NCBI GenBank assembly: GCA_025200525.1
Contig: CM045762.1
Span: forward strand, 88,354,717-88,418,716
DNA: 64,000 bases
From: Camellia lanceoleosa
Lineage: Eukaryota > Streptophyta > Magnoliopsida > Ericales > Theaceae
Direction of reading: 5' to 3'
The notes under the pieces are model-generated. The model saw only the letters and a program-made list of their open reading frames with translations. It had not been told where the DNA came from and made no database searches. The translations under genes were made by a program, and so were the position numbers. Positions 1 to 64,000 of the stretch are shown here, piece by piece (within the stretch, counting starts at the first letter, position 1; every line of letters begins with the position of its first letter).

Positions 1-617
1 TTCTTAAAAAATTTTCAAAACCACTTCATCTCTCTTACACATCAATCAATCATTTTTTCTCTCTTCTCTTTCCTTCTCAATCACTTTTTCTCTCACACAC
101 ATCTACTCAAATTCTCCCAAACTATCAAATCATCCTAAACTCTCAAAAAAATAACTCTCTCAAAATATACAACCAAACAAATTAAAAAAATTTCTAGACT
201 CTCCCCAATTTTTTTTTTCAAAAACAAACCAAACAAGCCTTTTATGTTTTTTGACTTCTCAAATCACAGGCAAATAAATAAATAAAATAAAATTTTAATC
301 TATTAATATCATTATTTTAAAAAATAAAATGTAAATACACAAATTTACATAAATATATTTTGTTTTTATATCACTATCCTGACTAAAAAAAACAAAAAAC
401 AAAAAAACAAAAAACAAAAAACAAAACAAACAAAACAAAAAACGCTTTTTTAATTCAAATTGAGATAAGTTATAAAATTCTTGATCAACATAAATATTCA
501 AATGGTACACTTGTTGGGAATTGCAAAATCACATAATTTTGTTAAAGAGGTACTTTGTACAAGTTGAGGAAGTAAAGCTCCAAAACATGTTATGTATTAA
601 CTTCACAAAGCATAAAT
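1..617. other. A/T-rich DNA without a gene
   Basis: No reading frame here looks like a protein. The stretch is low-complexity, with a run of repeated CAAAAA-type units at about 388-443 and CT/CA-rich text in the first 250 bases. I see no element ends. Confidence 0.6.
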
Positions 618-814
618 CACTACTAAAAATCAAAACTTTTGCGACGGTTCTAAATGTCGCAAAAGGTACACATGCCATCACAAAGGACTTTTTGTTACGG
701 AGTAGCAACGGGAAATGGGGGGTGGCAGAAGAGGGTGTGACAAAATGTATTTGCAATGGTTACATACCGTCGCTTTCTTGTAGCAACGACAAATCAATGG
801 TTTTTGCGATAGTG
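618..814. mobile_element. CACTA-like miniature transposon (non-autonomous)
   Basis: The 197 bp stretch starts with CACTACTAAAAATC and ends with ...GCGATAGTG, so both outer ends read CACTA inwards. Both ends carry inverted subterminal words of the type GCGACGG / CCGTCGC and GTCGC, as CACTA elements usually do. It has no coding capacity and would depend on a transposase elsewhere. A clean 3 bp target duplication is not visible (AAT on the left, TAA on the right), which lowers confidence in the exact borders. Confidence 0.6.
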
Positions 815-839
815 TAATTGTAACATGCCTGGGGAATAT

Positions 840-1233
840 CTATCCGCGTTAAACAGTTCTGACCCTCGATTTTTTTGATCTAGTCTTATGAGTGCAATGT
901 GAAACATAAATGAGAGTTCAGATTTGATAACTTGAATAGAAATTTCATTTTATTACAAACATTTGTTAGAAATGGACTATATCACTAGATCTTAGAGTCG
1001 CTACTTAATATTTTAGAAAAATTAGGAAGCCCGTGACTCATGCCAAGGTTACTGTTCGTCGTAACCAATGATGCTTGGCTCGAAACCTTAGGTATGAGAG
1101 AGGAATGTCTTTAATTGAGCACCCCTACTTACTCGATCAAAGATCGGCCTCTAGTAAATCATGATATGAGTTTTATTTACTTTATATATTCATATCCTGA
1201 TTATTTAATAAATCTTAAAATTAATATGTGAAG
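840..1233 (+). repeat. Fragment of a dispersed repeat shared with 33640-33930
   Basis: The segment around 993-1170 (AGTCGC, CGTGACTCATGCCAA, TTGAGCACCCC, GATCAAAGATCGGCCTCT) is recognisably the same as part of the 3.3 kb insertion at 33519-36807. It stops where the Tat LTR begins, which suggests the Tat element landed in or beside this older repeat. It has no coding content. Confidence 0.6.
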
Positions 1234-1635
1234 TGTAGGAGCCAAATAAATAGCAGAATTAGAAGTGTATGCTCTAGAAGATAGACATTATTCGGCTCTA
1301 ACCTGCACGATTAGGAGGCTGAATACAATAAATAGGCCGAGTAATTATTGAACTATGGGGCCGAATAAATAAGCGGATAGTTAGCGAAATGTGGACCGGG
1401 CCCCAAGGCCCGGGAAACGAGTATAAATAAAGGAACAACAGTCGAAGAAAGGTATGTGAGAACTACAGTGCTTAAATTAAAATACAAGCAACCCAGAGAG
1501 AGTAGAGACTGACTTGTCCGTCAGACTGCTAATTCCGGCACCCCCGATCGGAGTGTTCATTTCTTTTCAGGTGTCTATTTGAGGATCATAAGCGTCTCCC
1601 AAGATCGGAAGAGTATTTCCAAACCACTTCCCCAT
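1234..1635 (+). repeat. 5' LTR of the Tat element
   Basis: The LTR begins near TGTAGGAGCC (1234) and ends just before the primer site at about 1638, roughly 400 bp. The start is inferred from the TG dinucleotide and from the end of the neighbouring repeat. Without a second LTR the borders cannot be confirmed. Confidence 0.55.
1396..1429 (+). promoter_or_regulatory. LTR promoter: GC hairpin plus TATA box
   Basis: CCGGGCC and GGCCCGG (about 1396-1413) form an inverted repeat with a four-base gap. TATAAATA follows at 1422-1429. The position about 200 bp before the LTR end fits an LTR core promoter with transcription starting in 1450-1460. Inferred from sequence only. Confidence 0.5.
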
Positions 1636-1637
1636 AA

Positions 1638-1656
1638 TTGGCGCCATCTGTGGAAA
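1638..1656 (+). promoter_or_regulatory. tRNA primer-binding site of the Tat element
   Basis: TTGGCGCCATCTGTGGAAA lies directly after the LTR. TGGCGCC followed by a G-rich tail is the usual primer-site form in Tat elements. The second Tat-like element in this window has TTTGGCGCCGTATGTAGGAA at 50885-50904. I do not assign the tRNA. Confidence 0.75.
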
Positions 1657-1659
1657 TAC

Positions 1660-3090
1660 TCAAATACATCCACGGCGGGCGTAACGGAAGACTCTCCGAT
1701 AGTCACTGACGAAACCACACAAAGAGACGACCTCACCCCGACAAACATGCTTGGACCAGAGACTATCGCCGCAAGACGCGCCTTGAACTTCGCCTCACCC
1801 TCGACTTCAGAGCATGAGACAATGCAAGCAATCATGGAACAAGCTAAGCAAAACGAATAGATGTTGGAGAACATGATCGCTGAGAACGAACGTATCCGTC
1901 AAGATTGGGCCTGGAAGTGGTAAAGTCCAAACAAGCTGTCCGCCTAGAGACGGGACGACTTCTGAGGGCAGGTGGTCGACGACCTCAAGCCCGACAACAA
2001 GACACTGATAGCGACTCTGACTCATCGTCCCCGGAGCCCAAGAAGAAGGAACGACACGAAACCACCAGTTCCTCTGAAGAGAGTCCACGTATAAGGTATA
2101 AGCGACAAAGAAACAGTTCAGACGAAGAAGACCAGCACGATCCGTTTGTACGAAAGATTGCAAGGGCAGTGCTACCCAAGAAATTCAAAGCACCGTCATT
2201 CATCTTGTAATGGCGGGAAATCGATCCATCCCACCGATACAAGCAAGCCATGACATTTGCATCACGACGACGAGGCTCTCATGTCCGAATATTTCCAAGC
2301 AGTTTGGGACCACTAGCTGTCAGGTGGTATTATAAACTGGAGCCGGCTTCGATCAAGAGCTTCCACCAACTCCAAAAATCCTTCAGGGCAAGGTTTATCA
2401 CTAATGAGGTCCAGCCAAAGCAAGCCAATTCCCTGTGGGCAATGCAGATTCAACCGGGGAAAACCCTTCGTGTGTATTCAGCACGGTATTGGGAATGTTT
2501 TAATCTGGTAGATGATGCTTGCAACGACTCCATGGCCATTACCGCATTCAAGATGGGCCTGCATCCCGACAGTGCCCTCCGCGGCTCTTTGACCAGATGG
2601 CCCTCCAAAACAGTCTGGTCTTTGATGAAGAAAGTTGAAGAATACTGTAAAGTAGAGGATGATGCCTTACGGGTTAAAGCCTTAAATGTGACCAACAAGA
2701 CGGCTCCTACTGAAGTTGCTCAACCGTTAAATTTTGTACCACTTCAGAGCCCTGAACCACGGCATCGGGGTAAACGAGAAAAGAGACGGGAGTCTCGTCG
2801 ATCAAATGACCAATGCTCTCACCGAGCAAATGAACAAATTTAAAGTCGATAGCGAAGACAAGGCGCCGATAAGAAATATACAGAGTTGACAGAGCCGATC
2901 AGCGCGATCCTGACCAAAATCCAACACGTTCTGTTTTTCAAATGGCCGTCCAAAATGGTGGGACCTCCTGACACGAGAAGACGGGATAGACAGTGTGAGT
3001 ATCATAAGGACCATGGCCACGATACTATGAGTTGTTATGCGTTGAAGGATCACCCGGAGGAATTGGTACAAGATGGTACGCTACAATAGT
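1660..3090 (+). pseudogene. gag: Tat gag polyprotein, frame-broken
   Basis: An N-terminal part runs to a TAG at 1858-1860. A Ser/Lys-rich low-complexity part (1905-2210) then lies in another frame. The gag core (2250-2843) shows FPSSLGPLAVRWYYKL, FITNEVQPKQANSLW and ITAFKMGL, matching the retrotransposon gag domain that builds the particle. A zinc-finger-like stretch with CEYHKDHGHDTMSC follows at about 2994-3040 in yet another frame. At least three frame changes separate these parts, so no complete gag could be made. The hydrophobic core and the CxxxH/HxxxxC order match other Tat elements. Confidence 0.8.
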
Positions 3091-3152
3091 ACGTTCGAAA
3101 AGGCAACTCAACCAAAGTAATAGCCTTAAGACAGGACTCCCCTCCACTCGGC

Positions 3153-3545
3153 GTGATCCACATGATATACAACCTGCCAATATCATCCACGGTGCATACG
3201 ATTCAGTCGACTTCCAACCCACAAAATCAGCTCACTCCAACAAAATGTCCCCATGAAGCTGCGAGCATTACTTTTGACGATTTGGATTTGGTCGGAGTGA
3301 CACTTCCCCATATTGATCCCTTAGTAATTGAGTTGCGCGTCAACCGATTCACCGTTGAGCACGTACTCATTGACCCGGGGAGCACATCGGAAGTTATGTA
3401 TTACAAGACATTCACAAAACTCGGCCTCTCCGAATCGGATCTCTCTCCGGCTCCCTATCCGCTATTCGGCTCAACGCTAATCCAGAATACCCGTTGGGAA
3501 AAATTACACTACCTGTTTGAGCGGGCTCCCGAACAGTGGAAGTAG
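3153..3545 (+). pseudogene. Tat aspartic protease segment
   Basis: The frame contains VLIDPGSTSEVMYYKTF around 3363-3410. Its DPGS is in the place of the D-S/T/G-G-S active site of retroelement proteases (most Tat copies have DGGSS). The segment precedes RT, as it should. Frame changes separate it from gag and from RT. Proline in the catalytic loop may already have impaired it. The protease would have cut the polyprotein inside the virus-like particle. Confidence 0.75.
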
Positions 3546-3620
3546 AATTCTTGGTCGTTAAGTTGCCGTCACCGTATAACCTCATCATGGGGTGAAAATT
3601 GGTTGCACACCATGTAGGCC

Positions 3621-5099
3621 GTGCCGAGTACCTATCATCAGCTACTTCGCTTCTCGACCAAACGTGGCATTGAGCAAATCCTTGGCTTCCAGAAATCGGC
3701 ACAAACATGTTATCTCCTTGCTGGAAAGACGTCAAAAGATTTGCAAGTGAATTCCATTGAGGTGCTGGATCAGGAGAGCCTCGACGATGTTGGGCGGCTC
3801 CCAAGTGAAAAGGCCACGGAAGCCCTAGATCAAGTTGAAATCGACGGAAGCCAAGGCAAGTTCTTCATGGTCGGCGCCTCCTTAAATCAAGCCGACAGAC
3901 AGCAGCTAATTTCATTCCTGCTCAGCAACCTTTATGTCTTTGCGTGGACTCCATACGAGATGTCGGGTATAGATCCGTCCGTTTCACAGCGCAGTTTGAA
4001 TGTTGACCCTAAGTGCAAGCTGATCATTCAGAAAAGCCGACAGTCAGCCACAGAGCACATTACTGCCATTGTCGAGGAGGTTGATAGGTTGCTTGACGTC
4101 GGGGCAATCAGGGAGGTGACCTACCCTACATGGCTCTCTAATACAGTAGTTGTGAAGAAGAAAAATGGGACTTGGCGAGTATGTGTCGATTTCACGGACT
4201 TAAACAAAGCCTGCCCCAAGGATTGTTTTTCTCTACCCAAAATTGACCAACTTGTAAATGCGACGACACGCCATCAGCGTATGAACTTCCTCGATGCCTA
4301 CAGAGGCTACCATCAAATCGCCATGCATCTAGAGGACCAAGAAAAAACTGCATTCCTCACTCCAAGAGGAACCTACTGCTACAAGGTTATGCCTTTTGGG
4401 CTGAAGAATGCAGGGGCAACCTACCAAAGACTGGTCACTACCATGTTCAAGGAGCAACTCGGCCACACTATGGAAGTGTACATCGACGATATGGTGGTCA
4501 AGTCCAAGGAAGAGCAGAATCATATAGCCGATCTAGAAAATACATTTGACATTTTACGTAAATATAGAATGAAGCTGAACGCTTCCAAATGTGCGTTTGG
4601 GATCGGCTCTGACAAATTCTTGGGTTACATTGTCAACCACCGATGAATCGAAGCCAACCCAAGGCAAATCGCAACAATCCTAGAACTCAGCTCCCGTCGA
4701 TCGGTCAAGGAAGTTCATAAGTTAATGGGGATGGCCGCCGCACTCAATAGGTTCATCAGTCGTTCCACGAACCATTGCAGACAATTCTTTCATACACTAT
4801 GGCAGGGCAAGGCTTTTGAATGGACCGTCGAGTGCGAAGCTACTTTCAACGGCCTCAAGACCTATCTCCGATCAGTTCCACTCTTGTCAACACCTTCGGC
4901 CGGTGATCCGCTCATTTTGTATCTGGCAGTTTCCGACCGGGCCATCAGCGCTGTACTGATAAAGAAAGAACTAGAGGAGCAATGGCCAGTGTATTATGTG
5001 AGCAAGGCAATGGTTGACATCGAAACACGCTACCTTCCATTGGAAAAACTCATTCTGGCTCTTGTCATGGCAACAAGAAAACTGATGCACTACTTCTAG
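3621..5099 (+). pseudogene. pol: Tat reverse transcriptase and first RNase H, two stops
   Basis: The RT shows RVCVDFTDLNKACPKD, the QIAMHLEDQEKTAFLT region, PFGLKNAGATYQRL and the catalytic box YIDD (codons at 4479-4490). A TGA at 4644-4646 interrupts the NHR-IEANP region. The frame resumes and reaches the RNase H domain (about 4890-5096: LYLAVSDRAISAVL, PVYYVSKAM, ETRYLPLEKL). A TAG at 5097-5099 sits where Gln is expected before the GHSI motif. Catalytic RT residues are intact, but the element is dead through the stops. Confidence 0.85.
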
Positions 5100-5598
5100 G
5101 GACATAGCATTGGGGTGCTAACAGACTACCCTCGATCAAGATTACGTCGCGTACATCGAGACATGTTTCAAAGTAGGCTCTTGAACTCGGCCAGTACGAT
5201 ATTTAGTTTCTACCCAGAACCTCAATCAAGGGACAGGTGCTTGCCGACTTTGTTGCTGAATTCACAGGGGGGTCTTACCCACTTCAGGTCTGATGAAATT
5301 CAACCTAAGCTGAACTGGAGAATTTATGTTGGGGACATTTGGCAGTTGCACTGCGATGGATCGTCCAATCAACGGGGCAGTGGAGCCGGAGTAGTAATCA
5401 TGGCTCCTGATGGTGCAATAATTGAGCAGGCCGTCAAGCTCGGCTTCGAAGCATCAAACAATGAAGCCAAATACAAAGACCTTTCTAATCGGTTTGCGTA
5501 ATGCATATCTTCTGGGTGCTCGGTGTTTGCTTGTATTTTGCGATTCAAAACTAGTGGTCAACTAGCTAAATGGGGAGTACGCGGCAAGAAATGACCGT
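5100..5598 (+). pseudogene. Second, archaeal-type RNase H (aRH) of the Tat element
   Basis: After a linker, the frame at about 5317-5501 reads WRIYVGDIWQLHCDGSSNQ, then GSGAGVVIMAPDG and SNNEAKYKDL. This is the archaeal-type RNase H fold with its DGSS and NNEA motifs. The usual NNEAEYEAL has become NNEAKYKDL. The frame is lost near 5501 and resumes in 5510-5600, where LVVN-LNGEYAARND has a TAG in place of Gln (about 5563). Having both RNase H domains identifies the element as Tat. Confidence 0.8.
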
Positions 5599-7070
5599 AT
5601 GGCGGCTTACATGAAAACGGCTAACTCCTTGCTGGCCAAATTTGACCATCATGAATTGAATCAGATAACACGTGATCAGAACACACATACAGATGCCTTG
5701 GCTTGCCTAGCCTTCGCCATTAACTTAGAGATTAAACGGACCATTGAAGTTGGTTTCATCCCGGAGCCGAGCATTGGCCCTTCGAAGGAAGTCCAGGTCA
5801 ATGTCATAAAAACTGGACTGAGTTCGATGGATCCTATTGCTGCATTCCTATCTTCCGAACAGCTCCCAGAGGACAAGAAAGAAGCGCATAAGCTGCGAAA
5901 TAAAGCCCTGCGATACTACTTGGATCCGCAAGGAAAGCTTTATAAAAAATCCCTTTCTGGTCCATATTTGGAATGTGTGCATCCGGAAAAAGTCGAAGAG
6001 CTTCTGACTGAAATACATGAAGGCAGTTGTGGCGCTCATTCTGGCGGGTGCTCTTTGGCTCATCGAGCCGTGACTCAGGGGTATTACTGGCCGACAATGA
6101 GGGCTGACGCCGAATGTTACGTGAAAAAGTGTGAACAGTTCCAGAAGTTCTCTCCTTTAACCCACCTGGCTGCTGAAGAGCTAAGCTCCATAACCAGTCC
6201 TTGCCCGTTCGCCCAATGGGGACTTGACATCATCGGACCACTGCCTCATGCCCCGGGTAACAAGCAGTTCTTGAATGTCGCAACAGATTATTTTACACAA
6301 TGGGTAGAAGCGGAGGCACTAACGCACATCCGAGATACCGACGTGAGGTGTTTTGTTTGGAGAAATATCATAACACAATTCGGAATTCAAGGAGCACTTA
6401 TCTCAGACAACGGCACCCAGTTTGATTGTGGTGTCTACCGAGAATTGTGTAGCAAGTACGGTATCCGGCCTTACTTTTCCACGCCAGCTTATCCGCAAAG
6501 CAATGGTCAGGCTGAAGCCGCTAACAAATCCATCCTGGACGGCATCAAGAAGGGACTCTAGAAAGCTAAAGGCAAATGGGTCGAAAAATTGCCGAGTGTG
6601 TTGTGGGCTCATCGAACTACGCCGAGGCGATCCACTGGGGAAACGCCATTTGCTCTATGCTTTGGAACCCAGGCAATCATACCCCTGGAGATCGGCCTCC
6701 CAACCTTGAAATCGAAAGTTTTTGATATGGGGCAAAACGACATGATGCTAGCCTTGGATTTAGTTCTAATTGAAGAACGAAGAGACCGTGCCCTTGCATC
6801 CGTGGCGCAGTATCAACAGCAACTTGCTAAGTCATATAACCAACGTGTCTAGCTGTACTGCTACACACCGGGAGAGTTGGTCCTGAAGAAAGTACTTCCA
6901 GCTGCTAGGAAACCGGCCAATGGAAAATTAGGTCCTAACTGGGACGGCCCCTATCAGGTCGACTCAATCGCGGGAGTAGGGGCGTATCAGCTAAAAGACA
7001 TGTCTGGAAGGAGTCTTCCACGGCCCTAGAATTCAACGTATTTATGTAAATTCTATCATTGACCCGACTT
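5599..7070 (+). pseudogene. Tat integrase with GPY-like tail, stops inside
   Basis: The N-terminal zinc finger has H...H (HEGSCGAHSGG) and VKKCEQFQKF, where the second Cys of CxxC is now Phe, so the finger is probably broken. The DDE core keeps its acidic residues in GLDIIG, ISDNGTQF and NGQAEAANK. A TAG at 6559-6561 stops the frame. The frame continues to 6852 (stop) and then to about 7070, with GKLGPNWDGPYQVDS, a GPY/F-like module near the C-terminus. Integrase would insert the cDNA copy; this copy cannot make it. Confidence 0.82.
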
Positions 7071-7145
7071 ATGGGGCTTGATACTTGTACATATTTTACT
7101 TTTGCAATGCAAAGTTTCTCATTTCTTCATCGCGCAATTCAATTC
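7071..7145 (+). other. Short spacer after pol
   Basis: Non-coding DNA between the integrase end and the tandem array. No polypurine tract is evident here, in keeping with the long 3' region of Tat elements. Confidence 0.5.
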
Positions 7146-8376
7146 ACAAGTCTCTGGATTCGGAGCCCCATCGGTACAAGACACCTTTAGGCCGATTAAA
7201 GCCTCCGAATTCGGAGCGCCCTTCATGGATATCATGATTGGCCAAATAAATACTCCGGATTCGGAGCCCCATTGGTGCATGATACCTTTGGGCCGGTAAA
7301 ACCTCTGAATTCGGAGCGCCCTTCGTAGATATCACGATTGGCCAATACAAGTCTTCGGATTCGGAGCCCCATTCGGCGCATGACGCCTTTGGGACAATTA
7401 AAGCCTCCGAATTCGGAGCGCCCATGGGCGCATGATGCCTTTGGGCCGATAAAGCCTTTGAATTTGGAGTGCCCTTCGTGGATATCACGATTGGCCAAAT
7501 AGTCTCCGGATTTGGAGCCCCATTCGGCAAATGACGCTTTTGGGCCGATTAAAGCCTCCGAATCCAGAGCGCCCTTCGTGGATATCACGATTGGCCAAAT
7601 AGACTTCGGATTCGGAGCCCTATTCAGCGCATGACGCCTTTGGGCGATTAAAGCCTCCAAATTCGGAGCGCCCTTTGTGGATATCACGATTGGCCAAATA
7701 AAGTCTCCGGATTCGGAGCCCCATTCGGCGCATGACGCCTTTGGGCCGATTAAAGCCTCTGAATTTGGAGCGCCCTTCATGGATATCATGATTGGCTAGA
7801 CTCCGGATTCGGAGCCCCATTCGGCGCATGACGCCTTTGGGCCGATTAAAGCCTCCGAATTCGGAGCGCCCTTCATGGATATCACGATTGGCCAAATAAA
7901 GACTCCGGATTTAGAGCCCCATTGGCGCATGACAGCTTTGGGCCGGTAAAGCCTCCAAATTTGGAGCGCCCTTCGTCGATATCATGATTGGCCAAATAAA
8001 GACTCCGGATTCGGAGGCCCATTGGCACATGACGCCTTTGGGCCGGTAAAGCCTCCGAATTCAGAGCGCTCTTCGTGGATATCATGATTGGCCAAATAAA
8101 GACTCCGGATTTGGAGCCCTATGGGGGCATGACGCCTTTGGGCCGATAAAGCCTCTGAATTCGGAGCGCCCTTCGTGGATATCACGATTGGTCAGTTAGT
8201 CTTCGGATTCGGAGCCCCATTCAGCGCATGACACCTTTGGGCCAATTAAAGCCTCCGAATTCAGAGCGCCCTCCGTGGATATCACGATTGGCCAAATAGA
8301 CTTCGGATTCGGAGCCCCATTCGGCGCATGACGCTTCTGGGCTGATTAAAGCCTCCGAATTCGTGGCGCCTTCATA
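7146..8376. repeat. Tandem array, ~12 copies of a ~100 bp unit, inside the Tat 3' region
   Basis: Each unit contains GGATTCGGAGCCCCATTCGG, then GCATGACGCCTTTGGGCC, then GAATTCGGAGCGCCCTTCG, then GATATCACGATTGGCC. Copies start near 7153, 7256, 7353, 7505, 7605, 7704, 7800, 7902, 8003, 8103, 8203 and 8305. One unit is a shortened variant (about 7420-7500). The two halves of each unit resemble each other, so the ~100 bp unit looks like a dimer of an older ~50 bp monomer. Divergence is modest, so the array is younger than or homogenised relative to the broken pol. Tat 3' regions are known to seed satellite DNA. Confidence 0.92.
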
Positions 8377-8419
8377 CGAGCCGTATAAAAAAGGCTAAAA
8401 TATGCATGTATTCAAAATG

Positions 8420-8560
8420 GAAAATTAAGTGTACTAACATAAATAAAAAGTGTGTTACAAATTGAACATTCAAAGAATGTGTCCTTAGATAAATCAATTG
8501 GCATCAAGTGTACTAACATAAATAAAAAGTACGCTACAAATTGAAAATTAAGCATTTTAT
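8420..8560 (+). repeat. Direct duplication of ~80 bp
   Basis: AAGTGTACTAACATAAATAA followed by AAAGT and ACAAATTGA occurs at about 8427 and again at about 8506. This A/T-rich stretch lies between the tandem array and the antisense coding relic. Confidence 0.7.
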
Positions 8561-8600
8561 TAAAATCAACTAATAAATACATAATTTCGCTCTCAAAGCA

Positions 8601-9467
8601 TTACAAGGTCTTCTTCTCTTCATCGGCTCCCTCATCATCACTCTTCTCAATTTCGAAAGCGGAGAAGGGAAAATTATTCTGTTGGTACAACGGCAATGCC
8701 AAATTCACACCTGCTGCCTAGAGAGCCTCAGCTTCCTGAAGTGCCTTGATCCAGCCATGCCTAAACCCACGATTTTCACATCGGCAAACTTCTTCGGCGA
8801 GTTTCTCCTTGGTCTTCTGAATTCCAACCTTTCGGCCGTCATGGAAGCCTCTTTCATAGGCCGCGGCCCTCGCAGTCTCAATCGCGAACATGCTAGCCGT
8901 GTTCCGATCGGCAATAGCATCACTTATCAACCTTTGAGTCACCCTCTCTTCAACAACCAGGTTGGAATGGCTGGCTGATTGAGATTTGGCGGACTTGATT
9001 TTCCTTAGTTCACGCTCGGCCTTCTCTACGCGAGCTTCTAACTTCCGAATACGTTCATCTCTCTACTCTATATAGCGCCGAGCGGCATAGAGACGCATGC
9101 CGATTTCATAAGCGGTATACAGCCCCTTCACCGCCCCGTGAACGCCTTCACGAAACACTTCGAAGTCTTACCGACCTACCATCGACTGCTGGACCTCGGG
9201 TGGAAAAATCTGTCAAGCGAACTCGACTGCCACATTTGGATCTCGAACAATTGAATCCGCCTCTGTCATTGGTCTATTCCCCACGAAGACCACAAAACTC
9301 AATGGGCGTGGATTTGCGTCGGATTCCCTTCCAGAATGGGGTTGAGGAGACTTGCCCTGTGGCTTGTCCCTCCTGCGCGACCTACTTCAACGACAAGGAG
9401 ATTGGTGTCTCTCCCGATCCCTCAAAGTGCTACTTCCCGTGTGTGAAGGTTCACCACTTCGACTCAT
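8601..9467 (-). pseudogene. Antisense coding relic in the Tat 3' region (Retand-type extra ORF), coiled coil
   Basis: On the minus strand a reading frame can be followed from an ATG at 9465-9467 (MSRSGEPSHTGSS...) to a TAA at 8601-8603. One early frame change and about four in-frame stops interrupt it. Recognisable parts are an Arg/Ser-rich start, EFA then FPPEVQQSMVGR, a heptad-rich stretch (RKLEARVEKAERELRKIK, about 9010-9060), AYERGFHDGRKVGIQKTKEK, and an acidic tail ending DDEGADEEKKTL. An extra ORF antisense to gag-pol near the 3' LTR is known from some Tat elements (Retand). The function of such ORFs is unknown. The amino-acid pattern, not just openness, supports real past coding. Confidence 0.65.
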
Positions 9468-9953
9468 ATCTCCTCCCAGCTTAGCTAGCGTCCTCGCTTC
9501 CTCTCTGTTATTGAAAAAAAGTCTATACGACATTCGCACTTGTTTAATCTTCCTCAAAGAACTGGACTATGCTGCTGACTGAGCACATAAATGGGACCTT
9601 CATTCACGAAGTACACGCCCATTTATTCCCTACGAGGGCAGCACCTCCGAGGCAATCTCATTAAATATTGAAACCTCAACAGCCCGGCGCCGACTGAGTC
9701 ATATGCCCCAATCGCCCCATCTACCTCGGTTATTCGGCATTCTATGTTCATGAACCAACTGTGGCAAGGGCAGATTCAGCAATCTAGTCGGCTTGAGTGC
9801 CCCAGCCGCTCCACGCTCCACGAATAAGTTCATGTTATTCAGCGTTCTATGTTCATGAACTAGCTGGGGCAAGGGCAAATTCATCAATCTAGTCGGCTTG
9901 AGTGCCCCAGCCGCTCCACGAATCAATTATCATTACAATATTCATAAGTTCAT
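9468..9953. repeat. Tat 3' remnant with a 105 bp tandem duplication
   Basis: TTATTCGGCATTCTATGTTC (from 9730) and TTATTCAGCGTTCTATGTTC (from 9835) begin two copies of a ~105 bp unit. Both contain TCTAGTCGGCTTGAGTGCCC and CAGCCGCTCCACG. The rest is non-coding and ends at the junction with Tekay gag near 9953. Confidence 0.7.
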
Positions 9954-11220
9954 GTCAAGCGAGGCACCTGAAGAGGTTTTGCCCGCAGTTGAGTGGCACT
10001 TTTGGGGCATCTAGACAGAGGCAGAGTTTACAGCCAGCTCAGTCAATTCAGACCTCGAAGGCCAATCAAGGGGCTTCATCGTCCCAATCTGTGCAGCAGT
10101 CTTTTACTCCGAGAGGTGAGCAGGTAGATCAAGGACCTTCAGGGCGCGTGTATGTTGTTACCGTACAAGATCTTGTACCGACTCCATCTGTTGTGAGAGA
10201 TACCTTTTTGTTCCGCAACTCGGTTGCCAATGTGTTGATTAATAAGGGTGCATCCCATTCTTTTATATCTGCTGCATTTGCATCTGTTTTGGGGTTGGAG
10301 TTGGCACAGTTAGCATCTCCTATTTGTGTTGTATCACCTATTGGGGGTGAGTTGATTTTGAAACAAGGGTGTCGAGGCTGTGATATAGAGGTCGCCGACC
10401 GCCGGCTTCCATTTTCTTTTGTAGTTATGGCTATGTCGGGTTTTGATGTTATTTTGGGAATGGACTGGCTATCATCATACCGGGAAATTATTGATTGTTA
10501 CCGCCAGAGGGTCACAGTATGTACCTTGAGCGGAGATTGTTTCCATTTCTTGGGGGATCGGGTTGGTAGTGTGTTGCCACCGGTGTATGATCCGCGAGGG
10601 TGGAGTGAGCTTAGTGGTCTTCTCGTTAGCTTTATGAGTGGTGAGTGTGATGAGACCCAGACTGTATTACCGATAGTGGTTTGTGAGTATTCGGATGTTT
10701 TTCCCGAGGATCTCGTTAGTTTGCCACCTCACCGAGAGATTAAGTTCTCTATCGATTTAGTGTCCGGCACGACGCCGATTTCTATGGCACCTTACCGTTT
10801 TTCCCTAGCTGAGTTGAGTGAGTTGAAGATTCAGCTTCAGAAATTACTAGCTAAGGGCTTTATTTGCCCTAGTGTTTCACCATGGGGAGCACCGGCCCTC
10901 TTTGCTAAAAAGAAAGATGGTGCCTTGAGACTTTACATCGATTATCGGAAATTGAATCGGGCTACGGTTAAAAATAAATACCCTATGCCTCGTATAGATG
11001 ATTTTTTTGACCAGTTGAAGGGGTCCCGTTGTTTCTCTAAGATAGACTTGAGATCGGGTTACCACTAGTTGAGGGTCAGGGAGGAGGATATTCCTAGACA
11101 GCATTCCGTACATGGTATGACCATTATGAGTTTCTGGTGATGCCATTTGGGCTCACCAATGCACCGGCAGTGTTTATGGATTTGATGAACCGGATCTTTT
11201 GAGAATTCCTAGACCGCTTT
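9954..11220 (+). pseudogene. Tekay gag end, protease and N-terminal RT
   Basis: The start is a worn zinc knuckle ([10 protein letters not shown]). A Gln/Ser-rich linker leads to the protease, where the active site D-T-G-A is changed to NKGAS ([12 protein letters not shown], about 10234-10270), removing the catalytic Asp. [10 protein letters not shown] and then RT motifs follow ([37 protein letters not shown]). A TAG at 11066-11068 sits where Gln is expected. A one-base loss near 11092 and a TGA at 11200-11202 (Arg expected) break the frame before the next open stretch. Confidence 0.85.
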
Positions 11221-13185
11221 GTGGTCGTTTTCGTGGATGACATTCTAATTTATTCACCTTCGGAGGAGGAGCACGAGGAAAACTTGAGAGTGGTGCTTGA
11301 GTTGCTTAGAGCCCATAGGCTGTATGCCAAGTTTGGGAAGTGTGAGTTCTGGCTAAGAGAGGTTAAGTTCTTAGGCCATGTGGTTTCCGGGGAAGGGGTG
11401 TCTGTTGATACATCCAAGATAGAGGCAGTGCAAGATTGGGCACAACCTAAGAGCGTTTTTGAGATTCGCAGTTTTCTGGGATTAGTTGGGTATTACCGCC
11501 GGTTTGTGAAAGATTTCTCCAGGCTACCTTCACCGTTGACTAGATTGACGCGGAAAGGGGTCAAATTTGTATGGAGTGAGACTTGTGAAAATTCATACCA
11601 AGAGTTGAAGATTAGATTGACTACCGCTCTAGTTTTGATTATTCCGGAGAGAGGTTTGGGTTATGCAGTTTATTGTGATCCCTCACGAGAGGGTTTGGGT
11701 TGTGTGTTGATGCAAGAGGGGAAAGTGGTTGCCTATGGCTCACGTCAGTTGAAAATACACGAGAGGAATTACCCTACACATGACCTAGAGTTAGCAACTG
11801 TGATTTTTGCCTTAAAAATTTGGAGGCACTACCTTTATGGTGAGAGATTCGAGGTATTCTCGGATCATAAGAGTCTGAAGTATCTGTTTACACAGAGGGA
11901 CTTGAATTTGAGGCAGAGAAGATGGATGGAGTTCATTGAGGACTACGACTTCGAGTTGCATTACCATCCGGGGAAGGCCAATGTTGTGGCCGATACCCTT
12001 AGTAGGAAATCCATTAGTGATGTAGCTTGTATAGCCATCCGAGAGTGGGAGATGTTGGGTGCACTTGGCGAGTTTGATTTGCTTCTAGGCGAATTCGTTG
12101 AGTCTGCGGCCTTGTTTTCTGTTGTTGCACAGCCTACACTTGCGAATCGAGTGTTAGAGGTACATAGAGGTGACCTTGAGGTAGAATCCCTCCGAGAGAA
12201 GATCTCCAATGGGAAGGTTGAAAAGGGTCTTTCTGTGTATCCCAACTTGAGTGTGAGATACCGAGACCATTTGTTTGTGCCGGAGTCTTACCGAGAGGAG
12301 GTACTCCGAGAGTTTCACCATTCACGCCTTGCGGTGCATCCGGGAGGCACCAAGATGTATCATGATTTGGGTCGCCAGTTTTGGTGGTGGGGTATGAAGA
12401 GAGATGTGGCAGTTTTCGTATCAAAGTGCCTTACTTCTCAGCAAGTGAAGGCTGAGCATCAGAGGCCAATGGGTTGGTTGCAACCCTTGCCTATTGCCGA
12501 GTGAAAGTGGGAGCATGTCACCATGGACTTCGTTGTAGGTTTTCTGAGGACTCAGCGGGGTAGTGATGCTATTTGGGTGGTTGTAGACTGGTTGACTAAG
12601 TCGGCGCATTGTATCCCTATGCGCATGAGAGATTCGGTAGATCATCTTGCCGACTTGTATATTTGGGACATAGTGAGGTTGCACGGGGTCCCAGTGGCGA
12701 TCGTCTCAGATAGAGATCCTCGTTTTACTGCTAGGTTGTGGCAGAGTTTGCAGAGTGCCTTGGGCACTAGATTGACCTTTAGCACGGCTTATCATCCTCA
12801 GACTGACGGGCAGTCCGAGCTTACTATTCAGATCCTTGAGGATATGCTTCGAGGTTGTGTTCTCGACTTTAGTGGGTCGTGGGAGAGGCACTTGCCCTTG
12901 GTGGAGTTTGCCTACAACAACAGTTTCCAGTCGAGTATCGGTATGGCACCGTTTGAGGCCTTGTATGACCGACCTTGTAGGTCTCCAGTTTGTTGGGCCG
13001 AGGTGGGTGATGCACCTTTGTTGGGCCCGGAGTTGGTGAGGGAAACGACGGAGAAAGTTGAGCTTATCCGTAGGAGGCTTGTTACAGCCCAGAGTCGCCA
13101 AAAGAGTTATGCCGACTGTAGGAGAAGGCCTTTGGCATTTGAGACGGGTGATCATGTTTTTCTGAAAATATCACCTAGGTAGGGT
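11221..13185 (+). pseudogene. pol: Tekay RT palm, RNase H and integrase
   Basis: The frame opens at the RT catalytic box FVDD (codons 11230-11241), then shows [15 protein letters not shown] and [13 protein letters not shown]. RNase H has [32 protein letters not shown] and [13 protein letters not shown]. The integrase zinc finger keeps [11 protein letters not shown], but its CxxC is CLTS, missing one Cys. A TGA (12502-12504) replaces Trp before the DDE core, which retains MDFVVGF, VSDRDPRF and DGQSELTI. A TAG (13180-13182) again replaces Trp. The long open frames suggest this is the youngest-looking pol in the window. Confidence 0.88.
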
Positions 13186-13569
13186 TTGATGAGGTTTGGG
13201 AAGAGTGGGAAGTTGTCCCCTCGGTTTATTGGTCCCTTTGAGATCCTTGAGAGGATTGGGGAGGTTGCGTACCGTTTAGCTTTGCCTCCGCAGTTGTCTA
13301 GAGTACATGATATGTTTCATGTTAGTATGCTTCGGAAGTACGAGCCGGACCCATCGCATGTATTGGATTGAACCGACTTAGAGGTTGACGAGGATGCCTC
13401 GTATGAGGAGAGGCCGGTTCGGGTCTTGGATAGGCGGGATCAAATCTTGCGAGGCAAGACCATTCCCTTGGTAAAGGTTTTATGGAAACATCACGGAGTG
13501 GTGGAGGCCACTTGGGAACGTGAGTTGGAGGTCCGTGAGAAATACCCTGACATGTTTGTTAATGTGTAA
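13186..13569 (+). pseudogene. Tekay integrase tail with chromodomain
   Basis: [20 protein letters not shown] (GPF module) and [16 protein letters not shown] are followed by a TGA at 13369-13371, where Trp is expected. A chromodomain then reads RGKTIPLVKVLWKHHG and ATWERE, ending at TAA 13567-13569. Chromodomains of chromoviruses steer integration towards particular chromatin. The aromatic residues of the module appear partly reduced, as usual for the plant type lacking a full cage. Confidence 0.82.
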
Positions 13570-13985
13570 TCATGCATTGGAAATTTTGTAATATTAATGA
13601 ACTTTAAGAGCATTGAATATGTCTTAAGTTGTAAAACATCGTATACGTTTTGAATAATGGAAGTATTTTGAAACTTGCCTTGAAATGGAAGTTTAATGTA
13701 ACATTGCATATGTTGAATGTATTGTAGAAATGGAAATATATCATGAGCATTGAATATGATATATAATTGTGGAATATATGTTGAAATTCGTAAATTTCAA
13801 GAGAAAGCATGTTGATAATGCATATTGAGTTATATATTGTGATTTGCCTCTTGAAAAGAGATGGGATGACCGGTATTGGGTCAAGTTGATAAATGTTGAG
13901 TTGTAATACTATTGAGAATTGAGCAAACATGTTTTTGAAAACTTGTACTTAATTTCGGAGACGAAATTCCTTAAGGGGGGAAGGC
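13570..13985 (+). promoter_or_regulatory. 3' untranslated region and polypurine tract
   Basis: A/T-rich non-coding DNA ends in a purine run, AAGGGGGGAAGG (about 13973-13984), one base before the LTR start. It is the expected plus-strand primer site. The second Tekay copy has AAGGGAAGAGG at the same place (38566-38576). Confidence 0.75.
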
Positions 13986-16176
13986 TATAGCGATCCTGGT
14001 TTTTCCTCTCTTTATTTATTGTATTCTGGACTCGGTTTCATGGATGTGTTGTTGTCTTATTCGCATTTCCATCATTTACTCTTTGTATTTGAGTCTTGGG
14101 TTGTGTTGGGCAAGTTTGAAACAGGTTGGTTGTGCTTTGAAACCAAAAGTTGATGCCCAGAATTTGGCCTTCACGCTCGAGCGGGGCTTTTGACGCTCGA
14201 GCGGGCCCTTTGATTTTGCTTCTCCGCTTGAGCGGGAGTTTTGACGCTCGAGCGTGATTTTCCATCTCCCAACATTTTTCTCTACAGGTCTTCGGACGCT
14301 CGAGCGGAAGTTTTGACGCTCGAGCGTGACCCTTTGATTTTGTTCCTCCATTCGAGCGGGGAGTTGGCGCTCGAGCGGGGACCATCGCCTGCAAAACTTC
14401 TGTGAGTGTGCATCCGACGCTCGAGCGGGCGTTTTGACGCTCGAGCGTGAGTCTGTGTCTGACGCTCGAGCGAGGGTTTCCACGCTCGAGCGGGGTAACT
14501 TTTATATCAGTCTGAGTTTTACCTTTTTGGATCACTTTTTGATTTTCTTTCTCTCTCTTACTTTTTCAAAACCACCATTGGAGAGCACCTCACTCTGAAA
14601 CTCTAACTTCTCTCTAGGGTTTGATCTAGTAGGAGTGATCTTCTAACCTTGGGCCTTTGTAAAAAGTGTGGAGTTTGTTGAGGGCTACATTTTGATCCAA
14701 AAATATTGGGGTTTGGAGCACTTCGAATTTCTTCATCTTCTTCCTTTGAGCTCCGAATTTGAGGTAGGGATAACTACTCATTTTTATAATCTTTGACATA
14801 AGTATTTAGTCATTTTGATTTAATGTTGAAGTTGGGTGATTTTGGGTGCTAGGGTTTCGAATGAATAAAGAGGGATTTTGTTATTTTGACTCATAAATGT
14901 GTATTTTGGGTCTTAAAATGATAGTATTGATGTTATTGAAGTTATTTTGGGCCTTTGGGTCAATATTGAGAAAATGGGGAAAAAGCCCTAAATTGTTTTG
15001 ACAAATTAATTCATGAAATTAATTTGGGAAATTATGGAAATATGAAATTAAGTTGGACTTAATGAAATTGGCATAATATGAGATAGAATAGTGGAGTTGG
15101 ATTTGTTAATCACTCACCCTTTGGAAATTGTCGATGGTTTATCTGCTGATGTAATTATTATCTATTTCGAAATAATTGCTTTGGGCTATCGGTGGAGGAT
15201 AGCCTTAATTGTTGTAGACAATGCATGATGATTAGGCGAACTAAAACTAATCAATTGAATATGTCATCGAATATGACGGTTGGAATAATACATCAAATTT
15301 ATGTATTGATTGATTATGTATATGATATGTGTTTACATACATTGTATTGTGTGGGAGGAGATAGGGGATGTACTCCATGGTTTAGGAGAAGATAGGGGAT
15401 GGACTCCTAAACCGGATACTATTTGGGAGGAGATAGGGAATGGACTCCATCGATACAGCAAATATGTGTATCTATTGAAGTATTGATACAACAAATCTGT
15501 GTACCATATATGGAGTACGGAAGTGTTTTATTTGAGATTGATACAGTAATTATGTGTATTTATTGTGAAGTATGAGGTGTTTAATTTGAGTTGTTATCTC
15601 AATTGAAATGGAAGTACTGTTGATATGAGATGTAATCTCATTTAAATTGTTTGGCCAGGTCCTGAGCCATAGTTATCAATTGAGAAATTGAATAAGAAAT
15701 GGAAAATGGAATGAAACATGGACACATTTGCCATGTAATTGAAATGGGTTATGAATTGATTTATGTGAGTTAAACATTTATCAAATGCTAGTGTTTTAGT
15801 TATTGCTCATATTATGTTTAGCATATCTCTACTGGGCGTTGGCTCACCCTATATGGGACACCATTTTCAGGTATAGCTATTATGCCACCTTCGAGGACGT
15901 AGCTTGGAAGGCTTGAGGCTGTTGGACTCTTTTAGTTAATTTTGTTGTGTTACATGTATATCAAGCCAAGGGCTTATTTTGTGTAGAGTTAGTACTCTTT
16001 TTTTGTAACCAAGCATGTTGACTTGAAAAGTTGTAAGCCCGTAGGGCATTTACTTTTATTGTCAACATGTAATACTTTTGGACTAAATACTCTAATGAAT
16101 AGAAATATGTTTATTTCTCTTATGTTTATGGATGTCGCGAATGCATGATTTATGGGTTTATTTTTAGGGCTTTACA
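13986..16176 (+). repeat. 3' LTR of the first Tekay element (2191 bp)
   Basis: It begins TATAGCGATCC right after the purine tract and ends GGGCTTTACA. The usual TG start is changed to TA. Landmarks shared with the other Tekay-type LTRs here are the paired decamers near the start, GAGGTAGGGAT, GGGCTATCGGTGGAGGATAG, a short tandem-repeat zone (15350-15460), GGCTCACCCTATATGGGA and GTAGGGCATTTAC. Confidence 0.88.
14174..14492 (+). repeat. Cluster of six paired CGCTCGAGCG decamers
   Basis: Ten perfect copies of the self-complementary decamer start at 14174, 14194, 14245, 14297, 14317, 14368, 14418, 14438, 14463 and 14483. Near copies lie at 14225 and 14349. They fall into six pairs whose starts are 20 bp apart (one pair 19). 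The spacers are T-rich, for example GGGCTTTTGA and GAAGTTTTGA. Distances between pairs vary (45-72 bp), so this is not a simple tandem repeat. Confidence 0.95.
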
Positions 16177-16973
16177 ATCAAGCTTTTAAAATCAATGATT
16201 TCTCATTTTTCTATGGAATCACACATTAGATACAAATATAGTAATCCCTCATTGATTCACTGTAATACTTTATCAAGCATAAATTTCACAACATCTCAAT
16301 ATTTTTCCAAATCCCCAATTTCTAGGGTTTTCACAAAACTAGATTCCCCCCCTCCCCCTCTCTTTTTTTGAAAGGATTTTCTCAAAACAACACTCAAACT
16401 TAACAACATAGCTCATACTCTCTAAAGTTTGAAGAAGTATAGAAAAAAAAAAAACCCACTTTTAAATCATCTAGAGCTCATGAACCAAAACCATAGTTCA
16501 AAATATAAGAAAATGATTTTGCAAAAATATATATAACTCTAAAAATATCTCTACCTCAAGTTTGGGAGAGGAAAGAGAGAAAAACTCTAAAATTCAACAT
16601 CGATGAAATCTTGATTTGATTGGTTAAAACGTAGTCCTCGCCCTCTTCGATTTGGTATAAAAACCTCTATCAAAATCTTGATAGATTTTGCTAAATCTTA
16701 GAGAGAAGTTTGAGTTTGGATGGATTTGTAAAGAGATGGAACAGAAAAGATGAATACATATAGAGAGGAAGATGAAAAAAAATGAGCAAAACACGTTTTG
16801 GGTATCAAATTTGAGGAAAAGGCTCAAAATTTGAGATAGACATGCGAAAAACCACACGAACGGAAATCAAAATTTGCACGACTGGATTTCTTGCGCCTCA
16901 TGAGCTGTTTGAGTCAGAGATGAGCCTAGGATTTCTACCAAATCCGCATGAGCGATTTTCTGTCCATAAATTT

Positions 16974-18946
16974 TATAGCGACCCCGGTCTTTTCCCATTT
17001 GGTTGTTGTATCCGGACTTAGGTTCCGTGGATCTTGTGGTTATATATATGTTGTTGTCGTCCTTTATTTCCTTGTCATTTCAGTTATGGGTTGTATTGGG
17101 CAGGTTTATTACAGTTTGGGAGTGTTTGGGAGCAAAGGGTTCTTGCCTGCATTTGGTCCTTCGCCGGCGGCAGTCGCTTCGGCGAGCTCTTGTTTTGGGC
17201 CTTCGCCGAGTCATGGTTTATTCGCTCGGCGGCGCTGCGTCTGGGTATAGAACCTGAGAGCTGTGTTTCTTGGCTCGAGCGAGCTTTCCTTCGCTCGAGC
17301 GAGCGAGGTGTATGTTTTCGAGTTATTCGCTCGAGCGAGCATTCTGTCGCTCGAGTGTGCTTCTAGGTTGCAGACTTGATGCTTCGAGTTTTTGGCTCGA
17401 ATGAAACTTTCTTCGCTCGAGCGAGGCTTTCTTGTGTCAATGCTCGGTGAAAAACTAATCCTTCGCTTCGGCGAGCTGTTTTATTTAAATCGCAAGTGAC
17501 GGCGGTCTTAAACATCTTTTTTCATCCTCTTTTGTTTTAAAAACCCTAGGTCCGTGTTCTCTCTCCCTCCACTCACATTCTCTCTTAGGTTTCATCTATT
17601 TTTAGGGTGTTTCTACCCTAGGTTCTTTGTTAAAAAGATAGAGGGTCGCGAGGGCTTTGTTTTAATCTGAAAGTTTGGCGGTTTGGAGCACTTTGGGTTT
17701 TGGGTCATCATCTCCACTTGAGTTCTTCACTTCGAGGTAGGGATACCCTACTCCACACTATAGGTTTTGTCCTAAGTTTTGGTCATTTTGATATGTTGGT
17801 GTTGTTCGGTAATTTTGGGAAAAGCTAGGGTTTGATTTATAATTTAAAAAGCCCTAATTGTTGAAATAAATTAATTCGTATAATTAATTTTGGGAAAATG
17901 GGGAATTTGGTTTAATTCATGAAATTGGGGAATTATGGGATTAAATGGTGTAGTTGGATAATTTAAGTACTCACCTATGAAAATGTTGAGTTTATATTTG
18001 TTGATACATTTATTTCCTGTTTAGAAATAACTGTTTGGGGCTATCGGTGGAGGATAGTCGTGATTGTTGTAGACATTGCATGTTGATTAGGGAAAACTGA
18101 AACTAATCACATTGAATAAGTCATTGAATATGACGGTTGAATTAATACAGCAAATACGTGTATTGATTGAATATTGTGTATGACAAGTGTTTAATACATT
18201 GTATATGCATATTGTTTGGGAGGAGATAGGGGATGTACTCCATGGTATAGGGGATGGACTCTCAAACCTATTTAGGAGGAGAAAGGGGATGGACTCCATT
18301 AGTACAGCAAATATGTGTACTAATTGATTTATGGAAGTGTTTTAGTATGAGCCTTAGTCTCATTTGAATTGTTGATATTGAAAGTAATGTTAATGTGAGA
18401 TGTAGTCTCATTTTATAGTTTGGCCACGTTCTGAGCCATGTCTGTATAAATGGAAAGTTGAATAATAACGGAAAGTGAAACGTGTCATGGACATTATTGT
18501 CATGAAACTGTATAGTGATATAATGGATTTATAAGTGTTAACCATCTATTGAATGTTATTGCTTTAGTCAATTCTTATATTTGGTTTAGTATATTTCTCC
18601 TGGGCTGTGGCTCACCCTATACGGGAACATCATTTTCAGGTCCAGGTGATATGCTACCTCCAAGGACTTAGCTTGGAAGGATTTGAATTTGAAGACTTGT
18701 TTTAGTTAGTTGTTATTTGATATTACATGTAAACTCAAGCCAAGGGCTTAATTTGTAGTTGAGTTAGTACTCACATTTTGTGTCCAAGTGTTGGCTTGGA
18801 AAAGTCAGAAGTAGGGCATTTACTTTTGATGTTACATGTGATGTTTTTCAATAAGAATACTCTGATGAATGGAATAATGTTTTGTTTTCTTATATCAATG
18901 CATGTCAATATTGTGTATATTGTGGGTTTATTTTGAGGGCGTTATA
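16974..18946 (+). mobile_element. Solo Tekay-type LTR (1973 bp) with target duplication AATTT
   Basis: It starts TATAGCGACCCC, ends GGGCGTTATA, and is flanked by AATTT at 16969-16973 and 18947-18951. Both termini carry one transition relative to TG...CA. No internal region is present, so the element was reduced to one LTR by recombination between its two LTRs. Confidence 0.92.
17272..17423 (+). repeat. Three 20-bp-spaced decamer pairs in the solo LTR
   Basis: Decamers start at 17272/17292, 17328/17348 and 17394/17414, each pair exactly 20 bp apart. Sequences are GGCTCGAGCG or CGCTCGAGCG with few changes. Upstream, GC-rich variants (CGCTTCGGCG, CGCTCGGCGG) occur at about 17174-17235. Confidence 0.92.
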
Positions 18947-19198
18947 AATTTCCAAATTCCCTAAGTGCATCCGCATATGTAGTTTTTAAATCCGCACGAG
19001 CGGTTTTGCTAGCCAAAGCCACACCCCCATACATGTTCTTGCACTCGAAACTCGAAATTTTTACTTGGAAACGTTAAGAGAGATTAAGTAAGAATGAAAT
19101 TGAAATCTCAACAACTTAACACAATAATCAAAATGCCAAAAGTAAAACAAACTGTCTGACTACGCAATAGCCGAGTTCAGGATCCGGGACATCACAAA

Positions 19199-19407
19199 TC
19201 CCAATTGCTCTTTTAATTTTTTTAAACATGTACCCAGAGAGCTTATGTTAACAAATTTTTAAAAAGAATAAATAGATAAATAAATAAATAAATAAAGTAG
19301 ATTCAAATAAGGAAAAATATTAAAAAAAGAATTACAAATTAATGAGAAATTTTACAAATATTAATAAAAAAATAATTAAAATTATAAATTTTTTCATAAA
19401 TATAATT

Positions 19408-19448
<41 letters not shown>

Positions 19449-19629
19449 GACACTAACCCATCAAAATGGGACACTAACATCAATCTGAGATAGATCAATA
19501 GATGGCGGTTCCCAATTCCAACCAAGGGTTGATATTTTCTAGCTCGCCCATTTCTGTTCCCAACCCAGATACACAAACACAAATTTAGGGAAAGAAAGCC
19601 GAAGCGAAGATTGAGAAGAGAGAGAGAAT
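19199..19629 (+). promoter_or_regulatory. Upstream region of the small host gene, (CT)n tract
   Basis: A/T-rich DNA, then a (CT)n run at about 19414-19443, then a moderately GC-rich stretch with GA repeats just before the start codon at 19630. CT-rich tracts near plant transcription starts are common, but no TATA box can be placed with confidence. Confidence 0.45.
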
Positions 19630-22600
19630 ATGAGCAGTGGTAGTAGTACTAGTAGTAGTACTAGACCCATACCTAGAAGAGAGAGCCCATGGGGCACTTC
19701 GGAGGGAGATCATCGGCAGCCAAAGGCCCACTGATGCAGTGATCGAGCTGAAGATGTCATCCAAGTAAGCTTTCTCTTCCCCATCAAACCCTTGTTTGCT
19801 AGTAATTTTTGTATACGGATAGGATATATGTCATGTATACCTTCTGTTATTATGATTGAATTTGACAGTCGGATCCATTGTATTTATGTTGGGTATATAA
19901 ATTGGTGGAAGGTTGTGCAACGTTGTGCCTATTGGCATACAAAAATTTCTCCTTTTTTCCATATATGTTTCATATGCACTATTTGATTAGAGAATAGGTA
20001 CGGGCAATGTGGGTTGGTGTTCAATGTTTGAATTGGCGCATCTGAAGAACTAGTTCTGGGTTTTAATGCTCTCATTTGTTTTGTGCTTTGCAATGTACTG
20101 AGTCAAAATTTTGTGTTTGGTTGTAATTTAAGCTTTTTATTTTTAGCAAGTCTAGAAATTAAGAGAGTTAGACACAATTGAATTGATTTAAGTGACAAGT
20201 AAACTCATTCTGATAAAAAAAAAAAAAAAAAAAAAAACCAATTTTCCCCATTTTTCAAAAATCAGTCCTATGCATGTAGATTATACAAAATCAAGTAATT
20301 TTTACAGATACTCTCTGATGAGAGATTGATGAATCTCAAATGATTTGTTACCCGATGATGTTATGTTGTGAGTTGTGGGAAATTTTGTCTGATGATATTG
20401 TTATTCCAATGTGCTTTTTATTTTTTTTATTGTGATGGATGAACCATTAATACTAAGATGCATTGAAAAAGTACAAAAGGAAATGCCAATTACAGAAGGC
20501 TTGAACTTCCACAAGGGAACAAATAACTACTACTAGGCAAGAAAGCAGAAGGATCTGTTTAAGCTTAAGAGCGTAGAGTACTTCCTTTTCAAAATTATGC
20601 AGATTTATCAAGACCCAAAATGTGATTACTACTCAAAACTTCTTGAATTATGCCACTTTATAATGTTTCTAATTTACTCGAACTTTGTAACCAAAAGAAC
20701 GCAGTTTTAAGGAATTCAAGTATGATTTTTCCAATCAACTGGGATGTGGCTAGACCTTTAGAAAAGGATCACTGCTTTGAATTAGTAGTAGAAAACTACA
20801 CTAATAGGGCTGTTGTACTTATGAAAAGGATTGATTTCTCATTCATTTGATAATCCAGTGGATTCTTCTTTAACCATATGAAACTTGAAAAAGTAGTGCT
20901 ACGGAGAAGTTTTTTGTGGCCTGTCATCATTAATAGGTGTTTCTCCAAAGAATTAGTGCACTAGGGTTTTGGGGTTTGTGAACGAATGATATATCTTTTA
21001 GAAACTTCTTTGAGGGTGATGCCTGTAAGTGTGGCAAAAGGGGACTGACTGAAAGTGTCTTTCAAAAACAATCTTAGTTGTTGAGGGACCCTTTTTGGGT
21101 GGGGTTGTGTTTTCTAAAGCTATATTACAATTTTAGAAATCTCTTTAGAGGTTCACACAAAACATGTGTCAAGGCTTACATGATTAAGTATGGGTCTTCC
21201 TAGGAGTACTCCTCGGGAGCAAAGGCATTATAGTGCTTTTGTAGTTGTTTCATTAGGACCATCCGTCATTTGGTTGGATTTTTAGTTTATTTTTATCTTT
21301 AGAATTTATTTACTGTATCTTTTATCTATTTTTAACGAACATCGTCTGAAAATTCTTAAAATCATCAAGTGAAGGACTTAACTCTTTGTGGGCTCAACTA
21401 CATATCAAACTCTTAAATTTGTCCTTCGCCTTCTTGTCAATTGACTCAACTCCTTAGAAGCATGAAAGTCTCTTTCCCCAATTGCTCCACATAAAGGGCC
21501 CCATTCCTTAGTTCCATTCTCTTTTTACTTACTCAACTTTGAAATAACTAAGCCACCACCCCACCTAGAAAACACCCGGTCTACATGAAACTAGCCCAGA
21601 GCAATTTCACACCTCCCTAGCCACTTTACAAAGGGAGATGGTCCTCTAACTCCATCACCTCCATGCACTTTGAACTTCAATTTAGGGGAACATGTCGTCT
21701 TCTAATGCAATTGTAAATTTACAAAATCTTCCTTAGAGCAGCAATTCACACGTAAAACCTACCTTGAAAGGGACTTTAAAAGTTCATACCCTTTTCAATG
21801 ACACAAAGATTCTTGTGTAATAGTTTGTAGTATTTCTTTGCTGCATACTGTTGGACTTGCATGCTACCATTGTTAAAATTAGTATTATTTTAGATGGATG
21901 TTGTACAATATTTTGCTAGAGTTAATCGATTTTCTTGATTGAATATGTTATGCTGGTTTTGGCATTTATATTAGCCATTACCTAAGCACATACACACACA
22001 AGGAACCCCAATGCATAGAAGTCTAGGATCAAACTCATCTTTTTATGTTGAGTTCGCATGTCTATTTATCGTGGAAGTCTTCTAATGTTTCATATTGTTT
22101 TTTTCAAAGTTTTCTTAAAGTTTTCCTATCAAGCCCCTATTTTATAATTTTGATTCCATATCACATTTCGGCCTTCATTGTTGTTTTCCGTTTTTGCTTC
22201 CTTGCTGGCAACCACAGAATAAAGTAGAAGTAAGTTCAATTATAGAAAATTCAATATGACTGCTTCGCAAGGAGACGAAAATAACCAATAATGCTTAGAT
22301 GTGCAAGGAGATGGTAGACATCCCAAACGAAACACTATGTTTAAGTGGAAACAGATTACGACTATTTGACCTTTGTCGGCATGTATTATGATGGCCTTGT
22401 ATTTGAAGGTTCACTATTAAGTTTACACTCAATTTTAGTACATTTTGAGTTTATTTCAATCGTGTTCTGTGTAGGCGTGCTTTGAAGGTAACCCATTTAA
22501 GACAATTCCTGGTCCTTTCAAGCTCTTCTGGCAATGCATGTGCTCAAAACCTGAGTATGTTTTCTTTCATTCGGTGACTTATCCCAAAAAAAGATTATTT

Positions 22601-22992
22601 TTTCTCTTTCATTCGCTTATACTATAGTACATTCTTTTGATATACTCATGAAGCATCTAAGATTATGTCTTCTTTAAATCTTCAGAATTTTCTAATTGGT
22701 CACTGAAAGCTTTTCGTTGGCAGTTAATCACATAGAATACCAGATATGTAGATTATAATTTGTTAGAAGTTGCTTCATTGGCCAAAATTTCCATCGCACA
22801 ATAATTTGAAGTTTTTTTCTACCTTTTGAGATAACTAATTGCTTAATTCTAATTTCAATTGTTCCATTACATTCTGAAGTAATTGTTGCCGCTGATCAAT
22901 TGATTGAATGTTTGGTGTACAGTGAAGAACCAACGGAACCATTCTACTATTTGCAATTGGACCCACCAACAAGAGAAGTGAAGCCTGAGTGA
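19630..22992 (+). pseudogene. Small three-exon plant gene with an in-frame TGA (unrecognised family)
   Basis: Exons 19630-19764, 22475-22554 and 22923-22992 join in phase to 94 codons. Introns have GT/AG ends (donors GTAAGC and GTATGT; acceptors GTGTAG and TACAG) and are 2710 and 368 bp. The product starts with a Ser/Thr-rich head, then PIPRRESPWG, KAH, CSDRAEDVIQ, ACFEGNPFKT, PGPFKLFWQCM, EPTEPFYYLQLDPP and REVKPE. It has no signal peptide or membrane helix. A TGA at 19732-19734 falls after KAH, where an Arg codon (CGA) would fit. The rest of the frame is perfect across both splice sites, so it is a recent pseudogene, a null allele, or a sequencing error. I think it is a conserved short plant protein but cannot name it. 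Confidence 0.7.
19765..22474 (+). other. First intron of the small gene
   Basis: A/T-rich intron with a poly-A run (about 20214-20236). No other gene is seen. Text near 20420-20490 resembles the 3' tail of a plant LINE on the minus strand, but it is too short to call. Confidence 0.55.
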
Positions 22993-23149
22993 TGCTCGTC
23001 TCCAAATGCCATATATCTGCTTTTAGATTGGACCCTTATGTCCTTTGAATTTCAAGTTTTGTTATCGTTTCCTGATATGCTAATATGGCATATATTTTGG
23101 CTTTCAAGTTCAAAATAATATGATTTTTCACATTGAATGAATGCCATGG

Positions 23150-25144
23150 AGGGAGAAAGGGCCTCCTTTTATACACATGGTTTCGTCGCCGATGATTTTT
23201 GGGTTGTTTTCTCCTCTTCTCTCTTGAGGTACGGATTTCTTTGATCTTTTTCAATATCTCTCTTATAGATAGACATGTGGTATATTCTATTGCATAAAAA
23301 CCATGTTGTTATGGATCTTTTTGGAAAATCATATAGCGGGATCTAAGTGTTGATGTGTAAGGTTGAGATTTGGGAAATAGCTTGTTGTTGAGTTAATTTG
23401 GGGGGAAAATGGTTTAACATGTTATGGGTAGAGAGAAGTAAAGCCTTAATTGTTTTTGTAGTAATGCTTGGTAGGTGAAAATGGTTTAAATGGTGAGATA
23501 ATCATGTTGTGAATTAAAGAATTTGATTAATGACTCGGTAATTTATTTGTGATTAAATCGGGCCTTATGATTTTTAACATTTACTTTGTGTTGGGTTGAT
23601 TATAGTTGAATATAATGAAGTGATAATTTGTTAATTGTTAAAAAGGGGATTTAACCATGAGATTAGGAATTTTGGGTAGTACCCTTGTTGTGTTGAAATT
23701 GAGCGGGTTATGACCTTGTTGTTCGTGGGTTGAGTTTTTGGATGAAATGGAAGAAAGAAGTCTCATTTATTTTAAATGCATGTATATATCTATATAATTG
23801 GTGTTTTGTGAATTGAAAATTTTGGAAATTGACTCTTTTACAATTAAGAAAGAACCTTGGTAAAAGTTGAAAACCTTGGAACATCATAAATGTTGTTGGA
23901 TCTAATGCCTCTTAAGAATTGAATGATTGTATTTTGTGCATTTATTACATTTTACTTAGTGGTTTTGTCCTTGGTCATTGGTGGAGGATGACATTGTGAA
24001 TGTTGAAATGGTTATGTGTCTGCAGTACACTCGAATGGTCTATGAATATTGTATAATGTGATGGTTGGAAGATGTGTAATGCGCTGATCATCAGAGGTAC
24101 CATTCCCTTTCAGCTAGTGCCTGGTAAATTGACAGAGATACCATTCCCTTCCAGCTGGTGTCTGGTAAATTGGCATTTTACTGTGAGAAAATGTATTATT
24201 GGCTTACTGTGCTTAAGGCAGGTGGAGTGGAATTGATTTGATACTATTACTTCGGTATATTGAGTGTGTTATGTGTTATGGTGATTATGATTCAGTAAGG
24301 TTGAGTTGTCTCATATGTTGAATAGATGTGCTCATGTATGTGTGGACGTGCTAGAGGGTGTTACGGGAATTTCCACCTTGAGTTATTTTATTGAAGGTAT
24401 TTTTTTTTTTTTAAGTTTTGAGTCAAAAATTGAGAATATGATGAATGTGTGGAGTCAGACTAGGGTTGTATTTTGGGTATGAACAATGTGAAGAAATCGG
24501 ATTTGGTGAACGCGCTTTCAAAAGAAGGAAAAACCAAGAGAAATAAAATGGATATTATGTGTTATTTTGTCACTAATGGAAAATACGGTTATTGTGTAAT
24601 GATTGTTTAATTGGGGAATGGGTAGTAAAAGCAAACCTTGGTGCTGTTGAATAAACTGAACGTTTCCGAGAAAAGTATTTAAGTATGTATACTTTGGTTA
24701 TAAAATGTCACATTATTTATACAGTACAAGACTAAGCATTAATGATCATAGCTATCTGTAAGCTGCTATTGTTTAGGATCATGTTGAGATCCCTACTGGA
24801 TTTTATGTTCATCCCACGTTGCTAATCCTTTTCCAGGTGAAGATCGAGAAGTGTTTCAAGGTCATGGATCTTCTTTACCTGTTGGCCACGGGGCCTTTTA
24901 TGTATAGGCGGAATGCCATCGATGTAAAAGGGTTAAACCCTTCCTACTTATTTAAATGATGTAAGCCTACGGGCAATTTATTTAATAGTACTTTCATGTT
25001 GCATTCATTTTTATTCGAATGAAAGAATTCTTATTGATGTAAGCCTTGTAAATATAATAAGCTTCTGTATGCCATCTCTGAGAATGAATTTATAATAATG
25101 GCTTTGGTAATGGAAATCCGAGTAATAAACTGTGGGGCGTGACA
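23150..25144 (+). repeat. 5'-truncated Tekay-like LTR fragment
   Basis: Landmarks occur in the same order as in the other Tekay-type LTRs: CTTGAGGTACGGATTTC (about 23225), GGTCATTGGTGGAGGATGAC (about 23975), a short tandem duplication with TACCATTCCCTT (24097-24180), CTACTGGATTTTATGTTCATCC (about 24795), GTAAGCCTACGGGC (about 24961), and the end GGGGCGTGACA (25134-25144). The left border is approximate and lies in the 3' flank of the small gene. Confidence 0.6.
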
Positions 25145-25228
25145 ACTGTCATTTCGTTTTGTTTTCTCTGCAAATCCCTTAATGAATCCAAAATCCAAAC
25201 ATAGTCCTAAGTCACTTGGACTAACCAA

Positions 25229-25462
25229 ATGCCATCAAACCAACAGGTTCATGGGCCCATTTTTGCTTTTGTTTTTGAAATTTCAAGTTTAGAGGGAATC
25301 ACATCACAACAACCAGCTAATATATCATTCTAATCCACCACTAAACATAAATGCCATCAGACCAAGAGGTTCATGGCCCCATTTTTGTTTTTGGTTTGGA
25401 AATTTCAAGTTTAGAGGGAATCACATCACAACAACCAGCTAATATATCATTCTAATCCACCA
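25229..25462 (+). repeat. 122 bp tandem duplication
   Basis: ATGCCATCAAACCAACAGGT (25229) and ATGCCATCAGACCAAGAGGT (25351) start two near-identical copies. Both contain TTCAAGTTTAGAGGGAATCA and CAACCAGCTAATATATCATT. No coding content. Confidence 0.85.
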
Positions 25463-25732
25463 GCAAAAACCTGAGAGTAACTTTCAAAAAGCCTCCTTTA
25501 AAAAAAAAAAAATTAAAATTACAAAGTACAAACAAAATTGTATAATAAAAAATTTTCTTGCCAAATTTTTCTCAATTTCTTCATAGATCCTATACATGAC
25601 ATTTTCATTCTAGCTGCCTAACTTTCAGTATCAAAGGGTTGGAACAGGTATTAAAAAATATGAGATTTTTTATTGATAACATACTTTTTATTTATAACAT
25701 ACTTAACAAGGGTAGGAGGTTTGAAAAAACAA

Positions 25733-25934
25733 GAGTAAATATCATTTTACCCCCCAAACTATCACTCGTTTTTCACGCGCACCCCCATACTTCTATTTAT
25801 TTCAATTTAGTACCTAAACTTCCCACAAATTGATCAATTAGACCCCTACCGTCACCTTCCGTCCACAATTGGACAGAATGTGATGAGCTGTCCCCCGGAC
25901 CTATCTTTTGGAGGGAATATAAGAAGGTTTCCTT
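25733..25934 (+). repeat. Left terminal inverted repeat of the Mutator element
   Basis: It matches the reverse complement of 31664-31865 over about 200 bp, with scattered single changes. It includes CACCCCCATACTTCTATTTA, TTGATCAATTAGACCCC, GGAATGTGATGAGCTGTCC-like text and GAGGGAATATAAGA near the inner end. The ATATAAG is a possible TATA box. Confidence 0.92.
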
Positions 25935-26072
25935 GCAAAATAAGTTGGTTTAGTAGACAGTTCAATTAGGGCTTCGTTGGGATCAAAATTGGTTTTAGGG
26001 TTTTCAAATTCCTTATTCGAAATCGAAATCAAAGTTCATCAGTGAACGAAGGGCACAAACTAACATTGAATC

Positions 26073-29000
26073 ATGGGTTGGGTTCGAAGAGAGAAGGATG
26101 GCAAGCAAAGGAAGCGACCAATTGTTTATGGTATTTACTTTTAATATTTGTTTAATTTTGAAGCTAATGATTTTGAAAAATCGATTTCTGATATAATACT
26201 ATTTTGATTTGGCATTTTTTAGAATATATCTTTGTCTATTTGTCTTTGAAAAGGATTTGTTTAATCGTAATTGTTTTACTTGAATAGTGTAATACTTGAT
26301 TAGTTTTAGTTTAATCAGTCCTTAAAAGAAACTCATTTTTTATGTAATACTTATAAAAAATCAATTTAGTTTAATCATTTTGTAGAATACAAATTTTTTT
26401 TTTTTTTTAATGTATTCATACATGGATTTCTTCAATTGGAATTGTCTTATGGTAATAGTAGTTTAATAATATTTTTATTTATTTATTAGTATAATTAGTC
26501 CATAATAGCATATTTTTTCATTTAAAAATGTAGAGAAAGGATCTTTTTATTTCACAATCAAAATGCATCATGGGGGGTTAGTTAGTTTTTGTAACGCCCC
26601 GACTTCCGGGTCGTTAATAAATCAAATCAACCTCAAATCAACCTTTAGATGATTCAACTCCAATCGCCACTAAATTTGCTTCATGCCTGAAAAATAAATT
26701 AATTCGGGAAGTATACAGTACAACAGGAATAGCAAGGTTCAGACAGAAAATAAATTAACAAAGATCCAGCAATTACACAACTGATTAGATTCGATAAACA
26801 AGCAATTTATCAAATTGCACAAACAAGTCAACTCGACATATGATAATTTATCCAGAACCAAATACTCGGTCCTACTCGGTACATGACCAAAGACCGGCCT
26901 CACCCCCCTCACCCAAGCACAACCGCTTATCCGGGGTATTGGTACAGAGTATATTGGCAAAGTCCACTCGATCCATGTACGGAGCATTTCCACGTCATTT
27001 AGTCAGACAAATCAACATTTCCAACACAGATTAACTACACAGAGTTCATCAAATGACTAGAGTAATCAAATGAATCAACAATGAATAATTCCATAGAATT
27101 TATCAAATGATCAGAATAATCAAGAGTTTATGGGAATTAAAAATAAACTCTTGCAAAGAGAATTTAGGAAGCATATTGTATACCACCGAATTACCTCAAA
27201 TCAATCTCCTCCATCTCCAACACTTGAATCTCGATCTTTCGCCATAAATCTCCAAATTCTAAGCCATAAGGTATGAAAGGTTTCACAAAATCTACAACTC
27301 TCCTCCTTTATGAAAATGCTTACTCTCACTCTAACCACTCTTAATCTAAACTCAAAATGTGTATAACAAATGGAGAGAGATATAGGAAAAACCATAGAAA
27401 GAAGTTGAGAGGTGGCTCAATTTATAGGCAACTTGGTGTAACATACTAGTTGGAATTTGAAAGGACAAGTTTGAATATGAATGGACCACTAATAAGGATA
27501 GTAAATGAACTACTAGTAAATGAACCACTAATAAGGATATTAAATGAACACTAAACACTAATTGATATTAAATGAACACTAACTAGAATTAAATGAACAC
27601 TAGTTAGACTATGAATGGACACTAGTTGGAATATGAAAAAACACTAAAAATACGGGGTGTCACAGTTATAATCCTCAAAGGGTTTATAGTGATGGATTGA
27701 TAAGTCATTTTGACTTTTGTAATTTTGATGAAATTTCACTTGTGGAGTTGGATAATATGGCCAAGGAAGTGGGCTGCACTAGATGTAACATCTATTACTA
27801 TAAGCTTAATTATTGTGCTGGGTTAGAGTTGATTAACACTGATGAAGATGTAATGACGTTAGAGACACCTGTGGATGGAAACAGAGTAGTAGAGGTTTAT
27901 ATAGGTTGTTTAGGAATGGATGGTGTTATAGGGTCAAGTGCAAAAAGAAGTCAGAGAAAGGAAGTACTTGTAGATATACAGGTAGTCGAAGAGGAAAATA
28001 GTGATGACTATGATCCTAATCCCTCAGACTCTTCCTCATCTAATGAGTCTGAGAAATATGAGGATAATGACTATGGATTTTCTGATGATGATGCATTGTA
28101 TGAGGCTAATGTTGACAAAGAGCTAGAGTTTGCTGGTGTAGGAAGTAGTAAGAATGCAATGGCTGAGCCAGTTGATGACCTACAAAGCCTTGGAAGCTTC
28201 TCTGATGAGCTAAAAAGTATTGACAGCTCATCTGATGATGAAGGTACTTCTCATGGGATGCAACACCCAGTTTTTAATGTTCACTCTGATATGCACAATC
28301 CTTAATTCAAACTTGGTATGGAGTTCAAGAGTCATGATATGTTTAGGGATGTTGTGAAGGAGTATGCAATTAAGTGGGGAAAACATATAACATTTATCAA
28401 GAATGACAAACAAAAGGTGAGGGTAGAGTACAAAATTGGTTGTCCTTGGGTTTGTTATGCTTTATATGTAAAACATGATGGGTTGCATAGGATCAAAACA
28501 CTTGTTAATGAGCACACTTGTAATAAATCTTTTAATGTGGCACATGTGAGTTCCAAATGGATTGTCAAGAGGTACTTTGAAAGAATTAGGTTAAATCCTA
28601 CATGGCCAATTCAATCATTGGCAGACACTATTTCAAGTGAGCACAATGTGAAGGTTGACTTACAAAAAGTGAGAAGGGCAAGAAACAAGGTGTTGACACA
28701 AGTAGAGGGTACTGCAACTGAGCAGTTTGCAATGTTATGGAGTTACATTGAGGAGATTAGGAATATCAATCCTGAAATAACAGTCTGCATGAAGGTGAAA
28801 CAGATTCCAAAGGTTAATGAAGGGAGTAATCCAAGGGTTATTGATGAGACCAATACAGAGTCAAAGTTCAAAAGGTTGTACTTGTGTTGGGGTCCATTGA
28901 AGAAAGCTTTTATGAATGCTTTCAGGCCAGTCATAGGAGTTGATTGATGCCATTTGAAAGGGTCACATGGTGGTATTCTCTTGAGTGCTGTTGGGATAGA

Positions 29001-30409
29001 TGCAAACAATTGCATATTTCCATTTGCCTATGCAATTGTTGAGAAAGAGAAGAAAAAAAACATGGTTGTGGTTTCTAGAGTTGCTAGGACATGATCTGAA
29101 TATTGTAAACTCTCATTGTTATACGTTCATGAGTGATAAACAAAAGGGTTTGATTAATGCAGTGGCTGAGTTGTTCCCAAATGCTTCACACAAGTTTTGT
29201 GTGAGGCATTTGTACAACAATTTTAAGGGTGAACACAAGGGGTTGGTTCTAAAAGATCTGTTGTGGAAGGCTGCAAGAGCAACAACTGTTCCTATATTTA
29301 CCAGAGTGATGACAGAGATTAAAGAAGTTGATTGTAAGGCATATGATTGGTTAGTTGAAAGACCACCAATTCATTGGAGTATGAAGCACTTTAACACTTT
29401 TCCAAAGTGTGACCTTTTGCTAAACAATCTATGTGAGTGCTTCAATTCAAGCATCTTGGAAGCTAGGAGTAAATCTGTGGTTACAATGTTAGAGAAGATT
29501 AGGTTGTTGTTGATGGAAATAGTTCAAAAAAGACGAGATGTAATGCAAAGACACAATGGTCCTATATGTCCTGAAAGTGAATGCAGGTGGATGGATTCCT
29601 AAATGGAATGGCAGTGAGCAATTTGAGGTTGTAGGGCCATATGGTGAGCAATACAAGCTGGACTTGTGGCTGCAGGAAGTGGGATCTGTCAGGCATTCCA
29701 TGTGCCCATGTTATGGCTGCTACAAATTTCTTGGCTCAAGAACCAGAAAAATATGTTCATCAGTATTACAAGGTGGAGACTTATCTGAAGATCTATGACA
29801 ATATGTTGACTCCTATTAATGGTAGAGAAATGTGGCCAAGAACTGAGTGTGCAAAGTTGTTGCCACCTGATGTGAAAAAGAGAGCTGGGAGGCCTAAACA
29901 AAATAAAGGAAAGGAGACTGAGGCACTAATTCAAGGCACAAAGCTAGGAAGGCAGGGCACTAAAATGACGTGTAACAATTGTGGGAAGGTGGGACACAAC
30001 AGGAGAAGTTGCAAGGTCAAGGGCAGATTCACCTACATGAAAGAAAGACAAGCTCAGGGGAGCCAAACTGAACCATGCCAACCTCAAAGCCAATTAACTA
30101 CAGAAACACTTGATGTCAAGAGACACATGAGACAGAAGAAACTGGCTGTCAGTGTTCTTCCCTTTTTTTTTTTAAATATTTTAAATAGTAACTTAACTGT
30201 CCTATATTTGATTGTGCTTAATTGTGGATAATTCAATCTTATTGCAGGTTAAAAGGAGAGTGGTACAAGGAAGTCAATCAACTCCATCTCCAATGAGTTC
30301 AACAAGCACACCAAAGGAAGGTCAAATGATGTGGAGAGGCAAGCTAGTGTACAATGCTAGTGGCATTAAATCAGCATCCACTGGACAAAAAGAGGGAGCA
30401 CCCACTTGA
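26073..30409 (+). pseudogene. MuDR-type (mudrA/MURA) transposase, interrupted and frame-broken
   Basis: Exon 1 26073-26130 (MGWVRREKDGKQ...). Exon 2 starts at 26534 and runs to 30147 with a solo LTR inside. The last exon is 30248-30409. Order of parts: N-terminal MuDR domain (KMHHGG, YNPQRVYSDG, about 26560-27900), an acidic Ser/Asp-rich linker, the DNA-binding/plant mobile domain (28318-28650), the DDE transposase core (FRPVIGVD, LLSAVGIDANN, FMSDKQKGLINAV), a SWIM finger (CGC...CAH, 29665-29721) and a CCHC knuckle (CNNCGKVGHNRRSC, 29971-30012). Defects: TAA at 28303-28305, TGA at 28945-28947 next to the first catalytic Asp, a frame change in an A-run at about 29051, and others near 29590 and 29660. 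It would have bound the TIRs and cut the element out. Confidence 0.88.
26590..27664 (-). mobile_element. Solo chromovirus-like LTR (1075 bp) inside the transposase exon
   Basis: On the plus strand it begins TGTAACGCCCCGAC and ends GGGGTGTCACA. Read on the minus strand it starts TGTGACACCCCG and ends GGGGCGTTACA, the form of Tekay-type LTRs. Flanks are GTTTT (26585-26589) and GTTAT (27665-27669), a 5 bp duplication with one change. Removing the LTR and one copy of the duplication restores the transposase frame from HHGGLVS to YNPQRVY, so the insertion is later than the Mutator element. Confidence 0.85.
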
Positions 30410-31216
30410 CATTTTTTTTTTTTTTTGGTTGGATAGAAGAAGGAAGCATCTACATGACTTTCTCATTGGGGCTTTTTGTACATGTAATAATTTTATTTTT
30501 TTATTTTTTATTTTTTTTTTGGAATGGTTGCCCTGAACTTGTTAACTATGTAAAGGTAGTATTTTGGTTGTCATAAACAATTGTGTGTTTTGAAAACTTG
30601 AATGACAAATTTATGACTGTTGCTTTTATGCATAATGCTCTATTTTAATGGATGGTACTCCTCATTTCTATGTAAATGTAGCTTGTGTTGGTTTTGGTTG
30701 CCATTACATAGATGGATTCCAATTGTGTGTTTTGAATAAATTCCACTTATAGGTTTTTTATTCATTGAATGAATGCCACTTGATGGATGGATGCCAGTGA
30801 TAGGTATTTTATTCATTGGTTATGATGGGGCCATTCAAAGAGGCCACCAATTAGTTATTTTGATGGATGGATGACAAATAGTTAAAGTAACACACAATGC
30901 CACTTTTGTTTTGTTTTGTTTTGTTTGTTTTTTTTTTAATTGAATGATAATGCCCTATTTTTGTAAGGAAGAACACAAATTGTTTTTTAAGGGACAAACA
31001 AAGGCTGTGATGCTTTGTTTTTTTAAGAGTAAAACCTTAACACAAAATCTGAAATTTTCATTCAAAATGCTTTCCTCATTACATTTTATTCATAATATTT
31101 CCCCCATTACATTTCCCCCCCCCCCATTACATTTCATTCATAATATTTCCCCTCCCCCCCCCCCCAATTACATTCATTCATTCATAATAGTCCCCCATAT
31201 TACGTTCTTTCTTACA
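30410..31216. other. Non-coding spacer between the two convergent Mutator genes
   Basis: Low-complexity DNA with T-runs, C-runs (about 31117-31165) and repeated ATTACATTTCATTCATAATATT words. Both genes of the element end here. No gene is seen. Confidence 0.6.
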
Positions 31217-31576
31217 CTACATTACAAACCACATTGATAAAATGATGCACCATGAGGTAGCCAAGCATATCCATAGCTTTGTCTCTCTTTTATTCCTTGT
31301 CTGCAATCTTGCTTCTAGCTTATTGACCTTCTTCAATAGCCCATGGATGATTTGCACTACTCGTGAGCACATAGGTGGGTCAACCCAAGTGAACTGATTA
31401 CAACCATTCGTGGGACAGCTGAGGAACCTCCTACCAGGATTTGCATCAGTCCATGATGTTTGTATCACCCTTCGTCTTCCATAGCAAATGCATCTCAGGT
31501 CTTCCATGTCACTTGCACTCCATCTTCCTTCAGTTGAGCTCAATCTTCCCAGATTTCTTGACCTTATATTCCTCAT
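31217..31576 (-). CDS. GRF-type zinc-finger protein carried by the Mutator element (119 aa, intact)
   Basis: The 119-residue frame runs from ATG at 31576 to a stop at 31217-31219. A GRF zinc finger lies at about residues 29-66: CICYGRRRVIQTSW, NPGRRFLSCP, then CNQFTWVD, giving the C-x-C ... GRxF ... C ... C-xx-F-x-W pattern. A Lys/Arg-rich, coiled-coil-prone stretch follows (LLKKVNKLEARLQTRNKRE), then a hydrophobic C-terminal segment (about 102-119) that could span a membrane. It resembles small plant proteins of the At4g04775-like type. GRF fingers bind single-stranded nucleic acid in other proteins. The gene starts just inside the right TIR and converges on the transposase gene, the position of mudrB in maize MuDR. 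It has no stops, unlike its partner. Its role in transposition is unknown. Confidence 0.8.
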   Translation of the reverse strand: MRNIRSRNLGRLSSTEGRWSASDMEDLRCICYGRRRVIQTSWTDANPGRRFLSCPTNGCNQFTWVDPPMCSRVVQIIHGLLKKVNKLEARLQTRNKRETKLWICLATSWCIILSMWFVM

Positions 31577-31633
31577 TCTCTTTTACCACCAAACAGATGC
31601 TCTGTTTTTTTTTTGGTTGGGAGCTTGCCTCTG

Positions 31634-31640
31634 TTATATA
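31634..31640 (-). promoter_or_regulatory. Possible TATA box for the GRF gene
   Basis: On the minus strand TATATAA lies about 58 bp upstream of the start codon and just inside the right TIR. A second A/T-rich candidate (ATATAAGAGGG) lies in the TIR itself. Confidence 0.45.
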
Positions 31641-31663
31641 GTAGAAGGGAGAGGTTGGATATG

Positions 31664-31865
31664 GTGGGAAACCCTCTTATATTCCCTCTAAAAGAAAGTT
31701 TAGGTGGACAGCTCATCACATTCCGTCCAATTATGGACAGAAGGTGATGATAGGGGTCTAATTGATCAATTTGTGAAAAGTTCAGGTACTAAATTGAAAT
31801 AAATAGAAGTATGGGGGTGCACGTGAAAAACTAGTGATAGTTTGAGGGTAAAATGATATTTACTC
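31664..31865 (-). repeat. Right terminal inverted repeat of the Mutator element
   Basis: Reverse complement of the left repeat. The inner edge lies near AACCCTCTTATATTCCCTC (31670-31688). Retention of ~200 bp similarity at both ends suggests insertion within the last few million years rather than an ancient event (inference). Confidence 0.92.
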
Positions 31866-31893
31866 AAAAAATAATCAGCCCACAAATGAAATT

Positions 31894-33278
<1,385 letters not shown>

Positions 33279-33518
33279 CAATTGAAAATTTATGAGAAGA
33301 ACTACCCTACACATGGCCTAGAGTTAGCAACGGTGATTTTTGCCTTAAAAATCTTGAGGCATTATCTATACAGTGAGAGATTTGAAGTGCTTTCTGATCA
33401 TAAGAGTCTAAAATATATGTTCTCGCAGAAAGATTTGAATTTGAGGCAGAGAAGGTGGATGGAGTTCATTAAAGATTATGACTTTGAGTTGCATTATCAT
33501 CCAGGGAAGGCCAATGTG
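33279..33518 (+). pseudogene. Tekay RNase H fragment
   Basis: The frame reads [35 protein letters not shown] and [12 protein letters not shown]. It closely matches the first Tekay copy ([20 protein letters not shown]) and breaks off at GKANV where the insertion starts. Confidence 0.88.
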
Positions 33519-36500
33519 TGTAGCTTGACATTTCGTGCTCCTTTCGGATACGACAAGCCCTACAGTTTGAACTCTCATGGTTCTGAATCTGATTCCACAA
33601 GTGTAATTCGAAATAGATCAACACAAAAGAGTCCAAATCCGGCAATTATTTTGGAAAGTCGATTTTGAATCAAAATGTCAAAAATGGATTGCTTTGCCAG
33701 ATATAGAGTCCCCACCTAAATATTTTTGGGAAATTTAGGCAACCCGAGACTCATGCCAAAGGCCATGTGTCCGTCATTGCCAAAGTGTCTCGGCTCGGGA
33801 ACTTAGGTACAAAAGGGAAAGGTCACGAATTGAGCACCCCCGCGCGCCTGATCAAAGATCGGCCTCTGCTAATCATGATGTGATTCTTATTTACGTTATA
33901 TGCTCTTGTTCCGGTTATTAGGCTAAGTTTACTATGTGACACACACACACAAGTATAGACTAATTTGCAAAAGTTGGAATATTTTGATTTCATGTTTGTT
34001 TTGAAAAAGTGTTTTGATTATGTACCACTTGGAAAAGCGAGATCATAGGTACATTCATCAAATTATCCCAAATTAGGCAATTAGCCTTCATCTATAGGCA
34101 TCCAAACAAATATATCATTTAAGCACGTAGCCTCATGGTAATATGCTTGGTATGGCAACACTCACACGCATGCAGTATGTTAAAGCAAAAAATGCTCACC
34201 TAGTACTCCAAGGCAAGCCAAAGAAAATAAAATAGTTAGAAAAATGCATGATCCTAACTAATGCATTATGACTAATGCAACATATACAAGATGCAATTAA
34301 TAGGCTCAGCTCCTAAACATGGCATGTGAATCAACTTGATAGCATGCAGTTCAAGCACGTACTCAAGTAAGCAATAAATAACAAATGTGAGTTAGAATGA
34401 TGTGCCAAGCCTAATGCATGCAAGACAAATGAATGTAAACCATGAGAAATACTAAGTAAACATGATGCTCTATTCTACCATCATAAGCAGGTAAATAAAA
34501 GGGAGAAAGACATGGGGTTGGAAGACATGCACATTATTAGATTGTGCCCTCCCACAGGAGGGTGCGAATAAACTAACTAGCTAACTAATTACTACGAATT
34601 AACTAACTATTAAAAATCAAATTAAATAAACTAACTATGCTTACTAATTATTACAACACCACAATTAATTAACTATTCTAGCTAATTATTACAAATTGGA
34701 ACTAACTAATTAATTACACAAATTAATTAATTACAAATTAACAATACGAATACCACCAAAAGAAATAGCTAAGTTAAGTAAGTAACTACTCTAACTAATC
34801 AGCCCCAGGAAGTGAGGAATGCTCATGCATGCATGCAGATTTCCACTCGAAAAAGTCCCTTATTTTGCTGCCAGAATGCCTCTGTTGCACAATTAGAAAA
34901 TTGCACTTTTTTTTTTTTTTAACCTCAGCCTTTGCTCTATTCTATGCCAAAAAAAGGTACTGCTTGGTTTGATAAAAGTGGCTGGTAGGCCAGAAGTGGT
35001 GGCCTGTCGACCGGCCACCAAAAGTAGCTTGTCGCCCAGTAAAAGTGGCCTACCGGCCACTAATGCTTGGTTCCTTTTGCTGCAACAGAAAGCATATAGA
35101 GCACAAACAGAGTATTCTCAGGAAATGTTTGTCCAACCTACCTCTCCTTATCATCAAACAGCTCAAAGGAGGAGTTGGCTCGACTCGCAAGCCATCAATG
35201 AGCGCAATTTCATTGTGTGATGACTTATGAACCAAGGGATGCATAAATGGCAAGAAAAGACCAACAAAACCTCCTCCCTATCATAGATTGATCAAGGGAA
35301 GTGGTTGACCTTGGAAACTTGAACCATTTCGTCACTAGCAAGTATGAAATGACCCAAGTTTGCATGTGTTCAATTAACATCCGATTAAACACCAAATTGC
35401 TTTATTATCTTGTATCTCTCTTAGTCCCAATTTTATTACTCCATTTTTAATTACCATCCATTCATTAGTCAATTAAGTCCAATAATGAGCTTTAAGCCCA
35501 CTAATGGAAAGAAGTATCAAACAAAGAGTTGTTTTGGACATGAGAGAGACACCATGCCATTGGTAATGAACCCCCAAAGGGATTAAACCATTAAGCACAA
35601 TACCTCTATCTCAAGCTTAAACAAGCAATTGGTTTGAAACAACTTTCAAGGCAACAAAAGGAGCCAAGAAATGAGAGAAGTACAAAGGTGATTAGAGTTG
35701 AACACAAGTATGGAAAGCACTAAATGAATGCTATCAGCTCAAATAGGCTGGTGTCTAATGCCTAAAACACCAAGCCTATGAGGACAACTACCTTACAAGC
35801 ATGCAAAACAAAGCATAAATGCAATGAACAACTAAAATAGTCCTAGAATAATCCTAAAACATTCAAAAGAAGTGCTGGAATTAAGACAAAAATAGCTAAA
35901 ACAACAAGCTAAAATATTGAGGGCTTAAACTAGCACACAAGCACAAGGAGGGAAGGCTAACCCCTCTATTTTTGGGACTTCAAAACATGATTTTAGCCTC
36001 TGAAAAACCTTTGAGATTTAGTGGTAAAAAGCTAAAAAAAAAAAAAAAAAGAGAATAGAAATGTGGGAAACACAGGGGCAAAGGCTTAAGAAATAGGGTG
36101 CAAAGAAGGGTGATCCACCCCTCCACCCTTAATGGCCTTAAACTACAAGTTTCATCCCAAAAATTCAGTGTAAAAACAGTCCAACAATAGTAGAAAAGAT
36201 GGCAAATAAAGAAGATGAACAAGCTAAGAAGTATACCTCTTGAAGAGGGGTATCCTTTTTGAGTTACAAACCAATAATTCCACACCCTCAAGAGCTAAAT
36301 GCAAGCTTAAAAACACCTCAACAAAAATACCTCAAGGTTTGGTTTAGAGTGTCTAACCCAAGAGTGAAGAACTTGTAAGAGAGAGAGAGAATTGTAGAGA
36401 GAGAAAAATATTTTTTTGCTCCTAAATTTTCTAACCCCCTAAAATGTGCGAGAGGGTCCTCTATATATAGAACAAAGTAAGACCACCTCAGAAATATCTA

Positions 36501-36807
36501 TACAGACACGTATAGAATGGTTCATGCATCTGTGGAAACAATTGGCACAGCTAGCAAAAAGATCTTAAAAAACACACAAGTAGCCGGCAGTCCACACTAG
36601 TGGGTCTGCAGGTCCCAGGATGTTTAGGTTTGAAAAACTGCTATTTTGGTCCAAAAATAAGACACAAGGTTTGTAGGGTTTTGAGGCTCAAAGCTGAGGC
36701 TTTCCGCTGAAGACTTCGAGCATTGGACAAGCCTATACAAATTCATCATTGGGTGTGCAACCGATGGAGCCCAAGTCGTAAGGGCAGTCAAAAATGGGGT
36801 GTCTACA
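33519..36807. mobile_element. 3.3 kb non-coding insertion with TG...CA ends (putative large solo LTR)
   Basis: It begins TGTAGCTTGACATTTC and ends GGGGTGTCTACA. The flanks are ATGTG (33514-33518) and ATATG (36808-36812), a 5 bp duplication with one change. It splits a Tekay reading frame exactly (GKANV before, the VADAL-type linker after), which proves it is an insertion. No protein is recognisable. It holds a segment shared with 840-1233, an A/T-rich patch (34560-34780) of TAACTAACTAATTAAT-like text, and a TATATATAG box near 36462. Size and 5 bp duplication fit a solo LTR of an Ogre/Tat-sized element or a non-autonomous LARD (inference). Confidence 0.7.
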
Positions 36808-38377
36808 ATATGGTGGTCGATGCTTAAAATAGGACGTCCGTGAGTAGTGTAATGAGTATTGTCATTCGAGAATGAAAGATGTTGGGTGTTGTCGGTGAGT
36901 TTAACGTGCATTTTGGTGAGTCTGTTGAGATGGCTACCTTGTTTACTGTTGTTGCGTAGCCTACTTTGTTTAGTTGAGGCTCAACAACATGTCTATGAGG
37001 TAGAGACTATCCGAGGAAATATCTCTAGTAGGAAAGTAGAGAAGTGTCTATGTGTCCATTCTGATTTGAGTGTGAGGTATCTAGTCCGCTTGTTTATGCC
37101 AAAGTAGTGTACAGAGAAGGTACTCCGAGAGTTCCACCATTCATGCCTTGCGGTACATCCAGGAGGCACGAAGATGTATCACAATCTTTTGTCACCAATT
37201 TCGATAGAGGGGGATGAAGAGAGGCGTGGCTCTGTTTGTTTCAAGGTGCCTCACTTGTCAACAAGTGAAGGCCGAGCACCAACAACTAGCAGGTATGTTA
37301 TAACCCTTACCTATAGCCAAATGGAAGTAAGAGCATGCCACGATGGATTTTGTTGTGGGTCTTTCGAGGACTCAACGGGGTAATAATGCCATGTGGGTAG
37401 TTGTCCACCGGTAACCAAGTCTGCTTATTCCTTACCTATGCGCATGAGTGATTCAATGGATTATCTTGTTGAGTTGTATATTAAAGACATAGTGCGACTT
37501 CACGGGGTCCCGGTGACTATCGTCTCGGATAGGGATCCGTGTTTTACGGCTCGGTTGTGACAAAGTCTTTAGAGTGCCTTGGACACTAAGTTAACCTTTA
37601 GCACCGCTTATCATCTTCAATCTTACAGGCAGTCTGAGCACACTATTTAGATTCTAGAGGACATGCTTCGGGCTTACGTTCTCAACTTTAAGGGGTCTTA
37701 GGAGTGACATTTACCTTTGATCGAGTTTTCTAACAATAGCTTTTAGGCGAGCATATGAATGGCTCCTTTTGAGGCCTTATATGGCCAACTTTTCACCGGT
37801 ATGTTGGGCCGAGGTGGGAAATGCATCTATGTTGGGCTCAAAGTTAGTCCGAGAGACGACAGAGCAGGTTGCGCTTATCCGTAAAAGATTGGTTTTGGGT
37901 CAAAGTTGCTAGAAGAGCTATGTCAACCGGAGGAGACCCTTATCTTTTAAGGTGGAGGATCATGTATTCCTCAAGATTTATTCAAGATGGGGTTTAATGA
38001 GATATGAAAAGAGCGAAAAGTTGTCTCTGAGGTTCATTGGACCTTTCGAGGTCCTAGAGCAAATTGGAGTGGTAACTTATCGGTTGGCCTTGTTACCCCA
38101 ACTTTTCGAGGTTCATGATGTGTTTCATATTTGTATGCTCCAGAAGTATGAGCTCAATCCTTCGCATGTACTAGATTGGACTGATTTAGAGGTAAATAAG
38201 GATGCCTCATATAAGGAAAGACCAATTCAAGTCTTGTATATTCGAGAACAAGTCTGGCGAGGCAAGACTATTTCGTTGGTTAAGGTATTGTGGCGACACC
38301 ATGGGGTCGAGGAAGCGACTTGGGAGCGTGAGGCTGAAATTCGTAATAAGTATCCAGACTTTTTTTCTAGTGTTTGA
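36808..38377 (+). pseudogene. Tekay integrase and chromodomain, many stops
   Basis: It begins with a worn RNase H-integrase linker (FENERCWVLSVSL region), then parts of the zinc finger and the DDE core ([15 protein letters not shown], about 37510-37545). The GPF module (FIGPFEVLEQIGVVTYRL, about 38027) and the chromodomain (RGKTISLVKVLWRHHG, EEATWERE) lie in one open frame from 37952 to the stop at 38375-38377. The surviving end is similar in length to the first copy. Confidence 0.8.
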
Positions 38378-38765
38378 ACCATTTGTAATTAATTTCATGT
38401 TGTGTTGTAATATATAAACATTGGGAATGCTTTGGAGATTTGAGATCAACGTGTGTTGAGTGGGGTTGTTATGTTTTCTATACTGTTGAGCATGAGTTGT
38501 TTTCGTTGTTAATATTATTGCGTTATTGTTGTTGACCTAGTTCAATTTTGCGGACGAATTTTCCTAAGGGAAGAGGTTATAGCAGCCCGGGTTATGACTC
38601 GACACATTTATACTCCATGGTTCTGAGTTTTGTATATATTGATGTTGTTTATATTTGTTCAAGTCCTTGCTGTTGATTGGGAGTTAAAATTTAGATTGTT
38701 GGTTACGTTTGAAACATGTTGAGACTTAATAGTTTTGGGGAAATTCTGTCTATTTTTCTTAGGTT

Positions 38766-39065
38766 TGCTTGAATGACTTTTTCTTCACTTGAGCGGTCTT
38801 TTGTTTATTCCAAAACTTGTGTTTCCAGGCTAAACTTCTGGGAGTAGTTCTTTCTTAGCTCGAGCTATGTTTTGGTCGCTCGAGCGATGGTCTGTTTACA
38901 TTCTGAACTATTAAGAATTTGCTCGAGCGGTGTTTTGTTCACTTGAGCGATCTATTTTGTAGGGTTGATATTCTGGGAGTTTGGTTTATCCACTCAAGCC
39001 GTGTTTTGGTCTTTTGAGCGATGTTATGTGTCTGACACTCGAGCGGTGTTTTGGTTGCTTGAGCG
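38766..39065 (+). repeat. Five 20-bp-spaced decamer pairs
   Basis: Starts are at 38766/38786, 38857/38877, 38920/38940, 38991/39011 and 39036/39056, each pair exactly 20 bp apart. Individual decamers are degenerate (AGCTCGAGCT, CACTTGAGCG, CTTTTGAGCG), but the spacing is kept. Spacers are GTGTTTTGGT, GTGTTTTGTT or ATGTTTTGGT. Confidence 0.93.
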
Positions 39066-39410
39066 GTCTGTTCGTATAAAGCTACGAGAAAAATATCTTT
39101 TCTCATTTTTCTACTTTTCTCTATCTCTTTCTACTTTCTAAACCAAATCCTCTCATCTCTCTCTCTCTCTAAATTCTTACATAAACCTCCCTATACACTC
39201 AAATTCATGAATCTCGCAACCTTGGTACTTTGGGACAAAAGGTAGAGAGCGTGGAAGTGACTCTTTTAATCTGAAAAGTTCAGGTGTCTGTCACCGTCTA
39301 TGGGGTTGTGTTCCTCATCTCTTTTGCTTTTCGAGGTGGGGATTTCTTTAATGTTTTTGCATGGTACTTAGCTTCGTGATGTACCCTTGAATAGGTAGTA
39401 TTTTGAGAAT

Positions 39411-39456
39411 TTTGGGTTTGGGTTTGGGTTTGGGTTTGGGTTTGGGTTTGGGTTTG
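39411..39456 (+). repeat. (TTTGGG)n array of about 7.5 units
   Basis: A G-rich hexamer array, close to but different from the plant telomere unit TTTAGGG. It lies inside the LTR body and could form a G-quadruplex on the plus strand. Confidence 0.9.
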
Positions 39457-40751
39457 ATTTTGGGTATGATTTGGGATTTTGAATTGGGTTATAAAATAGG
39501 GGTTTTGTTGATGGGTTTAAATGAAATGGTTTGGTGGATGAAAAGTATTGGAAACCATGAATCTCTCATAAATGAGGCTTTTGAAATGAACAGATGTTGT
39601 TTGAAATATTCGAAGTCCTTGGGATTTATTGCTTTGGAACAAAGGTGGAAAGTGATAGTATTATGGAATAATGTTCTAATTCATGTTTGATTGGGAAGAT
39701 AAGTTGAACATGTATTGTTACTCCTATATTGAAATTTTAGAATTTATATCTATTACTTGAAATTTATCTTTTGAATAAAGATATCTGTTTTGGCTATCGA
39801 TGAAGGATAATATTGATTGTTGCAGAAATTGCATGAGAACTAGATTAATTGAAGCCATTCACTCATGCATTGTATTTGAACACTTGTTTCATACTTATAC
39901 ATTGAAAATGTATCGTTTTGATAAAAATGAGTGAATACCGTGGTGAATCTGGTTAGGGGGTATGGGGTGTGGTTGTGGTTATTATTATGTTGGTCTGTGT
40001 GTCTTTGGTGAAAGTCTAGAAACCCATGCAGGTAGGTGCCGATCCTTCCGGTTAATACCGATAAAATGGCTTTGGTAGTGTTTGTATAGCCTACTGGCAG
40101 CCACGTAGCTAGAGATTCCCAATGTGTGTTTCCACTGCCCTATTTTCTGTTTCGGAAGTAATAGTTTATCAATTGAATTATAAATATGGCATGACATTGT
40201 TTGAAAGAGAAAATGTATATTGTTTTTGTAAATAATATTCATGTGCATTCACCATATGGCTTTGTTAAGCATCATACAAATTATTAAAATTATTTCTACT
40301 AGGCATTAGCTCACCCTATGTGGAAACCAAATTTCAGGTGTTGATGGTATGCCTCCACCAAGGGGTTAGCTTGGGAGGATTGTGGAGCTGAAGGCTAGTT
40401 GTATCTTTGTTTTGTAAATATTCTTTTGTATAAGCCTAGGGCTTTCTTTGTAGTAGACTTGACCCACTTTTGTTGTAACCAAGTATCGTCTTGAAAATTT
40501 GTAACCTTTAAGATATGAACTTGTATTTATGTATTGTTGTTTCAATATGTGGATCACATGCTATAGATTTAGATCATAGGATTAGTGAATGTATTAATGC
40601 ACGTGACACCTTTTGTAATACATCATGGAAATTAATGAATGAATATTAGTTCTGGAAACGATCATGATATTGAATGATTGAGACTATAAGCTTCTGCGTA
40701 TTTGTTGAGAATCATGAGGGTATCTGTTGTTAATATTTTCGGGGTGTTACA

Positions 40752-41132
40752 AGTACTAGATGAGGCCATTCACCGCTAGAGCACACAAAACACCGCTCGA
40801 GCGGTCTCAACAATCAAGTAAAGTCCCCAAAATTCTCAAACACACCCCTAAGCATCCAAAAACACCCAAAAAACAAAGTATCACCTGAAACAGAGATGCA
40901 TGAGTAAGATAGCAATAATGTGATACTAAGATGAGATAATCTACACATCATGAAACCTTCAAACTTGTGAGACGGATAATATGAACATGAGATCCTTAGT
41001 AAGCAAGGTAAGAATGTAGCTAATGACATAGGCAACACATGAATGCAATGATAAAAGGAGAACATGATATCTCACAAAGACAATGAGTGCGTATGATCCT
41101 TGAATGTCTACAACCGCTAGAGTTAATCCTAG
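40752..41132 (-). repeat. ~380 bp segment of a copia 3' internal region (copy 1)
   Basis: It is nearly the same as 55536-55917, sharing AGTACTAGATGAGGCCATTC, CAATCAAGTAAAGTCCCC, TAAGATAGCAATAATGTGAT and AACCGCTAGAGTTAATCCTA. It contains one decamer pair (40774/40794). Its left edge is the end of the Tekay LTR, so the copia element is cut there. Confidence 0.9.
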
Positions 41133-41829
41133 TAGTGATCGGATGGCTAGACCAATGACAAGAGAATCTACACAAAACTAAGGAAGGTTAAACAACTAGT
41201 GATCAAGAGGTATTTGTTGAGCAAACACGGAAGCTCCCTTTCAGCCAAAGAAAATCATTTTCTTACGTACTGCCTAGCGGCTTTCACGCTAAAGAGTATG
41301 GAACCCTAACTAGAGACGAATGGAAAGGGTAAGGATAGCCTACTGGTGACTCTGAAGTAGCTTTTTCCTCATGCCTTGAGAACAATGAACCGAGGGCAAA
41401 GCTGTGGAGATACAAAAGGATGGTAGGGGGTTAAGAGACTCAACATCACCCAAGATATGCTAGCATAAGACAATTCCTCGAGAAATGCACAAGAAACAAT
41501 GCTAAATGTCCATTGAGAAATTTGATCACATATGCGGAAACCCCTACAATTGCTTAACACAAGATGTGTACATAATGAGATCATGAAAACAAAGAGCATA
41601 CACATTCATCATGAGTTATTATCAAACAAACATGAAACCTTGCTTGCAAAATGAGAGATGTTCAAATAAACCTATGTGCAAAGAACACAAGCATCAATGA
41701 TAATGAGATTACAACATCCAAGCATGCAAAATACTATATGACCCACATCCTCTTATGCAACAAGTCACACCCTAGTCAATGAGCAAAACACCCAAGGTCT
41801 TTCTAAGGAACTCAAACTTAAGAAGATCA
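41133..41829 (-). other. Copia 3' internal DNA without a recognisable gene
   Basis: It lies between the RNase H and the repeated segment of the copia element. Many stops in all frames. No motif recognised. Confidence 0.5.
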
Positions 41830-43098
41830 AGGGTTTTATAAAAATGTCAACTCTTTGATGCTAGTAGATACATGTTGAAGAACAACAAGGCCCTCCTCAA
41901 CTAACTCTTGAATGAAATAGTGACGAATGCCAATATGTTTAGAGCGAGAGTGTTAGGCCGGATTCTGAGAAATATTGATGGCACTCGTGTTATCACAGAA
42001 AAGAGTAAGTGTGTGCTAATCTATCCCATAATCATGAAGCATTTACTTCATCCAAATCATTTGAGCAAAACAACTACCTGAGGCAATGTACTCTACCTCG
42101 GTGGTCAAAAAAGAGATGGCATTTTGCGTTTTGCTATGCCAGGCGACCAAGTTATTTCCGAGGTGAAAATAACCTTCGGATGTGTTTTTGCGATCATCAG
42201 CACACCCTGCCCAATCGGCATAAGAAAAGCTAGTAATGTCGGTCGTGGTGTCAGAAGAGAACCAAATTCTATACCCAAAGTCTCACTCACATACTTGATA
42301 GTACGCTTGACGGCTAGAAGGTGAGACTTTTAAGGCAAGCTTGATAACAGGCATACACACCAACACTAAAAGCAATATCGAGCTGACTCGCCGTGAGGTA
42401 CAAAAGGCTCTTTGTCATACTCCTATAGAGGGTAAGATCAACATCAGTGCTAGAAGAGTCCTTAGTCAAGTGAAGACTCATGCTCATGGGGTTTGTGCGT
42501 GTTTGACAGACTCAAGACTGAACTTAGACACGAGACTCTTAGCATACCTAGTCTGAGAGACAAACATACCCGATGGTAATTGCTTAATTTGAAGCCCCAA
42601 AAAGAAAGGCAATTCCACTATCATACTCATTTTCAACTCTTGTGTCATGCAATCCAAGAAACATTTAACAAGAGATTCATATGTGGATCCAAACACAATA
42701 TCATCAACATAAATTTGAGCAACAAAGATATACGACTTAGTATGTTTCACAAATAAAGTCTTATCCATACTACCCCTTTGAAAGTCATTGTCAATTAGAA
42801 AGGGCGTCAACCTATCATACCAAGCCCGAAGGACTTGTTTCAACCCATATAGTGCCTTGTCTAGTTTGTGGACATGAGTAGGGAACTTAGGGTCCTCTAA
42901 ACCCTTTGGTTGCTCAACATAGGCTTCCTCTTTCAAGTAACCATTCAAGAATGCACACTTCACATCCATTTGAAACAATTTAAACCCAAAAAAGAAAGCA
43001 ATAGCAAGTAAGATACGTATAGATTCGAGACGTGCAATGGGAGAAAACATCTCATCATAGTCAACACCCTTAACTTGCGTATAGCCTTGAGCAACCAA
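41830..43098 (-). pseudogene. pol: Ty1/copia reverse transcriptase and RNase H, decayed
   Basis: RT (43098 down to 42484) opens with VAQGYTQVKGVDYDEMFSP and has MDVKCAFLNGYL, LDKALYGLKQ, the catalytic YVDD (codons at 42700-42711) and FLGLQIKQLPSG. It continues in broken frames to RNase H: SYADWAGCADDRKSTSGGCF, TEVEYIA, then the target-like SKHIGIRHYFIQELV (about 41925-41960). The SKHI-IRHHFI ending suggests a Sirevirus-like copia lineage. The frame stops dead at 43098, where another LTR begins, so gag, protease and integrase of this copy are not adjacent. Confidence 0.85.
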
Positions 43099-43591
43099 TG
43101 TGATGCCCCAAAAATCAGGAGCATCAATGAATATATTAACAAATAAATATATGGTGTTTCTAAGGTTACAAGTCCAAAAGTAAATAATGATACATCAAAG
43201 TTAAATGTGTTACAGATAACGATACCCTAATTTTACAAATTATAAGTAAGAATATAATTTCAGTAGTGATATGAAAAATTTTGACATCGGTCCATGCTTG
43301 CCGCAACTCCTCGAACCTTTCCACAACATCTTCTTCACTGGTGAATTCTTCCAAAATCTGGCATTAATGCCAGGGCAACAAAAATAGCCATGAGCTCTAA
43401 CGTCCAGTAAGAACACACCTGAATAATACAAACAAGTATAGACATACAACATATAATTTGCGTAAATTGAAAATTATATAAAATTACAAACAATTACATT
43501 AATGCATAGTCACAAACAACAATTAGAAATAATAACGATAAGTCACAGTCAGTTAGTACCACTTAACAGTTAGTAGTAATAGTGAGATCAA
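43099..43591 (-). repeat. Reverse-strand Tekay-like LTR end
   Basis: It starts TGTGATGCCCCAAAAATC at the point where the copia RT is cut. On the minus strand this is an LTR end (...GGGGCATCACA), and TTACTGGACGTTAGAGCTCA (about 43400) echoes the CTGGGC...GCTCACC landmark of Tekay LTRs. The solo LTR 43592-45344 interrupts it. Confidence 0.5.
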
Positions 43592-45344
43592 TGTAGCGAT
43601 CCCGATTTTAACCCGGTCAACTTACGAGGGTTGAGCTTACGGGAAAGGAGCTCGCCGAAAGCAAAAATACAAAATGCATTCGAAATTGCTTACGGGAAAG
43701 TGTATTTCACGCTCGAGCGGACCAGGTTATATCAGTCCGTAAGGGGAGATTTCAGATCACTTTTTTTCAGTTCTCTCTCTCTAAAACTCTCCAAAATTTC
43801 CAGATCTAGAGCTTCTCTCTCTAGAAGTCATCTTCTCTCTTTGATTCCTCCAAATCTGTTGGGAGTTAGACCAAAGTTCTTCATCAAAGTTGTGTAACTT
43901 CTCGAGGGCTTCGTTGTGTGCGGTGGAGATTGAGTTTCAACAACGTAAATTTTGGGGTTTCATCTCATTTCTTCTTCAAAACTTGAGGTAGGGATTTTCT
44001 TAGAGTTATATATATATATATATTTTTGCAAGATCTATATGATTTTCGAAATCATCTTTCGATAGCTATGAAAATTGATTGTTGATTCAAGAACTTGAGC
44101 GATTTTGAAAGTGGGTTTGTCTCTTGTTCTTTTAAAATGATCTTATGGGTTTTGATCTTCGTTGATTGAAGAAAAGATGATTTTGGAAAGTTTTCTTTCA
44201 AAAGATTTGAGTTGTATAGTTTTGGTGAGAAAACCTAGACTTTGGGGATTTTGTTTTAGAGACTAAAAATCCATGAATGATATTGTTATATTTATTTTGT
44301 GTGTCAAAATAAATGGATGTTTGGAAAATTTCTTATTTATATTTATATAAATGATGAATTTCAGGGAATACGAGAATTATTGTTCATTTTGAAAATTATT
44401 GTTCAAAACGTTGAAATAGTCTTGAAATGACTAATTGTTGAGGATACTTGAGAAGAGGAAATTGTGTTATTCCTTGGATGATGAATTGAAATAACAGTAT
44501 TTATATTCATCTTGTGTTATTGGCATATCAATTCATTTGATTAAATTAAACTTTGAAAGTTGATTTAAAAACTTACATTGAGAAAAGAATGTTGAGAAAC
44601 AAGTTTTCATGGAATGGTTTTGGGGTAAATACGTTGGTAAGTCTTGATAAGTGGTGTAGATGATATTGAATAAGTTGGCCTGAGAGTCCGGGATGAAAGA
44701 CCGAAAACCCGCGCGAATAGGTATTGAGCCTTCCGGTTAATACCTGTAAAAATGAAAAATTGGTAGTACTTGTATAGTCTACTTGCAGACACCGACCTAG
44801 GGATTACGAGAGTCATATTTACCGCTCTTGAAATGAATTGTTAAGTTTTGAAGAATTGAAATTGCATGACATCATTGAGCATGATGGTTTTCAAAGATGA
44901 AGATGTGATTTTCTTTCAAAAGGGCATAGCATGGCATGTGCATTTCATCTCTTGAGACATGTATAAAATGTATATACTTTGTTAAGGATTTTCTACTGGG
45001 CTTTATGCTCACCCTACGGGATTTTGTGCAGGAAAAGATGTGGTGATGTCGCCTAACTAAAGGCGAAGAAATGTGTGTTGAGAGTACGAGACTCTCATTT
45101 TGCTGTGACTCTGTGTGTAAGCCAAGGGCTGTATGTGTGTGGGTTTGAATAATCATTTTGTGTAACCAGGCTCAAGCCTTGGAAACTTGTAAACCCTTGA
45201 GGGTATTTATTTGTTTATTTACTTGTTGTTGGATTAATGTATTGTTGCATGAAGAACTATTGTATCATGTAATGTAAGTTTGGAGATTTATATTTGATTT
45301 ATATTGTTGCATTATCATCGGGGCTAGAAATTTGGGGCGTTACA
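43592..45344 (+). mobile_element. Solo Tekay-type LTR (1753 bp) with target duplication ATCAA
   Basis: It starts TGTAGCGATCCCG and ends GGGGCGTTACA with intact TG...CA. It is flanked by ATCAA at 43587-43591 and 45345-45349. It has one perfect decamer (43710-43719), ACTTGAGGTAGGGATTTTCT (about 43981), and CTACTGGGCTTTATGCTCACC (about 44992). No internal region. Confidence 0.93.
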
Positions 45345-47557
45345 ATCAAGGCCACTAGAGTCCCCCAAAGAGACCGATCCACCCAACCACTAGAATTGGA
45401 CACTGGACTATTCAAAAATCCCCCTTTTGCTGCTTTGCAGACCTTATCATAGATGCCTACAACGATCATACACCACGCAACTCTATTGGTGAACCTCAAA
45501 AGGCACGACCAAAAGAAAATGGTTTTATTATCCTAAACCCAACCTTATCCCACTAAAACAAAAACGTTTTATCCTCCTCAATGTCCCATCTGAACCCGAC
45601 CTTATCTCACCAAATCAAACCGCCGCATAGAGTCCGAATATGTCCGTTTCATTCTAGGGTACCATGACACTTGCATAAGACTTAACTCAAAGGGAACACG
45701 TCCCACCATCAATTCAATATTGAAAACCTTTGATCACTAAATCAACAATTACAAATATCTTTCCATAATATAACAAGTGAGCACAAATCCATTACCATCC
45801 CATTTAGTTTCCCTTTTCTTAGGTTTATTATGAAATTTAATTAGAACAACTATTAATCACAACAGGGTTAACCAAAGCTAAACATGAGAGAACTAAGGCA
45901 TGATAAAATAAGTTTCTAAAACAACATATAAGATATCACAAAACTAAAACACATAAGAGATATGACATAAAGATGATAATCCACAAAGAACACCTTCATT
46001 CATAATTTCATATAGTTTTTAACGAATTATTTAGACAATTAAAACACATATTTTTAGACTTTATCAAAAATCACATATGTTATACGTACACCAAATAATA
46101 CTCTATTTAAATAGATTTTGATTTCATAATTGACTGCTATTTTATTTAATTCTGAAATAGTAGGGACAACTTATCGAATAAAATAAGAAATCATGTTATA
46201 ATCACCAATCTCATGCATTACATGATTATACTATCTAACCTATATATAATGTGCAATATATCATCATCTACATAATAGAGTAAAAGAACAAAATAGGGTG
46301 GAACAAAAAGAGGAGAAATGAAAGGTTTAAGGGCGTTCTTACGATGATTAGGTTGTTAATAGTTTACTTTCCAACTTTGGTTTATGATTCTGACCATAAG
46401 ATATGATCGTCCTAACTTCATGATCATCCTACTGAAATTTCACGTCTATCAGACATGATCTCACCGTTGATCTTCCATTTGATGCCTCCCAATTTATCAA
46501 TTGTTTATCACTATTTTTGACTCAGAATTTGCAGAATCTGACCTCAAAAATGGTTTCTACGTGTTGAAAAACCTTACGGTGATCATCTCCGAAGTCATCA
46601 GACCACCCGATTAACCTGGATGCATTGTAGCACCATGGGCCGAGAAATATTGAATAAAATCTGGCTTCATCTTCTCTAACAGCACGCACGCATGAACAGA
46701 GACCCAAAAATTTAGTTTCAAACCCACCAATTCAAGTACTTGTATTTTCTTCATTGTAATTTCGTTTTGCCTCATTTTTACGTCAATAGATTCACCTCAC
46801 AGCCTAGTTTTAGTAACATGCTTCATATACTTGGTTCCTTCCCTTTTCGAGTGCCGTCGGAGCTCTGAAAGTTGACCAAAAATAAGAATTTTCTTTCCGT
46901 TTTCGACTTTTCTTTGAACCATCTTTCAGACTCATAACATTCTTGATTCTTAACGGTTTTACTCCATTCTTTCGCCATTCTCTTTACCTTACTTCGTACT
47001 TCATCATGTGTTATCTCGATTTCTCATTTCTTCGTGTAATGGGTGATTTTGGTATGCCAAAATTTGTCTGAAAATTAATTTCAAATATTTCAAAACACCT
47101 CTCTTATTTCTTTCTCCTCCATCACCCTTCTTCTTGTCCTTCTTCACCTATAACACGATGTGGAGAGTGGTTTTAGGTGGTAACGGAATTATGTAATGGT
47201 GGTAGTGGTGGTCCAACAGTAGCAACGGTGGTGGAGAAGTTTGTGGTTAATGGAGATAATATTAATGGAGTAATGGTGATCAACGTAGTGTCTATGGAGG
47301 TTTGGTGAACGTGGTGAAAAGATGAGTTTGGTGGCGAAGGGTGGCGGTGAGATGGTGCTCATGTGGTGGAGGTAAAGTCAGTGGTGATGGTGTTGATGAA
47401 GTGAAAATGATGTATATAACTTGATAAAGAGAAAGTGTGTGTGATGGAGAACCGATAGAGAGAAAGAGAACCGAAAGAGAGGGTCAAGAGAGAGCTTTTA
47501 GAGAATGAATAAAGATGGTAAGAGATGTATGTATGCATATATATATATATAGATGTA
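45345..47557. other. Gene-free DNA, probably the rest of the reverse-strand LTR-like repeat
   Basis: No coding frame recognised. It contains an imperfect GGTGGT-rich patch (about 47160-47400) and a (TA)n run before 47557. Its assignment to the LTR fragment at 43099 is a guess from position. Confidence 0.35.
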
Positions 47558-47747
47558 TATAGTGATCCCGGGTTTACCCTTGTTGTACAGTGATCCGGGC
47601 ATGTGCCCGTGGATGTTGGTAGTTGATCTTTATCTTGTGTACATCCTTCCTTACCTTGTATTTGAGTTATAGGATGTGTTGGGCAGGTTTGTTACAGATT
47701 GATTGAGTTTAGAAACCAAAACTAGTTGGCGAGTTTTTTGATTTATG

Positions 47748-48093
47748 CGCTCGGCGGGTATTCTGCGCTTCGGCGGAGTGTAATTCGGTTGTCGCTCGGC
47801 GGACATTTACTTCAGCGGGGTTTGCACCTTGCAGTATTTCTCGTGCTCTGCGAACCTGCGAGAGTGATTCTCTTCGGCGGGCTTATGCGCTCGGCGGGTT
47901 GCTTTCAGCGGGCTTGTTGGCGCTCAGCGTCTGATGCATTTTGGTGTAAGTTACGGGAGGAGAGTTGCGCTCGGCGGTAGTTCTGCGATCGAGCGGACTT
48001 GCTTTATTTTTGTTCTTGGCGCTCGGCGAGCCTTCTTCTTTCGGCGGACCTAATTTTGTTCTTCGCTCGAGCGCTGTGTTATCCGCTCGAGCG
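47748..48093 (+). repeat. Decamer cluster with a GC-rich variant
   Basis: Variants CGCTCGGCGG pair with similar words 18 bp away (47748/47766, 47968/47986, 48020/48038). The last pair is two perfect CGCTCGAGCG copies 20 bp apart (48064/48084). Unpaired CTTCGGCGGG and CAGCGGG words lie between. Confidence 0.85.
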
Positions 48094-49026
48094 GAGATGT
48101 CGTATATCAGCTAGCAGTTAGGCTTTTCAAAATCACTTTTTGCCTTCACACTCTCTCTCCTACTTTCCAAAAAGACTTTTTGCGAGCCTCTCTCTCTAGA
48201 AACCCCCTTCTCTCTAGGGTTTGATCTAATTAGAGGTTGTTCCTTGCCTTTGGCCTTTGTAAGAGGTGTGTTGATCGTCGAGGGTGTCGTTTTGATCCGA
48301 AAAGTTTGGACTTTGGAGCATTTTGGTTTTGGTCTCATCTCCGTTTGGGCTCTAGCTTCGAGGTAGGGATAGCCTACTCCTCTCTATGGGTTTTGCCTTT
48401 AAATTTTAGTATTTTGAGAGGTTGGGGTTGATTGGGTAATTTTGTGGAAGTTTGGGGGCTTTTGTGTAATTTTACAAAAGTTGGGGTTTTGTTTATAATA
48501 AACCTAATTGCATGTTTGGCATAGAGAAATGTTATTAATGTTGAAACATTGATAGAAAATGGAACCTAAGGGTTGTAATGTTAATTATGAAAAATGCCCT
48601 AATTACATTGATAAATTAATTGGGATAATTAATTATGAGAGTTGAGGAATTGAGAAGGAAATGTTGAGATTGAGAGTGTATGGGGCTAAAGGGTGTAGTT
48701 AAATCTTTTATTACTCACCTCGTTGAAATGTTGATATATTATCCATTTGTGCATTTATTTCCTGTTTAGAAATAATTGCTTTGGGCTACCGGTGGAGGGT
48801 AGTGTTGATTGTTGTAGACAATGCATGATGATTAGGCAAACTAAAACTAATCAATTGGATGTGTCATAGAGTATGACGGTTGTTGGAATACATTAACTTT
48901 ATGTATTGATTGATTGTGCATATGACCAATGTGTTTATATGCATTATGTGTTGACGGTTGTTAGAATACATTAACTTTATGTATTGATTGATTGCGTATA
49001 TGATTCTGTGCTTATATGCATTGCTT

Positions 49027-49375
49027 GTGTATGGGAGGAGATGGGGGATGTACTCCACGGTTTAGGGGAAGATGGGGGATGTACCTCTAAACCGGTTAAT
49101 GATTTAGGGGAAGATGGGGGATGTACCTCTAAATCGGTTAAAGGTTATGGGGAGATGGGGGATGAACCCGGGGATGCAGCTCATATGCTCGCCCATTGCA
49201 GTTGTGATATAGCTCATATGCTTATCGATTAAAGTGCTGATATAGCTCATATGCTTATCTGTGATAGTAATGATATAGCTCATATGCTTATCCATGGAGA
49301 TGTTTGTGTGGTTTGATATAGCTCATATGCTTATCTGTTGTAGTAATGATATAGCTCATATGCTTATCTATTGAA
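49027..49375 (+). repeat. Two minisatellites in the LTR body
   Basis: First, GGGGGATGTAC-centred units with a ~48 bp period (49027-49160). Second, six GATATAGCTCATATGCTTAT units (core AGCTCATATGCT at 49178, 49211, 49244, 49277, 49320, 49353), mostly 33 bp apart. The other Tekay LTRs have one or two related words (GATACAGCAAATATGTGTA) at the same place. Confidence 0.88.
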
Positions 49376-50128
49376 ATGTATGTTGATTTGATATAGCACT
49401 AAAATGTATATCGTTATCAATTGTGAAATATAGAAATGTTTCTATGTTAAGTTGATGCAACACCAACATGTGTATCATAAGTAGAGTATGGAAGTGGTTT
49501 ATGTGTTAATGATACAACACCAACATGTGTATCTATAATGAATGTCGAAAGAGTTTTAGTGAGGGATTATAATCTCATCAAATGTTTTGGGCAGAGTACT
49601 GAGCCTTGTTTTCAAACTCATAGTTGGATAAGAAAATGGAAAGTGAATTGTAACATAGACTTGACTGTCATGGAATCATAATAAGATGTAAATGGAGGTA
49701 TAAGTGTTGATCATTTATCAATTGCTAATCTTTTAGTCATTGTTCATAGTTGGTTTAGTGTATTTCTACTGGGCTGTGGCTCACCCTATATGGGAACATC
49801 ATTTTCAGGTACAGGAAGCATGCCACCTCCAAGGACATCGCTTGAGAGGCTAGAGGCAGGCAGATGTTTGTGGTTTTGGTTGTATTTTGTAATATTACAT
49901 GTAATTTCAAGCCAAGGGCTATATGTAATTGAGTTAGTACTCCCCTCCTTGTAACCAAGTGTTAGCTTGGAAAGCTGTAAGCCCATAGGGCATTTGATTT
50001 TGTTGTTAACATGTAATGCTTCTTGTAAGGAATTACTCTGTGGAATGGGATGATGTTTGTTTCTTATATCAATACATGTCTAAATTGATGGGTTTAATGT
50101 TATATTATTTTGAGGGCGTGACAATGTA

Positions 50129-50884
50129 GATATATATATATATATAAAGACGGCATACTTATTCAAGCCTATTTGTATGGAAGCTAGCTAGGCTAGACGA
50201 AGGTCCCCATTCCGAAGTGGGCTCCCTCCCCTACTCTATGGTGGGCTGAGCTAAGGTTCAGTCTTGGCCCATTCCCCACTCCGAAGTGGGAAAGGCCATG
50301 GGCTTAGCCCAAACTCCTTTCTTCACTCTGATGTGGGTTGAGTTAAGGGTTCGATCTTGGCCCTTTTTCCACTCCGAAGTGGGCAGGGCCATGGGCCTAG
50401 CCCTAGCACCCATCCCTACTCCGAAGTGGGTTAGTCCACAACTTGGGCTCCAAGACTCTTACTCCAAGACACTTGAGCTCTAATAAATCAACTAATACCA
50501 GGTGAGTAAAAGGCACGTAGTGCCTACAAATGAGGGAATTGCTCAATAGAGTCTTTGCTCTCTTCCAATGAGGAGTGACCTAGCATAACAAATAAGTGCT
50601 AGGTAACAGAGAGAGAAACTTGATGAGCAAGTTAAGCCTTCTCTATAAACGGTAACCTTACCTCCCTTTGCAAAAGATCAATCTCTTTACACTTTATACA
50701 CACTCATCTTCTCTACCTTCTCTCCACCAAACTCTGGTACTAACTTGACTGTCGGAGGGGTATTTGACTGACCCCTAGTTGGGCAGCCTAACCATCTATT
50801 CCTTATGCAGGCTTTCTCCCATCAGTGCACCAGGGTTTGTCTACGAAGTTCCATCTTACTCTATTATGGAAACTAGTCCACACA
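50129..50884 (+). repeat. Second Tat-like LTR (left border unclear)
   Basis: It ends CACA at 50884, directly before a TTTGGCGCC primer site. It contains hairpin repeats (50205-50430) and CTCTATAAACGG (about 50641), a possible TATA box. The left end merges with a (TA)n run next to the solo LTR. Confidence 0.6.
50205..50430 (+). repeat. Five copies of a small hairpin, CCACTCCGAAGTGG
   Basis: Copies near 50206, 50277, 50323, 50369 and 50413 are CCATTCCGAAGTGGG, CCCCACTCCGAAGTGGG, TTCACTCTGATGTGGG, TCCACTCCGAAGTGGGC and CCTACTCCGAAGTGGG. CCACT and AGTGG pair around a CCGA loop. Between copies GGCCATGGGC(T/C)TAGCCC recurs, itself nearly palindromic. Confidence 0.85.
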
Positions 50885-50904
50885 TTTGGCGCCGTATGTA
50901 GGAA
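50885..50904 (+). promoter_or_regulatory. tRNA primer-binding site (second Tat-like element)
   Basis: TTTGGCGCCGTATGTAGGAA follows the LTR end. It has the same form as the site at 1638-1656. Confidence 0.75.
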
Positions 50905-50940
50905 TCATTCTCTGATTGCTTTGTGACGAGCTCCGGCAAT

Positions 50941-51925
50941 GGGTATTGAAGGAACCTCGTAACTTGGGATTAAAGAGAAGACTCTGGCAATAGAGTGAAC
51001 CAAAGATAAGGGTTTGGCCTTCCCTGCTGGGAACAGCAACCTAATGGACCACGACGGTCTGACCCTTGATACAACGGAGCAACGGCATGTCACCGCCTAT
51101 CAATCATCTCAACGTCAGTTTGTTGAGAAGGACCACCATGACCGCATCATCGACTCGATAAGTCTGGAGATTGAGGAGCTATGTGCTCAGATAAGGAAGT
51201 AGATGGTGCCTCAAGAGCAACCTAGGAGGTTTGGAGGAGGGTCGTCACAGCAAAGGAGATGCACTCCACATTCGCCTCCGCGAAGGGAATTGTCCAATCC
51301 AGGACTTGCTCATGGTAAGCGTAGCCGGCCGATTCTAGTACATAGTGAGGGGGCTAGCAGTAGGATAGGCAATTCCAGATTGGAGAATCTCTGAGAAGAC
51401 TCTCGCAAGAGACAAAAGATCATCAGTCATCATTTGGTAGTTCCTCTTCCTCCACGCCATCGTGATAAGCGACCGCGTGACTTAAGGACATGGTTGAATG
51501 ACAATCAGGGGGCCGATGGACTATTGAACAAAGTAGAGGTGCGGCAACCGAAAAGGGTGAATGAGCATCTATATCGGTCTAATCATCAGACGGAGCGTCG
51601 TGCTCTAGACCGACTAGTCTCTTCCCCCCTTTGCTCTGAGATTGAAGTAGTGGAAGCTCCCTGGAAGTACAGTCCACCAAAATTCATCCTCTATGTTGGA
51701 AAGTCAGATCCCCTGAATCACATCAGCCACTACCACCAAATGATGTCACTCTGGAATCAGAATGGCGCATTCATGTGTAAGGTGTTCGCCTCTAACCTCG
51801 GTGAGTACGGCCTCCGGCTGTACGACAAACTCCCTCCCCCAATCCATCTATGATTGGGCTTAGCTCTCTGAGGCCTTCTTAGCATGATTCGTTTCCAACA
51901 GCCGAATCCCAAAGGGGTTGGACGG
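50941..51925 (+). pseudogene. gag: Tat-type gag fragment
   Basis: From ATG at 50941 the coding is broken into short frames: an N-terminal Gln/Arg-rich part (51014-51202), Pro/Arg-rich 51203-51394, and the start of the gag core, 51434-51853 (VVEAPWKYSPPKFILYVGKS, HYHQMMSLWNQNGAFMCKVF). After a TGA at 51851-51853 the core continues as FVSNSRIPKGV to about 51925. There it meets copia gag on the other strand. The rest of the element is absent. Confidence 0.72.
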
Positions 51926-52178
51926 AATTGAGCGCTTTACTGGTCCAACTCGTATTTTGATAATCACTTGTATCCCATTTATCAATTGGCTTAAGAATAT
52001 CAACACCATCAATTATCACAACTGGTTCACTCCACCCATAGATGACGGAATGCCAAAGTTTCTCATCAATAGATTTTAAAAATACCCTTATACGAGCTTT
52101 GCAATATGAGTAGTTTGTTCCATCAAATAACTGAGGTCTATGAGTCAAGTTAACTTCGTGAATCGAATTCATTAACAC
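51926..52178 (-). pseudogene. gag: Ty1/copia gag N-terminus
   Basis: On the minus strand the frame opens with MLMNSIHEVNLTHRPQLFDG and has NYSYCKARIRVFLKSIDEKL, IDKWDTSDYQNTSW and SKALN, the usual start of copia gag. It breaks off at about 51926 at the Tat gag border. The ATG lies 62 bp after the primer site, as expected. Confidence 0.82.
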
Positions 52179-52239
52179 AAATCACACAAAATCACACTCT
52201 TATAGCTTTAAAAAAAAGGATCAATTAAAGAATGAGTGA

Positions 52240-52256
52240 CCTACTCTGATACCAAT
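52240..52256 (-). promoter_or_regulatory. Copia primer-binding site (initiator tRNA-Met type)
   Basis: On the minus strand ATTGGTATCAGAGTAGG follows the LTR end. TGGTATCAGAG matches the 3' end of initiator methionine tRNA, the usual copia primer. Confidence 0.88.
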
Positions 52257-53170
52257 TGAAAAACCCTATGTGACTCATGATTCGAAATAGATTCAATTAC
52301 AACAAATCCCAAACACACAAAACAAACAATCTAAATCATTTAGCACGTACGAAAGTGATTTAACTTGTTTCACAATTGATAAATTAACACAAAAGATTTA
52401 ACGTTCAAAAATATCACAATTGAAGCACCTCCAATTATAATAAAAAAATCACAGGCTAAACACCACTACACAATCCACTATGAAGATAATGAAATTACAC
52501 AAGAGTACAAGAAATTACCCAACACTCTGTAGAATTGACTTCCACTCCTTGTGTCTCTTCCATCAACATCTTCACCTCAGAATTGATTAGTCCGGTGTTG
52601 AATCCACAACACCTATGTTGCATCCATAACGATGAGTTGCTTCAAACTCATTCAAAGCATCCAAGCTCAAATCTTACGAAATCCACCGATTAAAGCTCTA
52701 AGAAGGTTGAATCATAACAAGCCCCTTGATATGTGCAATTCAATCCATGTGAGGTGACAAACTCATGAAATCATTAAGGAAAACAATAGCTAGGATCTCC
52801 AGATGAATACACAAAAGTTCTCAAGTCTCAAGTCTTAGATCTGGAAGCCGTAACCCTAAAATATGCAACTTATGCAACTTTAAACAAAACAGGGTCGCAA
52901 AGACCTCTCGAGCGGTGTGTCTAAGAGGGAGTGGAACAAAAGTGCCTCCGTTCGAGCAGTAAAAAGTTTGCTCAAGCAGTGAATGAATCCTTTCAGTATC
53001 TCAAAATAGACCTGAACTACTGGAAGGATCATTTCTTCGCTCGAACCAAGAACTCACCGCTTATGCCATCCTTGTACATTGACACACCGACAAACCATCA
53101 AGCCAACCACAAACAATAATACAACTCAAATATGTTTGTTTGCAAAATTGACAACACAAGGGACCTAACA
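52257..53170 (-). repeat. Copia LTR (914 bp), flanked by both primer site and polypurine tract
   Basis: On the minus strand it starts TGTTAGGTCCCTTGTG (at 53170) and ends GGGTTTTTCA (at 52257). The primer site lies beyond its 3' edge and a polypurine tract beyond its 5' edge. It contains single and paired decamer-like words (52905, and 52949/52969). Confidence 0.88.
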
Positions 53171-53690
53171 ACCTCCCCCTTTGTCAATTCTTGGCCAAAA
53201 CACTTCTAATAACAAGGCCCTAACAATACACACTTTAGACATAACATTAACACTCTAAACAACTTGTGTATGAAACACCTTCAAAGATCATAATAAGAAC
53301 AACACTGACACAAGAGATAGATAGATAGACAAAAGATGATTAATAATGAATAGATAGACCATAATGAATAACCAACAATGTTAATATCATCAACATTACT
53401 CCACCTTTTTGACTGGGAGAGACAAAAGGACAGCATGCAAAATAATGGCTGAACCTCAACTAATATCCAAAGCATGTCCCAATATCCAATTGATAACCAA
53501 GAACACCAACACAACCTAGTATATCCAAAAACTATCCAAAAGATGATCAACCATAAACAAACTATGTCCAAAACATCAACACATCCAACAACCGACAAAT
53601 AAAACATTTCCAAGAAAAGCAAATACTACAAAACCATTAAGAGAGAAGTATAAAATAGATATCCAAAACATGCCCAAGAGAGAAGTAGCA
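53171..53690 (-). promoter_or_regulatory. Copia polypurine tract and 3' non-coding DNA
   Basis: On the minus strand AATTGACAAAGGGGGAGGT directly precedes the LTR. This is the plus-strand primer site of a copia element whose internal region lies to the right. The rest is A/T-rich with a GATA run (about 53315-53328). Confidence 0.8.
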
Positions 53691-54729
53691 CTAAGATAAA
53701 GGTGGAGGAGGTGGAAATTGTTGTATCTAAAGATATGAGAGGATCTGGACAAGCTAGTAGAAGGACTGATCCATCAAGGTAGCAATATGTGGCCAGTAGT
53801 GGCCTCCAATAAAGAGAGATGGTCATCAAAGGCATCCACCCGAGCATCTAGTTAATCAAATCGCTTGCTGAAGCTGACCTCAAATGGTGCGAGGACGAAC
53901 TGGCTGCTCTTCTTCATTGGTAGCCCGCAGCATCAAGCTTAGCTTCCTCTTCCATCTGTTCCTCACCAACACCAGAAGGACCCGCCCTGGAAGACTCCTC
54001 CTTAACATGTGCCCTACTTTGGGAGACAAATGCGATTGATTAAACTCCTGTACGGAAGACCTAAGCTTTTCTTGCCCTTAAACCCAAAAATTATTTTTTG
54101 CACAATCATGGTGGGAAGATCAATTTCAAGAAGGTGATAGATGCAATACAGGACATATCCTTGCTCTTGATTGATGTTTGAGCTATGGGTGGTGACATGA
54201 AGATTAGCACAAACTGTGATATTTAGGAGGCAGAACCGAGGACAAAGTTCATTTTGCTTGAGCAGTGCCCCAAGGACCCAATTTCAAGTTGTGCCACAAA
54301 GTTCGGTAGCAACCATGTTAAAATCAGCATTGGGAGATGCAAGAAAAAGGTAATGGCTATCGACAATTGGAGGGATCCCAAGAAAGGTCTGAATCAACTC
54401 CTTGGTGACAATAATTTTCTTAGATCGAACCCAAATTTTGAAAGAAGGGTCGCACTCATTGACAGAGATAATATTGTAATAGAACTCACGACCCAACTAA
54501 GATTTTTAGGACTCGAAATCAGTAGAACCCGGTTACCACTCAAGGGATTGAACAAATGGTGAATGGGATTGGACTTAAAAGTGTTTGGTTGAACATTATG
54601 CTGAAGGTGGACAGTTCTAGACTCATAGGACTCCCTAAACGACTTGGCTTTATCTTTGGAGGGGAACTTCTCATGGTTAAATGACGGGCAATGAGCTGTA
54701 GCCTTTTGATGCTTTGAGGATTGAGACAT
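53691..54729 (-). pseudogene. Extra gene 3' of copia pol, resembling the plant transposon-protein family
   Basis: On the minus strand it starts MSQSSKHQKATAHCPSFNHE, then, after a frame change, shows EFYYNIISVNECDPSFKIWV, KIIVTKELIQTFLGIPP and an acidic hinge (VKEESSRAGPSGVGEEQMEE). A region follows in which LDARVDAFDDHLSLLEATTG can be read through a TAA. REFYxN...VRxxxIxxTxexI..fLG is the signature of uncharacterised plant transposon proteins that are often annotated separately. Here it lies between copia pol-side DNA and the polypurine tract, where some copia elements carry an extra ORF. At least two frame changes and several stops kill it. Function unknown. Confidence 0.6.
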
Positions 54730-54975
54730 GGTAAGACCTAGAGGAACACAACAATCCCACAAATACGGACAAGACAAAACCCATCATAGGACAACCAAAC
54801 AATAACCCATCAATCACCCACCAAGGCACACCCAAAAGCCCCAATCCAATAAACCCCAATAACAACCCCCAACACACCACCAATCAACAAACACCATTAG
54901 TAACCAACAATATAAACAAAAGGTTAGTGAACTAAGAAATTAAAAAAAAAAAAATGAAACTAGAGCATTATATAC

Positions 54976-54978
54976 GTG

Positions 54979-55016
<38 letters not shown>

Positions 55017-55020
55017 AGAG
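54976..55020. repeat. (CG)n-(GA)n microsatellite
   Basis: GTGCGCGCGCGCGCGCGCG then about 13 GA units. Alternating CG of this length can adopt left-handed DNA. A neighbouring A-run lies at 54942-54953. Confidence 0.9.
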
Positions 55021-55416
55021 CAAAAAGCAAAACAAATAAGCAACTAATTAAAAAATTAAAAAAAAAAATAAATCAATCAAGCTATAGAAACCCTAGATGG
55101 ATGCATACAAATCAACTAATGGAATGTAAAATTAACAAAAATAAACAAAAAGAGAAAGAAAAAACAAAGTGAAAACCCTAGAATGAGGAGAGAAGAGAAA
55201 AAATGAAAGAAAAGAAAAATAAAGAGAGAAGAGAGAACAAACTTACCAAAAAGTGAGGAAAATAACTTGGGAAGGCACAAATCAAAGGGAAATAGAGAAG
55301 ATGAGGCACGAAATCCACAATAGGAGGTGAAGTCACCTTAGGTGGAGAGCGCACGAATAGATTTGGGGAAAAATGGAAATGAAAGGACAGATAGGACTAT
55401 TAAAACTCGCAAAGAC

Positions 55417-55589
55417 CACTCAAGCAACCACTTCATTGCCCCCAGTGAACTTACTAAGACATTGTGGACCACTTGAGCGAAGACTTCATCACTCGAGCGC
55501 TAAAGAGAAACCCTCAGATGTTCAGTCTGCAAACACAAGTACTAGATGAGGCCATTCACCGCTCGAGCGCACAAAACACCGCTCGAGCG
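55417..55589 (-). repeat. Decamer pairs in copia internal DNA
   Basis: Pairs start at 55470/55490 (CACTTGAGCG, CACTCGAGCG) and 55560/55580 (both CGCTCGAGCG), each 20 bp apart. A worn pair is possible at 55417/55437. Read on the element's own strand, the spacer of the perfect pair is GTGTTTTGTG, almost that of the second Tekay LTR. Confidence 0.93.
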
Positions 55590-55917
55590 GTCCCAACAAT
55601 CAAGTAAAGTCCCCAAAATCCTCAAACACACCTCTGAGCATCCAAAAACACCCAAAAAATAGAGTATCACCTGAAACAGAGATGTATGAGTAAGATAGCA
55701 ATAATGTGATACTAAGATGAAATAATTTACACATCATGAAACCTTCAAAATTGTGAGATAGACAATATGAACATGAGATCATTATCAAGCAAGGTAAGAA
55801 TGTAGTGAATGACATAGGCAACAAATGAATGCAATACTCAAAGGAGAACATGATGTCTCACAAAGGCAGTGAGTGTGTGCGATCCTTGAATGTCCGCAAC
55901 CGCTAGAGTTAATCCTA
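55536..55917 (-). repeat. ~380 bp segment of a copia 3' internal region (copy 2)
   Basis: The partner of 40752-41132. In this copy the sequence continues on the left into further decamer pairs (55417-55500) and the extra gene. It stops at 55917 on the right, where unrelated A/T-rich DNA begins. Confidence 0.9.
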
Positions 55918-57274
55918 TCTCTGTCACAAATTGTTTGTCCACTACCAAAAACAAAAAATTAAAAATAATATAAATTTTATGCAATTTTTTTTTCACAAAC
56001 TAAAATTAGTTGAAAATATCTTTTAATAGATGAAAAGAATTTTAAAAAAAAAATCATTACAAGAATACATTAATTTTTTGGTTCTTATTTGTCATGTTAG
56101 TTAAATAATTTGGAATGGTAAGAATATATATATTTGACTAAAAAGATTTAATTGGTTTGGTTTTGGGTGCACATAGCATGTGCCTCTCTTAAAAATATAG
56201 AAATGACATGAAAATATGTGAAATATATATCAAAGTTTTAATTTTTTTTTAAAACATTATTTAAATCTTAACCAAGAGCAATTGAGCCATGGTTTGACTA
56301 TAGCACAAAAATACTTTAAAGAAGAATAACACAAGTGCAAAAATATCAAGGAAAGTAATATATAATGTAAATTCATTTTAAATGTAAGCTCCCTTATACA
56401 ATAGGTAAGCTACTTAGTGGTCATTAATGGACAGACCAGGGATTTCATCAGTAGCATTAGATTTTTATTAATTTTCATTACTAGAGATATATACTGGTAA
56501 TGAATTCATATTAATAAATACATCTGAAATTTTAGTTGTTTTGTTTCAAATGGTTATGTATAAATAATGAGTTCATATTTATGTATAGTATGTTGATTTA
56601 TTTATTTGTAATGTGTGCTCATGAGTTTTCTTTAGTATGCTCTGTGTAATGCCGTGAACTTTCTAACATGTACTGCTGTTTTTCTACTATGGCTTGACTT
56701 GGTCACTTATTGCCCTCAAAGTAGACCTGTTGGTCCTTGATTCTTTGAATGAAGTCTCTTATAATTTTAGTTATAATTTTTTAATTATTGTGAAAAAGTA
56801 GTTAGAATTATATAATAGTTGAATTTGGATCAACTATTTTTTTTTTTTTTTTTGGGGTAAGTACGTAAGTTAAATTTATTGATTTTTTTTTTTAAATTAT
56901 TGCTAGAAAAGTTACTTTTGGCTATTTAAGCTAAAAAAATTATCTTTTGATTTCATTTTATTTCGATGACAAATAAAAAAAAAAAGGGAAATCCCTATTT
57001 CACAATTGCTAAAAATGCCATATCCTACTTTATTTTGTCTTTAGTGAAAAATTTTAATTTTCAATTCAAACGCATTAATTTTTTTAGCAACAACTTTATT
57101 CTAAAAAGGTAAAGGACTTACTAAAAAAATAATTGTCAAACTAGTCCTAAACAACTAAACAACAATTCTATATGTACAAAAAAAAATTAAATCTCATAAT
57201 AGGTCACATAATACTCATAAGGGTGTTTATCTCACAATGGCACTTATTATTTTCAAGTATTATGTGATTCATTT
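55918..57274. other. A/T-rich DNA without a gene
   Basis: No coding frame or element end recognised. Several A- and T-runs (for example about 56839-56854 and 56886-56894). Confidence 0.6.
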
Positions 57275-58217
57275 TGTTGCAATATCTAGGAGAGAGAAAA
57301 AGAGGATATTATATTGTGTATATTTAATATCATGTATCTTACAATACAATGAAGATGCCTATATATAGGCAAGGTAAGAGTGAGCAACAAGAAAGCTATG
57401 AAAAATATCCTAATATGATAAACTTAGTTACAACATCTAATATATATAGTGAATATAATATATCATATATATTATAGAGTGAATATAATATATATATATA
57501 TGTATATATATCATATTCACTAACAGCCTTCCTCAAACTCAAAGTGCTTGCAAAGAGACCAACTAGAGTTTGGAAAGAAAAACTAGAGAAAATAAAATAG
57601 AATAAAAATAACAATGTTGAAAAACAGTTTATGGTCATGCCAAACCATTGTAGAAGCAACCGAGACTAATGCCGGAAGACAATTTTTGATCATGTCGGAC
57701 CATTGTAGGAGCAGGGCCAGAGCTAATGCCAAGAGACAGAAAATAGTTTTTGGTGAGGTGCCAAACCATTGAAGAAGAAGCCGATACCAGAAGTTTGAAC
57801 CAGAAAAGAACCATGTGTGCTAGGAGGAGGCTTAGGTAGTGCACCAAGGGAGCAACTTAGGGAGTGCGTCAAGGGGGTGACTTAGGTGGTTCGCATGGTA
57901 TGACCATGCGAACCATGATATAGGTATAATACCCTCCCTCAAACTCAAATAGGTTTAAAGATAGAAACCTATTTGAAGTTGAAGCAGAGGGACAAACAGA
58001 GTGAAAAACTGCAGAGGAACTTTAAGGAACTTTGGCCGGTGATGAAGGAACATAGAAAAACCAACAAACAGAGAAAGAGATTACCACGAAGTGATATTGA
58101 AAGGAAAATATGGCAGCAGAATGGGTTAAGGTCCAGCAGGCGGCCAAGGCAAGGTTACTGGCCGCCAATAAGGCAAAGAACACGAAGAGCATAACCTATA
58201 ACTCTGATACCATGTTA

Positions 58218-58332
58218 GAGCATCTCCAACAGTGCATCAAAATTTTCACCAAATTTGAGTAAAAGGTCCAATTGATATCAAGTGCTCCAACGGAGGTATC
58301 TATCTATTAAAAATTACATCAAGAGTTTTTGT

Positions 58333-58365
<33 letters not shown>

Positions 58366-60097
58366 AAAACCTCCACCCCCGGGCCTCACTTTTGGCCGGC
58401 CGACCACCGCCTTTGGCAATGGCGGTCGGCTGGCCCAGCTCTCTTTTGTGTTTGTGTGCTGGTTTCTGCTTTCAATAAACTTGATTCCCACAATTTCTTT
58501 CCACTTTGGTGTCCTTTTTTGTTTCATCAGGGGGTGCTTCGGTTTGTTTATTTTGTATCATCATGGGGTTGTTTATTTTGTTGTTTGTTTTTGTCTCAAC
58601 CTTGGGGTTGCATGTTTTGTTTCAACTAGGGGTGCTTGGTTTAAGGGTCTAAACAGAGTAGAAGGAGGTCGGTTTTGGACCGGAATAGAGGATGGTCAGA
58701 TCTGGTTGGATCTTCATTCGGGCGCTCTTTTGCCAGTGGGAGTTTGAGAGATGAGCTCGGTTTCGGATCTATGGAGTTGCTTCGGTCCTTTGGTTGGAGG
58801 GAACAAGGGTGTTGTAGTTGATCCAGATCTGTCTAAGATTTCATTCGAGCACTCCTTTTCGAGTGGGAGTTTGAGGGGTGAACTTCATCCAGATGTTTGG
58901 TGATGTCTCGGCGGTTGTTCGATGTTTTGGGTTGTCAACACCGGGGCTTTTGCAGTGGGCGTGTTCGGAGTTTGGAGCCGAAAAGCTGTGTCTGACCATG
59001 GAAGTGGAGATGGCAGTGGGTCTTGGTCGGCTGTGGTGATGGTCGTAAGTCTTGATTATCCTTGGGTGTGTTCAGTTGCAAGGAGTGCCCGGTCCCGACC
59101 ATGGAAGTGGAGCTGGGTGTGAAGTTTCTCCAGCCTTGGAGCTGTTGGCTATGGAGTTTTCTGGCCAAGGAACTGTCTCAGTAGAGTGTTGTCAGGTGTG
59201 GGCTACTGAAAAGCTTTGGTTTGGGTGATGCAGAGTGCTTTTCATGCCTTGGTAGAGTGTTGTCAAGTGGGCTGTTCATAAGATTTGTTTTTGGTGGCAT
59301 GGGTCTTGGTTTTGGTGGGCAGCAAAATGGGTGAATAAAATATTCGGGTTGATTAGTAGTGTGTGGTTTGTTGTTAAGAAGAGTTAGCTCTTAGGTGTTG
59401 TTAAGAGGTGTGTCGCAGCTTGGATGTTTGGTGTTGGTTTTTTGTTTTTTGGGTTGTGTGGGTTGTTTTTGTGGGGATTGTTTTTTTTTTTTTTTTTTTT
59501 TTTTTAGTTAAGTCCTTCTTAACTTTTTTGTTTAAAAGAAAAAATCGTGAGGCCAAGGGGTTGGTTGTATGGGTGCGAGTAGCAGTAGTATGGGTGTTTT
59601 GTACTTTCCGAATCTCTCTCGATGCATGTCATCTTCATATACTTTTAATTTCATGCTGTTAATGAAATTTTTCTTTGCTAATCAAAAAAGTGCTCCAACG
59701 GAGGTTTTTGAAGCTTCATCAGAACATCGGTCTACCGAGCGGACGACTGGGCGGATGTTCGGTCAGTTGACCGGCCAATGTAAATTTTGCAAAAAATTTT
59801 GCCTTGAGGTGGTCATCTAGGGGGACAATCGAGCTGATGTCCAGCCAGTCGACCAGCCAGTGTAAATTTTTCACAATTTTTTGCCTTGAGGTGGTCATCC
59901 GAGGGGACATCCAGTGGTGAAAATCTAACGGCTATGAATAGTGATTTGTTTTAGGAACATCCATCCTCAATCTAATGAAAGATTTGAGAAATCCAAGATT
60001 TGTTGAAAGATTTGGTGAACTATTGGAGCGGCAGAAGGTAAGTTTTTTCATCAAATTTAGATTTGATGAAACAGTTGGTTAACCATTGGAGATGGTC
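58218..60097. mobile_element. Tourist-like MITE (PIF/Harbinger type), split by an L1 fragment
   Basis: It begins GAGCATCTCCAACAG and ends CCATTGGAGATGGTC, inverted with three changes. It is flanked by TTA (58215-58217 and 60098-60100), the 3 bp duplication of PIF/Harbinger elements. Without the L1 insert it is about 470 bp and has no gene. It sits after the first five bases of a copia LTR. Confidence 0.78.
58298..59687 (+). mobile_element. 5'-truncated L1 fragment with an 18 bp target duplication
   Basis: AAGTGCTCCAACGGAGGT occurs at 58280-58297 and again at 59688-59705, on both sides of a 1390 bp insert. The insert ends TTAATGAAATTTTTCTTTGC and a short A-run, the usual tail of plant L1 elements. 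It contains a (CT)n run (58338-58363), a GC-rich palindromic patch (about 58395-58435) and a T-run (59479-59504). No reverse transcriptase part is left. Confidence 0.8.
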
Positions 60098-60515
60098 TTA
60101 CAAAATCTAAAAGAGAGAGAAAGAGAATATTATATGTATATTATGTGTATACTTAATATTATGTATCTTACAATACAATGAAGATACCTATATATAGGTT
60201 AGGTAAGAGTGGGCAACAAGAAAGTTATAGAAATATCCTAATACGGTAAAACCTAACTACAACATCTAACATATATAGTGAATATTTTTTTTTTTTTTTT
60301 TTTTGATCAACCAAAGAAACTTCATTGATGGTAAAAACCATACAAGAGTACAAAATACATCAATAAAGGAAACAATGTTAACACTGCAAGGCACACCAAC
60401 TCATATACACCGCAGCTACCCACTGCTAGTGAGATACCAACAGGGCAACAACCACAATAGCTACAAAACAAAACTTACCCACCTATCCTCAGTCAGACAA
60501 AATCAACACCAACCA

Positions 60516-61661
60516 TTACAAGCAAAATCTGACCTCCCTAATGTTTGAGACAAGGTCATGAACAGAAAAATGGACACCTTTCAAACTTGATTTCGCCCAC
60601 ATTGCCACCCTTACCTTCACAAGCTCCTCAACTTTAGCAAAGTTTGGTATATGGTCATTAAATTCATACTCATTCCTTACATTCCAAATAGACCACAACA
60701 TGGCAAAAGGTAATATCTTCAAAATCTGTAATTCCAATTTTCTAAACTTCACCCTCATCCACCAATTCAACAGGCCCTCCACATTTGCAGGTGGTACCCA
60801 ACTAATTCCCCACCAATCCAATAGGGTTGACCACATCTTCCATACTTGGGGGTAGTGAATCAGTACATGAGATCTTGTTTCCACCTCATATTTGCAAAAA
60901 GGGCACATGATATCTTCACTACATCTAATGACCCTAATGTTGGGTAAGAAACCTGCTGTTTTGACCCTACCTTTCCAAGCTAACCAACCAAAGAATTGTG
61001 CTTTTAGTGGAACTGCATTTTGCCACATCCACTTGGCTACTTTTAGCCTAGGTCCACATTTGTCTTCACACAAATTCCTGACTGATGCAATAGAAAAAAG
61101 ACCTGTAGAAGTAGCCTCCCAAGACAAGTTATCAAGGCTATTTAAACTAAGATCTGGTGCTTTTGATAGCCAGCCTTGTAATCTAGCAACCTCCTCCTCT
61201 TCCCAAGCTAGAAGAGTCTTTCTAAAATTAAACACCCAACCTCTAGATCTCTGTCTTCTTCGAACAAAATCCTTCAAGGTTCCTTCTTTATCCACAGATA
61301 AGCTATACAACCTAGGAAATTCCCCCTTAGTTTGAATGTTCATATGCCACATGTCAGACCATAAATGAATTCTACAACCATCCCCAATCCCTATCTTTAT
61401 ATTACTGACATAAAAATCATGAAGGGAAGAGTTAGACCTCACTACTTGCAATATGTCACTCCAAATCCTGGATACCTTCCTATCTTCTTCAAAATTCCAA
61501 TCAGGTAACCATCTTCCCCCTTGTGATCCATACTTGCTAATTAACACTTCTTTTGACAAAGCTTTGTCATCCACCCCATACCTCCACCACCATTTCAATA
61601 ACAAAACCTCATTCACCTCCTTAATTCTCCTAATGCCTAACCCTCCTTGCTCTTTTGACAT
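60516..61661 (-). pseudogene. L1 C-terminal part with RT zinc-binding domain
   Basis: A 381-codon frame starts MSKEQGGLGIRRIKEVNEVL and has LLKWWWRYG, DGCRIHLWSDMW, then the zinc-binding RT tail: VPLKAQFFGWLAWKGRVKT, CPFCKYEVETRSHVLIHYPQ and VWKMWSTLLDWWG. It ends before the 3' region. The Cys/His set (CxxC...H...H) is intact except that the usual final Cys is Tyr. It is the longest open part of this LINE. Confidence 0.85.
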
Positions 61662-61699
61662 TGATACATCCCCCTATTTAACTATATGCACCTTTCTCT

Positions 61700-63128
61700 T
61701 TAGATTTGACCCTCTTTCCCCCCCCCCCCCCCGGCGGAAAGAAAAGAAGCTTGCAACCTATCGATCACCTTGGCCACTCCTTTTGGAATTAAATATAAAG
61801 ACAGATAATAACATGGTAAATTTGACAATACCGACCATATCAAAGTCAACCTACCAGGAAAAGACAATTTTCTTTTCCATGATGCCAACTTGAACCTGAT
61901 CTTATCAACCACTAGATTCCACATCTCTTGCTTTTTGGGCTAGCACTAAGAGAAAAACCTAAATACTTTAGAGGTAGCTTTTGACTTGTACAATTCAGAA
62001 TAGAGGCAAACTCCTAGATCTTCTTATCATACATTCCCACACCACACACTACACTCTTGTAAAAATTAATCTTAAGCCCTGATATCACTTCAAAACATCT
62101 AAGAATCCTTTTAATAACTATAATTTCCTCCACCACAACTTCACAAAAGATTATAGTATTGTTTGCAAACTGAAGATGAGAAAGCTTCAACTCAGATGGC
62201 CCAATAGAAGCACCCTTTAACTGGTCTATCTCCTTCACCCTTTCTAATAGAATGTTGAGCCCTTCAGCTGCTATGTTGAAAAGAAAAGGTGACAGGGGAT
62301 CACCTTACCTAATCCCTTTTTGAGGAGAAAATGCATATGTTGGAGACCCATTCACTAATACTAAAACTCTTGCCTTGGTTACACAAGAAACCATCCGTTT
62401 CTTCCATTTATCACCTAACCCAATGTTGGACATCATATAAAACAGATAGTTCCAATTCACAGAGTCCTAGGCCTTCTCAAAGTCAACTTTCAAAACAACT
62501 CCCTTCTTTTTTGTATTTTTCCACCAATCAACCACCTCATTTGCTATCATCATCCAATAAAAAATATTTCTATCTCCCATAAATGCTAATTGTACTTTAC
62601 CAATAACATCTGGTAATACCTTTCTAATTCTTCTTGAGAGCAATTTAGCCAATATTTTATAAGCAGAACTAACCAAACTAATCTACCCATAATAACTCAA
62701 ACCATTGGGACTATCCTTTTAGGAATCAAAGTTATAAATGAACAATTCAAGCCTTCACAATCTTCCCATTAGAATGAAATTCCTTCACAAGTTGAATCAA
62801 CCCACCCTTCATGAACTTCTAGCAATGTTGAATGCATGACAAATTAAACCCATCTAGCCCAGGTACTTTGTTTCCATCGCAATCCGTAACTGCTTCCCAA
62901 ACTTCCGTATCAAAGAACTCAGCTTCAAGTATCTCCACAACCTTTGATCTACTCACTATTGGGATAGAACCTACTAACTTTGGCCTTGATGCCTAGTCTT
63001 CTTTGAACAACATAGAAAAGTGCCTTAACATTTCCTGTTTCACTTGATCAGGCCCCTCAACTCTAACCCCCATCAACCTCTAGTGAATCCACTAGATTTT
63101 TGGTGAATCTTTTGTTGGCCATTAGATG

Positions 63129-63176
<48 letters not shown>

Positions 63177-63485
63177 ACCTTGTGTTTTTATCCCCATTTA
63201 CTGTCCATTACAATCTTGACTTCTGTAACCATACCCACTCATTTTTCTTTCTCAAATTCCAAACAAAACTTCTAACCTCCCTTCTCATTGACACCTCTTT
63301 TGGTAGTAATTCTCCTCATTCAGGTCTCAAATCAAAATCACGTAATTCATTCTATGTCATCTTAAGCTGGTGATCCACATTTCCAAATCCTGATTTCATT
63401 CTTTTAGATCACTCTTCGAAGAGTTCAGTTTGCTGACAAATATATACCCAACCCAACCATCAATCTTTGAGTCTGCCTAAGATTT
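61700..63485 (-). pseudogene. L1 reverse transcriptase, catalytic Asp pair changed
   Basis: Recognisable on the minus strand: SSAYKILAKLLSRRIRKVLP and VLKVDFEKA (62676-62467), the GIR-GDPLSPFLF block with TAA for Gln (62305-62307), LSHLQFANNTIIFC (62140-62180), and LASWKRKLSFPGRLTLIWSV (61700-61924). The expected F-A-D-D box reads FANN (codons at 62158-62163), so the polymerase would be inactive even without its stops. An A47 run lies at 63129-63175. Confidence 0.85.
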
Positions 63486-63983
63486 CTACATTGTTTTAAG
63501 GAAATTAGGATATAGGGTCCAAGCATTCAAGAATCTAAATGGTCTAGGACCCCAATTCCTACCATCCTTCCTAAGTAATATAAGGTAACAAACTGATACA
63601 TCCCTAGGTAAACCCCACAATTGAAACTTAAACTTCTCCAACCACCTTGGATCAATTAAGAATCTATCAATCCTACTCCACCTCTCCCCATCAAGTGAAT
63701 TGCACCTTGTAAAGCTTCTCCCTACCATTGGTAAATCATCCAATTCCATTTTTTCAATGAAGTTACCAGACTCTCTCATCCCTTTATCCCTTCTAGATAC
63801 TCCTTTTCCCTCAGATAAATACCTGATTTCATTAAAATCCCCTCCAGCACACCAAGGTTTTTGGAAATCATTTTTAATCCTTACAAGTGTATCCCACAAC
63901 TTACCTCTACTGTCAACATCATTGGGTGCGTAAATATTTGAAGGCGCACACTCAAAAAAATCAAAAGTCATACCTAAGAGCAC
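63486..63983 (-). pseudogene. L1 endonuclease domain (C-terminal part)
   Basis: The frame has NIYAPND, PWCAGGDFNEIR, GRSFTRCNSLDGERWSRIDRFL and LPRDVSVCYLILL. These are the NxYxP, GDFN and SRIDR blocks of the apurinic-type endonuclease that nicks target DNA. The His of the final SDH block appears lost. The start lies outside the window. Confidence 0.82.
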
Positions 63984-64000
63984 TATGAAATGCTTGCTGC

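Follow-up and report, generated by a model that had tools for sequence, protein, structure and literature searches.

The window, a 64,000-nucleotide stretch of Camellia lanceoleosa DNA, carries 18 pairs of decamers related to the palindrome CGCTCGAGCG, with starts 20 bp apart, in retrotransposons of two superfamilies. Two properties of these pairs are new here: a sense-strand T tract in the spacer, common to both superfamilies, and the CpG richness of the arrays that the pairs form in Ty3/gypsy-type elements. The reading that we prefer, and consider probable from the sequence, is that the pair is a promoter-proximal module with two protein-binding sites. It would be a variant of the palindromic motifs that are repeated in Sirevirus LTRs, now found in Ty3/gypsy elements with a fixed 20-bp pairing.

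Decamer pairs and their spacing

Matches to CGCTCGAGCG with up to two mismatches number 46 in the window, against an expected 3.56 (sd 1.93), and 46 was reached in none of 100 shuffles. The 18 pairs listed in the initial annotation are all present at the positions it gave; both decamers have at most three mismatches in 17 of them, the exception being the pair at 38766, whose left decamer has four. The distribution of start-to-start distances, which the annotation had proposed as a check, has 20 bp on top at every mismatch level in the window (9, 14, and 18 pairs with one, two, and three mismatches, respectively), with 0, 0, and 1 pairs at 40 bp and the same numbers at 60 bp. In the shuffled control, 30 dinucleotide shuffles scanned with three mismatches gave a mean of 0.07 pairs at 20 bp and never more than one. 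The 18 pairs found automatically at three mismatches are 17 of those listed plus one at 17276, which is an overlapping-register artefact. Scanning 344 near-palindromic 10-mers with at least five G/C in the window returned 11 matches at 20 bp, namely ten decamer pairs and one shifted register; a similar scan of 262 frequent 10-mers was swamped by A/T runs and was uninformative. Exact decamer pairs 10 to 40 bp apart in viral contigs have no peak at 20 bp (2 of 36 loci at 20, 7 of 36 at 21).

The spacing recurs outside the window. Nineteen related ORFs (five of them named Camellia sinensis) contain 50 decoded pairs at exactly 20 bp, distributed over 17 of the 19; these are 50 of the 54 neighbouring decamers that lie 20 to 23 bp apart, the others being two at 21 and two at 23, and there are none at 19. 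The remaining neighbour distances wander (25, 30-32, 45, 49-52, 62-70, and more), and triplets are rare, with 2 pairs at 40 bp in the 19 ORFs. Under a crude equal indel rate, four or fewer changed distances among 54 has a P value of 0.0015 or 0.0076, which is indicative only, the copies being related. The 20-bp spacing is kept in homologues that are 42-66% identical (five covering at least 98% of the query). A protein search with the ORF of one LTR (LTR2, below) gave one homologue, P0019, with three decoded pairs at 20 bp, and a search with the copia stretch 55550-55693 gave no homologue. The sharp two-site module that had been proposed is supported both by the window distances and by the decoded ORFs.

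Elements that carry the pairs

The U3 regions of four related Ty3/gypsy-type LTRs (LTR1 to LTR4) hold 14 of the 18 pairs, and a fifth related LTR has a single decamer:

13986..16176, plus strand: LTR1, 3' LTR of a Ty3/gypsy element (self-BLAST, Pfam; ends set by eye)
9902-13182: pol pieces of the LTR1 element (protease, RT, RNase H, integrase; Pfam)
14174..14492, plus strand: LTR1 array, with pairs at 14174, 14225, 14297, 14418, and 14463 at distance 20, and 14349/14368 at 19
14503..14507, plus strand: LTR1 TATA-like word TATAT, 20 bp past the start of the last decamer (14483), from sequence
16974..18946, plus strand: LTR2, solo LTR flanked by the target-site duplication AATTT and placed in this group by its similarity to LTR1
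17272..17423, plus strand: LTR2 pairs at 17272, 17328, and 17394
17464..17473, plus strand: LTR2 variant box CGCTTCGGCG, three mismatches; TATTTAA at 17482 begins 18 bp past its start
38578..40751, plus strand: LTR3, 3' LTR of a decayed Ty3/gypsy element (ends set by eye)
between 33279 and 38374: pol remnants of the LTR3 element
38766..39065, plus strand: LTR3 pairs at 38766, 38857, 38920, 38991, and 39036
39075, plus strand: LTR3 TATAA, 19 bp past the start of the last decamer
47558..50123, plus strand: LTR4, solo LTR flanked by the target-site duplication ATGTA and placed in this group by its similarity to LTR1 and LTR2
47748..48048, plus strand: variant boxes of the CGCTCGGCGG type in LTR4, at close spacings of 14-19 bp
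48064..48093, plus strand: LTR4 pair
48103, plus strand: LTR4 TATAT, 19 bp past the start of the second decamer
43592..45200 (reading stopped at 45200), plus strand: LTR5, related LTR with a short U3 (135-bp match to LTR3)
43710..43719, plus strand: single exact decamer of LTR5; TATAT at 43728 begins 18 bp past its start

The target-site duplication of LTR2 is to be read with four other frame-shifted 5-bp matches that also lie near the ends. Alignments of the U3 regions among LTR1 to LTR4 beat shuffles in all six comparisons, and in two of four with LTR5; the arrays are therefore partly inherited from a common ancestor and are not independent. A chromodomain behind the integrase would be expected of a plant chromovirus of the Tekay/Del type; the scan, which covered the LTR3 element, gave a match under the cut-off (PF00385, E 0.0014) at 37913-38374, and the corresponding piece of the LTR1 element is interrupted by stops. 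The length of the LTRs recalls Tekay elements, a label that would be our assumption and that we do not claim.

Two features were absent from the earlier list, the sixth LTR1 pair, at 19 bp, and the lone LTR5 decamer that stands 18 bp before a TATA-like word. None of the close spacings among the non-palindromic variant boxes of LTR4 and LTR2 (CGCTCGGCGG type; 14-19 bp) is 20. Because of these boxes, the LTR1 pair at 19 bp, and the single decamer of LTR5, the 20-bp spacing is not obligatory.

In all five delimited LTRs of this type a TATA-like word begins 18-20 bp past the start of a decamer (in LTR2, of the three-mismatch box), that is, 8-10 bp beyond the last box. These words are predicted from sequence, each chosen by hand as the first of its kind downstream of the array, and the LTR set is the five delimited LTRs of one type, with other LTRs of the window (e.g., those of a gag-RT element at about 2250-6561) outside it. 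The automatic TATA distances for LTR1, LTR3, and LTR4 are 40, 39, and 39 bp, counted from the first decamer of the last pair, the second decamer lying 20 bp further on.

A Sirevirus-like copia family carries the other four pairs, of which one is in U3 and three are in an apparent linker between pol and the 3' LTR:

40774..40803, minus strand: pair within what is inferred to be the linker of a Sirevirus-like copia element
42487-43194, minus strand: copia RT (PF07727 RVT_2, E 7.2e-52), same element as the 40774 pair
52949..52978, minus strand: degenerate pair, inside the U3 of a 3' LTR of Sirevirus-like type
near 53170, minus strand: start of the Sirevirus-like 3' LTR
53173..53180, minus strand: Sirevirus-type polypurine tract AGGGGGAG just before the 3' LTR (consensus from PMC2829016)
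54017..54496, minus strand: env-like ORF in two stop-free pieces (PF20167 profile positions 21-81 and 107-171)
55470..55499, minus strand: inferred linker pair, located upstream of the env-like ORF
55560..55589, minus strand: perfect pair, likewise an inferred linker pair upstream of the env-like ORF

The pairs had been placed in LTRs, which is correct for 15 of the 18; those at 40774, 55470, and 55560 seem to lie in the linker. The two linker copies are related, with 40749-41131 aligning to 55535-55917 at 91.6% over 383 bp (self-BLAST). Two Sirevirus traits are present in the family, a copia-type RT (on the copy at 42487-43194) and, as in Sireviruses that have env, an env-like ORF in the linker that is preceded by boxes (pairs 55470 and 55560). 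The two PF20167 pieces have E values of 3.3e-5 and 7.4e-9, and both score below the curated cut-off of the family, which we take to be a marker of env-like ORFs. The polypurine octamer is exact and is followed by GT/TG where the Sirevirus consensus has AT/TG (11 of 12 letters); several identical linker polypurine tracts were not found, the whole window having one octamer on that strand beyond 16352, and the element is decayed. No TATA-like word was seen at a matching distance in the copia stretches.

Module structure and rival explanations

T occupies module columns 15, 16, and 17 in 16, 17, and 16 of the 18 pairs, and TTT is found in 14 of 18 spacers vs 102 of 1743 background positions. With models that leave out the pairs of the LTR being scored, the spacer scores higher on the sense strand of its element in 17 of 18 cases, and the spacer of the copia pair at 55560 is identical in nine of ten positions to that of the gypsy LTR3 pair at 38920.

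We propose that the pair acts as one oriented 30-bp cis-regulatory module, consisting of a palindrome CGCTCGAGCG, a 10-bp spacer with a central T tract, and a second palindrome. The gypsy U3 would hold this module one to six times (LTR5 having a lone decamer), in an array that ends near the TATA-like word, and the Sirevirus-like copia family would have it both in U3 and, within the linker, ahead of the env-like ORF. Each palindrome may be bound by a host transcription factor as a homodimer. Two such dimers, with 20 bp between them, would sit on nearly the same helix face and could bind cooperatively, and the last dimer, about two turns from the TATA-like word, could help recruit the transcription machinery. 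Protein binding, activation, and the identity of the factor are all things that we infer. Twenty base pairs correspond to 1.9 turns at 10.5 bp per turn, a point against this reading. The earlier suggestion that both arms lie on one face of DNA is compatible with the sequence, and is favoured by the strictness of the spacing in the decoded ORFs (50 at 20, 0 at 19, 2 at 21, and 2 at 23). The exact spacing also makes spacer length a clean experimental variable.

One origin without function would be a single duplication of a 20-bp unit in an ancestral LTR, followed by copying in larger blocks, with the spacing left as a functionless relic. This would fit the kinship of the LTR1 to LTR4 U3s, the 20-bp period that TRF calls in two LTR1 stretches, and the higher-order copies within LTR1, where 14173-14329 matches 14296-14450 (offset 123) and there is also a 45-bp unit. 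These copies carry whole pairs, and the claim that simple tandem slippage does not explain the pattern is only partly right. However, TRF reports no such array over the LTR3 pairs, and the array CpGs outside decamers are just 3 in LTR1 and 0 in LTR3, although 10 in LTR2 and 17 in LTR4. The constancy of spacing in homologues of low identity, the rarity of triplets, and the same oriented module in a different superfamily, with flanks that by eye seem unrelated, likewise argue against a passive repeat, which we regard as unlikely.

The gypsy arrays have CpG observed/expected ratios of 1.36, 1.40, 0.97, and 1.49 in LTR1 to LTR4, vs 0.41, 0.47, 0.44, and 0.37 for the rest of the same LTRs; the two copia stretches, at 0.71 and 0.72 vs 0.59 for the window, are hardly enriched. 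Among 36 decamer mismatches to the consensus, 25 are CpG transitions, and the copies are therefore decaying and probably silent now. Such transitions are expected if the decamers are methylated, and with the confinement of high CpG ratios to the gypsy arrays they raise the question of whether the CpG-dense palindromes are an epigenetic handle, methylated or bound in a methylation-sensitive manner, through which the module senses silencing and is not an activator. Sirevirus repeated motifs likewise define CpG islands (PMC2829016). Nonetheless, this explanation needs no 20-bp pair, T tract, or TATA distance, and we think it very improbable as the principal one; it may coexist with the binding module.

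It had also been suggested that the pair forms, in RNA, a 10-bp stem with a 10-base loop, and a transcript folding in about this way could serve in dimerisation or packaging, or in host recognition leading to small RNAs. An arm-to-arm stem does form in all seven modules folded (of 18), with z from -2.3 to -5.6, although the loop is exactly 10 nt in only three of the seven; such a stem arises anyway because a palindrome is repeated. Palindrome-rich LTR regions of maize Sireviruses are small-RNA hotspots (PMC5311732 and PMC10760457). Watson-Crick pairing between own arms (150 of 180 positions) is not clearly better than with shuffled partners (mean 147.1, fraction 0.12), nor is it when G-U is allowed (166 vs 164.2, fraction 0.08). 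Loop length should be free under an RNA reading, yet 20 is strict, neither the T tract nor the TATA distance is predicted, and Rfam gave no matches at gathering scores. We have set the hairpin aside as the main function, an RNA-level role being improbable.

A more far-reaching form of the binding-module proposal, which we put forward tentatively and think somewhat doubtful, is that a single host DNA-binding complex serves both superfamilies. Its two dimers would read CGCTCGAGCG-N10-CGCTCGAGCG with the T tract as a hinge; the two superfamilies, unrelated but in one plant, would have recruited it separately or by swapping the 30-bp module, and it would be their common switch beside the TATA box. 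Should the module prove to be a real binding platform, it would offer a short DNA handle on a host factor that drives plant retrotransposons, and gypsy and copia elements would share one switch.

Comparison with known systems

U3 boxes of the Tnt1 type are short, repeated, and sometimes symmetric, lie upstream of the TATA box, and are thought to bind host factors. They differ from the module here in sequence and in having few copies, and we know of no exact two-palindrome module in Tnt1-type elements. Tandem U3 boxes occur in plant copia elements such as Tnt1 (PMC2829016 and PMC3601003).

In the literature searched, CGCTCGAGCG was not found together with retrotransposon and LTR, and papers mentioning the decamer alone seem, among the matches listed, unrelated by title. 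For LTR palindromes, gypsy, chromovirus, Tekay, and Camellia, a 20-bp pair appears in no title or abstract opening among the matches listed.

Palindrome clusters in maize Sirevirus LTRs (Bousios et al. 2016, as described in PMC5311732 and PMC10760457) are similar in being a palindrome-rich, variable cis-region and a small-RNA hotspot, with a palindrome that differs from CGCTCGAGCG. The maize copia palindrome is also the commonest motif in structured Helitron regions (PMC10760457) and is therefore a precedent for one palindrome in two element kinds.

A close likeness is to the RM boxes of Sireviruses (Bousios et al. 2010, PMC2829016), which are many short palindromes in the upstream LTR half, ahead of the TATA box, that are proposed to be cis-regulatory and form CpG islands. 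Further RM boxes stand in the linker, ahead of the env-like gene. The Vitis RM box given there, CGGTCGACCG, agrees with our decamer at 8 of 10 positions. High copy number in the upstream LTR half is matched here in form only (6, 5, 3, and 1 pairs in LTR1, LTR3, LTR2, and LTR4), and for a CpG island upstream of TATA the values to compare are ratios of 0.97-1.49 in the four gypsy arrays and 0.71 and 0.72 in copia, which are observed/expected values and not the CpGplot criterion. RM boxes are built on CGG-CCG except in Tnd-1, whereas the core here is CTCGAG, the consensus CGCTCGAGCG having no CGG followed by CCG. Here the palindromes are paired at exactly 20 bp, with an oriented T tract in between, and the available part of PMC2829016 has no mention of a fixed pair spacing. 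RM boxes were called Sirevirus-specific there, in a comparison within Ty1/copia, whereas 14 of 18 pairs here are in Ty3/gypsy-type LTRs and four in copia; if the module is a real binding platform, palindromic repeated motifs of this kind would extend to another superfamily.

Spacing of the decamer pairs

The initial annotation described 18 pairs of palindromic decamers with starts exactly 20 bp apart, and this holds with corrections. Allowing up to two mismatches, CGCTCGAGCG occurs at 46 sites in the window, against 3.56 expected. At every mismatch level, the start-to-start distances peak at 20 (9, 14, and 18 pairs), with at most one pair each at 40 and 60, and none of 30 dinucleotide shuffles yields more than one pair at 20. 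Both decamers are within three mismatches in 17 of the 18 annotated pairs, the exception being 38766, whose left decamer has four; the eighteenth distance-20 pair of our scan, at 17276, is in a shifted register only. A strict 20-bp rule is opposed by the single decamer of LTR5, by one LTR1 pair spaced at 19 rather than 20, and by LTR4 and LTR2, whose CGCTCGGCGG-type boxes are spaced at 14 to 19.

Spacing outside the window was recovered from proteins. An antisense open reading frame (ORF; 14038-14535) that spans the LTR1 array, the decamer-bearing U3 stretch, matched 18 proteins with E values no higher than 10; five carry the name Camellia sinensis. An LTR2 ORF added one more. Each of the decamer's three frames gives its own tripeptide (RSS, LER, or ARA), so DNA distances can be decoded from these sequences. 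Fifty decoded pairs at 20 are spread over 17 of the 19 proteins (shuffled residues average 0.005), with none in P0008 and P0011, the other two homologues. There are two pairs at 21 and two at 23 and none at 12 to 19 or at 22, and other neighbor distances wander (25, 30-32, 45, 49-52, 62-70, and more). Changes within pairs are few by a crude indel-rate comparison (P = 0.0015 or 0.0076), which is indicative only as the sequences are related. A background scan of viral contigs gave no peak at 20 (2 of 36 loci). A copia-derived protein query matched no homologue, so the copia pairs are without replication outside the window.

Elements carrying the pairs

The window is plant-type DNA, rich in retroelement remains. 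Four related LTRs of the plus strand (LTR1 to LTR4) together hold 14 pairs.

Ty3/gypsy-type LTRs
13986-16176, plus strand: LTR1, downstream of gypsy pol, ends set by eye
16974-18946, plus strand: LTR2, solo LTR, target-site duplication AATTT, assigned by similarity
38578-40751, plus strand: LTR3, downstream of an integrase C-terminal region, where a chromodomain match is weak and under its cut-off; ends set by eye
47558-50123, plus strand: LTR4, solo LTR, target-site duplication ATGTA, assigned by similarity
43592 onward, plus strand: LTR5, one decamer, linked to LTR3 via a 135-bp match

All 6 alignments among the distal U3s of LTR1 to LTR4 score above every one of 10 shuffles (LTR5 against the others, 2/4), so the gypsy arrays are of common ancestry and not independent cases. 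Decamer-like words CGCATGAGCG (16945) and CGCACGAGCG (18993) flank solo LTR2 in similar contexts, and the insertion site of LTR2 may have been in or close to an older element that bore boxes of this type. Other repeats in these LTRs include a short run of TTTGGG units in LTR3 (39404-39455) and five irregularly spaced copies of GATATAGCTCATATGCTTATC in the LTR4 body (49200-49380), with a variant immediately upstream; words around CACTCCGAAGTGGG recur beside LTR4 at 50195-50435 (50233-50339 matches 50325-50432 at 78%).

The remaining four pairs belong to one copia family on the minus strand.

Copia-family features
42487-43194, minus strand: copia RT (RVT_2)
53173-53180, minus strand: Sirevirus-type polypurine tract
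54017-54496, minus strand: PF20167 in two pieces, taken as env-like

Pair 52949 is in the U3 of the 3' LTR, pairs 55470 and 55560 are upstream of the env-like ORF, and pair 40774 falls in another copy, within the stretch homologous to theirs (91.6% over 383 bp). Given the order of pairs, env-like ORF, and 3' LTR, the stretches with pairs 55470, 55560, and 40774 are probably linker (the interval between pol and the 3' LTR), not LTR.

A rival reading takes the pairs as passively copied repeat units. LTR1 does bear this out, since blocks of ~123 and ~45 bp there duplicated entire pairs, but LTR3 lends it no such support, and it leaves unexplained why a copia element whose flanks look unrelated by eye has this module too, in matching orientation.

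Elsewhere in the window, a diverged tandem repeat family (7148-8375; offsets of ~100 bp and multiples of ~50, 78-83% identity) lies downstream of a gag-RT element; its minus strand is open at 7232-7789. There are also a MuDR-type transposase remnant (28318-28947, PF03108), with more ORFs from 27697 to 30231, and a LINE-type remnant (60516-61661, minus strand; zf-RVT, PF13966).

Module anatomy and a proposed protein-binding reading

In the sense orientation of its element, the module consists of CGCTCGAGCG, a ten-base spacer, and CGCTCGAGCG again. The spacer is constrained: among the 18 aligned pairs, T occupies columns 15, 16, and 17 in 16, 17, and 16 cases, and TTT is present in 14/18 compared with 102/1743 background positions. 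For the spacer, the sense strand outscores the antisense in all pairs except 55470 (17/18). The last decamer starts 20, 19, 19, and 18 bp upstream of a TATA-like word in LTR1, LTR3, LTR4, and LTR5, respectively, and in LTR2 a three-mismatch box starts 18 bp ahead of TATTTAA.

Array CpG observed/expected ratios for LTR1 to LTR4 are 1.36, 1.40, 0.97, and 1.49, against 0.37 to 0.47 outside the arrays of the same LTRs. Within these arrays, CpGs outside the decamers number 3, 10, 0, and 17; LTR2 and LTR4, with 10 and 17, are the arrays containing variant boxes (non-palindromic decamer relatives). In the copia stretches the ratio, at 0.71 and 0.72, only slightly exceeds the 0.59 of the whole window. 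CpG transitions make up 25 of the 36 decamer mismatches.

The two arms could instead fold together in the transcript, and 7/7 modules tried are predicted to form hairpins, but a loop would not demand so strict a spacing and covariation between the arms is not clear (150 of 180 pairs between arms, against 147.1 with shuffled partners, fraction 0.12; 166 against 164.2 with G-U allowed, fraction 0.08). For these reasons, and because the T tract orients the module and the gypsy arrays stop a narrow distance from TATA, we infer that the module fits DNA read by proteins. Two protein dimers would read it on nearly the same helix face, and the paired dimers would adjoin the core promoter.

Comparison with known palindromic motifs

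The nearest known counterpart of the module is the Sirevirus LTR repeated motif (PMC2829016), a CpG-rich palindrome that occurs many times over ahead of TATA and again upstream of the env-like gene. In layout the copia pairs agree with it, but they differ in core sequence and appear to lack the CpG island. The gypsy pairs are in another superfamily and are without the CGG-CCG core; they would function like the Sirevirus motif, yet are not members by the definition in PMC2829016. Fixed pair spacing may already have been reported in a 2016 paper on maize Sirevirus palindromes. A precedent for sharing comes from maize, where one palindrome is common to copia elements and Helitrons, according to PMC10760457.
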